DNA of 49,934 bases, taken from NCBI GenBank assembly GCA_938036435.1, contig CALHPU010000025.1, forward strand, positions 1-49,934, read 5' to 3'. Shown one piece after another: positions 1-49,934 of the stretch. This stretch comes from an uncultured Pirellulaceae bacterium (lineage in GTDB: Bacteria > Planctomycetota > Planctomycetia > Pirellulales > Pirellulaceae). Under the pieces are notes generated by a model. The model worked only from the letters and a program-made list of their open reading frames with translations. It did not search any database and was not told the DNA's origin. Position numbers and translations under genes: made by a program. The stretch's first letter is position 1; each line of letters opens with the position of its first letter.

Positions 1-153
1 GCCGCGATCACCTCGCGCAGTTATCACGCAGGCAACACAGTGTCGGCCGGCCTAGTCGATGGTTCAACGCACGCGCTCTCTGGCAACATCACGCTCGAAG
101 TTTGGAGGTCGCTCGGAACGATCGCTGGCGGAGAAGCGGCAGACGCGTTTTAG
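1..153 (+). CDS. DUF1559 (H-X9-DG type) protein, C-terminal fragment
   Basis: An open frame runs from the window edge to a TAG at 151-153, giving 50 residues with no start, so this is the 3' end of a larger gene. The peptide has a His, then about ten residues, then Asp-Gly (SYHAGNTVSAGLVDG), and ends in ITLEVWRSLGTIAGGE. This is the layout seen at the end of planctomycete DUF1559 proteins: secreted pilin-like proteins with an N-terminal prepilin methylation signal, in very large paralogous families. The N-terminal prepilin part is outside the window. Function in the family is unknown; a surface or pseudopilin role is usually assumed. Confidence 0.7.
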   Translation, partial: AAITSRSYHAGNTVSAGLVDGSTHALSGNITLEVWRSLGTIAGGEAADAF

Positions 154-418
154 AAACAGCCTTGGCGGACGCTGTGCTCCATGGATGCGCGTGTCAATTC
201 AGTTTCTATTGATCTGCCTCGACCGATAGCCCACGCGCCAAAGATGGTTCTCCGGTTTTTTAGGAGTTCTTTGATTATTTCTTTGTTTGGTGGAGTTCAA
301 GGACTTATATTTTTGGCTCTGACTTGCTGAAACAAATCTCATACCGTATTTCGTCCTGGCATGAGAGAGGTTTCAATTGACACTCGAGATGGCCCCGTGA
401 ACTAATCGGAAAGTTGCC

Positions 419-1060
419 ATGTTTATTGCGAGATTCTTTATTGTCGCCGCCTTTGTGATGACCAGCAGCCCCGCGTTTGTTACGGCTCAGGATTTTTTCT
501 TTTCTTTCGACGAAAACTCAAGAGCACCCACGCAGACTTTATCCTCTGGTACAACATCTTCAACGGCATATATCTTCTTTGATGTGAATTTTGATTTCAA
601 TCAACTTGATCTAAATTTCGGCACCGACAACAGTGGTGTTGTAGCGATCACCGGCGGTAGAGTGCACAACCCAGGAGCAGCAGGTTCGGGTACTCAGCCT
701 TCTGCACCTGGTGGGTTTTTCACTTCGTTAGATCTAGATCAACTTACGCCATCTAGTGGTCGATTGTTCGCGACTTCGTTTCTGGGGTCTGGTGTTCCAC
801 TTGATTCTAATTCGAGTAACTTCCGCGAGGGTGCAAACGGCTTTTTGCTTGCTGAAGTAGACTTCGACATCATTCGAGACGGTACTGCAAACTTTGCGTT
901 TGACGTAGGTCGTTTGGGTGTCATCAATGATGGTATAGGCCGGCTTACTCCAACTCTTGGAACCGGTTCTTTAACTGTTGAAGCTGTTCCTGAGCCTTCT
1001 TCAGCCGTTCTATTGATCTTGGGAGCTTCAGGAATGGTTGCTCGACGCAGGAGAGCGTAG
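419..1060 (+). CDS. PEP-CTERM sorting-domain secreted protein
   Basis: A 213-residue protein with a signal peptide (hydrophobic residues about 4-23, ending in TAQ) and a C-terminal PEP-CTERM sorting signal: VPEPSS, then a hydrophobic helix (VLLILGASGMV), then a basic RRRR tail. Such proteins are exported and processed by an exosortase and are linked to exopolysaccharide or surface matrix. The middle (residues 25-190) is rich in Ser, Gly, Asp and Phe and looks like a beta-sandwich; I recognise no specific domain. The start ATG is preceded by a weak GGA-type ribosome site. It stands alone and converges on moeA, 28 bp away. No exosortase gene lies in this window. Confidence 0.8.
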   Translation: MFIARFFIVAAFVMTSSPAFVTAQDFFFSFDENSRAPTQTLSSGTTSSTAYIFFDVNFDFNQLDLNFGTDNSGVVAITGGRVHNPGAAGSGTQPSAPGGFFTSLDLDQLTPSSGRLFATSFLGSGVPLDSNSSNFREGANGFLLAEVDFDIIRDGTANFAFDVGRLGVINDGIGRLTPTLGTGSLTVEAVPEPSSAVLLILGASGMVARRRRA

Positions 1061-1088
1061 GGCTGGCCCGCCTAAGATGGGATTTGCT

Positions 1089-2339
1089 CTAAAACGGAAA
1101 GTACAATACTTGCTCGCCAGCGTCCCATCTTTCTTCGCGCGCGGGCATAAAAATCAGTCCCTCGGCGGCGCCCAACGAAAACAGATCCGACGATCCGTTC
1201 CAGCGTAGTGGCTCAACCGCTCCCGGCGCGGCATTTTCCTCCGTCGCCAAACGACCGGGCCAATACGTCGGGCGATCACCGCGTGTCTGATGTGGAGCCG
1301 ATAAAACCGCCGGGCGGCTGGCAGGACGACAATTTGTCTGACCCATCATGATCCGCATTGCCGTTGAAACGAATAAGTGAACTCCGATCAGACTACTAAC
1401 GGGGTTGCCGGGAAGACCAAAGACCAAACAGGGCCTGCCGCTGTCGCGCTCCAGCACTCCGAAAAAGATTGGTTTACCCGGTTTAACTTTGACCTTGTGG
1501 AATACCTGAACCACACCCTGCGATTGCAGAATCCCCGGCACCAGATCCATCGTGCCCGCAGACACGCCACCGGAAAGCAGCAGGAAATCTTGATCAAGGC
1601 CCTTCTTAATCTTTGCCGTCAAATCACCTACCGAATCCCCGCCGATGCCCAGATCAATTGTCTCAGCACCCATGTTCTGGCAAATGGCGTTAAGCATCGG
1701 GCCGTTGCTGTTGCGGATCTGCGAATCGCCCGGCACCGAACTACAGTCCACCAGCTCATCGCCGGTAGGCAGCACTGCGACGGTCGGTTTCCGACTAACC
1801 TCAACTTGTGCGGCGCCTACCTCGGCCAGCAACCCAACATCAACGGGCCGAATTCTGTGGCCGGCGGGAAAAATGGTTTGACCCTTGGCAAAATTTTGGG
1901 CGCGTTGCATCGCGTGTTTGCCAGTAGTGAATTTCTCGACCGGGCCGTTCCACAGCAGTGTCACCTCTTCGGGCGTTGGATCGTTGTAGCCAATATTCGA
2001 CAGTTCCACCATCACGACTGCATCGGCGCCGCTTGGCATCGGGGCACCGGTCATGATTCGAGACGCGGTTCCTGAATTGACGGTCTGCGTTGGCATCGTA
2101 CCGGCAACGATGGTCTCCAAAACGCGAAAGTTCGTGACTCCATCTCGAATGTCGCGACTTGCAACCGCAAAGCCATCCATCACGGATTTGTTGTGGGGCG
2201 GCGAATCGACGTCTGAGATGATCTGCTTGCGTAGAACGCGGCCGACCGATGCGCTTAATGGAATCGTTTCAGATTCCAACGGCGGCAACGAGCCAACGCG
2301 CTGCTCGATCAATTGAAAGGCTTCTTCGACGCTGATCAT
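1089..2339 (-). CDS. moeA: Molybdopterin molybdenumtransferase MoeA
   Basis: 416 residues, the usual MoeA length. MoeA inserts molybdate into adenylylated molybdopterin to make molybdenum cofactor in the cytoplasm. Visible motifs are the N-terminal domain with DSPPHNKSVMDGFAV, the MoCF-binding region VAVLPTGDELV followed by RNSNGPML (residues about 185-215), the LLSGGVSAG segment, and GLPGNPVSS near residue 315. The C-terminal beta-barrel domain IV follows. The start ATG lies 6 bp after the stop of the trpG-like gene, so the two are probably cotranscribed and coupled. No other Moco genes are nearby. Confidence 0.93.
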   Translation of the reverse strand: MISVEEAFQLIEQRVGSLPPLESETIPLSASVGRVLRKQIISDVDSPPHNKSVMDGFAVASRDIRDGVTNFRVLETIVAGTMPTQTVNSGTASRIMTGAPMPSGADAVVMVELSNIGYNDPTPEEVTLLWNGPVEKFTTGKHAMQRAQNFAKGQTIFPAGHRIRPVDVGLLAEVGAAQVEVSRKPTVAVLPTGDELVDCSSVPGDSQIRNSNGPMLNAICQNMGAETIDLGIGGDSVGDLTAKIKKGLDQDFLLLSGGVSAGTMDLVPGILQSQGVVQVFHKVKVKPGKPIFFGVLERDSGRPCLVFGLPGNPVSSLIGVHLFVSTAMRIMMGQTNCRPASRPAVLSAPHQTRGDRPTYWPGRLATEENAAPGAVEPLRWNGSSDLFSLGAAEGLIFMPAREERWDAGEQVLYFPF

Positions 2340-2345
2340 CGGCGA

Positions 2346-2927
2346 CTAAATATTTAAGAAGTTGTTCAGAAGGTCCGTGCCGCGTGTGGTCAGGAAACTT
2401 TCCGGATGAAACTGCAGCCCAAACGTCGGATTGTCTTTGTGCTCGATACCCATGATCTCGGTTTCGCCGTCGGGACCGTCGGCCCATGCCGTCATCTCAA
2501 ATTCTTCGGACAGCGTATCGGGGCGAATCACCAACGAGTGATATCGAGTGGCGATCATCGGATTGGGCAGACCAGCAAAAATGCCGCTGGAGTTATGGTG
2601 GATCTGGTCCGTTTTGCCATGCATCAAACGTTTTGCACGCACAATCTTTCCACCGGTGGCTTGGCCGATCGATTGATGGCCGAGACAAACACCCAAAATT
2701 GGCAGCCTGCCATGGAAGTGTTGCACACTTTTTACTGAAATGCCTGCCGAATCAGGCGTGCAAGGCCCCGGTGAGACAATCAATCGATCCGGTTTGAGAG
2801 CATCTATTTCGTCGACAGTGACTTTGTCGTTGCGGACGACCCTTAAATCCAGCGAGGCATCAATTTCCCCCAAACGCTGGACAAGGTTGTAGGTGAACGA
2901 ATCGTAGTTATCGATAATCAGGATCAT
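2346..2927 (-). CDS. trpG: Anthranilate/aminodeoxychorismate synthase glutamine amidotransferase subunit
   Basis: A class I glutamine amidotransferase of 193 residues. The start MILIIDNYDSFTYN is typical of TrpG/PabA, so I place the start at 2927; the frame stays open 10 codons further upstream without adding conserved sequence. The catalytic triad is visible: Cys81 in GVCLGHQ, His174 and Glu176 in FHPES. The oxyanion-loop SPGP is at residues 52-55. It supplies ammonia to a chorismate-using partner (TrpE or PabB), which is not in the window, so trpG versus pabA cannot be decided; many bacteria use one subunit for both. It lies directly upstream of moeA. Confidence 0.9.
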   Translation of the reverse strand: MILIIDNYDSFTYNLVQRLGEIDASLDLRVVRNDKVTVDEIDALKPDRLIVSPGPCTPDSAGISVKSVQHFHGRLPILGVCLGHQSIGQATGGKIVRAKRLMHGKTDQIHHNSSGIFAGLPNPMIATRYHSLVIRPDTLSEEFEMTAWADGPDGETEIMGIEHKDNPTFGLQFHPESFLTTRGTDLLNNFLNI

Positions 2928-2979
2928 TGGCGGGGGGCATCTTGGCCAAAAAGTCACATTGCTGGCATGGAATTATGTT

Positions 2980-3045
2980 GTTCGGAGTTTTTGCGGTCAC
3001 TTGTGGCATCAACGCCGCAAATCTTGACCGCAAGTGTAGCCGAAC
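2980..3045. other. Imperfect long inverted repeat upstream of trpG
   Basis: Two nested arm pairs are present: GTTCGG (2980-2985) with CCGAAC (3040-3045), and TTGCGGTC (2991-2998) with GACCGCAA (3026-3033). They lie in the gap between the divergent trpG-like and DegT-type genes. A folded leader or an operator for either gene is possible; nothing proves it. Confidence 0.4.
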
Positions 3046-3224
3046 TTTCCCAAGAATTGGACCTCCAACAGCGATTTTTGCTGGCTGTTGCTAGAACTGG
3101 AGAAAAGTGCCAAGCGTGTTGTCGTTTTGTCAGAATTGTCGTGTTGACCGGGCATGTCAATTTTTCTACTTTCGATCGCGACCCAGACCGATTTTTGATC
3201 CATCCGCAAGGAGGCGGGGGCTAA

Positions 3225-4409
3225 ATGAGTGACCTTAAACACACAAATTCAAATCAATCTGTAACCAGCGCCCCGCTGCTGGATGTAGGACGCGGTAATG
3301 CGCCGTTGAAAGCCGAGATCATGGAATTGATCTCCGAGATCTACGATTCCGGATGGTTTGTTGGTGGTCCCCACGTTAAACAGCTCGAAGAGTCAGTTGC
3401 CGAGGCAACGGGAGCCAAATTCGCGGTAGGATGCGCTTCGGGAAGCGACGCTCTATTGGTGGCCTTGTTGACCCTTGGCATTGGTGAGGGTGACCGTGTG
3501 ATTTGTCCCAGCTTCACCTTTTTCGCCACCGCGTCAGCGATTACGCGGCTGGGTGCTGAGCCGGTATTTGTCGATATCGATCCTGCGACCTTTAACCTTG
3601 ATATCGAAAAGGTCGAACAAGCGATCACTCCCAAAACCAAAGCCATCATTCCTGTTCACCTGTTTGGTCAGTGCGCTGACATGACTGGGATCATGGAACT
3701 GGCAGGAAGATACAATTTGAAGGTCGTCGAAGATTGCGCTCAATCCATTGGTGCCACACATCAAGGACAAGGCTCCGGCAGTTTTGGCGACGTTGGCTGT
3801 TTTAGTTTTTACCCTACCAAAAACCTTGGTGGGATGGGCGACGGCGGCATGCTTACGACCAATGATCAAGAGACGGCCGAAAGACTACGTCTGTTTGCCA
3901 ACCACGGGATGAAACCACGCTACTTCCACCAAGTAATTGGCGTCAACAGTCGCTTGGACGCGATTCAAGCTGCGATTTTGAACGTCAAAATGAAGCATCT
4001 AGATTCTTACGCTTCTCGCCGCCAGCAAAACGCGGCAAACTATCACCGGTTGATGAAGCAACATGGTATTAGAGACATGGTGTCAGCGCCATCGTCGACA
4101 GACGGTAACGATCACGTCTGGAATCAATTTACGATTCGAATTGGTGGCGGACAGCGTGACGCCGTGCGTAGCCAACTGGCGGAAAAGAATGTTGGATCCG
4201 AGATTTACTACCCGATCCCGTTACATCAGCAAGCCTGTTTCAAATACTTGGGCTATGGCGATGGTAGCTTGCCGGTGACCGAACAGGCCGCCAAGGAAGT
4301 ATTGGCCTTGCCGATCTTCCCGGAGCTAACATTGGCCGAGCAAGAGTATGCTGTAGAGACCCTTGCCGAGATCATCGCCGGTTCTGCTGGCGTTCGTCGC
4401 GCTGCGTAG
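3225..4409 (+). CDS. DegT/DnrJ/EryC1/StrS-family PLP-dependent sugar aminotransferase
   Basis: 394 residues, normal for the family, which transaminates nucleotide-linked keto-sugars for surface polysaccharides or secondary metabolites. The PLP lysine is Lys199 in FYPTKNLGGMGDGG. Asp170 in VVEDCAQSIGA should contact the pyridine nitrogen, and GCASGSDAL (residues 69-77) is the phosphate-binding region. The start is supported by a strong Shine-Dalgarno AAGGAGG at 3208-3214, 10 bp from the ATG. No other sugar-nucleotide gene is adjacent, although galE lies 2.5 kb downstream on the other strand. The specific amino-sugar cannot be told from sequence. Confidence 0.92.
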   Translation: MSDLKHTNSNQSVTSAPLLDVGRGNAPLKAEIMELISEIYDSGWFVGGPHVKQLEESVAEATGAKFAVGCASGSDALLVALLTLGIGEGDRVICPSFTFFATASAITRLGAEPVFVDIDPATFNLDIEKVEQAITPKTKAIIPVHLFGQCADMTGIMELAGRYNLKVVEDCAQSIGATHQGQGSGSFGDVGCFSFYPTKNLGGMGDGGMLTTNDQETAERLRLFANHGMKPRYFHQVIGVNSRLDAIQAAILNVKMKHLDSYASRRQQNAANYHRLMKQHGIRDMVSAPSSTDGNDHVWNQFTIRIGGGQRDAVRSQLAEKNVGSEIYYPIPLHQQACFKYLGYGDGSLPVTEQAAKEVLALPIFPELTLAEQEYAVETLAEIIAGSAGVRRAA

Positions 4410-4613
4410 AACTATCACAGCAGGTCGGCAGTCGACGAACTCTCCAATCCAAACACCTAAAAACGGTATTTGGCGTTGTCCCGTCTGATTACTTGAGGCA
4501 GGGTGAAGAGCAGGCTAATCATAGCCTAACTCTGTGATCGCCGTGCCTCTGTGTTTTAGAAATACGGCCGCCTGCGATGGGTTATCCAAGGTGTTCGACG
4601 ACGGAATAACCAC
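4410..4613. other. Intergenic region, nothing recognised
   Basis: Between the DegT-type gene and the first CTAG-bounded element. I see no open frame with a plausible start and no clear T-tailed hairpin. With the adjoining repeat it forms the roughly 330-bp gap between two convergent genes. Confidence 0.5.
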
Positions 4614-4744
4614 CTAGTGGTCTGTCAAAATTTAATTTTAGGGTAGCTGGATTCGCCAGAATTCAGTTCAGCAGTATAAAACCGAAGTCTGGCGACTCCG
4701 GCTACGATGACACACTCTAACTTCCATCCCTGACAAACCACCTA
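4614..4744 (+). repeat. CTAG-bounded foldback element, family 1, copy 1
   Basis: About 131 bp, starting CTAGTGGTCTGTCA and ending TGACAAACCA then CCTA(C). It is nearly identical to copies at 20689 and 22725. Inverted termini enclose two opposed REP-like hairpins: GTAG (4643-4646) plus CTGGATTCGCCAG, and CTGGCGACTCCGG plus CTAC (4702-4705). The right edge is degenerate (CCTAC instead of CTAG), and the TAG stop of the minus-strand dockerin gene lies in it. There is no coding capacity, so any movement would need a transposase encoded elsewhere. Confidence 0.85.
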
Positions 4745-6439
4745 CCTACCAACGAGAATTGCAATGAACGGACCGATGTCCATGAAGTCCACGGCGTTGT
4801 CTTGATTGACATCCGCTTGATGCAGAAATTCGCCAGAGGTCAGCAACGTAATAAGTGGCTCGATATCGGAGAAGTCCACGGCTCCATCTTGATTGACATC
4901 CCCCAATGTGATTGCTGCGGACGGATCTGGGACGCCGGGCAAAGCCAAGAATGTCGTGCTCGGATCGGTGTCGAGATAGCTGGCGATCCCCGTAAACACC
5001 GATTTTAAATCGACGTAGGTTGTATTGGCATTGGTGATTGCTTGAGGCAACACGAAGCCAAGGATACCTTTGTAGTTCGTCTGCCCGTCGTAGGGGGCAT
5101 CGCTCAATGCGTAAGGATCGACACTGACAAAGACGTTACCCTCGACGTCTTCGAACAGAAAAAGAGGCTGCGATCCGTTGACCGGCAATGCATAAGTCAT
5201 GAAATCTGATGGACTGCCAGTTTCGGTGCCTACGACCGACAGCCTTCCCCCTTGCTCGACCACTCGCCAAGCCAACAGGTCAGAGTCCTGCTCGTTGATG
5301 GTTTGTTTGTCGTAAGTTGCTTTGCTGGCTAAATCACGATTCTCAATCATTGATTCTATATGATCAACATCGCCCAGTACCAGAAAGTATCGGCTTTCAA
5401 AAAGGTCGCCCGGATCGATATCGACCTCTCGGCGAAACGTGCCGACATTGAAGTTTCTGATTGGGATGCCAAAAAAATCACCGCCGCCATCTCCCCAACG
5501 CCACGAGCTCTTGAGCAACTGCCATGGCTCAGACAGATGCGGGTCGGTGTCGCCAAAAACGAAAGCTAGACCACGGTCGCTACCGTTAGTTCCTTCGGCG
5601 AATGCTGCCCAGCCTCCAGTGTTGTCGGCCGCGACAACTTGATTGGCCGTAACATCGAAATCATCAATTGGCCGGTCCGTGAACCCGCCGAATGGATCAG
5701 AGACCAACATGTGATCGAAAACGGTTTTGCGAACGCCTCCCCACGGCAGATTGTGAAAGTTGACTCGGCTTGCACCAAAGTTGTAGATCACATGAGTGAC
5801 CTCGATGACACCATCGCCCAAGTCGCGTGTACGCTGGTAGTTGAGTAAGCCGCTTGGTTGTTGTGGATTGGATTGTGTGTCCGCTTGCACTGCCAACGAC
5901 AGAGTCGACCACGAATTGGATTCGACCGAACCACTAGCAAGCAGCGGAGCGAATGTTGGTCGAGCAACGTTGCTGTTGTCTACGTAGTATCCCGACTGAT
6001 GGTAGAAAACCGCTTGTCCGCCAGTGTCGCGTGGACTGGTGTCAACAGAGATGGATTGAAACACTTCGTCATTGTAGGGACGGGAGAAGGACTGCGGAGG
6101 AACGATCTCGCCGACTTCACTGCGTATAGAATAGATCTGCCCGCCTTGCCCGATTCGAATCTCCCAGTCGCGATTGGCGGGGCCGCCGGTTTGAGTGTGG
6201 GTAAGTGCGGCGTGGTAAACATCGTTTTCGCTGACGCCGAATCCCCAGTTAGATCCCGAGAGATCAAGATCCGTGGTGCCGCCAAATTCAAAGTCGCCAA
6301 CAGTTGCAGCGGATGTGTTAGAGAACACTTGCAGTAGCACATTTTCTTGTTGAGCAACAGCAATGTGAGACCCGCACAGGCAGAGAGCCGTCGCCAAAAT
6401 TGCAAGAAAGTTGATACGGATTTTAGGCATGTCTGGCAT
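4742..6439 (-). CDS. Secreted protein with C-terminal dockerin type I-like repeats
   Basis: About 565 residues. An N-terminal signal peptide (hydrophobic LAILATALCLCGSHIAVA, cut after AQ) is followed by a long region without a domain I recognise, rich in Asp, Gly and aromatic residues. The last 60 residues hold two calcium-binding dockerin-like repeats, GDVNQDGAVDFSDI and ADVNQDNAVDFMDI. In planctomycetes such repeats are common on exported proteins and are not evidence of a cellulosome. I chose the ATG at 6439; the frame extends one TTG codon upstream. The stop codon lies in the edge of repeat copy 1, so the element forms its 3' flank. The catalytic or binding role of the main body is unknown; its length and repeat-poor body would suit a carbohydrate-binding or lyase-like fold. 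Confidence 0.75.
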   Translation of the reverse strand: MPDMPKIRINFLAILATALCLCGSHIAVAQQENVLLQVFSNTSAATVGDFEFGGTTDLDLSGSNWGFGVSENDVYHAALTHTQTGGPANRDWEIRIGQGGQIYSIRSEVGEIVPPQSFSRPYNDEVFQSISVDTSPRDTGGQAVFYHQSGYYVDNSNVARPTFAPLLASGSVESNSWSTLSLAVQADTQSNPQQPSGLLNYQRTRDLGDGVIEVTHVIYNFGASRVNFHNLPWGGVRKTVFDHMLVSDPFGGFTDRPIDDFDVTANQVVAADNTGGWAAFAEGTNGSDRGLAFVFGDTDPHLSEPWQLLKSSWRWGDGGGDFFGIPIRNFNVGTFRREVDIDPGDLFESRYFLVLGDVDHIESMIENRDLASKATYDKQTINEQDSDLLAWRVVEQGGRLSVVGTETGSPSDFMTYALPVNGSQPLFLFEDVEGNVFVSVDPYALSDAPYDGQTNYKGILGFVLPQAITNANTTYVDLKSVFTGIASYLDTDPSTTFLALPGVPDPSAAITLGDVNQDGAVDFSDIEPLITLLTSGEFLHQADVNQDNAVDFMDIGPFIAILVGR

Positions 6440-6442
6440 CAA

Positions 6443-6849
6443 GAGGTTCCAGAGGTGAGTTCAGGAGAAGGAAACGCTGCCGTTGCCCCGGCAACGTTTT
6501 TTGGCGAAGCATTGGGCAACTTGGTGCTTCAGAGATAGGGTGTCGTAAACGACGGAGGGAGATCAGTTGCTACGATTCATTTATCGGCAACATATCGTTG
6601 GGGCTTAAGAAGGCGGCCACGTTTGGAGAGAAGGAAGCCCAGTGTGCGATGTCTGATATCACTTGCAGTGCACTCGGACACGGCATGGTCAATCGGGTGC
6701 CATGCTACACGCCTTACCGGAAGTGCCGCGAACGATGATGACAGGCATGCTTACGCTATTGATTGGGCGTTGGTTAAACTGGCGTGAGCATGTTGTGAGT
6801 AGTACGCTTAAACCAAGCATCGGCGATCGCGTAAACATGGCACCCCGGC
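6443..6849. other. Intergenic region upstream of dockerin gene
   Basis: Apart from the hairpin at 6481-6502, I see no gene here. Open frames on the plus strand (from 6663) lack signal, domain or ribosome site and run into the repeat, so they are not called. Confidence 0.5.
6481..6502 (+). terminator. Perfect GC-rich hairpin followed by T6
   Basis: CGTTGCC (6481-6487), two C, GGCAACG (6490-6496), then TTTTTT. This is a textbook intrinsic terminator on the plus strand. No plus-strand gene lies upstream for 2 kb; the nearest is the DegT-type gene ending at 4409. It could stop antisense transcription into this region, or fold in the 5' leader of the minus-strand dockerin gene. Confidence 0.6.
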
Positions 6850-6979
6850 CTAGTGCGTCTCTAAGTCGTGGATCTAGATTTGTTTTATGTGGCACGCCTC
6901 TCCGAGGCGTGAAAACTCGACTCGGAAAGTCGAGCTACGTAGCTTGCAGCCCTAATTCCAAATCTGGAGGCAATCCTAG
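6850..6979 (-). repeat. CTAG-bounded hairpin element, related to family 2 (copy D)
   Basis: The segment is bounded by CTAG at 6850-6853 and 6976-6979. Read on the minus strand, its start contains TCCAGATTTGGAATTAG, as at the left ends of the family 2 copies. The middle holds two hairpins: ACGCCTC/GAGGCGT around 6894-6910, and ACTCGACT/AGTCGAG around 6915-6935, the latter preceded on the minus strand by GTAG. The right CTAG contains the TAG stop codon of galE. It looks like a composite or diverged member. Confidence 0.6.
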
Positions 6980-7998
6980 CCCTTAAACCCGTTCGGGTTT
7001 TTGCTCTGCCATCGCCAGCCGTCGGCACACATATCTTCAATGCCTCGTTCAGCCTTCCAACCTAATTCGTCGGCGGCTTTGGAAGGGTCCGCATAACATG
7101 CGGCGATGTCGCCCGGGCGACGTTCGACTATTTCGTACGGAATCTCTTTCTCCGCCGCAACGCCGAATGCTTTGACAATCTCCAGCACACTATAGCCTTG
7201 GCCTGTGCCAAGATTATAGGTGACAACACCGGGGTTTTTCTCAAGCTTATTCAACGCCAAAACATGTCCGACCGCTAGATCGACGACGTGAATGTAGTCT
7301 CTCACACCCGTGCCATCGGCGGTGTCGTAATCGTTTCCAAAGACTCGCAACTTTTCCAGCTTGCCCACAGCGACCTGCGAAACGTAAGGCAACAGATTGT
7401 TGGGAATGCCATTGGGGTCTTCGCCAATATCGCCCGACTTATGAGCCCCGACGGGATTAAAGTAACGCAGCAGCGCAACGTTGATCGACGGATCACATAC
7501 CTGCCAATCGCGCAGGATATATTCCATGATCAATTTTGAACGTCCGTACGGATTGGTAACCTCGTGGATTGGTGTGTCCGATTCTTCGGTCAAAGGCAAC
7601 GATTTTGGAATCCCATAAACCGTTGCGCTAGAACTGAAGACAAAATTCTTCACACCATGCTCACGCATCGCGAAGCAAATGTTCAAGGTGCCCGTCAGAT
7701 TATTCTCATAGTACTCCAGCGGTTTGGCAACGCTTTCGCCAACCGCCTTTAGCGCGGCAAAATGAATCACCGCATCAAACTGTTCACTGCCTACGATTCG
7801 AACCATCGCAGCGCGGTCACGCAGATCGGCTTCGTAAAACTTGATTTGCTTGCCCGTCAATTGCTCAACTCGCACCAACGACTCCTTGGAGCTATTGGCC
7901 AGGTTATCAATCACGGTCACTTGATGGCCGCTGTTAAGTAGCTCCAGACAAGTGTGGCTGCCAATGTATCCAGCGCCGCCGGTTACCAAAACGTGCAT
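6976..7998 (-). CDS. galE: UDP-glucose 4-epimerase
   Basis: 340 residues, the expected length. An extended SDR enzyme that interconverts UDP-glucose and UDP-galactose. The NAD-binding motif TGGAGYIGSH is at residues 6-15. The catalytic residues are Ser in FSSSATVYG (residues 121-129) and Tyr151/Lys155 in YGRSK. The C-terminal substrate-binding RRPGD is present. UDP-galactose would feed surface polysaccharide or the Leloir pathway; the exopolysaccharide operon just upstream on the same strand makes the former plausible. The TAG stop lies within the CTAG edge of the adjoining repeat. Confidence 0.95.
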   Translation of the reverse strand: MHVLVTGGAGYIGSHTCLELLNSGHQVTVIDNLANSSKESLVRVEQLTGKQIKFYEADLRDRAAMVRIVGSEQFDAVIHFAALKAVGESVAKPLEYYENNLTGTLNICFAMREHGVKNFVFSSSATVYGIPKSLPLTEESDTPIHEVTNPYGRSKLIMEYILRDWQVCDPSINVALLRYFNPVGAHKSGDIGEDPNGIPNNLLPYVSQVAVGKLEKLRVFGNDYDTADGTGVRDYIHVVDLAVGHVLALNKLEKNPGVVTYNLGTGQGYSVLEIVKAFGVAAEKEIPYEIVERRPGDIAACYADPSKAADELGWKAERGIEDMCADGWRWQSKNPNGFKG

Positions 7999-8154
7999 GA
8001 GTCATCTCCCGAGTGTACGACTGAGCCTGTCGCTCATTGAAATTGAGCCGGATTTTTCATCAATCTGGCGTGTGAATGAATTCGCAGATCTCTCGATGGG
8101 CTTCGGCGGTAACGCCGCCGACGCAAGCTTCCGTGCGAGTTGGGTGCAATAGTA

Positions 8155-9210
8155 TTAATTGACATCAGTCACGACGCAACCAAGCAGTCGGGCTCCGCCG
8201 TTTTGCAGTTCTTTCACCGAGGACTTGGCAAAAGTCTCATTGCTTGACTTAAGACTGACAACCAGATAGCTGCCCTCACATACTTCGTACCAAAGTTTGG
8301 CGTGAGCGCTATGAGCGCTTCCTGCAGAAACACAGACAAACTGGTAGTCCTGTTTCATCTCGGCAACGGAATTGATCAGCAGTTGTTTTGCGTTCCATCG
8401 ATCCATGGCGCACTCGCCCACCGGTAAGAATCCAAACGACGATTCGTCGCGTGAGACAACTTTTTCTCGCCAATTTTGATTACGGTTGATGCATTCCAAG
8501 AATCCTTTTTGCCCGGCCAACCCGCTGGCTTGTGTCAACCGGCGACCGTCTACATCGGCGTCAACCAAAAGGACGTTGCCAATATTTCTTGATGCGATGG
8601 CTGAGGCGACGCGAGCGCATGTCTCATCGACGTGTGGGTTCTCTTCAGTACCGACAAACAGCAACACCGTCGATGCGGCTAGTGGAAACCGTTCGAAGAT
8701 CTTATCGACCAAAGCTGAAATCTCGCTTTTGGGCTCTTGGCCCTGCGCTTTGGCTGCCTTGATCGTGTCTAGGTCTGGAACATTAATGACCTTCATTTGA
8801 GAATCATCATCAACAGAGACGGCCGATGAGACGTTAGGAATGCTGACGAATACGATTTGGTGATCGTCAGAACTAGTGCCCGAAGGCGTCGGTTGAGAAG
8901 TGTTCATGTTGGGAAAGACGATGGAGTTCATGTGTTCAACTGCAGGCGCTTCTAGTGTGCCGTGCAGCTGGTTATAAATTTCACGCGTGGCAAAGGTGGG
9001 TGATTCGATTGGAGGATTTGTTGACGACTGCGAAGCGGGCGCCGCGGCATTTTCCATCGGGACAGCACTTAGGCTGTTCAAATCAGCAATTCCAATACAA
9101 CGGGCGGGCGAGTCCGGAATGTCTGACGTTGTGCTCTGGCAGGCTGTTGCTGCTGGAAGGTCTGACTGAAGCCATTGCCGGCCTGAGTGGCTAGAAACTG
9201 TCGATGTCAT
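8155..9210 (-). CDS. CpsD/CapB-like (BY-kinase fold) protein with degenerate P-loop
   Basis: About 351 residues from the ATG at 9210; a GTG start at 9267 would add 19 residues. The N-terminal half is Ser/Thr/Pro-rich and probably disordered. The C-terminal half follows the bacterial tyrosine kinase/MinD fold: a first strand VLLFVGTEENPHVDET where the Walker A GxxxxGK[ST] should be, then NVLLVDADVDGRRL matching Walker A', and a late strand QFVCVSAGS where the Walker B Asp should be. The lysine and the glycine-rich loop are gone, and there is no Tyr cluster at the C-terminus, so catalysis is unlikely. It is the last gene of the operon with the ATPase and Wzz-like genes (132 bp gap). I infer a pseudoenzyme partner in exopolysaccharide export. 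Confidence 0.65.
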   Translation of the reverse strand: MTSTVSSHSGRQWLQSDLPAATACQSTTSDIPDSPARCIGIADLNSLSAVPMENAAAPASQSSTNPPIESPTFATREIYNQLHGTLEAPAVEHMNSIVFPNMNTSQPTPSGTSSDDHQIVFVSIPNVSSAVSVDDDSQMKVINVPDLDTIKAAKAQGQEPKSEISALVDKIFERFPLAASTVLLFVGTEENPHVDETCARVASAIASRNIGNVLLVDADVDGRRLTQASGLAGQKGFLECINRNQNWREKVVSRDESSFGFLPVGECAMDRWNAKQLLINSVAEMKQDYQFVCVSAGSAHSAHAKLWYEVCEGSYLVVSLKSSNETFAKSSVKELQNGGARLLGCVVTDVN

Positions 9211-9342
9211 ATTCGAACTCTGGAAAGTGCGGCTGTTAGTATGGGTTGATTCGAAAGTTTCGAACACTTGGGGTGTTGATCCACGCAGCGCCGATAGCGC
9301 TCAACCTCTGGAACCTGTCACGGGTCGTGAGCAATGAAAGAT

Positions 9343-12300
9343 TTACTGTTCAGTTGACGGATTGCGAAGCTGTTCAAAGAGCTGGTTGTAGTCCATGCGT
9401 TGAGCGTTTCCTGTAGATGTCTCTACATTTGGAAAAGGCGGAGCCTGTGGTGGCTCGGCCGCTTGTGGAGGTGTATATTGCTGAGTCTCGTTGACGTACA
9501 GCATGTCGCGGTCGTCCTGCACTGCCGGCTGTTCGCCCGGTTGTTGGTAGTTCTGGTAACCGGTAACGGGCGTTTCTACCGAAACCGAATCAGCACCGTG
9601 TTCCACGAGTGACTGATCATTCAGAAGACCGCTGACGCCAGTTTGCTCAGGAATTGCCGATGCAGGATCCGTGAAGTGAACCTTGTCCAAGATTTGCTGT
9701 TGCGAAAATATCTCTTTAAGGATCTCTTGCGACTGCTCCTCTGAAGGATCGGTCACAGTCTCGGAAACCAAAGGCTCGACGGGTTGTGGTTGCTCGGAGG
9801 CTTCGGAAGTTTCTACTTCACGCTGCGCTTGAAAGTTACGCATGAATTCTTCGGTTCTGCGACGCGCCTCATCCTGAGCAGTGGATTCTGGTGTTTTGAA
9901 ATCACTGGCCGAGGCATGAGCCGAATAAGGCACTGCAAATCCGGCAGGTTGTTCGGGAGCCGCCAAATGATCGGGCGAGTAGTCAGCACGCGCTTCTGAC
10001 ACATAGCCCTCGCTAGGTGCTTGGGCAGCGTTAACTGCTTCCGCCGAAATGCTGTTTTGCTGGGCATGGTTGGCTTCCATCTGAGGAAGAAGATGGCCGG
10101 GAACGAGATCGTTCAGGTCAATTAGGCCAGCGGTCGTTTCTTCCGCTGGTTGTCCCGGTTGGTCAACTGGGCCGTCGGCAGGATCCTGCTGACTGTTGAG
10201 ATCGAACGTCGCGGCCGAATCAAGATCGCTGGTCAGTGCCTCTAGATCTTCATCCGTCGGAAGCGCGGATTGTGATTGAGGATAGAGACCTGCCTCGGAC
10301 TGAACCGGATCTTGACTCTCTTGTGACGCGAAAGGATCTTGATTGAACGCCGTAGCTGTTTCAGAAACTTCATCGGACGAGACCGAAACCGGCCCCAATT
10401 CCGTCGGTACAGAAGGAACTGGCTCAAACGAGTCTGGCGTTTGCGAACTGACCTCAGAAGGTACTTGGAATTGGCTTGGGTCCCAAGCTGTTTCTTTGTT
10501 GTTCTGCCAAGTGTCTGTCGGAGGAACGGACGATTGGGTGTCGCTCGTGGCGCCTAAATCCGACACGCTATCGTAAGAAGGAAAGTCACTTTGGTCATCA
10601 TTGACAACGTCGGAAGTAGTGGACTCGGTTGAAACGTCTAACGCGTCAAGTTCCTCGATTGCAAGTTCTGGGGTCTGCGTGTTCCAGTGGTCCGACCCCG
10701 CTTCGCTAGTTGTGTCGTTCGAGGTGTCCAAAGGCTGAAGGTGGCTCAATTGATCTGCGGTAACATCCAGCGAAGCTTTATTCTGCTCAGCCACGAAAGG
10801 AGAATAGGCGTCCTGCAGCATTTCCTCTTCTTCGAATGGTTCGGCGAAAGGGTCAGTCGACTCTACGACAGGAGTTTGCGATTCGGCTTCTGTTTCTTGA
10901 TTCGAGTCGCTAATGCAATTCTCGAGGGAATCTGACTCTACAAACGGACGTGGCTCAAACGGGGATGTGTGAAAGGTTGACGGTTCGGATGCGACAGGTT
11001 CGACGAGGCCCAGTTGTTCCTCGATGCTGCACTGAGCCATTGGGCTCGAGCTCTCCTCCGATTGTAAATTTTCAGCCGCGAATGCTTCGACTGGCTCCTC
11101 CTCCGAAGGTGACTCGTATGTTGTGTCGGCCTCATCTTCGGAATCAGAATGAGCCTCGGATTGTTGGGCTTCGTCGGGTACTCGGAACGGATGAGCTGGA
11201 ATCATCTCGTCGACGACCGGAGGTTCAATGCCTTGTTCGTTCAGCCCCAGAACTTCGAAGGCAGACCGCACTTCATCAGAACCAGAATCATCCTGACCGC
11301 GAGTTTGCTCAAACAGTTCATCCTGCTCTTGCTCTAGTGAAGCGATTCTTTCAGATTCGTAATTGCCGTCTTCAAGTTGCTGATCGTCGTCTTGAGGAGC
11401 GAACGGATCTGTACTGGCCGCATGGGCGGCGAACGCGGTGGCAGCAAGGGCCGCAGCGGCAGCGTGGCTGGTTAACGGGCTTGATTCGTCTGGACGAGAA
11501 TCAAATTCCTCGGCGTTGTCTTCTGGAGATAATTCATCGGCTAGCGCATCCTCGTCCTGACCGATCTGCTGTGCATCTTCTTCGACGGCTGCAACATCTT
11601 CGTTCTCATTCTCATCCCCTTCCTCAGCGGGTTGCGCCGCAAAAGGGTCTTCCATTTCGGCGAGGCAGTGGGCGTCCTCCGATACACAAGCGGCTTCGTG
11701 GTCTCCAAGCTGTCCGAATTCAACGACGAAACCCGATTCTTCGTTTGCTTGGGCGTCCACTGCATTGAAGTCCAGTGCTTCAACGTCCATTGCGACCACC
11801 GGCATGTTCTGCATCTCAGCCCACGCCTCACGGATCAACGTTCGGCCAACGGGCAGCTGATCACGGCTGGCGGCCAGCAGCAGCGACTGGTCGCAAAGTT
11901 GATTGATCAGTCTCGGACAGCCATCGGAGTGCACAAAGATTTCCTCGATGGCCTCATTGTCGAAAATCTCATCTCCAGAACGTCCGGCTTGTTCGATGTG
12001 TTGGTATATAAACTGTTCAGTTTCTTGCTTGCTAAGATTTTGCAAAACGCATCGAGCGGCAATACGTTGATTGAACGATGCCAGTTTGGCATCGGTCAGC
12101 GATTCTTCCAATCGCTGAGTGCCTGCGAGAACCAGTTGCACCAAGGAGCGCCCGCCGCGAATCTGATTGGTGATCAATCGCAGTTCGTCGATCAGCTCAA
12201 CAGACAGACGATCAGCCTCATCAACTAGCAACAGCACTCCGTCGTCGGCGCCTTTGCTCTCTTTAAGGTACGCCATAAGGCTCAGTCGCAGTTCGCCTTC

Positions 12301-12609
12301 GGAGAGCCCCGCATAAGGCAGATCTAGTTCGAAAAGAATCGATTGCAAAAGCTCCGAGCGCTCCTCAAGGCGCGAGCACTCAATGTGAACGACATCGAAA
12401 CGCGAGTCAAAAGAGTGGCCAATTTTTTGCAGTAAAAGTGACTTGCCCATCCCAACGGCTCCAACGACGACCACAGGTCCATTGGACCGATCCACGCACA
12501 TGTGAGTGACGTCGATCGCCTGCTGGTAAGAGAGGCCTGCGAAGAAATCTTCAATCCGTGGAACATTGTTGAACGGGCGTGATGAAAATTGAAAGGTCTG
12601 CTCGTACAT
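9343..12609 (-). CDS. ExeA/GspA-type AAA ATPase with ~800-residue acidic disordered tail
   Basis: 1088 residues. Residues 1 to about 270 are an ExeA-type AAA module: start MYEQTFQFSSRPFNN, Walker A GAVGMGKS (50-57), Walker B LLLVDEAD (126-133), and an Arg-rich sensor segment (FNQRIAARC). Similar ATPases occur in XrtA/PEP-CTERM exopolysaccharide loci. The remaining 800 or so residues are low complexity, rich in Glu, Asp, Ser, Gln and Pro, with repeated DPFA motifs and no predicted fold; the end (MDYNQLFEQLRN) looks helical. A Shine-Dalgarno AGGA lies 8 bp before the ATG. It is second in the operon, between the Wzz-like and CpsD-like genes. ExeA relatives are usually 270-500 residues, so the tail is exceptional. 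Confidence 0.8.
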   Translation of the reverse strand: MYEQTFQFSSRPFNNVPRIEDFFAGLSYQQAIDVTHMCVDRSNGPVVVVGAVGMGKSLLLQKIGHSFDSRFDVVHIECSRLEERSELLQSILFELDLPYAGLSEGELRLSLMAYLKESKGADDGVLLLVDEADRLSVELIDELRLITNQIRGGRSLVQLVLAGTQRLEESLTDAKLASFNQRIAARCVLQNLSKQETEQFIYQHIEQAGRSGDEIFDNEAIEEIFVHSDGCPRLINQLCDQSLLLAASRDQLPVGRTLIREAWAEMQNMPVVAMDVEALDFNAVDAQANEESGFVVEFGQLGDHEAACVSEDAHCLAEMEDPFAAQPAEEGDENENEDVAAVEEDAQQIGQDEDALADELSPEDNAEEFDSRPDESSPLTSHAAAAALAATAFAAHAASTDPFAPQDDDQQLEDGNYESERIASLEQEQDELFEQTRGQDDSGSDEVRSAFEVLGLNEQGIEPPVVDEMIPAHPFRVPDEAQQSEAHSDSEDEADTTYESPSEEEPVEAFAAENLQSEESSSPMAQCSIEEQLGLVEPVASEPSTFHTSPFEPRPFVESDSLENCISDSNQETEAESQTPVVESTDPFAEPFEEEEMLQDAYSPFVAEQNKASLDVTADQLSHLQPLDTSNDTTSEAGSDHWNTQTPELAIEELDALDVSTESTTSDVVNDDQSDFPSYDSVSDLGATSDTQSSVPPTDTWQNNKETAWDPSQFQVPSEVSSQTPDSFEPVPSVPTELGPVSVSSDEVSETATAFNQDPFASQESQDPVQSEAGLYPQSQSALPTDEDLEALTSDLDSAATFDLNSQQDPADGPVDQPGQPAEETTAGLIDLNDLVPGHLLPQMEANHAQQNSISAEAVNAAQAPSEGYVSEARADYSPDHLAAPEQPAGFAVPYSAHASASDFKTPESTAQDEARRRTEEFMRNFQAQREVETSEASEQPQPVEPLVSETVTDPSEEQSQEILKEIFSQQQILDKVHFTDPASAIPEQTGVSGLLNDQSLVEHGADSVSVETPVTGYQNYQQPGEQPAVQDDRDMLYVNETQQYTPPQAAEPPQAPPFPNVETSTGNAQRMDYNQLFEQLRNPSTEQ

Positions 12610-12709
12610 GACGAATTCCTGATTAGCTGTTCTGACGAAGCTGAGTTGAAGTTAGGTTGTGGCTCAGCGACTGATTTAGGTGTATGGTCGAAGTCGATTG
12701 CCAAGGAAT

Positions 12710-13915
12710 CTAATTTTGGAACATCCAAGCGATTCGGGCGAATCCATGGAACAAGTTATCGGCGAATGCTGTTCGTATCTCAGGATTAAACAGGCAAAAA
12801 CCGATAGCAATAATCGTGACGGCGAACAGAATCAATTCAGCGAAATTCACGACGTGATTGGCCCAAGGTACCTGACCGGAGGAAAAATCGTAATTTGTAC
12901 CATCCTCCGAGACGTCACCGAGGGTTGCGACAACAGGTACGCCAAGTTTGTGCACTACGCTGGCGGTGTTCTCAAATCCTCTGTCCTCAAAGGGACGGTA
13001 GGCGAGCGTAACCAGCGTTGCCAAAAGGCAAGAAACGCCAGTCAAGAGAATGAAATGTGGCAGCTTAGGGACTCCTCCAATTGGAGTTGGTAGCTGGCCG
13101 CTAACGCCACGTACGGAGAACGCCATCTGGTAGCCGTTGGAGGACGATTGCTTGACCAAACCGGATAGCCGCCCGACGGTCTGCTTGAGTTCATCAATCT
13201 CACTGGCAGTGTTTACCGAAGAAGTTGAAGTATGTGCGACGTTCATGAACGGCGACGAACTTGTTTTGCTAAATTTGGATTCTGCTGATTGTCCCATCCC
13301 GGATTCAAGTCGAGCAAAAATTTCGTTGGCCTGCTGACTGAGTTGTTCAGATTGGGCGATCAGGTCGGCTCCAGCAGCCTCGTTTGACGGTGCGGATTCG
13401 GAGGGAGTGAGTATTCTTCCTGTCCCAAGTTTCGCGTGTGGCGAGGCGAGAAAGTCTCGGGCAATGTTGGTGGTCAGCTGGTTCACCATGTAGTTCTCTG
13501 TTCTCGTTCCATTTCCTCGGTAGGAAACTTTCAAACGGAAATTGCCTTCCTCATCACCCTTAATCAGATTAACGCCAAAACGGGAAGCAAAGTCGCTGCT
13601 GGAAGCAAACTCTGCCAAGGCTCGGCCCGGAATCGCAGATTGGGCCTCTCGGGCAACTCGGAAGACTGAATCTTGTGACGTATGATGTTGCACGATTTCG
13701 GCCAACTGTTGCTTGAACCAGCCGATGGCCACCGGCGTCTTGATCACGTCGATGTCTATGGCCCCTTGGCTGACGTAGCTTCGAACCGAAAGCGGCCAAG
13801 CTAAACTGAGCACAAGAAAGGATGCCAGCGCGACAACCGCAAAGGCCATTAGTTTTCGGCTCCAAAGCGTTTTTTGGATAATGGGCGTTGTTATGTTTGT
13901 ATGTTGATCTGTCAT
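12710..13915 (-). CDS. Wzz/GumC-like polysaccharide chain-length determinant protein
   Basis: About 401 residues from the ATG at 13915; an upstream in-frame GTG at 13945 adds 10. A first membrane segment lies at about residues 18-42 (LMAFAVVALASFLVLSLAW). A periplasmic region follows with the early strand pattern YVSQGAIDIDV seen in Wzz proteins, then a coiled-coil-like stretch (ANEIFARLES...ELKQTVGRLSGLV). Two C-terminal membrane segments (FILLTGVSCLLATLVTLAY and FAELILFAVTIIAIGFCLF) end the protein. Such proteins set polymer length and couple to a cytoplasmic BY-kinase. It is the first gene of the operon, 100 bp before the ATPase. The extra third membrane helix is unusual. Confidence is moderate because primary motifs in this family are weak. 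Confidence 0.65.
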   Translation of the reverse strand: MTDQHTNITTPIIQKTLWSRKLMAFAVVALASFLVLSLAWPLSVRSYVSQGAIDIDVIKTPVAIGWFKQQLAEIVQHHTSQDSVFRVAREAQSAIPGRALAEFASSSDFASRFGVNLIKGDEEGNFRLKVSYRGNGTRTENYMVNQLTTNIARDFLASPHAKLGTGRILTPSESAPSNEAAGADLIAQSEQLSQQANEIFARLESGMGQSAESKFSKTSSSPFMNVAHTSTSSVNTASEIDELKQTVGRLSGLVKQSSSNGYQMAFSVRGVSGQLPTPIGGVPKLPHFILLTGVSCLLATLVTLAYRPFEDRGFENTASVVHKLGVPVVATLGDVSEDGTNYDFSSGQVPWANHVVNFAELILFAVTIIAIGFCLFNPEIRTAFADNLFHGFARIAWMFQN

Positions 13916-14348
13916 TTTTTGAACCGGAAACGGGGTGGGACCCACAAAACTAGCGCATTAGCACGCTTTCGGTGGATCGACGTTCCCGATATTGGGGCTT
14001 GAGTAAAGTTTGCCGAATGTGCTGAATGTGATGACATTCGACGCGCAGAGTAGCGACATTCTGGCTCTGACACACGTGCAAGTGTTCTGATGGCAGCAGT
14101 GCTGGCAGGCGAGGCTGTCGGCAACTCCCGCCGCGAAAGGAAACTCCTTGCGACAAGCGACGGTGCGCTTAAGCGGCGGAGAACCGGGACTACCTCCGAA
14201 ATACGCCGCCTTCAGTGGCAAATCTAGGCAAGATCTTCTTACGCCCCAAGATCCTCAAACGAAATGCACAATTTAGCAGCAAAACTGAGCTCTCAGAGTA
14301 GATTTTATAAGTGTCTCTCGCCCCAGGCGGCTATAGTTAGGAAACAAC
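13916..14348. other. Divergent intergenic region with nested hairpins
   Basis: This region separates the exopolysaccharide operon from the PEP-CTERM protease gene and should hold both promoters. It contains a stem AAGGA/TCCTT near 14139-14152 and a nested hairpin GCGGCG (14173-14178)/CGCCGC (14204-14209) with inner CGGAG/CTCCG. No known riboswitch class was recognised. Short open frames here show no protein features. Confidence 0.4.
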
Positions 14349-15308
14349 GTGTCCACCAAACGTACCGAGCGCCTTATGTTTGCAAGTTTATCCCTGACTA
14401 CGTTCCTTCAGCGAGCTTTCGTCTTTTTTTTGCTCGCCGTATCAACAAGTCTGTCGCAAGCGGATTTGATCATCGAGTTCGACTTTGTGCCACGAGAAAC
14501 TGGCGATTCAGTATTAAGTGCTGAAAATCAAGCCATCTTCAACGATGCAGGAGATTTCTGGGAGGCGGTCCTGACCGGATACCAAGACGGCGATAGCCGA
14601 ACTGTCACGGTTAACGCTGTTGGCTTTGATGAGGGAGCCATGAACGGTGGGATTACTTTGGGGACAGCCGGCCCAACGGGCATTACAAGCTTTCGCGTCG
14701 GTCCTGAACGATTCACAATCACAACAGAGGGAATCGCGCGATTTAACGTCAACCCGGCTGCCATAAGCGGTAGCGGAGGTGACGATGGCCTTCTCGACCC
14801 ATTAGTCATTCGTCATGAGCTTGGCCACATCTTGGGATTTGGCACCTTATGGAATGTCGGGTTCAACAATCTGTATGACGAAGGCAGTGGTGTCTACACC
14901 GGCGAAAATGGCTTGGCTGCCTACCAAAACGAATTCGATCCTAATGCTACTTTCGTGCCGATTGAGCTCGACGGTGGTGACGGGACTGCCAATGGACACT
15001 TGAACGAAGTCCGTGACAACTTTGCTGTTGAAAACATGACCGGGCCCGACAGTGACCCCGGAGACGACGCCCCTGCCCCAACGGTACTGCTTGGTCCCAA
15101 TGCTGGGCGAAGTCTAGATGATGCCCTGCTGTCTGGTGTTCTATCTGATGATGCGTTCCTGACCGATACCACGCTTGGTATTTTTCAAGACCTAGGATTC
15201 ACAACCGTCGACTTTAGGGCGGTCGCGGTCGCCATCCCAGAACCGAACAGCGCAGTGCTTTTTGTGTTGCTAGTTGGAACAGCGTTATCAAGGCGCTGCC
15301 GTAGCTAG
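14349..15308 (+). CDS. Leishmanolysin-like zinc metalloprotease with PEP-CTERM signal
   Basis: 319 residues from a GTG preceded by AGGA; an alternative ATG lies at 14376. A signal peptide covers about residues 15-39. The zinc site HELGH is at 156-160 in a HExxHxxGxxxxW context. A downstream GHLNE (His217) followed by ENMTG (Met230) matches the third zinc ligand and Met-turn of M8/leishmanolysin-type metzincins. The C-terminus carries a PEP-CTERM signal: IPEPNS, hydrophobic helix, RRCR. It is therefore an exported, exosortase-processed predicted protease that could work in the surface matrix. It diverges from the exopolysaccharide operon, which fits a shared role, but that is inference. Confidence 0.78.
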   Translation: MSTKRTERLMFASLSLTTFLQRAFVFFLLAVSTSLSQADLIIEFDFVPRETGDSVLSAENQAIFNDAGDFWEAVLTGYQDGDSRTVTVNAVGFDEGAMNGGITLGTAGPTGITSFRVGPERFTITTEGIARFNVNPAAISGSGGDDGLLDPLVIRHELGHILGFGTLWNVGFNNLYDEGSGVYTGENGLAAYQNEFDPNATFVPIELDGGDGTANGHLNEVRDNFAVENMTGPDSDPGDDAPAPTVLLGPNAGRSLDDALLSGVLSDDAFLTDTTLGIFQDLGFTTVDFRAVAVAIPEPNSAVLFVLLVGTALSRRCRS

Positions 15309-15362
15309 AAGAATTCAGGTGCCTCCCGTCAACGGCTCCTCGACAGAGAGCTTACGACGACA

Positions 15363-15947
15363 CTATTCGCCGATACGTTTCTTCAAATATCCGTCTGCGA
15401 GATTCGGGCCTTGGATGCCTTGAGAGACATCGACGGAGTGCCAGTCAGTAATCGACAAATCGATCGCTGGCAAATCGACGCTGGGCAAATCGGTGGCTTG
15501 GTTGTTTGTCGTCTGCTCGATCGCGACGAGTGTTTCGAACTGACCTTGCTGGACGACCTGATCTTTCTGATTGACTAACTGCCGTTCCCAAACGATCTGC
15601 CCAGACTTTTTTCCCTTGCGTTTTTTAACTAGGCAGCGCGTTACCACATGGACGGTATCGCCAAAATAGATCGGAAGAAGGAACTCCCATTGTTTCACGG
15701 AGGTGAACGCTAGGGTGCGCATCAGTGGCGAGGCGCTTCCAAGGCCAGCGACCCAAGAAAGTCCCAGCAATCCGTGCGCGATGGGCTTCCGATAGATACT
15801 CTTGGCGGCGTATTCGTGATCGACATGCAGCGGGTTAAAGTCGCCGGTCATCGATGCAAAATTGACCACATCGCCCTGAGTAAGCGTGCGAGCTGGACTC
15901 AACCATTTTTGGCCGACCTCCACGTCATCAAACCACAAAGAGTCCAT
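15363..15947 (-). CDS. MaoC-family (R)-specific enoyl-CoA hydratase-like protein
   Basis: 194 residues in a hot-dog fold. The motif DFNPLHVD (around residue 45) provides the Asp/His pair of MaoC hydratases, and KPIAHGLLG follows as in the family. Start chosen at MDSLWFDDVEVGQ; the frame is open 12 codons further upstream without conserved sequence. The family hydrates enoyl-CoA or related thioesters. The last 45 residues (after LVAIEQTT) are not typical and contain a local repeat of Leu-Pro-x-Val/Ile-Asp-Leu. It is convergent with the protease gene; its substrate is unknown. Confidence 0.85.
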   Translation of the reverse strand: MDSLWFDDVEVGQKWLSPARTLTQGDVVNFASMTGDFNPLHVDHEYAAKSIYRKPIAHGLLGLSWVAGLGSASPLMRTLAFTSVKQWEFLLPIYFGDTVHVVTRCLVKKRKGKKSGQIVWERQLVNQKDQVVQQGQFETLVAIEQTTNNQATDLPSVDLPAIDLSITDWHSVDVSQGIQGPNLADGYLKKRIGE

Positions 15948-15962
15948 TTGTTTACCATCCGT

Positions 15963-16004
15963 GCACAAAAAAACGATCGCCAATCTTGCGATGACGATCG
16001 TTTA
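15963..16004 (-). terminator. Intrinsic terminator downstream of tRNA-Pro
   Basis: On the minus strand, AAACGATCG and CGATCGTTT form a 9-bp stem around a 15-nt loop, followed by a run of T. It begins just past the 3' end of the tRNA, so it fits as the tRNA terminator. Confidence 0.75.
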
Positions 16005-16007
16005 AAG

Positions 16008-16082
16008 TCGGGGTGAGAGGATTCGAACCTCCGACCCCCTGGTCCCAAACCAGGTGCGCTAGCCAGGCTGCGCTACACCCCG
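16008..16082 (-). tRNA. tRNA-Pro (TGG)
   Basis: A 75-nt cloverleaf read on the minus strand. Acceptor stem CGGGGTG pairs with CACCCCG, and the discriminator is A. The anticodon stem CCTGG/CCAGG holds the loop TTTGGGA with anticodon TGG. The T-arm GGAGG TTCGAAT CCTCT is standard. CCA is not encoded. It decodes CCA and other Pro codons by wobble. Confidence 0.96.
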
Positions 16083-16337
16083 AGTCGTAGAAAACGATAT
16101 GATCGCTATCGCTTCAAGGCCGTATGGTACTGGCCCTAATCAGCTGTTGCAATCGCTGTTTTCACATTTTTCGCGACCAAGAAGGCACCTCAATCGCTGC
16201 AATACTGGTGTCTGATCGGCGATTAAGGTTCACCAGATCAGGGAAAAAGGACGCTTTTTTAGGCTTGCTTTCAAACGAAGCATTTATGACGGGTATTTTA
16301 ACTCGAGTTGTTGCCGCCTGTATCGCGCCCGGCGAGG

Positions 16338-17390
16338 TTAATTGGCTCCCATCAGCGCCTTTAGTCGCTCAAATTCGGCCGAATTCGAAAAGTGAACCAC
16401 AATCTGCCCCTTTTCACGCGTTCCCTGCTTGATTTGAACTCTTGTGCCCAACGCCATCTTCAGTTCTGTCTCCAATTTATCGACATGCGAACTGCGACCG
16501 CTTTTCCGCGCTGCTGGCGCGATCGACGCTGGGGCGAGACTGTCCGAGGACAAATAGTCAGCCACCGATTTCTCCGTTGCTCGAACGCTCATCCCCTCGC
16601 GCACGATCCGGTTGCAGAAATCCACCTGCAAGTCTTCGTCACCAAGGGGCAATAACGCCCTAGCGTGCCCGGCAGAGATCGATTGGTTGCGGACGGCGTC
16701 TTGAACTTGCCGAGGAAGATCCAATAAGCGAATCAGATTGGCGATCGTGGAACGGTCGATCTTCAATCGGTTGGCTAAACTATCTTGTGTACAGTTGTGT
16801 TCATCAATGTAGCGGCGGAATGACAACGCTTTCTCGATCGCGTTGAGGTCCTTGCGCTGAAGATTTTCGACGATCGCCAATTCAGACACTAACCGATCAT
16901 CGGCCGTGCGAATTCGAGCGGGAATCGTTTGCCAGTTTGCCTTAATTGCGGCACGTAAGCGCCTCTCGCCGCTAATCAACTGATAACGACCGTCGACAAT
17001 TCTGACGAGAATTGGCTGTAGAATATTGTGCTCTTTAAGACTCTCAGACAACGATGCCAATTCAGATTCGCCAAACTCTCGGCGCGGTTGAAATGGATTG
17101 TCTTCGATCTCGAAAACGTTCAGGTTCAGCACGTCTCCCTCTTGCGGCTCTTTCACCGCAGGTGCGCGGCTGGCGGTCGAGCTGATTGCTACTTCACTCG
17201 GCACGTTAGCGCGACGATGCTCCTTGACGATTTCGACATGAGGAACCGAGGTTGCCGCGACTCTCGGGCGATCCGGTTCGGCCACAGCGACCCCGCCTGA
17301 AATATTATTTTCTGCCAACGAACCACCGGAGGCTTCAACCGTATTGAGGAGTGATTCCAATCCTCGGCCAAGTCGTTTTTTTCTAGTCAC
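16338..17390 (-). CDS. parB: Chromosome partitioning protein ParB
   Basis: 350 residues from a GTG at 17390; the peptide begins with TRKKRLGRGLESLLN as ParB proteins do. The N-terminal CTPase domain contains NPFQPRREF and the GERRLRA signature. The central helix-turn-helix is IDRSTIANLIRLLDLP, followed by SAGHARALL. A linker and a basic C-terminal dimerisation domain follow. ParB binds parS and spreads as a CTP-dependent clamp for chromosome segregation. The GTG start overlaps the parA stop in GTGACTAG, an 8-bp overlap showing translational coupling. Three parS-like sites lie just upstream of parA. Confidence 0.94.
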   Translation of the reverse strand: MTRKKRLGRGLESLLNTVEASGGSLAENNISGGVAVAEPDRPRVAATSVPHVEIVKEHRRANVPSEVAISSTASRAPAVKEPQEGDVLNLNVFEIEDNPFQPRREFGESELASLSESLKEHNILQPILVRIVDGRYQLISGERRLRAAIKANWQTIPARIRTADDRLVSELAIVENLQRKDLNAIEKALSFRRYIDEHNCTQDSLANRLKIDRSTIANLIRLLDLPRQVQDAVRNQSISAGHARALLPLGDEDLQVDFCNRIVREGMSVRATEKSVADYLSSDSLAPASIAPAARKSGRSSHVDKLETELKMALGTRVQIKQGTREKGQIVVHFSNSAEFERLKALMGAN

Positions 17391-18180
17391 GTTCAAGCAC
17401 CTCCATGCACAGTTCGGTATAAGCTCTACTGCCACGACTGCGTGGAGCGTAGTCGAGAACACACAGCCCGTGGCTGGGGGATTCTGCAACCTTCACGTCG
17501 CGCGGGACGACAGTATCAAAAACAATTTCTCCAAAGAACTCTCTGACCTCGGTATCAACTTCATGGGTCAGGTCCAGCGATTGGTCGTACATCGTTAGAA
17601 CGATGCCGCCAAAGGTCAGCTGGCCTGGACGTTCCAGCATGACTGATTTGATGACCGAGATCATTTGGGCCAGTCCCTCCATGGCGAAGTACTCGCACTG
17701 GATGGGCATTAAGATCTCGTCGGCAACCGACAACGCGGCGCGCGTCAGTGACCCCAACGAAGGTGGGCAATCGATCAGGACGTAATCGTACTGACTAGCT
17801 CCGTCGACTAGATGACTCATAACAAGATCGGACGAAGCCATGCGATGAGCGGCAGTATCACCCGCGGAAGGACTGCGGAGATCCTTGGGTGAAACTGCTA
17901 GCACTCCTGAGTCGTTAAATGATTTACTGCCGGGCAGCAGGTGAAAGCCATCGCGATGTTTTGCCGGCGATTGGATGCTGCTGCGGATTGGTTTGTCAAC
18001 GATGAGCGGATGGTTGCCCACGGGCTGATTACCGCTACCGGTGGTGGCGTTACATTGCGGATCCATATCGACCAATAACGTACGTTGCCCGCTGATCGCC
18101 AAAGCGGCGGCCAAGTTAATCGAGGTGGTGGTCTTCCCGACTCCACCTTTCTGGTTGGCAACACAGATTGTTCGGCTCAC
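17383..18180 (-). CDS. parA: Chromosome partitioning ATPase ParA (Soj)
   Basis: 265 residues from the GTG at 18180. A TTG at 18228 would add 16 residues, but that stretch overlaps a parS-like site and is not conserved in type; AAGGA lies 7 bp before the GTG. The deviant Walker A KGGVGKTT is near residue 11, Walker A' LLVDMDPQCNAT follows, and Walker B is YVLIDCPPSLG. There is a 25-residue Ser/Gly-rich insertion after SFNDSGVLAV (residues about 85-115) not seen in short Soj proteins. ParA binds DNA with ATP and moves ParB-parS complexes. It forms a two-gene operon with parB. Confidence 0.94.
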   Translation of the reverse strand: MSRTICVANQKGGVGKTTTSINLAAALAISGQRTLLVDMDPQCNATTGSGNQPVGNHPLIVDKPIRSSIQSPAKHRDGFHLLPGSKSFNDSGVLAVSPKDLRSPSAGDTAAHRMASSDLVMSHLVDGASQYDYVLIDCPPSLGSLTRAALSVADEILMPIQCEYFAMEGLAQMISVIKSVMLERPGQLTFGGIVLTMYDQSLDLTHEVDTEVREFFGEIVFDTVVPRDVKVAESPSHGLCVLDYAPRSRGSRAYTELCMEVLERD

Positions 18181-18201
18181 GCTTCCGTCCTTGGTCGCAA
18201 T

Positions 18202-18217
18202 GGTTCCACGTGAAAAG
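18202..18217. promoter_or_regulatory. parS-like site 1
   Basis: GGTTCCACGTGAAAAG matches the parS consensus TGTTNCACGTGNAACA at 13 of 16 positions, with an intact CACGTG core. It lies about 20 bp upstream of the parA start. Confidence 0.65.
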
Positions 18218-18726
18218 GAGATTCTCAACTCTAAGAGAATGTTTCACGCGCTCTTTGACAAATCCTAACCAGATTCGCGATTTGCTCAAATGCCAAGTTG
18301 AGTTGTCAGATTCGAGCGCCAGCAGAAATTTGAGCTGAAAATCTAACCGTTTTTGGGTTTCACGTGGAACTGGAGATGGTTTTTCGAACACGCAGATTTT
18401 TCTGCGTAGAATTGTTTCACGCTCGGTTTGCGACTTGGGTGCGGAAACCTTTGGTGGTGCTGAACGAGGAGTCTCTTTCAGGAGATATGTCGTAGGCGGA
18501 CTGGAAGCTCGCCGCGCATGGACCGTTTGACCGTAGTCGATCTTGCTTGAGATTGGAAAGTTTCTTTTTGGCGATCCAAAGTCTTATCACTTTGGCGGCC
18601 GCGAATTGGTGACAAGGGGCTAACGTGAGTTGAAGCGTTCGTAAGTTTTGAACTTGCGATTATGAAGACCGAATTACGAGTCCGCAGCCTCTTGGCCCGA
18701 CTTGACCATTTCAGTTCCACGTGAAA
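18218..18726. other. parA upstream region
   Basis: Besides parS-like sites 2 and 3 there are partial GTTTCACG half-sites near 18241 and 18414. No gene is evident; the open frames here have no recognisable product. A centromere-like region is the likely role; an origin cannot be claimed, as no DnaA-box cluster was recognised. Confidence 0.5.
18356..18371. promoter_or_regulatory. parS-like site 2
   Basis: GGTTTCACGTGGAACT matches the parS consensus at 14 of 16 positions; only the outermost bases differ. It is 144 bp from site 1. Confidence 0.75.
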
Positions 18727-18728
18727 CC
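18713..18728. promoter_or_regulatory. parS-like site 3
   Basis: AGTTCCACGTGAAACC matches the parS consensus at 14 of 16 positions. Its last bases overlap the left end of a family 2 repeat (from 18727), so the repeat inserted at or into the site. Confidence 0.75.
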
Positions 18729-18892
18729 AGTGCTTCGTCCGGATCTGGGATTAGGATTTAGACAAAAGCAAAAGGGCGCTAACGCTCCGGTCCCCACCGT
18801 TGATCAATTGGTGTTTTATACCGAACGGCTTGCGCCATTACGCTTTAAGAGCCCACCGACAACCCGGAAATTCAATCTGGATGACGCATTAG
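18727..18892 (+). repeat. CTAG-family 2 repeat, copy A
   Basis: About 166 bp, from CCAGTGCTTCGTCC to ATGACGCATTAG. It aligns with 20528-20692 and, inverted, with 27348-27512. Shared blocks include AAAAGGGCGC, GGTCCCCACCGTTGATCAAT, a TATACC block and TACGCTTTAAG. The termini are imperfect inverted repeats (TTCGTCC...GATC / GATTCATCC type). The boundary tetranucleotides are CCAG and TTAG instead of CTAG, so this copy is more decayed. Confidence 0.75.
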
Positions 18893-18923
18893 TGGTTACG
18901 TGCTGCTCAGTTAGTGACCAAGC

Positions 18924-20165
18924 CTACTGTGGCCTGAGCTGTCCAGACATGTTGAGATAAGCGGTTGCTACGATGGCGTAGCCGGCGGGAATCGTGGCAA
19001 TAACGCCTACACCACAGGCGACGATACCCATCATCATCGCCAAAAAGGCGACGAAAAATATTGGTATCACAATCAAGCAATTCTTCACACCAATTGAACA
19101 ACCTTTGCTTATCATCTCGGCTAAACGTAGCTTCGTGTCTGCTAGCAAAAAGAAGATTGGCCACACGACTAGCCCGAACAGCATGGAGAGGATGACGCCT
19201 CCGATAACGGTGATCAGTACCGCAACTCCTGCCTCATCGCCGAATCTAAATCCATCTGGGCCGACAAAGAGTAAGAGCCCGCCTCCAATGACAATAAATG
19301 GCAGGTACACCAGAAAGACCAGCAACAATGCAAGGGGCAACCTATTGGCACTTCGGAACAGCGTCGCATACTCAGTCCGCTCGCCGCGACACAGCTGGCA
19401 GGTTACCTTGATAAATCCAAGCGTTAGCCACATTTGAGTACCTATTGAGATTAGCGTAGATACGACAACCGCCGCCCCAATGATCCATTTGTTTCCTGCC
19501 GCAGCTAACCCGACTATCATCACCTGTTGAAGGATTTGGGTTGCATAGTTGACCCCCACGAGCGTTGCGAAGACTGCTAGCATGATTCCGAAGTTCTCTG
19601 TCCAAGTTTTCCAACCGTGGGAAATAGCGAATTCGATGTTTCCCGAGGTCGGCACGATCTCTCGCCTTACCTCCGGGCCAGCGCTTGCATGAGGTATTGG
19701 ACTGGACGCGTAAGGGTTGAGTTCGTTTGGGTTAGACGGCGCTTCAGCGGATTGCTGGAACTGTGCGAACTGATCGTTGGCACCTGCCGTTGCAGCGACA
19801 GCACCGCCAAGTGAGGGAAACATTTGGCTGGCCATCGTCCACGCGTCGGAACCTGTCTGCTGTAGCTGACAGTTTGGAGTGATCCGACCTTCATCCAGCC
19901 ACTGTTTAAGTGTCGCTGAATCAGCCGGGCCGAACACGGCTCCGTTGACTGCTGATTTCACGCTGTAAGTTTCGGTGCCGGTGGGCTGCGTGGTTAATGG
20001 GTCGCCGTTGATGACCGATTCACCGCCCAGAGACGTTTCTGCCGAAGCGTCAGCCGGAATGGTGTTCAAATGTCCACATTCGTTGCAGCGACCTTTTTTG
20101 CCCGCAGCACTCTCGGGAACTTTCAGCTTCTTCTGGCAGTTTTCGCAGTCAAATTGAATTGGCAT
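18924..20165 (-). CDS. Membrane protein with N-terminal zinc ribbon and GYF_2 domain
   Basis: 413 residues from the ATG at 20165 (MPIQFDCENCQKK); the open frame runs 25 codons further. Residues 6-33 form a CxxC...CxxC zinc ribbon (CENC, CNEC). Residues about 75-125 resemble the GYF_2/DUF4339 module (YSVKSAVNGAVFGPAD, LKQWLDEGRI, ASQMFPSL). The C-terminal half has five or six membrane segments with charged loops. This architecture is frequent in planctomycetes and its function is unknown. It stands alone with wide gaps on both sides. Confidence 0.72.
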   Translation of the reverse strand: MPIQFDCENCQKKLKVPESAAGKKGRCNECGHLNTIPADASAETSLGGESVINGDPLTTQPTGTETYSVKSAVNGAVFGPADSATLKQWLDEGRITPNCQLQQTGSDAWTMASQMFPSLGGAVAATAGANDQFAQFQQSAEAPSNPNELNPYASSPIPHASAGPEVRREIVPTSGNIEFAISHGWKTWTENFGIMLAVFATLVGVNYATQILQQVMIVGLAAAGNKWIIGAAVVVSTLISIGTQMWLTLGFIKVTCQLCRGERTEYATLFRSANRLPLALLLVFLVYLPFIVIGGGLLLFVGPDGFRFGDEAGVAVLITVIGGVILSMLFGLVVWPIFFLLADTKLRLAEMISKGCSIGVKNCLIVIPIFFVAFLAMMMGIVACGVGVIATIPAGYAIVATAYLNMSGQLRPQ

Positions 20166-20527
20166 CGGAAGATCTTTTCGTACTGTGCGTGAAAGTGGTT
20201 GAGATACTTGGTCTATCCGGCTAATAGTGTGACGGATCAATATCGAATTTCAATCAAAAGCGGCTTATAATTCAGACGCGGCGGGAAAATTTCCTTTTTT
20301 CCCAAACGATCGAAAAACCTTGCCAACGCGTCAGTCACGTACGGTTCGGTGCTTCATTTGGTTCCCAGTCTTCGCTAGTATTGATCCGCAGCACAATTTT
20401 TGGGTAGGCGATTTGCGAGGCCAAAACGGTGGGGCCGGTTTTTAAGCTGCAATATCTAGGTCCTTAGCAGATTGAAAACCTGCCCTACGAGAGCACGTCC
20501 ATCCGAAAATCAAGCTGTAGCGAAATA
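20166..20527. other. Intergenic region, nothing recognised
   Basis: Upstream of the zinc-ribbon/GYF gene. A GGGAAAA/TTTTCCC-type stem lies near 20283-20303; otherwise no gene or known site is seen. Confidence 0.4.
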
Positions 20528-20692
20528 TTAGTGTTTGATCCAGATTTGGAATTAGTATTTAGATGAAAGCGAAAGGGCGCGAGCCCTTCTGTCCCCGTCG
20601 TCAACCAATTGGTATCTATACCCGACCGCTCGCGTAGTTACGCTTTAAGCGCGAACCGGTAACCTGAAAATTGAATCTGGATGAAGCACTAG
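20528..20692 (+). repeat. CTAG-family 2 repeat, copy B
   Basis: 165 bp, from TTAGTGTTTGATCC to GGATGAAGCACTAG. It shares TCCAGATTTGGAATTAG with copy D, and the GAAAGCGAAAGGGCGCGAGC and CAATTGGTAT blocks with copy C. Its last four bases (CTAG, 20689-20692) are also the first four of the adjoining family 1 copy. Confidence 0.78.
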
Positions 20693-20819
20693 TGGTCTGT
20701 CAACATCTAATTTTAGGGTAGCTGGATTCGCCAGAATTCAGTTCAGCAGTATAAAACCGAAGTCTGGCGACTCCGGCTACGATGACACACTCTAACTTCC
20801 ATCCCTGACAAACCACTAG
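20689..20819 (+). repeat. CTAG-bounded foldback element, family 1, copy 2
   Basis: 131 bp with CTAG at both ends. Terminal inverted repeat CTAGTGGTCTGTCA against TGACAAACCACTAG (13 of 14 pair). GTAG (20718-20721) starts REP-like hairpin 1; the opposed hairpin ends in CTAC (20777-20780). Copies 1 and 3 differ at only a few bases. It ends 5 bp before the start codon of the next gene. Confidence 0.9.
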
Positions 20820-20824
20820 GTCTA

Positions 20825-21883
20825 ATGCACGTACAGTTCCGATGCACCAATAATCTTTTTGATCCGTCAGGTGGCAAACGTCCTTGTGGACGACAGCTTC
20901 GCGCGCCAAGCGATAAAGCTGGGCGTCACGCAAAATGCCCGCAATGTGGCGGCAAGGTCAAAATCCCGTCGCGCAGTGCCCCCGAGTTTGCGGCGGACTC
21001 GCCGGGACCGGTTGCGATGGATCCGGTTGCTTCGGTCAATGATGATGAAGATCTCTATCTCCGGGTCTCTCAAGACGACTACGATGACCCTGTGTTTGAC
21101 GGTGCGACAAGAACCGGAGCAATAGAGACCACGCGACCCAAGAAGAATCCGAGCGCCGATGCCAATCCTCGCACAGCGAACTTTCTTCCGATCGATAACG
21201 TCGGCAGGTGCCGCAAATGTGGCAAAAAGACGGACAAAAGAGGCTATTGCGGCACTTGCAATTACTCGTCGGCCTCGCGCGAGAAAAGGGCTGCTCAACC
21301 GATCGACGACATCAAAATCAAAACCGCTGGGATGCAACTGTGGCTTTCTAACGTCGTCGCAGAAGGAGTTCCGCCGGGGATCTTAGCCGTCATGCTTCAT
21401 GTCCTTTTTACTGTCTTTACTCTTGTCGCGCTGTTCGTCGTCTACACCGGCACCAATGGCCTAATGTTGGTTGCAGCGGGAGCTTTTGTGTTGGCGATTG
21501 CATTCTTTTACGCCGCGACCGTCTGGAAGACGCTACAGTTCAGCCGCGATCCATACACTCAACTGGCTTGGTTCCAACGCCCGTTTTGGGATGGCGTTTT
21601 GTGGTATTGCCGTAAGAACAATTGGGCCGACGCTAAAAACCCAAGCCGTGTCGTCATCGACCGTCGGCAATCGTCAATGACCAATCAGGAGCTGGACAAG
21701 GTAAAAGGCTTGAAGAGCGCTTCAGTGCTCGATTTGGAAGGGACGATGATCACCGATGATGCGTTTCGTTTTTTTTACCGCATCGACGACTTGCAGTGTT
21801 TGGTATTGAAGGATACGGCGGTGTCGCATGAGGCCGTTTTTCGATTGCAACAAGCGCGGCCCAAGCTATGGATTTGGTATTGA
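20825..21883 (+). CDS. Zinc-ribbon membrane protein with C-terminal LRR-like segment
   Basis: 352 residues. A cysteine cluster at residues 7-42 (C..C...CPQC) and a second zinc ribbon CRKCGKK...CGTC (about residues 124-140) are followed by two membrane segments (GILAVMLHVLFTVFTLVALFVVY, LMLVAAGAFVLAIAFFYAATV). The last 70 residues read LKSASVLDLEGTMITDDAF and LQCLVLKDTAVSHEAV, like planctomycete leucine-rich repeats. The ATG is only 5 bp after a family 1 element, so the element supplies its leader. The gene stop overlaps the methyltransferase start (TGATG), indicating coupling. Function unknown. Confidence 0.72.
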   Translation: MHVQFRCTNNLFDPSGGKRPCGRQLRAPSDKAGRHAKCPQCGGKVKIPSRSAPEFAADSPGPVAMDPVASVNDDEDLYLRVSQDDYDDPVFDGATRTGAIETTRPKKNPSADANPRTANFLPIDNVGRCRKCGKKTDKRGYCGTCNYSSASREKRAAQPIDDIKIKTAGMQLWLSNVVAEGVPPGILAVMLHVLFTVFTLVALFVVYTGTNGLMLVAAGAFVLAIAFFYAATVWKTLQFSRDPYTQLAWFQRPFWDGVLWYCRKNNWADAKNPSRVVIDRRQSSMTNQELDKVKGLKSASVLDLEGTMITDDAFRFFYRIDDLQCLVLKDTAVSHEAVFRLQQARPKLWIWY

Positions 21884-22728
21884 TGTTTGAAGAAGATCAA
21901 TATGCACTGATCGATTTTGGAGGCGGCGAGAAACTGGAGCGGTTTGGCGCTCGAACGGTGCGGCGAGAAACTCCATCCGTTGACGTCGGAGCGGCCGATA
22001 AGGACCGTTGGTTAGGCGATGCGGCATTCGAGAGGGATTACCGATCCAATGGAGGGCAGTGGAAGTCGGACTCGCCCCCAAAGGACAATTGGTCAATCGA
22101 ACACGCAGGCAAGCGGTTCCTGTTGAAGCAAGCTCCTTCTGGGCAGGTCGGCGTTTTTCCCGAACAGGCGATCAATTGGCACTGGATCGAGCGGCAGCGT
22201 GAGGGGCTCGTTGGGCTAAACGCGATCAACCTTTTTGCCTACACCGGCGGCACCACAATGTCATTGGCCAAGTGTGGCGTGTCGGTGACGCACGTGGATG
22301 CGGCAAAACCGGCAGTCGCATGGGCGCGAGAGAACGCTGTGGCCTCGGGCATGGGCGATGCACCTGTGCGCTGGATCGTCGATGACGCTTTGTCGTTTAT
22401 GAAACGTGAAGTCAAACGCGGTCGGCGATATCAGATCATTGTCGCCGACCCTCCCTCGTTCGGTCGCGGCCCGGGCAAAGACGTTTGGAAGATTCAACGT
22501 GACATGGCGACGCTAATGGAACTGGCCGGGCAATTGGCTGGCGATCAGCTCAAAATGCTGGTTATTTCGTGTCACACGCCGGGCATCGATGCCGACGACC
22601 TGCGAGAGTATGCTCGACGTGGCCCGAAGGTGCGAAATGGATCAGGTGAAGCGCTAGAGTTGATCCTGCAATCGCAGTCAGGGGCGCTGCTTCACAGTGG
22701 AGATTGCTTTCGCTGGAGCGACCTCTAG
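21883..22728 (+). CDS. Class I SAM-dependent methyltransferase (RlmI-like)
   Basis: 281 residues from the ATG in TGATG at 21883; the frame is open five codons upstream. The SAM-binding motif I is INLFAYTGGTTMSLAK, motif II VTHVDAAKPAVAWARENA, and motif IV is IIVADPPSFGRG, the DPPSF that marks RlmI/RlmK-like rRNA m5C or m2G methyltransferases. An N-terminal strand YALIDFGGGEKLERFG replaces a full PUA domain. It probably methylates RNA in the cytoplasm. The TAG stop lies in the CTAG left edge of repeat copy 3, and a SpoU-type methyltransferase follows the element. Confidence 0.85.
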   Translation: MFEEDQYALIDFGGGEKLERFGARTVRRETPSVDVGAADKDRWLGDAAFERDYRSNGGQWKSDSPPKDNWSIEHAGKRFLLKQAPSGQVGVFPEQAINWHWIERQREGLVGLNAINLFAYTGGTTMSLAKCGVSVTHVDAAKPAVAWARENAVASGMGDAPVRWIVDDALSFMKREVKRGRRYQIIVADPPSFGRGPGKDVWKIQRDMATLMELAGQLAGDQLKMLVISCHTPGIDADDLREYARRGPKVRNGSGEALELILQSQSGALLHSGDCFRWSDL

Positions 22729-22855
22729 TGGTCTGTCAACATTTAATTTTAGGGTAGCTGGATTCGCCAGAATTCAGTTCAGCAGTATAAAACCGAAGTC
22801 TGGCGACTCCGGCTACGATGACACACTCTAACTTCCATCACTGACAAACCACTAG
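22725..22855 (+). repeat. CTAG-bounded foldback element, family 1, copy 3
   Basis: 131 bp with CTAG at 22725-22728 and 22852-22855. It carries the same inverted termini and opposed GTAG hairpins (GTAG 22754-22757, CTAC 22813-22816) as copies 1 and 2. The left CTAG contains the TAG stop of the upstream methyltransferase. It separates two RNA methyltransferase genes that would otherwise be nearly adjacent. Confidence 0.9.
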
Positions 22856-22873
22856 CCTTCGGGACAAATCATC

Positions 22874-23695
22874 ATGCAACCCATCACTAGCCCCAACAGC
22901 AAACGATTCAAGGACGCGTTTCAATTGCATCGCTCGCGCGGTCGCAAGAAGCAAGATCGCATCATCATATTTGGGTGGCGCGAGGTATTGCGCTCGATAG
23001 AATCCGGCGTGCGACCGGATGAGATTTTTTTGTGTGACCGAGGGATGCAAGCCCCACCGTTGGAAAAGCTGCGGACGATGTTGGCCAGTCAATCACGATC
23101 TGAAGACTGCCTCTATCGTTTGGCCGATGATCTGTTTAAATCGTTGAGCTACGGCGACCGACCGGACGGGGTCATCATGACCGCCCGTCGACCCAGCACC
23201 AACCTTGCGTCGCTAGATGAAAAGATTGACGGCAGTGGATCTAACTCGTTGATCGTCATTTGCGAGCGACTGGAGAACCCCGGTAATCTTGGCGGTTTGG
23301 TGAGGTCGGCCGACGGCAGCGGAACTGCGGCAGTGATCGTGGCCGATGCGCTGACCGACGCCTTTCATCCCAACGCAATTCGCAATAGCGCGGGAGCCGT
23401 TTTTAGCACTCCGGTGGCCACCGCTTCGGTCGGCGACGTTCAAGCTTGGTTGATCGAGCGCGGGTATAGGATTTTGGTCGCGTCTCCTGATGCAAAAGAC
23501 GCCCTCTACGCGCAAGACCTTTCGTGCAAGGCCGCAGTCGTCCTCGGCAACGAGGCCGCAGGAGTCTCCGAGCAATGGCGACTTGCCACCGTCGAGCAGT
23601 TTCGTCTCCCCATGCTTGGAGTGGCCGATAGCCTTAACGTTTCGGTGACTGGTGCCATCGTGATGTACGAGGCATTGCGCCAGAATGGCCGATAG
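22874..23695 (+). CDS. TrmH/SpoU-family RNA 2'-O-methyltransferase
   Basis: 273 residues. The N-terminal substrate-binding domain (SPNSKRFKDAFQLHRSRGRK... IIIFGWREVLRSIESG) is followed by the SPOUT catalytic domain. SPOUT motif 1 is ICERLENPGNLGGLVRSADG, motif 2 is VVLGNEAAGVSEQW, and motif 3 is LPMLGVADSLNVSVTGAIVMYEA. It methylates ribose 2'-OH in rRNA or tRNA; the exact target is not predictable. The start ATG lies 18 bp after repeat copy 3. It is probably cotranscribed with the following glycosyltransferase. Confidence 0.92.
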   Translation: MQPITSPNSKRFKDAFQLHRSRGRKKQDRIIIFGWREVLRSIESGVRPDEIFLCDRGMQAPPLEKLRTMLASQSRSEDCLYRLADDLFKSLSYGDRPDGVIMTARRPSTNLASLDEKIDGSGSNSLIVICERLENPGNLGGLVRSADGSGTAAVIVADALTDAFHPNAIRNSAGAVFSTPVATASVGDVQAWLIERGYRILVASPDAKDALYAQDLSCKAAVVLGNEAAGVSEQWRLATVEQFRLPMLGVADSLNVSVTGAIVMYEALRQNGR

Positions 23696-23779
23696 TTTGT
23701 GAACCAGCCCGGCGGAACTCGTCCACTGGCGGCTTTCAAACGGTTCAAAAGGATCCGTTCGGTGTTACAATCGATAGCT

Positions 23780-24538
23780 ATGATTCCTTCTACGCCGCAG
23801 ACAGCCAATGCTCCTTCGCGATTCGGTCGTGTTTCGTTTGTTGTGCCAGCCCATAATGAGCAGAGTTACCTGCGTGCCACCCTGCAGCAGTTGAACAGGA
23901 TCGCTGGAAAGCTGTTGGCTGACTTCGAGATCTTAGTGGTCAACGACGCGTCTACTGATTTAACCTCGCAGATTGCCATTGAAAACGGTGCCCGGGTGAT
24001 CGACGTCGATCTCCGCAACATTGGCGCCGTCAGAAATGCCGGGGCAAAGGAAGCTCGGTTTGATTGGATTGTATTCGTGGACGCTGACACAATCGTCCCA
24101 GAGAAGACACTCCTCGGTTCGTTGCGGGCGCTTTCGGGCGGAGCGGTGGGAGGCGGAGCGTTCGTTTCCCTAGATCAGGTTCAACCGATTGGCTGGTTTA
24201 AGATGGGACTTTACTATGCCGTCAGTCTGATTTGGCAAACGCTTGGTCGCTGGGCTGCGGGTTGCTATATGTTTTGCCGTAAGGATGCTTTCGAGTTCTT
24301 CGGTGGTTTCGACGAGCAGTATTTTGCTGCGGAGGAATTGTTTTTCAGCGTTGAACTGAAGAGGTTGGGTAAATTTCAACTGGTACGAGATCCCGTAGTT
24401 ACGTCCTCAAGAAAGTTCCACAACTACACGGCCGGCCAGTTGATACGATTCGTATTTCTTCCTTTGACCATGCTTCTCAAAGGGGCTCCACTTCGAAGTC
24501 GATTTGGCTTGGAGTTGCTTTACAAAGACGACCGTTAA
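23780..24538 (+). CDS. Family 2 glycosyltransferase
   Basis: 252 residues from the ATG at 23780; the frame is open from a GTG at 23699. GT-A fold motifs are SFVVPAHNE (start), LVVNDASTDLT, and FVDADTIVP with the DxD metal site. FCRKDAFEFFGGFDEQYFAAEE follows as in GT2 proteins. A possible -10 TACAAT lies at 23766-23771, just before the chosen start. The acceptor is unknown. The ends of the protein are soluble apart from a short hydrophobic segment (IRFVFLPLTMLL) that may be membrane-associated. Confidence 0.88.
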   Translation: MIPSTPQTANAPSRFGRVSFVVPAHNEQSYLRATLQQLNRIAGKLLADFEILVVNDASTDLTSQIAIENGARVIDVDLRNIGAVRNAGAKEARFDWIVFVDADTIVPEKTLLGSLRALSGGAVGGGAFVSLDQVQPIGWFKMGLYYAVSLIWQTLGRWAAGCYMFCRKDAFEFFGGFDEQYFAAEELFFSVELKRLGKFQLVRDPVVTSSRKFHNYTAGQLIRFVFLPLTMLLKGAPLRSRFGLELLYKDDR

Positions 24539-24733
24539 AGGCCGGCTAATCGCACCTTTGCTGTCACTTTCAGGGTTTTTCCCCCAGTAAAACGGCAGTT
24601 GTGCGGGGAAACTTTCCGAAATAGTTAAGATAGGGAGAGGTAAAATTCCCGAAAAGTGTTGAATTTGCTGAATCGTCGGATACATTAGTACTTTGAAGAC
24701 CTGCCAAGACTTGCTCCATAGACGAAAACTTCC

Positions 24734-25516
24734 ATGATGTCTGGACAAAATTTGATGCTTAGATTCCTGCCTTTGATCCTAGCAACGCTTTGTTTAACCG
24801 CGATAAACACCAATACCGCCCTCGGCGAGCAGATCGTGATCGATGAAAACTCAGTCGACGGAATTGCCGCCGGTGACTTTTATTGCTCACCTTGTTATTC
24901 GCCGATCCTTGCCGACGCCGGTTCGATAAATATCGCATCCAATACGTTGACCACCGGCGAGCTATACAAGTATTTCAAGTCGCGCGGAATCAAACGACTT
25001 GAACGCTTGTCTTTTCAGGTAGACGTAGACTGCGATCCAGACAACGTAAAGTCGGTTTCTCTCACGGAACTTAGCTTCCAGATTCAAGATGCTGCCAAGA
25101 ATTTGGTGACTGATGCAGCATTTGGCGATACCGAACTTCTTTTGGATCAGTCTGAGATCACGTCTTTTAAACCTGAAGCGGTGCTTGAAGTTGATCTTGG
25201 TTACGACTTCATGCAACGCTTTTCCGCCGACAGCACCGAAGCGGTAGAACTCAATTTCGCCAGCTCGCAAAGCGCTGCGGGAATGATGCCTAGAATCGTG
25301 TTGAGCTCGAATATTTCGAGTTTCTCCTCATCGAACCTCGTCCGCATTGGCGGCTTTATCGCATTCTGGGGTGTCATCTTCTTCGGTGCTCACGTGATCT
25401 CGCGGAAGTTGGCCAAAGACGGCAATGACACGCAAGGAAAGCAGGTCACTCTCACAGCCAATGCCAGTGCAACATCTGCTGCGTCGCGGCTGACGTCACG
25501 TATGGCTAACCGGTAG
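24734..25516 (+). CDS. Exported membrane-anchored protein of unknown function
   Basis: 260 residues. A signal peptide lies at about residues 8-32 (LRFLPLILATLCLTAINTNTALG). An extracytoplasmic domain of about 165 residues contains a CSPC motif and several beta-type stretches. A single C-terminal membrane helix (IGGFIAFWGVIFFGAHVI) is followed by a basic, then Ser/Ala-rich cytoplasmic tail. I do not recognise the family. It stands alone between the glycosyltransferase and glgC. Confidence 0.65.
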   Translation: MMSGQNLMLRFLPLILATLCLTAINTNTALGEQIVIDENSVDGIAAGDFYCSPCYSPILADAGSINIASNTLTTGELYKYFKSRGIKRLERLSFQVDVDCDPDNVKSVSLTELSFQIQDAAKNLVTDAAFGDTELLLDQSEITSFKPEAVLEVDLGYDFMQRFSADSTEAVELNFASSQSAAGMMPRIVLSSNISSFSSSNLVRIGGFIAFWGVIFFGAHVISRKLAKDGNDTQGKQVTLTANASATSAASRLTSRMANR

Positions 25517-25973
25517 AGAGAAAAGCCTTTGCCCTCTTAACGATTGCCCTCTCTCGATGCCGTCGTTCGTTAATGGATCGCAGGCCGAATTTCGGCGATC
25601 AAGTTTTAGCGATTCGGTCCTGACGCTCGCCCGAAGATCTTTGTTTCGCTCGCGAAACTGTTGCGTTTTAGTTAAATCAGACCGGACGCTTGCGATCGAA
25701 CGCTGGAATTAAGGACCATGGAGCGCTTGCTCTCCCTTTCGATTTTAGATTCAATCGATTTGGGAGGTTCGTCGAAAGTGCAGGTTCCTCTGCGAAGGAT
25801 TGCTTTGGGTGGAATAGGAAAGCTTTCACGATGTTTCTCCGCTCCGGTGAATAAAAGGCGGGTGCAAAGTCCTTGTTTGTCTTTTGTGTAGCTGGCGGAG
25901 ACTTTATATTGATGCCTCCATTGTGAATTAGGCTCCTTCTTCAACTCCCGTCCGGCGACGGGGCAGGCTAAAG
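25517..25973. other. Intergenic region upstream of glgC
   Basis: No gene or known RNA is recognised. The minus-strand frame at 25672-26031 has no protein features and overlaps the glgC start, so it is not called. Confidence 0.45.
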
Positions 25974-27206
25974 ATGAAAAATGTGATGGCTGTAGTATTG
26001 GCCGGCGGCAAAGGATCAAGACTGGAGCCACTGACCAGAGATCGGGCTAAACCGGCGGTTCCTTTTGGTGGCGACTATCGAATCGTTGACTTCGCTCTTT
26101 CAAATTGCCTCAACAGTGGTCTCAGGAAGCTGATTCTGTTGACCCAATACAAGGCGATGAGTCTTGATAGGCATGTCAACAATGGCTGGCGAAGGTACTT
26201 CTGTAGCGAGATGGGTGACTTCATCGATGTTATGCCGCCCCAACAGAGAATCGACGAAAACTGGTACAAGGGTACAGCCGACGCAGTTTACCAGAATATT
26301 TACGCGATCGAGAAAGAGTGTCCAGAGGAAGTCCTGATTCTCGCAGGTGACCACATCTACAAGATGGATTACCAAGCGATGGTAAAAACACATCGCGCCA
26401 ACAAAGCCGACCTAACGGTGGCTGCTTTGCAGGTGACGGTCGAAGAGGCCAAGTCTTTTGGTGTGATGGCGGTCGATGATCAGCAACGGATCATTGGGTT
26501 TGATGAAAAGCCTGAACATCCGCAGACTGTACCGGGCGAAGACAATATCGCGCTGGCAAGTATGGGTGTCTATGTTTTTTCTGCGCGGTTTTTGTTCGAG
26601 CAATTGTTGCGGGACGCCAATGATCCGGATAGTAACCACGATTTTGGTAAGAACATTATTCCTGCGATCATCAACGATCACCGCGTCTTTGCTTATCCAT
26701 TTCGAGATGAAAACAAAAAGAAGCAAGCCTATTGGCGTGACGTCGGTACCATCGACGCCTACTATGAAGCAAATATGGATCTGATTCAGGTCGATCCTTT
26801 ACTCAACATGTACGATCAGCACTGGCCAATACGAAGTTTTCAAGGGAACTTTCCACCGCCAAAATTTGTTTTCAATGATCAGGGCTTAGGCGAAGATCGA
26901 CTGGGAATGGCGACCGACAGCATCGTTTGTTCTGGAAGCATAATCTCTGGCGGAAGAGTCGAGCGATCGATCATCGGTCCGCAAGTGCGTATTGACAGTT
27001 GCGCACAGGTCCAGGATTCGATTCTGTTCGATCGCGTCGTGGTGGGAAGGAACGCCAAAATCCGTCGAGCCATCATCGACAAGAACGTCGTGATTCCAGA
27101 CAATGCAGAGATTGGTTATAGCGTTGAACAGGATTTGTGTCGCGGTTTTACGATCACTGATTCAGGGCTGGTCATCGTTGGCAAGAACGATCCAATCGAC
27201 GGCTAG
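25974..27206 (+). CDS. glgC: Glucose-1-phosphate adenylyltransferase (ADP-glucose pyrophosphorylase)
   Basis: 410 residues, near the usual 400-430. Makes ADP-glucose for glycogen from ATP and glucose-1-phosphate. The N-terminal signature VLAGGKGSRLEPLTRDRAKPAVP, the substrate lysine region VGTIDAYYEANMDL and the loop YQNIYAIE are all present. The C-terminal left-handed beta-helix has hexapeptide-type repeats (SIVCSGSIISGGRVERSIIG). The TAG stop lies in a CTAG at 27203-27206 that begins a repeat-filled gap. No other glycogen genes are in the window. Confidence 0.95.
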   Translation: MKNVMAVVLAGGKGSRLEPLTRDRAKPAVPFGGDYRIVDFALSNCLNSGLRKLILLTQYKAMSLDRHVNNGWRRYFCSEMGDFIDVMPPQQRIDENWYKGTADAVYQNIYAIEKECPEEVLILAGDHIYKMDYQAMVKTHRANKADLTVAALQVTVEEAKSFGVMAVDDQQRIIGFDEKPEHPQTVPGEDNIALASMGVYVFSARFLFEQLLRDANDPDSNHDFGKNIIPAIINDHRVFAYPFRDENKKKQAYWRDVGTIDAYYEANMDLIQVDPLLNMYDQHWPIRSFQGNFPPPKFVFNDQGLGEDRLGMATDSIVCSGSIISGGRVERSIIGPQVRIDSCAQVQDSILFDRVVVGRNAKIRRAIIDKNVVIPDNAEIGYSVEQDLCRGFTITDSGLVIVGKNDPIDG

Positions 27207-27347
27207 GGTGTCCGATGCGGGCGTGTCCTGATGGACACCAGAAGCTCGCTTGCGATTGGCGAGCAGCAAGCGGTGGAAGCCTTGCGTTGCTTAAAGCAAG
27301 CGTACGCGTGTGCCCAGCGTAAGAATTGACTCTCACCTCAAAACTGT
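27207..27347. repeat. Hairpin-rich segment after glgC
   Basis: The segment contains GTGTCC/GGACAC (27223-27228 with 27233-27238), an alternative arm GGTGTCC at 27207-27213, and GCTCGC/GCGAGC (27244-27249 with 27259-27264). No T-run follows, so this is not a standard terminator. It lies between the CTAG at the glgC stop and family 2 copy C and may be a third element. Confidence 0.5.
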
Positions 27348-27512
27348 CTAACGCTTCATCCAGATTCAATTTCCGCTTTGCCGGCTCGTTCCTAAAGCGT
27401 AACGGCGCATCCCGTCGGCTATAAATACCAATTGATTAACGGTGGGGACCGGAGGGCTCGCGCTCTTTCGCTTTCATACTAATCCTAATTCCAAATCAGG
27501 ACGAAGGACTAG
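27348..27512 (-). repeat. CTAG-family 2 repeat, copy C (inverted)
   Basis: 165 bp in reverse orientation relative to copies A and B. Read on the minus strand it starts CTAGTCCTTCGTCC, contains GAAAGCGAAAGAGCGCGAGC and GGTCCCCACCGTTAATCAAT, and ends GGATGAAGCGTTAG. The CTAG at 27509-27512 contains the stop codon of the minus-strand GlsB-like gene. Confidence 0.78.
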
Positions 27513-27880
27513 TCATCGTAAGCGCTACGATAACGCGTTCTACGACGTCGCCGACGAGTCGTTTGCTCGCCCTCAATAAACCAGTATCCTCCCAAAACCT
27601 TGTAGAAGATCAGCAACACCAAAGCGCCTGCGGATCCAACGGCAAACCCCTCTGGGCTTACAGGCTTAACCACGTCGCCAGTTGTCGAAAAATACTGAAG
27701 CACCGCGCAGCCGATGAGAGTTCCTGCAATCCCCATCATCACCGTCGCGATCGCGCCGCCGGGATCTCGGCCCGGCATAATCGCCTTGGCGGCAAGACCT
27801 ACGACCGTTCCAAATCCAATCCATGTGAGCGCCAAATTGCAGTAGTCGGCGATTAGCTGGTTGTCCATGAACTGGTCCAT
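27509..27880 (-). CDS. GlsB/YeaQ/YmgE-type small membrane protein
   Basis: 123 residues from the ATG at 27880, which has GAGGA 9 bp upstream; the frame is open five codons further to a TTG. Three to four hydrophobic segments contain Gly-rich patterns (WIGFGTVVGLAAKAIMPG, GIAGTLIGCAVLQYF, AVGSAGALVLLIFYKVL) as in transglycosylase-associated/YeaQ proteins. The C-terminal tail is strongly basic (RRRRRRTRYR) before an acidic end. Proposed stress-related inner-membrane protein; function in planctomycetes is unknown. Confidence 0.8.
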   Translation of the reverse strand: MDQFMDNQLIADYCNLALTWIGFGTVVGLAAKAIMPGRDPGGAIATVMMGIAGTLIGCAVLQYFSTTGDVVKPVSPEGFAVGSAGALVLLIFYKVLGGYWFIEGEQTTRRRRRRTRYRSAYDD

Positions 27881-27891
27881 GACGGATTTCC

Positions 27892-28104
27892 TCAAAGGTT
27901 GCTACGTTGAATTTCCTCAAATAGTGGCTCGATAGTAGCATTGTGCAAACTGGCCACCAACACCAGTTTGGAGAGGGACGCGGGATAGGAGTTCTGGCCT
28001 AGCGATTCTAGGGGCGGCTTGCTGACGTAAGCCGGATGTTCCAGAAATACGTCTCTGAGGCTAAGTTGGCGGAGGTAATCGGCCGATTTCCGCTCAAACG
28101 CCAT
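27892..28104 (-). CDS. Possible small open frame between M50 protease and GlsB-like gene
   Basis: Seventy codons from an ATG at 28104 end just before the GlsB-like gene. The peptide has no signal, domain or composition that marks a real protein, and no clear ribosome site precedes it. It fills the gap in operon direction, which is the only support. Confidence 0.2.
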   Translation of the reverse strand: MAFERKSADYLRQLSLRDVFLEHPAYVSKPPLESLGQNSYPASLSKLVLVASLHNATIEPLFEEIQRSNL

Positions 28105-28126
28105 GTTAACATGACGCCCGTTGGTT

Positions 28127-29260
28127 TTACTCGCCCAGAATTTGAGCGTCTTGCTGAGTCTTAAGCTCACGCTGTTGGCGTAGGCGGCGGCTGACACGAT
28201 TTAGCACCGACCGTTCGTCTTCGGTGAGACTCGCAATTCCGCCACCGTTGTGGAGCTTCGCTAGGATCTTATCGGCTTGGAGAGCTTCATAGGTCTCCTG
28301 CTCACGCTCACGGGCCGCGCGAGCGAGTTGATTCTCAAGCATCCATTGCGATTGCGTTACGCTTTCGGTCTCTCCAATGGCTGCATCGGCGAGATCTTGA
28401 TACTCCTCGTCGGGCGAGAGGCCAAAAAACGACGACTCAAGAGGTATATAGGGATCGAAATCCCAATCGTGCCCGATGACTGTGTGATCCTCACGCAATT
28501 CCGCCGTCTCCTGATCCAGCGAGTACCTTGCGGCGAAATACATAGAGATTCCGGCGGCCAGCATGATGAACCAAACAGGCTCAATTGGACCGGTTTCTTG
28601 GCCGTATAACAACCAAGCGAATCCAATCACGCTGAAAGCGCAACCGTTGCCGATCACCATGATTGCCGATTCGCTTCTGAGTTTTGAGTCGTCCAACTTC
28701 AAAAGCTCCAGCATCGAGCGAATTAGCTGAGCCCCGTCGAATGGAAAACAGGGTACCAGATTGACCCAGAAAAGCTGGAAGTTAACCCACGCAATGATCC
28801 CAAAAAGCGAAGCCGCGCCGTCGGAGAACATGTAAACGCGCGGTTGAAATGGGTTCATCAAACTCAAAAGGTCACTGTGTCCGCCTTGCAACAGCAGAAC
28901 GGAACAGATCAAAAACACGACCATGTTGGCGAAAGGGCCAGCAGCTCGGACGATGAGTTTCGCGACCGGTTCTTGTGGCATGTGGAAAATGGAGTTGCCG
29001 CCCCATGGAGTCAAAACAATTCGACTGGGTGTTCCACCGAGACTCGTCAGCGCATATACGTGAGCGATTTCGTGGAAGATCACGCTACCTAGGACGACCA
29101 AGCTGGTCATCAAAGCGGTGCCCATCATGTCGCGCGGCAGTGTGTGCTGATATTGAACGCAGAAAATCGCAGCAACGAACAAGAACAACAGGACGTGCAC
29201 GCAAACCTTCACGCCCATCCAGCGGCCAACACTAGCACTCCAGCTATGATTCTCGTTCAT
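28127..29260 (-). CDS. M50 site-2-protease-family zinc metalloprotease
   Basis: 377 residues. A membrane-embedded HEIAH motif (His63, Glu64, His67) lies in the second or third membrane segment, and the partner metal motif is NLVPCFPFDGAQL with Asp in the DG. Five to six membrane segments are seen, followed by a 140-residue cytoplasmic, Glu/Arg-rich coiled-coil tail (ENQLARAAREREQETYEALQ). There is no PDZ domain, so this is the short SpoIVFB-like class. Intramembrane cleavage of an unknown substrate is inferred. It may be cotranscribed with the GlsB-like gene. Confidence 0.88.
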   Translation of the reverse strand: MNENHSWSASVGRWMGVKVCVHVLLFLFVAAIFCVQYQHTLPRDMMGTALMTSLVVLGSVIFHEIAHVYALTSLGGTPSRIVLTPWGGNSIFHMPQEPVAKLIVRAAGPFANMVVFLICSVLLLQGGHSDLLSLMNPFQPRVYMFSDGAASLFGIIAWVNFQLFWVNLVPCFPFDGAQLIRSMLELLKLDDSKLRSESAIMVIGNGCAFSVIGFAWLLYGQETGPIEPVWFIMLAAGISMYFAARYSLDQETAELREDHTVIGHDWDFDPYIPLESSFFGLSPDEEYQDLADAAIGETESVTQSQWMLENQLARAAREREQETYEALQADKILAKLHNGGGIASLTEDERSVLNRVSRRLRQQRELKTQQDAQILGE

Positions 29261-29582
29261 CCTATTTTCCCGTCGTCGGTTATCCGGTCACTAAAATTGA
29301 CGATGATTGGCCGATCCAAAATCGATGAACTCGTCTCAATCCCATCGATTTTGAAAGAATCTTCCATCCCCCCACTGACTCCATCTTATATGCATCTCGG
29401 AATAGATCAATTGGAACCTTTCAGATCAACTAATTTGGCAATAGCTGCCATTAGTGGCAGATAATTTGTCCGGGTGGTGGCAAATTCCCAGTTCCAGGTG
29501 CGGGGCCTAATTGCTAGGACGTAATTCTTCGCATTAAGAGGCCAGAGGTAATAGCTCCGATCGCAGCGAGCCCAAAAAATCG
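29261..29582. other. Intergenic region, nothing recognised
   Basis: Gap between the AarF/UbiB gene end and the M50 gene start. A small perfect hairpin CTGCCA-TTAG-TGGCAG lies at 29447-29462. No gene is seen. Confidence 0.4.
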
Positions 29583-31322
29583 CTACTCGGCTTCGTCGAG
29601 GTTGCCCGATTTCCGGATTGCCCAAACCAAGCGAAAGCCCAGCATCAAGCTGGCGACCAAACCCAAAAATCCGACTAGAGATAGGTCTCTGATTCCCATC
29701 CACCCGCCATCACCGAACAAAACTGGCGGTACCTTGAAGCTGAGCATTAAGGAGGAACCCAAAAACAGGGCGCTAGTCAGCAGTCCAACGACCAAGCGAT
29801 TGACGGACGGTCCTAGACGCCGGTGCTCTAGGTTCACATCGAATCGTCCTGACTGAACTTGGTCAAGAATCGAGGTGAGCTTGTTTGGTAATGTTTCTGC
29901 GAGCTGCTCAAGTCCGATATAGAACCGTTGCATTTTTCTCATTTGTCGCACAGGAGACAGGCGTTTCATCAGCATCATTCTGTGAAACGGCTTCATGATC
30001 TCCATCAGCGAAAAATTTGGACTCAATAACCTGCCGGTGCCTTCGAGCGTCACTAAGACCTTGATCAACAGCGATACCTCGCTGGGCAGCAAGATTTGAT
30101 AGCGTTGGACGACATCAATAAAGTCATTTAACGCGCCACTCATGTCAAACTGGCCCATCGCTTGCGTCGAATATTGTCCGACAAAATCTGCGATGTCATT
30201 GGACAGTCGGGCTTCGTTCAAATCGTACGGGCATTTACCCACGCGCTTGATTAACGAGGTCAGCAACGTGACGTCTTGATTGACTATCGCGACGAGCATC
30301 GATTCAATCGACTCGCGCAGGTCCTCGCTGACTCGGCCAACCATTCCAAAATCTACCAACCCAATCGAATCGTCGGGCAGGATCATGATGTTGCCGGGGT
30401 GGGGGTCGGCGTGGAAGAAGCCGTGATTGAAAATCATCTTCAAGTAAACTTCGGCTCCCCGACGAGCGATCGCATCACACGGCGCTTCGTTGGCTTGGTC
30501 TTTAGCAAACTGCTTGAGCGGTATTCCGTCGATCAGTTCCATCGTCAGCATTTTTGCGGAACACAACGCGGTAAGTGGTTGTGGAATTCGAACTCGTTCA
30601 TCGTCGGCGAACATGGCCCGAAATTGAATCAAGTTGCGCTGCTCACGAGCAAAGTCAAGTTCCCGCCTCATCGTCTGGCGTAGATCACGCACCACACTAG
30701 AGGGTTGATAGTTTTTGAAGTCATCAAGCCGCTCGGCCAATTGAGCCAGCCCAGCGAGAATGTCTAGATCCGCCTCGAGAATGCGCTCGATGCCGCGATG
30801 CTGAACTTTGACAATCACCTCGATCAGCGATTGGCCCTGGCCGGCAAGATGTGCGTAGGCAGGGTGGTCTGCTACATTGATTTTGGCCCGATGCGCTTGG
30901 CCGATGGACGCCGATGCAATCGGTATCGGGTCAAACTCATGGAACAATTCCTCTAACGCATCCCCCTGTTCCGCTTCGATTGTTTCTTTGACTTTCTCAA
31001 AACTGTCCGCAGGCGCTGCCGACTGAAGGCGGGATAGTTCATTGGCCATTTCAGTGCCAATCAAATCTGGGCGCGTGCTTAACAATTGGCCAAATTTGAT
31101 AAACGTCGGGCCCAGTTCGGTCATCGCGAGGCGAACCCGATTGGGATGAGTCAGTGAGTTAAGTTTTTCGCCGTCGGGTGATTTGAGTCGCTCGGAGATG
31201 AAATCAATATTAAAGCGACTCATCCAGTTTGCCAGACCATACTTGCTGAGCACGGATGCAATCTCGGTCCATCGCATGGCATTGCGATAGAGTTGAGGTA
31301 CTGAGGTGATACTGGGTTTCAT
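29583..31322 (-). CDS. AarF/UbiB (ABC1)-family atypical kinase-like protein
   Basis: 579 residues, normal for the family. The KxGQ-type motif is FIKFGQLLSTRPDL (residue about 75), the Ala-rich loop is PIASASIGQ, the lysine is in VIVKVQHRG, the catalytic segment is FHADPHPGNIMI and the metal site is LVDFGMVG. Two membrane helices near the C-terminus (LVVGLLTSALFLGSSLMLSF, LVGFLGLVASLMLGFRLVW) anchor it. UbiB-type proteins support ubiquinone or isoprenoid-quinone lipid metabolism through an ATPase activity. It diverges from the beta-propeller gene. Confidence 0.92.
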   Translation of the reverse strand: MKPSITSVPQLYRNAMRWTEIASVLSKYGLANWMSRFNIDFISERLKSPDGEKLNSLTHPNRVRLAMTELGPTFIKFGQLLSTRPDLIGTEMANELSRLQSAAPADSFEKVKETIEAEQGDALEELFHEFDPIPIASASIGQAHRAKINVADHPAYAHLAGQGQSLIEVIVKVQHRGIERILEADLDILAGLAQLAERLDDFKNYQPSSVVRDLRQTMRRELDFAREQRNLIQFRAMFADDERVRIPQPLTALCSAKMLTMELIDGIPLKQFAKDQANEAPCDAIARRGAEVYLKMIFNHGFFHADPHPGNIMILPDDSIGLVDFGMVGRVSEDLRESIESMLVAIVNQDVTLLTSLIKRVGKCPYDLNEARLSNDIADFVGQYSTQAMGQFDMSGALNDFIDVVQRYQILLPSEVSLLIKVLVTLEGTGRLLSPNFSLMEIMKPFHRMMLMKRLSPVRQMRKMQRFYIGLEQLAETLPNKLTSILDQVQSGRFDVNLEHRRLGPSVNRLVVGLLTSALFLGSSLMLSFKVPPVLFGDGGWMGIRDLSLVGFLGLVASLMLGFRLVWAIRKSGNLDEAE

Positions 31323-31486
31323 GGTCGGGCGATTGAGAGGCGTAATGGCACTTGCGGCGAAAATCCTGCTCTCAGTATAACGCGAAACGGCTTCGCTGTT
31401 TAATTTGAAGACGAAGCCTGCAATTGCTACAATCGGCGGACTGATACGCGTTCACATGCCGCTTGTTTGTTTCTCTAGAGCTTTTT

Positions 31487-32794
31487 ATGTCTGTCTTTGC
31501 ACGTTTTGGTTTCTGTCCTGTCGTAAGAGTTGGATGTTCCTTTTTTATCGCCTCGTTAGCGTTTCTGGCAATTCCAGCGGCCAACGGTGACAACTGGGGG
31601 CAATGGCGGGGAGGTAGTTTTGACAGTATCAGTGGTGAATCGAGCGTCGGCGAACAGGCCTCGCCAATTTCGTCAGAGATTTGGAAGTATGACCTGCCGG
31701 GATCCGCGGGCGCCAGTCCGGTGGTGTGGGGAGATCGGATCTTTGTTTCTACAACCGATGGAGAGGCACTGCAATTGATTTGTTTGGACACTGACGGTCA
31801 GAAGCAGTGGCAGCGCAATTTGCCGGGGGTTAGCAAGTCCGCGATGGACAACAGTAACACCGCTTCTCCTTCACCAATCACAGACGGTCAACATGTTTGG
31901 GTGATGATGGGCAACGGCGCAATGGCTTGCTTCGACTTAGACGGGAAAGAAGTTTGGGCCAAGGATCTTCAGGTCGTCTATGGGAAATTTTCTATTCAAT
32001 TTGGCATGTCGACGACCCCCATTCTCCACGAGGGCCGACTCTATCTGACGCTGATTCACGGCAAGATGAAGGACAAGGCGACGTCTGAAGGAAAATTGAT
32101 CTGCTTGGATGCAACTAGTGGTGAAGAAGTTTGGAATGTGACTCGAAAGACGGATGCCGTATTCGAATGCAAGCACGGCTATACGTCGCCTATCATTGTT
32201 GGCAATGGGGATTTGGCCGCGTTAGTGGTTCATGCCGCAGACTACACCACAGGGCATGCGCTGGCTGACGGTAAAGAACTCTGGAGGTTCGGCGGCATCA
32301 ATCCAAAAGGTGAGGACTACAACCGGACGCTTAGATTGGTGGCCTCGCCGGTAGAGCATCAGGGGTTGATGGTCGTGCCAACGGCGAAGAAGGGAGCTGT
32401 GATGGGCTATCGGATCTCAGGGAAAGACAAACCGGAAACCGTCTGGAGACTCGAACGCGGGACTCCCGACGTCGCATCGCCGGTTGTCTTTCAAGGACTC
32501 GTTTTTCTTGCTGGTGAAAAAGGAGTGATGAGCGTACTCGACTCAAGCAGCGGCAAAGTTTTGAACAAGAAACGATTGCTCGCCGACCGGCATCGAAGCA
32601 CGCCAGTTGTGTTCGACGGGAAACTGATCGTGTTGGGACGCGACGGAACGGTTTCGGTCTTCAAGGCTGACAAGGATCTAGAGCTGATCGCTGAACGTAA
32701 GCTGAACGAACAGTCGGTTGCCTCTCCGGCAGTCGCTGGTGGGCGAATCTACATCCGCACGGCAAAGGCGCTCCACGCTTTTGGTGCCCCTTAG
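31487..32794 (+). CDS. Secreted PQQ-like beta-propeller repeat protein
   Basis: 435 residues from the ATG at 31487; the frame is open eight codons upstream to a TTG. A signal peptide (VGCSFFIASLAFLAIPAANG) is followed by repeated propeller blades of the PQQ/BamB type, such as GASPVVWGDRIFVSTTDG, ASPSPITDGQHVWVMMGNG, ACFDLDGKEVWAKDL, ICLDATSGEEVW and GRIYIRTAKALHAFG. WGQWRG at the mature N-terminus is typical of planctomycete members. No dehydrogenase metal or PQQ residues are obvious, so a binding role is more likely than catalysis. Confidence 0.88.
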   Translation: MSVFARFGFCPVVRVGCSFFIASLAFLAIPAANGDNWGQWRGGSFDSISGESSVGEQASPISSEIWKYDLPGSAGASPVVWGDRIFVSTTDGEALQLICLDTDGQKQWQRNLPGVSKSAMDNSNTASPSPITDGQHVWVMMGNGAMACFDLDGKEVWAKDLQVVYGKFSIQFGMSTTPILHEGRLYLTLIHGKMKDKATSEGKLICLDATSGEEVWNVTRKTDAVFECKHGYTSPIIVGNGDLAALVVHAADYTTGHALADGKELWRFGGINPKGEDYNRTLRLVASPVEHQGLMVVPTAKKGAVMGYRISGKDKPETVWRLERGTPDVASPVVFQGLVFLAGEKGVMSVLDSSSGKVLNKKRLLADRHRSTPVVFDGKLIVLGRDGTVSVFKADKDLELIAERKLNEQSVASPAVAGGRIYIRTAKALHAFGAP

Positions 32795-32883
32795 CCGTGC
32801 TGTGGGGTGAGCATTCTGCTTGCCGTCGTACGTCGCGTAGAAACGCAAATTAGAAGATTGCAGTACGGCGGGCGGTCTGAATT

Positions 32884-34089
32884 TTAGTTGCTGCCAGCGA
32901 CTACGTTGGGAACAATGCGAACGTTGAAGTCGACGACCTTTTGCGGGGTGTCTGGATCGCTGGTGATGATCGTGACTTTTTCGCGAATATTCTCCGCGGA
33001 TTGGGTGTCCAATGTGTAAGGAATCACATGCAAAGATTTTTCGCCGTCGCTGGGCGCGAAATTGACTCTGTCATTGCCGATACGAATTTCCTTGATAGAG
33101 AATGGCGTCTCGCCGCGTACGACAAATCGTTTTGAAACTTTTGTTCCCTGTTTGATAATGCCAAGTTGGATCGAAGACGCCTCCAAGGCAGGTTTAACAC
33201 GACCACTGACCGAGACCGGCATGCGGGGCGTGTTCTTGTCATTAGTGAACACAGTCAATTCCTCGTGAAAAGAACCGGCCGGCATTGAGTCTTTCACTTT
33301 TACGACTAACTCATAGGCTACTCGACCAGTTTGTGTGCGATCGATTTCACGTGCTTCGACGTCAAGGTGTGGATTGGTTGACTTTACTTTTAGGATCTGC
33401 CAGAGAGGGCTGCCTGCATACTTCATTTTGACAATCTGCTGCGCTGTTTGCGATGCTCCGATCGTCGAAAAATTGACTTCACCGGGAGTCATCACAACGT
33501 CTTTGCGAATCTTACCCCGGACGGAGAACTGAACCTCGCCTCGTTGAGTGTATTGGCCAACGCGATCAATCGACACCGTCACAGTTGCGCTTTTCTCACC
33601 ACGAAACTGACGCGTCTGAAATTGAGCTAGAACTTTCGCGGTTTCACCGGGAGCTACCGAAGGAGTCAAGATCGTCGGCTTCGTACAACCGCATGAGGCT
33701 TTGACATGAAGCAAATTCAGATGGTCTTCAGTCGTGTTAACAAATTCAAAAATGTGTTCTTGTTTTGACAGAGCTGGTACGGCACCAAAATCATGTTTGG
33801 TTGACACGGAAGCTAACAGTTTTTGCGACCAAGGAATGAGGACGTTGGTCGAGTGAATTGAACCCGTGTGCTGCAAGCCACCGGTGTGGGAGTAGGTTCC
33901 GCCGAACTGAGCCGGTTGTGGAAGATTTTGGACGCCCTGTATCTGATGAACCTGTCCGGGTGCTGGATAGGATTGACCTATCGCTGAAGTTTGCTGGATT
34001 GCGTTCTGATGGTAAACCTGAGCTTCCGCAGCGGGCAAAACGCAAAGTGTTGCGACGGTCAGAATGAGAAGTGTGAACTTTGTTTGCAT
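32884..34089 (-). CDS. DUF1573-containing secreted protein
   Basis: 401 residues from the ATG at 34089; the frame is open 15 codons further. A signal peptide (FTLLILTVATLCVLPAAEA) precedes a Gln/His-rich stretch to about residue 90. The DUF1573 domain contains KHDFGAVPALSKQEHIFEFVN and VKASCGCTKP, the conserved CGCT pair, followed by Ig-like repeats (VTIITSDPDTP...VDFNV). Such proteins are exported and common in planctomycetes and Bacteroidetes; function unknown. Convergent with the beta-propeller gene. Confidence 0.82.
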   Translation of the reverse strand: MQTKFTLLILTVATLCVLPAAEAQVYHQNAIQQTSAIGQSYPAPGQVHQIQGVQNLPQPAQFGGTYSHTGGLQHTGSIHSTNVLIPWSQKLLASVSTKHDFGAVPALSKQEHIFEFVNTTEDHLNLLHVKASCGCTKPTILTPSVAPGETAKVLAQFQTRQFRGEKSATVTVSIDRVGQYTQRGEVQFSVRGKIRKDVVMTPGEVNFSTIGASQTAQQIVKMKYAGSPLWQILKVKSTNPHLDVEAREIDRTQTGRVAYELVVKVKDSMPAGSFHEELTVFTNDKNTPRMPVSVSGRVKPALEASSIQLGIIKQGTKVSKRFVVRGETPFSIKEIRIGNDRVNFAPSDGEKSLHVIPYTLDTQSAENIREKVTIITSDPDTPQKVVDFNVRIVPNVVAGSN

Positions 34090-34606
34090 CACGGCAGTTC
34101 CGATACGAGGTATTTCAAAAAAGATAGGCAACATCTTTTACGCTCCCCAAAACAGATAAGCTGAAAAAACTCGGTCAGTCATCGGGATGGGTAACGAATG
34201 AAAGTACGAGACCTTCCAGCGAAAGTCATGGGCAACGTTAGAGTTTGTCCAAAAAAGTGCTCTGATTCTCAAGACAAGAAGCGATTGCACCTAACACAGA
34301 AACCTTAACGAATGTGCGGCCACTGTTTTTTCATAATTGCGGCGACCGGTCAACAGAAACATCCCTTTACGTCAATAATCGCAAAGAAGCTTTAGAGATC
34401 AAGCATTCAAGAGAGGTCTGTCAACAGAATCGGCGGGAAATTCGGTAGAACCAGCCAGATGCCTCAAGGTGCCGAATCCCTCAAAGCCAAGTTAGAAATC
34501 ACTTGCCAAAGAGTACCATGGACGACGGCGGAGATAACCAGATTTGGTCAAAAAACTTCGCGAAAAGTGGTGTTGTTAGGATGCGAGAGCTGAAGAAACA
34601 GAAAAG
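34090..34606. other. Intergenic region, nothing recognised
   Basis: Between the DUF1573 gene start and tRNA-Gln. No open frame with protein features and no known RNA were seen. It should hold the DUF1573 promoter. Confidence 0.4.
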
Positions 34607-34677
34607 TTACCCGACTAGGATTCGAACCTAGACTAACGGTACCAAAAACCGGGGTGCTACCATTACACTATCGGGCA
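34607..34677 (-). tRNA. tRNA-Gln (TTG)
   Basis: A 71-nt cloverleaf on the minus strand: acceptor TGCCCGA/TCGGGTA, short D-arm GTGTAATGGTAGCAC, anticodon loop TTTTGGT with anticodon TTG, and T-arm CTAGG TTCGAAT CCTAG. Discriminator A; CCA not encoded. The outermost anticodon-stem pair (CCGGT/ACCGT) is a C:T mismatch where C:G is usual. Confidence 0.92.
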
Positions 34678-34863
34678 CTTCGTCTGTGGAGCAAAGTTTT
34701 AGCAAAAACCGCGAGCTGCCTAAATAGGGGTTTGTGAAAAAAGTGCTGATTGGACAAATTTGAGAATGATGCCCCATAAGTCTCCAATAAATTGCTTTAA
34801 CGGGGCATGCATGCCCTTCGTTATGCTGCTCTTGCGCTCAGTCAAAGGAGTTGGACCAGAGGC

Positions 34864-35517
34864 CTATTGAGTTTTGTTCTGAAATACAGAAAAGGCCAGT
34901 TGCTCCAACTCCATCGCCAGGTCCACTTCCACCAGACTAACACTTTTGGGGACGCTGAGAGTAACGGGGGCGAAGTTCAGAATGCCCGTAATGCCAGAAT
35001 TGAGAATCTGCTCTGCTGCTGCCGCCGCCGCGTTTGCCGGCACGGCCAAAATGGCCACTTGCAGGGAATGTTGCTTCACAATGTCAGGAAGACGGTCAAT
35101 GTGTTCCACTACTAAGCCCTCGAAAGCCTTCCCCAAGACATTTTCATCGACATCGACAACCGCGACGACATCAAATCCTTGTTTGGCAAAACCTCGGTAT
35201 CCCAGCAAAGCCTGTCCCATGTTGCCGCAACCGACCAAAACCACCGGCCATGTCTTGTCGGTCCCCAAGATCCTTTTGATTTTGTCAATCAATTCTTCAC
35301 AACGGTAACCGATCCCCGGATAACCAAACTGGCCGAAGTAGGCAAAGTCTTTTCTCACTTGAGCGGCCGAGAAACCTAGAGCGCGGCCCAGCTTGCTGGA
35401 GCTGATCGTTTTCTGATCTTTGCGGTGCAAATGCTGTAACTCGCGTAGATACAGACTCAAACGCGACACGACCGCTTTAGGGACAAGTGCTTCGCGCCCG
35501 GATCCGTCTTCAGTCAT
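34864..35517 (-). CDS. rex: Redox-sensing transcriptional repressor Rex
   Basis: 217 residues from the ATG at 35517; the frame is open six codons further to a TTG. The N-terminal winged helix includes VSRLSLYLRELQ and the recognition helix region SSSKLGRALGFSAAQVRKDFAYFG. The Rossmann domain begins VVLVGCGNMGQALLGY and binds NAD(H). A C-terminal swapped helix ends the protein. Rex represses fermentation and anaerobic respiration genes when NAD+ is high and is released by NADH. No target operon is adjacent. Confidence 0.93.
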   Translation of the reverse strand: MTEDGSGREALVPKAVVSRLSLYLRELQHLHRKDQKTISSSKLGRALGFSAAQVRKDFAYFGQFGYPGIGYRCEELIDKIKRILGTDKTWPVVLVGCGNMGQALLGYRGFAKQGFDVVAVVDVDENVLGKAFEGLVVEHIDRLPDIVKQHSLQVAILAVPANAAAAAAEQILNSGITGILNFAPVTLSVPKSVSLVEVDLAMELEQLAFSVFQNKTQ

Positions 35518-36321
35518 GGAATCTTCGATGCTCAACGTTTTTCTATGAAAATGAGTGCCAATGAAAATAGTTGCCCTCAGGCAGATCCGCAGCCACGAGC
35601 GTTAATTGATTGCGACTTGATTGCGACTGGGTTACCCAAAACTATTTGGAAACCATTTGGAAAAGGGGCCATTTATCTTACTACGCCGGGCGTTTCGATG
35701 CACCCAACGGATTTTGTGCCTCAGCGATTAAAAGACAGAAATCGTTAGGAGCATTGGGAAAATGTGAATCTGGTGTAAATGTGAATCTGTTGTGACTTAA
35801 AAAGTTTTCCAAAACAGCAGTTTTCCCGAAGAGGACAACCAGCAAGTTGAAATCGCTGCACAATCGTAGAGCTTCCCCAATCGAAGCCTTCTAGTCTTTT
35901 AGAATCGATTGGCAAACCATAACTCTATCTCTGGCTTGCCTAACTAGACCGGAAATATTTGGTCATACCTCAAACTCGCATAGGCGCATCCTAGCTGCTT
36001 GGCATCAGCGGAAAACAGACCGGAATCATTACAACCTGCATATTCTACCTACAGTTTTCATCTTTCTCACTCAAAGCCAATCACGCTATTCACCCTGGCA
36101 TCCTAAACCGCCGAATCAGAATCTGTCCGGAGGAACTTCCAGCTAGACGTACGGGATTGTGTCTAGCCGCTCCTCTGCCACTTAAATGGCGATCGTTTGT
36201 GGGGTCGTCATAACAAGGGAGAACGGATTCTTTTTTATGATCGGTTGGCATGGCGAATGGTTTCGTCAGACCAGATGCCGCCTACAACGTTTGAAACGTC
36301 AGAATTTTTGGAGAAGTTACG
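35518..36321. other. Large gap between rex and the YTV gene
   Basis: About 800 bp without a supported gene. It contains two adjacent 17-bp direct repeats, AAATGTGAATCTGGTGT (35760-35776) and AAATGTGAATCTGTTGT (35777-35793). The rest should hold the promoter and leader of the highly expressed-looking YTV gene; short frames around 36186 overlap that gene and are not called. Confidence 0.5.
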
Positions 36322-38532
36322 ATGAAATTGGTAAGAAGTCTGCTGACCTCTGCAGCTTTCGCTGCGGCAGTTATGTCGGCCAGCTTCAGCTTTGGACAAT
36401 GCTGTGGTGGCGCAAGCTACGACGCAGTATCCACTGCTGCCCCTGCATCTGGATGTGGATGTAGCTACACAGTCATGAAGACTGTATCGCGCGTTGTCAA
36501 CGAACAACAGCAAGTCACTAAGTACCGAACTGTCACAAACACTGTTTATGACAACGTTCAGGTTCCTGTGACTCGCAACGTTTGCGAGACAAAGATGCGA
36601 ACTGAAAATTACACAGTTCAAGTTCCAACAACATCTACCGCTTACCGCACAGAGAACTACCAAGTTCAACGTCAGGTAAACGAGACTGTTATGGACACTC
36701 AGAACTACACAGTCCAAGTTCCACGAACATCGACTGTTATGGAAACTGAGAACTACACAGTTCAAGTTCCACGAACATCAACTGTAATGGAAGCTCAGAA
36801 CTACACGGTTCAGGTTCCTGTTACTGAAACACGTACTCGTCAAGAGTCTTACAAAGTTCAGCGTCCAGTGACAACAACTGTCATGAAGACTGAGAACTAC
36901 AAGGTAAGCCGACCTGTTACAGAAACAACTTACAAGACTGTAAACTACACAGTATGCAAGCCTGTTACTGAGACTCGTCAGCGTACAGTTAACTACACCG
37001 TACAGCGTCCTGTAACTGAGACCAAGCAGCGTACAGTTACAACTCACGTTCGTCGTGCCGTTACTGTTAACAAGTCTAGAACTGTTAGTTATAAAGTAAG
37101 CCGACCTGTCACAGAGACACGTACGCGAACTGAAAACTACACTGTTAAAGTTCCTGTTACTTCTACTAAGTACCGCACAGTCACAGAGACTGTTCAGGTT
37201 CCTTACACAGAAGTCAAGAACGTACAAGTTCAAGGCGGAAGCTACGTAACTCAGCAGGAAGTGATTCCTGGCGAGTCTTACACTAAGCAGATCCGCACCG
37301 GTGGAGGTTCTTCAGTGAACCCTCAAACTGGTTGCCGTACAATCTGCCCACCTAAGTGCCAGACTGTTACATGCAAGACTCCTGATCGTACTGTATGCAA
37401 AAAAGTTTGGGTTCCTTCTTGCGAAACAAAGCAAGTTACTGTGAACAAGACTCGCTGTGAAAAGCGTTGCAAGCAAGTTCCTTACCAAGTGACTAGCTAC
37501 CGCTGTGAGACTCGTTCTCGTCAGGTTCCTTACACTGTAACTCGCAACGTTTGTGAGACTCGCACGAAGCAAGTTCCTTACACAGAAACTAAGTTCGTCT
37601 GTGAGCCTCAAACAAAGGTTGTTAACTACAACGTTACTCGTATGGTTTGTGAGCCTAAGTCTCGCGTTGAGAACTACACAGTAACACGTAACGTTAAAGA
37701 AGTACGAACGAAGCAAGTTCCACAAACTGTTACACGAATGGTTTGCGAAACAAAGACTCGCCAAGTTCCTGTTACTTCAACACGAATGGTTTGCGAAACT
37801 AAGACTCGCAACGTTCCTTACACAGTAACGAAGATGGTTTGCCAGACTCGTACTCGTCAGGTTCCTCGCACTGTAACTACAATGGTTGCAGAAACTCGTC
37901 AGCGTCAAGTTCCTCGCACCGTTACTACAATGGTTGCAGAAACTCGCACACGACAAGTTCCTCGCACCGTGACACGAACTGTTTCTGAGACTAAGCAACG
38001 TCAAGTTCCTTACCAAGTCACTACAATGACTACTCAGACTCGTTCTCGTCAGGTTCCTTACCAGGTTACTCGTCAGGTTACTGAAATGCGAACTGAGCGT
38101 CGTGCACGCCAGGTTACTTCTCAGGTTCCTTACACAGAGACTATTAGCGTTCCACGCACAATCACTGAGCAAGTTCCTGTGACTGTCGAAGCTGCTCCTG
38201 TTGTAACTGATGCTTGCGGAAACGTTGTTTCTGGCGGCGGAATGGTTGACGGCGGATTCGCTTCTGGCGAAATCGTTGACGGCGGATTCGCTTCTGGCGG
38301 AATCGTTGATGGTGGATTTGCTTCTGGTGGATTCGCTGGTGCTGCTGGAAACGGTGGCGGTTTGCTAGGCGGTGGATTGCTGGGTGGCGGAAACGGTGGC
38401 TGCGGTGCAGCTTCTGGTCAAGGCCCTCTGCGAACACTGATCGCTAAGCTTCGCAACCTCTTTGGTGGCAACGGTTGCGGTTGTGCAGCCAAAGCTTCAA
38501 GCTGCGGATGCTCTAGCTGTGGATGCAACTAA
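36322..38532 (+). CDS. YTV-type repeat cell wall protein
   Basis: 736 residues with a signal peptide (LLTSAAFAAAVMSASFSFG). Most of the protein is a 16-residue repeat: in the first half ENYTVQVPRTSTVMET and variants, in the second half CETKTRQVPVTSTRMV and variants. The two halves are separated by a Cys-rich insert (about residues 325-390 with CRTICPPKC, CKTPDRTVC). The C-terminus is Gly-rich (GGFASGGIVDGG repeats) and ends in a Cys-rich CGCSSCGCN. YTV proteins form the cysteine-linked proteinaceous cell wall of Rhodopirellula. GGAG lies 8 bp before the ATG. Codons are strongly biased to GTT, ACT, CGT and AAC, as expected for an abundant protein. A terminator follows. Confidence 0.88.
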   Translation: MKLVRSLLTSAAFAAAVMSASFSFGQCCGGASYDAVSTAAPASGCGCSYTVMKTVSRVVNEQQQVTKYRTVTNTVYDNVQVPVTRNVCETKMRTENYTVQVPTTSTAYRTENYQVQRQVNETVMDTQNYTVQVPRTSTVMETENYTVQVPRTSTVMEAQNYTVQVPVTETRTRQESYKVQRPVTTTVMKTENYKVSRPVTETTYKTVNYTVCKPVTETRQRTVNYTVQRPVTETKQRTVTTHVRRAVTVNKSRTVSYKVSRPVTETRTRTENYTVKVPVTSTKYRTVTETVQVPYTEVKNVQVQGGSYVTQQEVIPGESYTKQIRTGGGSSVNPQTGCRTICPPKCQTVTCKTPDRTVCKKVWVPSCETKQVTVNKTRCEKRCKQVPYQVTSYRCETRSRQVPYTVTRNVCETRTKQVPYTETKFVCEPQTKVVNYNVTRMVCEPKSRVENYTVTRNVKEVRTKQVPQTVTRMVCETKTRQVPVTSTRMVCETKTRNVPYTVTKMVCQTRTRQVPRTVTTMVAETRQRQVPRTVTTMVAETRTRQVPRTVTRTVSETKQRQVPYQVTTMTTQTRSRQVPYQVTRQVTEMRTERRARQVTSQVPYTETISVPRTITEQVPVTVEAAPVVTDACGNVVSGGGMVDGGFASGEIVDGGFASGGIVDGGFASGGFAGAAGNGGGLLGGGLLGGGNGGCGAASGQGPLRTLIAKLRNLFGGNGCGCAAKASSCGCSSCGCN

Positions 38533-38568
38533 GCGTTCTTGACACGCAAGTGTTAGGGTTGAAATAAG

Positions 38569-38611
38569 AAGAAGGCAGCTCGGTCATCATTAGACTGAGC
38601 TGCCTTTCTTC
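38569..38611 (+). terminator. Intrinsic terminator of the YTV gene
   Basis: A long stem GAAGGCAGCTCGGTC (38571-38585) pairs with GACTGAGCTGCCTTT (38593-38607) around a 7-nt loop, ending in TTTCTTC. It starts about 40 bp after the stop codon. Confidence 0.8.
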
Positions 38612-38660
38612 GTGCGCGATGCCCAACAAGCTACGCTTAAACAATACCCAAGAGACGCGG

Positions 38661-41534
38661 CTATTGAACGGGCACAGAAACTGGAATGTCCGAGACAGAG
38701 CCGTCGAAGAAAACCTCTTGAACGATCTCGCCTTCGATCAACTGCCCCGCGACAATCGGGCTTTCAGCACCACTGAGAATGACTTCCCGGTCCGCAATAG
38801 GTGCTGGCTTCATAACCGAGACCGATGACTCCCGAGAGCTACTGTTCCAATCTCCGCCCTCGGTCGTTACAGGTAGGATCACGTTGCCGCTGATTTCGGA
38901 CGACTCCAACTCTTCTAATACGCTAGGCATGGGCGTTGTGCCTTGGTCCCAGATCCCGGCCAGATCGCTGGCGTAACCATACGAGCGGTTCCAGCCCAAG
39001 TACAGCCACCCGCCGTCGAGTCGTAGTGTGTTGAGAACGAGGTTCTTTGCCAGAGGACGATCCTCAACGAGAGACTGTGGGATCAGATTATCCGGCAGGG
39101 CGACGCCGTCTTCTGTCTCGGTGGTCTTGTTGAGTCGCTTTTCTATGAACGAGCGGAAGGCAACTAATTTCGCGTCTTTCTTATCAGGATCAGTGTACTC
39201 AACTTGAGTATCGCCAATACGAACCAGCTTCAAAGCCCCTTCCTGGCGAACGATGCGGAACGTGAGTCGGAACCGCAGGCCAGCGCGAATGACGCGTCCG
39301 CGTTGTGCAAATCGTCGACCGGTGATGATCACCGCTAATTGATCGTCTTTGAATTCGAGCTGAATCGGTCGAACGCGAGCAAACGTTATGCTAAAGTCCT
39401 CCGGTGGATTCTCTTTGGTGTCTTGGTCTGAATTGCCTTCCTCCGAAAGCTCAACTCCGAAACGACTTTGGACTTCCCCACGCAATTCCGCATTAGTAAA
39501 TGTCTTCCCAGAAAAGACAGGGTCAAGATAATTCGTGAGCATAGTCTCGTGGACGGATGCGGCAATTTCGTCATGCCGACCATAGTGCTTCGGCCTTGTT
39601 GGGGCCGCAAGACTGCCTTGATTGGTCTTTCGACCAACCAGTTCAATCCGGTCGTGTAATGTCCGCACGAACAAGGGTGGGATAAACTTGGCAAACTTGT
39701 CCATAGAGTCACCTAATGCAGCGATCCCGTCCTGCCCATTTTTCAACGCTTCGTCGGTGCTTGCCACAAACCCGTCGGTCACCTGAGCTTTCGTGCGTCG
39801 AGTCGACTCCGCTTCGTTCCTTGCCTTTTGCTTTTGATAGGTCTCGGCCGCGATGCGCTTAACCAGACTGAGGTTCGACGAAATCCCGTCAAAACTGGTC
39901 GAGATGTGCGCATCACTTTCAACTTCAGATGCCTCGACGCCTCGCAAGCTGGCAATGAACTGGCGGCGTCCCCAGAAGTTCCCGGCTGCGGAAGCATTGA
40001 TGCACCAACGACGTTCGCGACTGTAGGTCCTCGATGTGATCGATCCAAGCAACTGTATGGCAAGATTGATCTGATGTGGATCCGGATTGAGCACGACTGA
40101 AATGTTGCCATCAATATTGGCCGTGCCCCGGACGATCCGCCCAAATAAGACTTCTTTGACACGCTGCTGCCGACTGAGGCTAGTGGCGTTTTCGGCGACC
40201 AATCCGTTGATCAGACTCGATGAAACGGACGCATACAAATTAGGTTGCGAATGCTCTCGTCGAATCAGCGACACCAACTGCGGAGCCTGTCCAGCGCTCT
40301 CCAACCATTGAAGTAGCTTTCCAGCTTGGCCGTGAGCGGCGCGTTGCGAAAGATCAGGAGACTCTTGCAATAATTCCGACAGTTCGCCAATCCGTTTCAG
40401 GAACTCTTCTTGAAGATTGTCGTCCGTTGCGTAGAAGAACAGGAAATTGAAGTTCTCGGAAGCCAAAGCAGTCGAGACAAACCAAGGATCGAATCTGTCG
40501 TCGGCGACTTTTTTGTAACCGGCGTTGAAATCAGCAAGTCGATTGAGAACTTTAGTGCGCCTCGCGACGCGGTCAGCATCTTCTGCTTTGAGGTCGCGAT
40601 ACATGCGTTTGAGTTCCCGAATCTTCTTTTTAAGCATCCCAGCTCTCTGTTGCAAATCCTTAAGCGTCTCTTCGCCGTCATCTGGGCCGGGGGGCAAAAG
40701 CGCTGGCGAAAGTAGAACGCTCTCCGGATCGTCTTCCCGGTTGTCACTTATGTCTATGCTTGTTGTCGTTTCATCTTCATCCTGATCTTCGTCGTCCTCT
40801 CCATCCTCGTCGTCCTCGTCGATCGGCATTGCATCGATTTCCTCTTGGACTTCATCGAGATCTTCTTGTACGTCGCGGATCATCGAACGCGTCTTCCCTG
40901 CCGATACCTCTGGCGGAAGCTCAAACTTTAGCTCCTCTAGGTACTGTATTTGCTCGTCCAATTCTAATTTGTAAAACAACTCTGCCCTTGGTCGGCTGTC
41001 CATCGTTTTCCGGTAGTACTGCTTTAACAACCGCAACTCATAAACGGCTGTATCCCTCGCCATCTCGAGATCGGCGATCGAGACGCGTCGGTATTTCGTA
41101 AGTGCGTTGCTGACCGCATCGTTAAGGTCAAATGCATGACTTGCTGATAGTAAAGCGATCTGTTGCGAGAGTGCGATTCGGACGTCGTTGAATTCGGGAG
41201 TGTCGAGTCCTTCGACGTCGCCTGAAAACCGTTCAAGTACTCTCTGAAGCGTCGAGACTTGTGCATGTTCTCCTAAAGCACATTCGGCGTCTAACTGATT
41301 TAGGTGCAGGTAGCGTCGCCAGCCGGCTTCATTGTCGCTACCTCGAAGCCACCGATTCATTCGATTGACGGCCATCTGTAGATCGACCGTCGCACTTGAT
41401 GACAAACGTTGATCGGCATGACATTTCGTCTCCATGGACAAACACAGACAGACCATAGTGAGAAAAAGGACTCCGACCATCGTTTTGCCGAACATGGTCA
41501 GGCCCACAACAGACGCAGCAGAGTTATTTCGCAT
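38661..41534 (-). CDS. Large secreted protein of unknown function
   Basis: About 957 residues from the ATG at 41534; the frame is open 20 codons further. A signal peptide (MFGKTMVGVLFLTMVCLCLSM) is followed by an all-helical region to about residue 240, an extremely acidic linker (DEDDEDGEDDEDQDEDE, about residue 245), a coiled coil (KDLQQRAGMLKKKIRELKRM), and a long C-terminal part with mixed alpha/beta character. No catalytic motif or known domain was recognised. Single-gene unit, convergent with the YTV gene with its terminator between them. Probably an exported planctomycete-specific protein. Confidence 0.7.
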   Translation of the reverse strand: MRNNSAASVVGLTMFGKTMVGVLFLTMVCLCLSMETKCHADQRLSSSATVDLQMAVNRMNRWLRGSDNEAGWRRYLHLNQLDAECALGEHAQVSTLQRVLERFSGDVEGLDTPEFNDVRIALSQQIALLSASHAFDLNDAVSNALTKYRRVSIADLEMARDTAVYELRLLKQYYRKTMDSRPRAELFYKLELDEQIQYLEELKFELPPEVSAGKTRSMIRDVQEDLDEVQEEIDAMPIDEDDEDGEDDEDQDEDETTTSIDISDNREDDPESVLLSPALLPPGPDDGEETLKDLQQRAGMLKKKIRELKRMYRDLKAEDADRVARRTKVLNRLADFNAGYKKVADDRFDPWFVSTALASENFNFLFFYATDDNLQEEFLKRIGELSELLQESPDLSQRAAHGQAGKLLQWLESAGQAPQLVSLIRREHSQPNLYASVSSSLINGLVAENATSLSRQQRVKEVLFGRIVRGTANIDGNISVVLNPDPHQINLAIQLLGSITSRTYSRERRWCINASAAGNFWGRRQFIASLRGVEASEVESDAHISTSFDGISSNLSLVKRIAAETYQKQKARNEAESTRRTKAQVTDGFVASTDEALKNGQDGIAALGDSMDKFAKFIPPLFVRTLHDRIELVGRKTNQGSLAAPTRPKHYGRHDEIAASVHETMLTNYLDPVFSGKTFTNAELRGEVQSRFGVELSEEGNSDQDTKENPPEDFSITFARVRPIQLEFKDDQLAVIITGRRFAQRGRVIRAGLRFRLTFRIVRQEGALKLVRIGDTQVEYTDPDKKDAKLVAFRSFIEKRLNKTTETEDGVALPDNLIPQSLVEDRPLAKNLVLNTLRLDGGWLYLGWNRSYGYASDLAGIWDQGTTPMPSVLEELESSEISGNVILPVTTEGGDWNSSSRESSVSVMKPAPIADREVILSGAESPIVAGQLIEGEIVQEVFFDGSVSDIPVSVPVQ

Positions 41535-41941
41535 ATCTATTTTCAAAATGTAAATCAATGTTGAGCCAATGCGTCGAGCCAATACGACAGACAATCAGCC
41601 ATCGCTTTTTGGTATCACTCGTTGAGCATATGTCAATTGGCCGCTTGAAGCGCGGAAACTCCGGCTTTTAAACGTGCAAAAGTCTGATTTAACTGTCCTT
41701 GATAATCCAGCCGTATTGTCAACGGAGAAGGCATTTATCGCAATTTCTAAGGATTTTTCATTTTCTGGCCGCTCCCTGATCTGTTCGGACTCTGAAACAC
41801 TCTGCAGGAATCATCTCCCCAACTTGCTCTCAATAGGCTACGTTTTCCCCATGCCGAACAAGCAGGTTTCCGAGGCCCATTTCTACGCCTCAACAGCCTC
41901 TCAACTATCGCAAAATTTACTTTCCACTGTCTACCGTCGCC
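41535..41941. other. Divergent intergenic region, nothing recognised
   Basis: Gap between the large secreted protein and the mannosyltransferase-like gene. A plus-strand frame from 41674 overlaps the start of the latter in another frame and has no features, so it is not called. Confidence 0.4.
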
Positions 41942-42667
41942 GTGCATCCAAAAACACTGGTCGTAATCGCCACCTATAACGAAATCGAAAATTTACCGAA
42001 GCTGGTCGAACAAGTCGAACATCATCTGCCGGCTGTTGATCTGCTGGTGATTGACGATAACTCACCCGACGGAACCGGTCGTTGGTGTGACCAAAGATCG
42101 AAAACCGACAAACGGATGCACGTAATACACCGTAGTGGCAAACTGGGCTTGGGCTCTGCAACGCTATGCGGATTTCGCTACGCATTAGAGAACTCATACG
42201 ATCTTATTGCGACCATGGACGCGGATTTCAGCCATTCTCCGGCAAGCCTTGCTGAAATGATGCAGACGATTCAATTGGGCGAAAATTCCGACTGCGGTTT
42301 GGTCATTGGCAGTCGCTACGTGCGCGGTGGCGGCATTGTGGGTTGGCCGCTGTTTCGACACCTGTCATCACGTGCCGTCAATCTTGCAGCGCGATTGCTC
42401 TTGTGTTTGCCGACACGCGATAACAGCGGTGCGTTTCGTATCTACCGACGTTGCACGCTTGAGGCAGTCGACATCGATCGAATCCAAGCCGACGGTTACG
42501 CCTATCTTGAGGAGTTGGTTTGGCGGATCGATCGCGCCGGCGTCCGAATGGTCGAAGTTCCCATTACCTTTACCGATCGCGAAAAGGGAGCTTCTAAAAC
42601 TAGCCTGTTGATCGGCGTTAGTGTATTTTGGCACCTCTTGATGATCAGCGTGGGGCGCGTGAAGTGA
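41942..42667 (+). CDS. Polyprenol-phosphate mannosyltransferase (DPM1-like), GT2
   Basis: 241 residues from a GTG. The dolichol/polyprenol-phosphate mannose synthase signature is clear: LVVIATYNEIENLP, LLVIDDNSPDGTG, LGLGSATLCGFRYALE, and MDADFSHSP with the DxD metal site. SRYVRGGGIVGWP and FRIYRR follow as in the family. There is no C-terminal membrane helix pair, so it is the short soluble type. It transfers mannose or another hexose from a nucleotide sugar to polyprenyl phosphate on the cytoplasmic face. Confidence 0.9.
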   Translation: MHPKTLVVIATYNEIENLPKLVEQVEHHLPAVDLLVIDDNSPDGTGRWCDQRSKTDKRMHVIHRSGKLGLGSATLCGFRYALENSYDLIATMDADFSHSPASLAEMMQTIQLGENSDCGLVIGSRYVRGGGIVGWPLFRHLSSRAVNLAARLLLCLPTRDNSGAFRIYRRCTLEAVDIDRIQADGYAYLEELVWRIDRAGVRMVEVPITFTDREKGASKTSLLIGVSVFWHLLMISVGRVK

Positions 42668-43228
42668 ATCGGCAGTGCAAACAAAAACCTGTCTGCGAGG
42701 TGCGCCGCATGGAAGATTGAAAACCTGCCGGCATTAGGAACAGAGGGTTAATTTGCGGAGGGCTTTTTTCAGGTAGAACCACATCCGAGCGACGAACGAT
42801 GAGTAGGTCTCACTCCGTTGGTATACTTTTAGCCTCGTTAAAATCCATTCTACAGTTGGCAGGAAACGAGCGCAGATCGCAAAACTGTAGATTGTCAAAA
42901 GCCTTTGAATTCCCTCGCAGATTAAGGTTCGTTAAAATTTGTCTCGCCGGCCTTTTCTCGACTGAATTTAGTGTCCGAATGGTAACCGCTGGAAGGACCG
43001 AATGGCGAACAGTGAGTGAGATAACTAAATTGGAAGATTGGATCCTTGTGAATCGTTCGTCAATCAGATACCGTGTTTGCAGCACCTTGATTGCGTCCTA
43101 ACCGGTTCTGGGTGGGTTTGGGAATGTCTTTAAAGTTGCGAATTCACCAACACAGCTCCTGTACACCGACAAGTGCTGATTGCCGCATTGATCTACTTCA
43201 CCTGAAAAACCTTTATTTGATTGATTGG
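42668..43228. other. Intergenic region, nothing recognised
   Basis: About 560 bp before the second dockerin gene. The upstream in-frame extension of that gene (from 43091) adds no conserved sequence and is not used. No other gene is seen. Confidence 0.4.
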
Positions 43229-44089
43229 ATGAACACAATGAAAACATTACTTTCAAGCGTCGCAACAGTCCTTCTACTGTTCGCATTTGCATATGCCCCT
43301 AGCAATGCTCAAGGCCAACTCGTTTCGGAGGATTTTTCCTATCCAGATGACAGTCCCTTGTCGTCCCAAGCCAGTTGGGCGTCTCACAGTGGTACCGCTG
43401 GCGACTTGCTGGTCACCGGTGGTCGGGCAGTCGTCCAGCATGGATCATCTGAAGATGTGAGTATTGCATTTCCCGACGTAAATTCAGGCATCTTGACAGC
43501 CACCTTTGACATTACAGTCAACGCCAACGAGGACATTACCGGTATTGGTGATTTTCCAGATGACTATGAGTATTTTGCTCACTTTTTTGCAGACGGAACC
43601 TTTAACTTTCGTGCACGCTTGAGTGTCGTCCCATCGACCGGTCAGGGCAACTACTCTTTAGGGCTTTCTTCAACAACCAATGTTGAAGAAGCAATGCTAA
43701 CGAACGGCTTTAATTTTGGAGATACCGTGGGGGTTGAGCTGTCATTGGATGTCACGACTGGTGTAGCTTCATTGACGGTTAACGGAGAAACAATTGTCGG
43801 AACTTCGGGCAATCCTGGTGAGACTATGAATCTCTTTGCATTGCGTCAGTCTCTTTCGACCCATATGGAAACCGTTACGATTGACAACTTGGTCATCACC
43901 GGTGGCGATACCCCAGTAGCGATCAAGGGTGATGTCGATATGGACGGTGACGTTGACTTCGATGACATTCCAGCGTTTATCGCTGTCTTGCAATCGGGGC
44001 TCTTTCAAGCAGAAGCAGATTGCGATTGCAACACAGAAGTCGATTTCGGTGATATCCCTGCGTTTATCACCATCCTGCAGACCCAGTAG
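43229..44089 (+). CDS. Secreted protein with dockerin type I-like repeats (second)
   Basis: About 286 residues from the ATG at 43229; another ATG at 43238 is equally possible. A signal peptide (LLSSVATVLLLFAFAYAPSNAQ) leads to a beta-rich domain of about 190 residues (LVSEDFSYPDD... VTIDNLVITGG) that resembles a concanavalin-like lectin fold. The C-terminus holds two calcium-type repeats, GDVDMDGDVDFDDI and CDCNTEVDFGDI. The two Cys within the second repeat are unusual. No catalytic motif seen. An intrinsic terminator follows. Confidence 0.78.
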   Translation: MNTMKTLLSSVATVLLLFAFAYAPSNAQGQLVSEDFSYPDDSPLSSQASWASHSGTAGDLLVTGGRAVVQHGSSEDVSIAFPDVNSGILTATFDITVNANEDITGIGDFPDDYEYFAHFFADGTFNFRARLSVVPSTGQGNYSLGLSSTTNVEEAMLTNGFNFGDTVGVELSLDVTTGVASLTVNGETIVGTSGNPGETMNLFALRQSLSTHMETVTIDNLVITGGDTPVAIKGDVDMDGDVDFDDIPAFIAVLQSGLFQAEADCDCNTEVDFGDIPAFITILQTQ

Positions 44090-44143
44090 ATCACTAGAAT
44101 CGCGATTCGCGAAGGTCATCTGGTATCTTTGAAAATAACAAAA

Positions 44144-44180
44144 GCGGTTGAGTCACTTGTTGGCTCAGCCGTTTTTTTTT
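44144..44180 (+). terminator. Intrinsic terminator after second dockerin gene
   Basis: CGGTTGAGTC (44145-44154) pairs with GGCTCAGCCG (44162-44171) with G:T pairs, then nine T. Confidence 0.85.
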
Positions 44181-44376
44181 GCGCAGACTGCAATCCCGTG
44201 AATCGTTGCCAAGTGTCTCCAGCATTGGTCGTTTGTGTTTGCTTGCCATGATGGTCTCTGGCAGTTCGCGGCACGTGCGCTGAAGCAGTTCCCGAGCAAC
44301 ATTACATGGGAGGTCAAAGCAGAGTAAAATTGAGGCATTTCAATGCCTCAACAATTTAGCCCCTTCAGGCTCCGCC

Positions 44377-45420
44377 ATGAAAGCTCTTGAACTGATAGGC
44401 CCCTCCAAATTTGAAGTGGTCGAGAAACCAGCTCCTAAACCTAACGCTAACGAAGTGGTTATTCGCGTCAAAGCATGCGGCATCTGTGGCAGTGACATTC
44501 ACGGAATGGACGGCAGCAGTGGACGACGCATTGCCCCCATTGTCATGGGCCACGAGGCCAGCGGCGTGATCGAAGCTGTTGGCGCTGAGGTTAGTAATCT
44601 CTCGGTGGGGGATCGAGTCACTTTTGACTCGACGGTGTTCTGTAACCAATGCGATTACTGCAACCACGGTAGGTTTAATCTGTGCGACGACCGGCAAGTG
44701 ATGGGTGTCTCTTGTGAGGAATTTCATCGCGACGGCGCGTTTGCGGACATGGTCGTGTGCCCCGAACACATTTGTCATCGACTTCCTGAAGGGCTCAGTT
44801 TCGAAGAGGCTGCTTTTGCCGAACCGGTCGGTGTCGCATTACATGCTGTCAATCGTAGCGGCGCGTCATCCACAGAGACTGCTGTTGTTATCGGTTCAGG
44901 ACTGATTGGGTTGCTGATTATCCAAGCACTGCGAACAATTGGATGCAGCGAAATTATTGCCATTGATCTAGACGATTCTAGGCTAGAGCTTGCCATAGAA
45001 CTGGGCGCGACGATGGGAGTGAACTCGCAAGATTCTGATGCTGTCGAGCGTGCGGTCAAGCGGCTTGATGGTAAAGCGGATCATTGCTTTGAAGTGGTCG
45101 GCGCGACGCCGACAGTGAATTTGGCAATTGGTTTGGCTAAAAAAGGCGGCAGCGTTACGCTGGTGGGTAATTTGGCTCCCGAAGTCCAATTGCCGCTCCA
45201 GAAAGTGGTCACCGGCGAACTGACACTCTATGGGAGTTGTGCAATCAACGGCGAATACCCAGATGCTTTAGACGCGATCGTCTCAGGTGACATTTCAGTC
45301 AAGCCACTCATTACTGCCAGCGTATCGATTGACGAGGCAGCAGATTGGTTTGCAAAACTAAAAGTGGCAGAGAAACCTTATCTCAAAGTTTTGGTCTGCC
45401 CTGAATCCACGGCAAGTTAG
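44377..45420 (+). CDS. Zinc-dependent medium-chain alcohol/polyol dehydrogenase
   Basis: 347 residues. Catalytic zinc ligands are Cys37 (CGICGSDIHG), His59 and Glu60 (GHEASG). The structural zinc is bound by Cys89, 92, 95 and 103 (CNQCDYCNHGRFNLC). The Rossmann motif is VIGSGLIGLL and the acidic residue in IAIDLDDSRL indicates NAD+. The family includes sorbitol, threonine and L-fucose-type dehydrogenases. It converges on the L-fuconate operon, so a role in that sugar pathway is plausible but not shown by sequence. Confidence 0.88.
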   Translation: MKALELIGPSKFEVVEKPAPKPNANEVVIRVKACGICGSDIHGMDGSSGRRIAPIVMGHEASGVIEAVGAEVSNLSVGDRVTFDSTVFCNQCDYCNHGRFNLCDDRQVMGVSCEEFHRDGAFADMVVCPEHICHRLPEGLSFEEAAFAEPVGVALHAVNRSGASSTETAVVIGSGLIGLLIIQALRTIGCSEIIAIDLDDSRLELAIELGATMGVNSQDSDAVERAVKRLDGKADHCFEVVGATPTVNLAIGLAKKGGSVTLVGNLAPEVQLPLQKVVTGELTLYGSCAINGEYPDALDAIVSGDISVKPLITASVSIDEAADWFAKLKVAEKPYLKVLVCPESTAS

Positions 45421-45438
45421 CTTTCATCGCGTTAGCCT

Positions 45439-45508
45439 TTTCGCGGGCGCACTTCTATTCGCGGGCGCACTTCTATTCGCGGACGCACTTCTATTCGCGG
45501 ACGCACTT
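45439..45508. repeat. 18-bp tandem repeat between convergent genes
   Basis: Nearly four units of ATTCGCGG[G/A]CGCACTTCT. The first two carry G and the last two A at the ninth base. It ends at the stop codon of the fuconate dehydratase gene. Confidence 0.85.
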
Positions 45509-46853
45509 AAGTCACATCACACTCAAATGCGGCTCCTTTTTTGTCATGAGGGCGCGAGTCCCAAACTTCTCCAGTGGGGAACGTGTGTTTGTCAATGAAT
45601 GATGGGAGAAACTCAAGGCCCCAGCCTGCTGCTTTCGGGGTCACGTAGCAGCCGTCTTGCACCTCAACAGGGTGCTCAACCGCCTCCTGCAGAAAGTCAA
45701 TGTACTCAACCAGTTGCGTATCGGAGTGTCCTGAAACGGCAATTTGGTCCCACATGCCATAATGCTGAATCATATTGCACAGCGCGATCCCACCGCCGTG
45801 AGGACAAACGGGTACGTTGTATTTTGCCGCCATCAGAATGATCGCCATCACGTCATTGACGCCAGCGACTCGAACCGCATCGATCTGGCAATACTTGATC
45901 GCTCCACTTTTGAGCAGTTGCTTGAAAATGACTGGCGAAGCGGCTTGTTCACCGCAAGCAAAATCAAATTCAGCGTCCGCAAATGTCTTCGAAAGCTCAA
46001 GATAGCCCATGACGTCGTCACGGGCGATCGGTTCTTCAACCCATTTCAGCCCAAACGGACGGTAGCGATCAACGTGCACCTTGGCCTCGTCCACTCCCCA
46101 ATACTGGTTCGCATCGACCATCAAATTGCAATCTGGCCCAATCGCATCACGCATAAACTTGATCCGGCGTACGTCCGCATCCCCGTCGCTGCCAACTTTC
46201 AGTTTGAAGGAATCAAAACCTTGCTCTTGAAGCTTGCGGATCGTGCCGAGGATCTGTTCGTCGCTCAATCCCAACCAACCAGCGGTGCAATAGGCTTTGG
46301 GGCCCAAGGTCGCCATGTCTTTTTCACGATCGGCTACCGTCGCTCGCCGCTGTTTAAGAATCTCAACCGCCTCGTCACGCGTCAGGGCATCGCTGATGTT
46401 CCGGTAGTCGATACAGTCGGCGACAAATTCCGGTTCGAGATCGACCAGCAATTTCCATAAGGGTTTTTCCAGTGATTTGGCCCAGAGATCAAACATCGCG
46501 TTGATCACTGCACCAGCGGCCATGCGAAAGACGCCGTCATGTAACCATCGCAATTGATGGTGGTCGATCAGACGCTTGTACAGCTTGACCGGGGACGCCG
46601 AGAATTCATCTAGGTTGCTTCCGATGATCAGCTGGCATAGGTCTTCAACGCCGTGGCAAATCCAATCCGTGCCAGCGCCTACGGTGAACACAACCGAAAC
46701 TCCTCGCAGGCCAGCGTCGGTTTCCAAGTGCAGTACCGCAGATGAATAGTCGGGTTTTTTGTGAAAGGGGTCCGAACCCAACATCTCATCGGACGTCGGA
46801 ACACGCAAGTCAATGATTTTCGCACTGGTGATTTTGATGGACGTATTCGCCAT
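45507..46853 (-). CDS. fucD: L-fuconate dehydratase (enolase superfamily)
   Basis: 448 residues, close to known L-fuconate dehydratases (about 440). It would convert L-fuconate to 2-keto-3-deoxy-L-fuconate. The base motif KxK is FKLKVGS, metal ligands are Asp in LMVDANQYW, Glu in WVEEPIA and Glu in ACGEQ, and the His region is VPVCPHGGGIALC. The stretch TAGWLGLSDEQI is typical of this subgroup. It is the last gene of a three-gene run with an FAH-family hydrolase and an SDR, which together match the non-phosphorylating L-fucose pathway. Confidence 0.88.
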   Translation of the reverse strand: MANTSIKITSAKIIDLRVPTSDEMLGSDPFHKKPDYSSAVLHLETDAGLRGVSVVFTVGAGTDWICHGVEDLCQLIIGSNLDEFSASPVKLYKRLIDHHQLRWLHDGVFRMAAGAVINAMFDLWAKSLEKPLWKLLVDLEPEFVADCIDYRNISDALTRDEAVEILKQRRATVADREKDMATLGPKAYCTAGWLGLSDEQILGTIRKLQEQGFDSFKLKVGSDGDADVRRIKFMRDAIGPDCNLMVDANQYWGVDEAKVHVDRYRPFGLKWVEEPIARDDVMGYLELSKTFADAEFDFACGEQAASPVIFKQLLKSGAIKYCQIDAVRVAGVNDVMAIILMAAKYNVPVCPHGGGIALCNMIQHYGMWDQIAVSGHSDTQLVEYIDFLQEAVEHPVEVQDGCYVTPKAAGWGLEFLPSFIDKHTFPTGEVWDSRPHDKKGAAFECDVT

Positions 46854-46907
46854 GACGGTTCCTTAAGCGCAATTAGTTCGCACCTAAATATGTAAGGTCA
46901 ACAAATT

Positions 46908-46945
46908 CGAGAGAAACGGATTTAGAATTAGGCACCAATCTCTCG
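46908..46945. other. Inverted repeat between fucD and FAH gene
   Basis: CGAGAGA (46908-46914) pairs with TCTCTCG (46939-46945) and is followed by CTTTCTTTTT on the plus strand. It may modulate expression within the operon; its T-run faces the strand opposite to the genes. Confidence 0.4.
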
Positions 46946-46970
46946 CTTTCTTTTTATATACGCCCCGTGA

Positions 46971-47831
46971 CTACAGCACTCGCCAAGGCTTTACTTCTTG
47001 CCGAGACTCACCTAGCCCCTCGATACCAAGTTCCACGACATCTCCCGCGTTAAGGTATTGTGGAGGATCAAAACCAAGGCCAACCCCAGCAGGTGTGCCG
47101 GTCGAAATCACATCGCCCGGCAGCAGAGTCATGTGCCGACTGAGATAGCTGATCACCGTGGGTATGTCAAAAATAAAGTTTGCCGTCGATCCGTCCTGCT
47201 TTTTGTCGCCGTTGACCGAAAGCCACATGTCGAGTGAATTAACGTCTGAGATTTCGTCTTTGGTCGCCAAAAAAGGTCCCAACGGGGCAAACGTGTCACA
47301 GCTCTTGCCCTTGACCCATTGGCCACCGCGCTCTATCTGGAACGCCCTTTCAGAGTAATCGTTGTGCAAACAGTAACCGGCGACGTGGTTCATCGCATCG
47401 GCTTCTTCAACGTAACTGGCCTTCTTTGCGATGACGACCGCCAGTTCAACTTCCCAATCCGTTTTCTCGCCGCCGCGCGGAAGTACAAGATCATCGTTGG
47501 GCCCCACGATGGCGCTAGTCGCCTTGAAAAATACAACCGGTTCGGTTGGTGTGTCCATCCCTGATTCCGCAGCATGGTCTTTGAAGTTAAGCCCAATGCA
47601 AATGATCTTGGAGGGACGTGCCAGTGGTGATCCCAATCGCATGTCAAACGGCAACACTTCACAGCTTGCTTGATTCTCCGCAAGCCACTGTTGCAGACGC
47701 CCCGTCCCATCGCTGCCAAAGAACGCCTCGTCGTAGTCTTCTCCAAAACCCGAACAGTCTATGCGAGAACCATCATTTAGTTGTACGCCCGGCTTTTCGC
47801 TTCCGGGTTCTCCAAATCGAATTAACTTCAT
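46971..47831 (-). CDS. Fumarylacetoacetate hydrolase-family protein (likely 2,4-diketo-3-deoxy-L-fuconate hydrolase)
   Basis: 286 residues. The FAH core is clear: GLNFKDHAAESG, metal-binding Glu in WEVELAVVI, GYCLHNDYSERAFQ and GDVISTGTPAGVGLG. The N-terminal 60 residues match the fuconate/ureidoglycolate-type subgroup. In the L-fuconate pathway this enzyme splits 2,4-diketo-3-deoxy-L-fuconate to pyruvate and L-lactate. The assignment to that substrate rests on its neighbours; FAH proteins also act on catechol intermediates. Confidence 0.85.
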   Translation of the reverse strand: MKLIRFGEPGSEKPGVQLNDGSRIDCSGFGEDYDEAFFGSDGTGRLQQWLAENQASCEVLPFDMRLGSPLARPSKIICIGLNFKDHAAESGMDTPTEPVVFFKATSAIVGPNDDLVLPRGGEKTDWEVELAVVIAKKASYVEEADAMNHVAGYCLHNDYSERAFQIERGGQWVKGKSCDTFAPLGPFLATKDEISDVNSLDMWLSVNGDKKQDGSTANFIFDIPTVISYLSRHMTLLPGDVISTGTPAGVGLGFDPPQYLNAGDVVELGIEGLGESRQEVKPWRVL

Positions 47832-47879
47832 CGTGTATCTCTGTAAAGAATATGAGGTGAGCCGAATTGCGGCCCATGG

Positions 47880-48662
47880 TTAAGGTTTGAGGTTGTTGAA
47901 TCCGCCGTCTATTTCAAAATTGGCACCGGTCACGAACTTCGATTCATCCGAGGCTAAATAGACTGCCAACGTTGCAATTTCGTCGGGCTGCCCCATACGA
48001 CCGATTGGTTGGGTCGCAGAAAGATTGGCCATCATCTCGGCTTCTTTGCCGGGATAGTTCTCCGCCAGAAACTTGTCAACGAACGGAGTGTGAACTCGTG
48101 CTGGCGAGATACAGTTGCAACGGATTTTGTCGTTCACGTAGTCGCAGGCGACTGAACGCGTCATTGCCAACACGGCTCCTTTGCTCATCGAGTACGCGAA
48201 TCTGTCGGGAATACCAACGGTGCAGGCGATCGATCCCATGTTGATGATGGAGCCGCCCTGATTCTCTTTTAGCAACTCGATTCCAGCATGCACGCAGTTG
48301 TAGACTCCCTTAATGTTGACCGCATAGACCCTGTCCATATCGGCCTCGGTCGCCGTCTCTAATCCGCCTATACAGGCCGTACCCGCATTGTTAACCAGCG
48401 CTGTCAATCCGCCAAAAGCGGAGCCGATGCTGGCGAATGTCTCTTGAACGTTTGATTGATTGGTCACATCACAAGCAAAAGCTTGTGCCGAGCCACCGTC
48501 TTTTTCAATGCGTTCAACAACGCTCTTGGCCGCATCAAGATTAAGGTCGATCACGGCAACGCGCGCCCCTTCAGCGGCGAAACGCAAACACATGGCTTCT
48601 CCAATGCCCGATCCTCCTCCGGTCACCGCAGCGATGGTTGTCTCCATCCGTTTACTTGTCAT
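47880..48662 (-). CDS. SDR dehydrogenase (likely 2-keto-3-deoxy-L-fuconate dehydrogenase)
   Basis: 260 residues. The classical SDR signature: TGGGSGIG (14-21), NNAG (91-94), Ser144, Tyr157 and Lys161 (YSMSK). Asp in VIDLNLDAA suggests NAD+. AGGAAG lies 6 bp before the ATG. First gene of the run, followed by the FAH gene (48 bp). In the L-fucose pathway, an SDR oxidises 2-keto-3-deoxy-L-fuconate to the diketo form. Substrate is inferred from context. Confidence 0.85.
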   Translation of the reverse strand: MTSKRMETTIAAVTGGGSGIGEAMCLRFAAEGARVAVIDLNLDAAKSVVERIEKDGGSAQAFACDVTNQSNVQETFASIGSAFGGLTALVNNAGTACIGGLETATEADMDRVYAVNIKGVYNCVHAGIELLKENQGGSIINMGSIACTVGIPDRFAYSMSKGAVLAMTRSVACDYVNDKIRCNCISPARVHTPFVDKFLAENYPGKEAEMMANLSATQPIGRMGQPDEIATLAVYLASDESKFVTGANFEIDGGFNNLKP

Positions 48663-49117
48663 TGACTACTTCCTGTTTTCAAACTTGATCCGAAGTATCT
48701 TTGGCCGATAAGCGTTGTAGATCTTAGCGGACGCGTATCAAATTTTAATAGGTCCGTAGCCAAAAATTGCCTATCACGGTCAAACAGCATCGCATCTGAG
48801 TGAAGTGCAATTAGAGAACAAGTTCTCAATCCTCGGCCTGCCTTGTTATCGCTCGAGGTTCTAGAGGTGAAACGATGCCCAACCACAAACAACTTTGCTT
48901 AGCCGCAAGTCTTGGCAACGGCAGAAATAGACACCGGTTTCCCGTCCGTGGCAACATAGTTCAGCCAACGAAATCTTCAGCCAACGAAATCAGTAGGGGG
49001 CGTTTCAGAATCTGTAGTGGACGTCGCCAGAAGTCCGATTCATTTCAAGAACGTAGGGGCAAAATCCACTGCGAGCCCCCTGTCGATTCTAGTTCTTAAA
49101 CATCATCAAATTTCAGT
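48663..49117. other. Intergenic region with a 16-bp tandem duplication
   Basis: Two exact adjacent copies of TTCAGCCAACGAAATC lie at 48960-48991. Otherwise I see no gene; frames on the plus strand from 48875 lack protein features. Confidence 0.5.
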
Positions 49118-49555
49118 CTAGTGAAAGATGATGTCCGAGTCCTTGAGAGATGCGCGTTCCAACTTCCGCGAGCGGATCGTCCTGCCACGATGAATGGACT
49201 TAGGAAGAATAAAAATTCCAACGTGTTCGTGATCACCTTCGCGCGTTGTTGGCGTCCATTGCTTTTCGATGGAGACACCGCCGCTGCCAGAGAAGGCTGT
49301 TTTAAAGGTAAGTCCCTCGCGCGGAGGAGCAGTTGCGGTTACGACGACAAGTACATTTGGAGAGTCTGCCGCGTCGAAGTCGATGTAATCGACAGAACCT
49401 TTGGGTAACGTTTTAGTGACTTCCGATATAGGCGTGTCTTGGTGGAAAGCATACCTTGCGATTCTTTCGGAGCCAGTAGAAGTCGTAGTTGTGGTTGCGA
49501 CTGTGTCGCATCCGTTCAACGCGACCAAAGCGACGATCGCCAAAAGTTTTCGCAT
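49118..49555 (-). CDS. Small lipoprotein of unknown function
   Basis: 145 residues from the ATG at 49555; the frame is open four codons further to a TTG. The signal LLAIVALVALNGC has a lipobox-like ALNGC, so the protein is probably lipid-anchored at Cys16. A Thr-rich stretch (TVATTTTTSTGS) follows. The mature part has two or three beta-type segments (VDYIDFDAADSPNVLVVVTATA, GIFILPKSI) without a known domain. Its neighbours give no hint of function. Confidence 0.7.
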   Translation of the reverse strand: MRKLLAIVALVALNGCDTVATTTTTSTGSERIARYAFHQDTPISEVTKTLPKGSVDYIDFDAADSPNVLVVVTATAPPREGLTFKTAFSGSGGVSIEKQWTPTTREGDHEHVGIFILPKSIHRGRTIRSRKLERASLKDSDIIFH

Positions 49556-49934
49556 GGGTGTTACCAATTGGAGGTTCTCACAAAGATCGGCCCCAAATTC
49601 CTTAAGGGGCTTGAGAAACGGTTCTGCTTAAAGAGTTGCCAAATTCCACATTGGGAGAGGATGCAACCCGAAGCAGATCATTTTGCATATCGTCACAAAC
49701 GACTTTGTGAGCCTCGAAAATGACGAAGAATCATTGATCAATGAACTTGCGTGGTTGGTAAATCAGCAAAATCCGATTCGTTGGCACGCACCGCATCATC
49801 CACACGGGAGCCGGACAACAGAAGGAAGCTGAAAAAAGAAACGCTCTCGCAAGACCCTTGTTGGGGCGTCAGAATATTTCAATTGTTGCAGCGTTGATTG
49901 AGCCGGCGACATTGGCGTCTCACCAGTCTGTGTT
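49556..49934. other. Window end, nothing recognised
   Basis: No open frame with protein features and no RNA gene were seen between the lipoprotein start and the window end. Confidence 0.4.

Follow-up and report, generated by a model that had tools for sequence, protein, structure and literature searches.

Why do several short repeat elements in a planctomycete contig begin exactly at the TAG stop codon of a neighbouring gene? The window analysed here is a stretch of 49,934 nucleotides, contig C25 in the assembly of an uncultured Pirellulaceae bacterium (G000, the own genome; 4.57 Mb in 176 contigs, 90% complete and broken at repeats). It contains seven recognised copies of CTAG-edged inverted-repeat elements of roughly 120–165 bp, three of family A, three of family B and one of family C, and four of the seven lie at a gene stop (galE, RlmI-like, GlsB-like and dockerin genes). 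The original prediction held that the elements use CTAG as their target, that CTAG is often rare in coding DNA but tolerated as a C-TAG stop, and that insertion there leaves the protein intact. We consider it very probable that the elements are non-autonomous MITEs, that CTAG-targeting DDE transposases of the IS630 family (Tc1/mariner type) move them in trans, and that copies in coding sequence have been lost.

Elements and gene ends in the window

All the CTAGs and stop codons quoted in the prediction exist in the sequence, and three of the stops lie inside a CTAG at an element edge. The galE-like gene (6976–7998, minus strand; PF16363/PF01370) has its TAG inside the CTAG at 6976–6979, which is also an edge of element C (130 bp, 6850–6979, minus strand), an element with CTAG at both edges and one end that resembles family B by eye. 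The C-TAG stop of the RlmI-like methyltransferase gene (21868–22728, plus strand; PF10672) is the left CTAG of the family A reference copy (22725–22855, plus strand; CTAG at both edges, DNA fold z −6.25), and the coding score of the gene's last 30 codons is normal. The CTAG at 27509–27512 is both the C-TAG stop of the GlsB-like open reading frame (27509–27895, minus strand) and an edge of a family B copy (27348–27512, minus strand). The names RlmI-like and GlsB-like were given at the first reading of the sequence; a Pfam search with the GlsB-like gene returned no match, and a first contig scan with the RlmI-like protein as query found no relative. The fourth stop belongs to a dockerin-domain gene (4742–6442, minus strand; PF00404, E = 1.3e-6). 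As predicted, its TAG (4742–4744) lies at an element edge, adjoining the right end of a family A copy (4614–4744, plus strand, 98% identical to the A reference) where C replaces G as the outer base and the target reads C-TA-C.

A fifth stop, that of glgC (C-TAG at 27203–27206, plus strand), had also been taken for a repeat edge, but within the own genome the 150 bp that follow it have no match other than themselves. The nearest element, the B copy at 27348–27512, begins about 145 bp downstream of the stop, and the first bases past the stop resemble by eye the post-glgC spacer of a relative, G005.

The remaining copies lie away from gene stops. A degenerate B copy (18725–18892, plus strand) is 76% identical to the B reference and has no CTAG edge. 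A B copy of about 165 bp (20526–20692, plus strand) shares its right-end CTAG with the next A copy (20689–20819, plus strand), which is placed at that terminal CTAG. Besides this pair (20526–20819), A copies placed immediately at the CTAG that ends a B or A2 copy were seen at loci L193, L183 and L199; element ends themselves seem to be used as targets, with chains as the result. Elsewhere in the window, a gene at 36475–38532 consists largely of 48-base tandem coding repeats (families D1 and D3).

Family A is 131 bp long, has the terminal inverted repeats CTAGTGGTCTGTCA / TGACAAACCACTAG and a strong fold, and carries no transposase gene. It is near identical across the own genome (at least 40 scored copies at 98–100% identity). 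The 51 sequences taken gave 47 family A matches, among them contig-end copies whose flank is common to another contig (L128/L212, L123/L184, L118/L211, and L015/L019/the second copy of L193), so that distinct sites are fewer than 47 and some of these copies are probably one site split between two contig ends. Families A2 and A3 have ends in common with family A. With at most one mismatch allowed, the A terminal repeat is matched 99 times in the own genome, a figure that covers other families as well as some chance hits. Element C has 13 matches there including itself, 11 of the 12 others partial. Many contigs of the own genome and of G012 start or finish inside a MITE copy. This makes the number of copies uncertain, and gaps in the assembly may hide the transposase that is missing here.

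IS630-type partners and the CTAG target

The terminal repeat of family A, TAGTGGTCTGTCA, also bounds IS of 1205–1241 bp in sister genomes. Among 21 transposase matches, 11 loci were examined and nine had a pair of ends; outer C and G were present in all nine (9/9) and TA on both sides in 8/9. In G003, a genus-mate of the window's source genome, the IS transposase is split over two frames, and HTH domains and DDE_3 (PF13358, E = 1.3e-20) are recognised in the pieces. By the IS630 model NF033545, the second piece is a member (E = 2e-39) and the first is below the cut-off. No IS630 transposase match was found in the own assembly, which is 90% complete; MITEs usually share a genome with their autonomous partner, although they need not. 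A 1.86-kb end pair in contig C34 was considered as an autonomous element and rejected: inspection by eye of its open reading frames of at least 150 aa revealed no transposase, and a pair of A2-like copies forms its ends. The shared ends point to mobilisation in trans of family A by such transposases. Families B and C would belong to the same system; the family B end GTGCTTCATCC resembles by eye the end of a Pan216 IS, GTGCATCATCC.

The search was extended to IS relatives in named genomes, of which 80 of 286 were fetched, presumably from Planctomycetes, Cyanobacteria, Acidobacteria, Bacteroidetes and other groups, as judged in part by the record titles. Ends could be scored in 61 of the 80 loci (of the others, eight yielded no ends and 11 missed the match threshold), and 58 of these 61 copies had the outer C and G, the exceptions being L264, L314 and L331. 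CTAG was present on both sides of 35 of the 45 measurable A copies. Among the ten odd copies, the outer base was changed and TA kept in five, two of which have one common flank, and TA itself was changed in three. Together with the two element-free sites described below, these counts uphold the view of CTAG as the target. The outer-base variants would mostly favour a duplication of TA over one of CTAG in family A. One of the five, L102, has GTAG on both sides and thus fits a 4-bp duplication better; the other outer-base variants are one-sided. Both element-free sites are compatible with a duplication of either TA or CTAG.

CTAG is also a target of IS5-type elements (YTAR), so the elements could in principle be of IS5 type and duplicate the 4 bp YTAR. 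CTAG fits YTAR, L102 shows GTAG on both sides, and MITEPsy1 of Pseudomonas, marked 'IS5?', inserts at CTAG or YTAA (PMC3189936). However, the transposases encoded by the autonomous elements that share these ends are IS630/DDE_3, so the partners found are not IS5, and the variants other than L102 are one-sided. We regard an IS5-type origin as very improbable.

The wording of the target can also be turned around: CTAG may be part of the element's own terminal repeat, and an element that inserts close to the end of a gene may bring in a TAG stop that shortens or lengthens the gene. CTAG at both edges in most A copies is what a fixed end would give, and the RlmI-like orthologue of G005, which has the same protein length, ends in A-TAG with a spacer that cannot be aligned. 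This site therefore shows no pre-insertion CTAG and lends no support to CTAG as a target. At two other orthologous sites, however, G005 already has a C-TAG stop and no element, which is what the proposed alignment of empty sites in relatives was expected to reveal. The GlsB-like gene of G005, in a stretch orthologous to that of the window, ends in CTAG and has no B copy. At serA, the own genome reads GGGCTAG-element-TTAG-GTTGATC, with a family A copy directly behind the stop, and G005 reads GGGC-TAG-GTTGATC. In addition, the outermost base varies in 5/45 copies with TA kept, and edge genes keep their coding signal up to the last codon (mean 3.6 in 13 edge genes vs 3.3 in 488 others). With these points, we regard a CTAG supplied by the element as very improbable.

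Under the IS630 reading, the transposase would insert at the TA of CTAG and duplicate TA. Both A ends start with G, so C-TA-G would be restored on either side and a C-TAG stop would be a harmless site in either orientation, the codon being rebuilt and the protein unchanged. The claim that such an insertion keeps the protein intact agrees with SerA, which is 97% identical between the two genomes and ends in DWLG in both, with or without the element. A terminator-like hairpin is seen by eye downstream of serA in both genomes; the A copy of the own genome thus sits between the stop and the terminator.

Occupancy of stops, spacers and genes

The own-genome census covered 41 stretches (773,685 bases) that were chosen because they bear elements, took only the 38 A matches inside them, and relied on gene calls from a simple coding-model script of our own making. 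Copies without a CTAG edge were removed before the counts (A copies L102 and L121, 7 of 16 A2, 1 of 2 A3, 4 of 13 B and 1 of 2 C), as were contig-end copies (8 A and 1 B at the edge stage; 4 A in the occupancy census, plus one nested A2). Of the 48 A/A2/A3 copies, 14 lay at stops and 27 in spacers, 2 fell within called genes, 4 were contig-end copies and 1 was nested; the 1088 unoccupied CTAGs comprised 28 stops, 295 in spacers and 765 in called genes. TAG was the commonest stop in these stretches (235 of 522 called genes).

Occupancy by A/A2/A3 copies was 14 of 42 for C-TAG stops, 27 of 322 for CTAGs in spacers and 2 of 767 for those in coding sequence. The avoidance of coding sequence was pronounced, with 2 of 43 copies in called genes vs 765 of the 1088 control CTAGs; one of the two reads as the dockerin stop and the other lies 19 bases inside a called start. 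These figures contradict the premise that CTAG is rare in coding DNA, as most unoccupied CTAGs were in called genes and 1223 CTAGs were observed vs 1329 expected. Copies in coding CTAGs would instead be lost by selection, leaving those in spacers and at C-TAG stops; copies in genes have presumably been purged. This loss of coding insertions would account for most of the pattern, beyond which a residual excess at stops is seen.

That excess was clear in the own genome. Stops were occupied more often than spacers, with an odds ratio of 5.5 (95% interval 2.6–11.6; Fisher p = 3.4e-5) that ranged from 4.5 to 6.7 across three gene-call cut-offs. Stop CTAGs were also occupied more often than the remaining CTAGs 3′ of genes (14/45 vs 6/77, p = 0.0017), in comparison classes that were picked after the first counts had been seen; the denominator is 45 rather than 42 because in this table a stop that carries B or C counts as empty. 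Convergent spacers were occupied in none of 35 cases.

Stops may be favoured beyond the availability of CTAG, either through a preference of the machinery or because a hairpin behind the stop is retained as useful. The 3′-side comparison speaks for this, in the own genome and in four genomes pooled (22/70 stops vs 13/110 others, p = 0.0018). So does the age of the copies: the 10 scored copies at stops are as young as the 25 in spacers (0.8 vs 3.2 mean changes, p = 0.58, the spacer mean being driven by one chimera with 53 changes), so that slow purging is not an obvious cause. On the other side, base profiles of 78 flank sides and 628 control sides differ little by eye, which gives no target motif wider than CTAG, and copies at stops are not clearly biased in orientation (8 same, 6 opposite). 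The gene calls are script-made, the excess outside the own genome is small, and in G014 convergent spacers are filled as often as stops (4/9 vs 6/19). Weighing these observations, we think it unlikely that stops are favoured in this way.

Other genomes and known systems

The original prediction had proposed comparing copies at TAG stops with the background of CTAG sites, and the expected excess held for the own genome. It did not hold individually for G014 (6 stop and 14 spacer copies vs 13 and 45 unoccupied CTAGs; odds ratio 1.5, p = 0.55), for G008 (1 and 10 vs 1 and 28; odds ratio 2.8, p = 0.48) or for the named IS copies (8 stop, 41 spacer and 6 coding of 55 vs 24, 206 and 185; odds ratio 1.7, p = 0.23). 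The last set derives from 61 loci taken at a less strict cut, for which C and G were a precondition, with 6 short-flank loci removed. G012 gave p = 0.02 from three copies only (2 stop and 1 spacer vs 3 and 48). Contig-end copies made up 6/9 in G012, 2/13 in G008 and 1/21 in G014. Pooled without the own genome, the stop odds ratio was 1.9 (p = 0.059). Stop insertion recurs in other genomes; its excess is clear in the own genome and weak elsewhere.

A bolder version of stop preference would have IS630-type elements, or selection, single out stops among CTAGs as a built-in safe harbour at gene 3′ ends, where the G at both element ends would regenerate TAG and a hairpin would come to lie between stop and terminator, as at serA. 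We consider such a harbour unlikely. If the stop excess were general, it would represent a simple safe-site strategy for CTAG-targeting transposons; if not, the elements illustrate clearly how a known target rule combines with selection. The data describe, at the level of sequence, a way in which a high-copy mobile element could spare its host by using as target a stop codon that the element end rebuilds.

Both the CTAG preference of IS630 and the existence of IS630-type MITEs were already known. IS630 of Shigella sonnei is said, in work of Tenzen and Ohtsubo from 1991, to transpose preferentially to the TA in CTAG. The elements studied here are like it in the IS630-family transposase and the CTAG preference, but they are 131-bp, non-autonomous and high-copy, reside in a planctomycete, and lie in part at stops. 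Transposition of IS630/Tc1/mariner elements duplicates TA, and ISY100 of Synechocystis moves by cut-and-paste into TA with such a duplication; the portion of that source available to us describes no CTAG or stop-codon pattern for ISY100 (PMC2170065). RUP of Streptococcus pneumoniae is a 107-bp IS630-type MITE with more than 100 copies, thought to be moved by IS630-Spn1, and is over-represented between convergent genes (PMC2229807, PMC3049150). The parts of these two sources available to us describe no coincidence of RUP with stop codons, and convergent spacers were occupied in 0/35 cases in the own genome and 4/9 in G014. Among the matches listed in our literature search, we found no report of IS630-type elements at stop codons in titles and abstract openings.

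Two further observations concern single genomes. In Planctomycetes bacterium TBK1r, four of the seven classified IS630 copies lie at a C-TAG stop (L278, L281, L282 and L283), and an eighth copy was seen outside these seven. In G011 (L061, L071 and L076), A copies are 97–98% identical to those of the own genome and a SerA fragment (residues 304–538) is only 82% identical, which suggests recent transfer or stray contigs.
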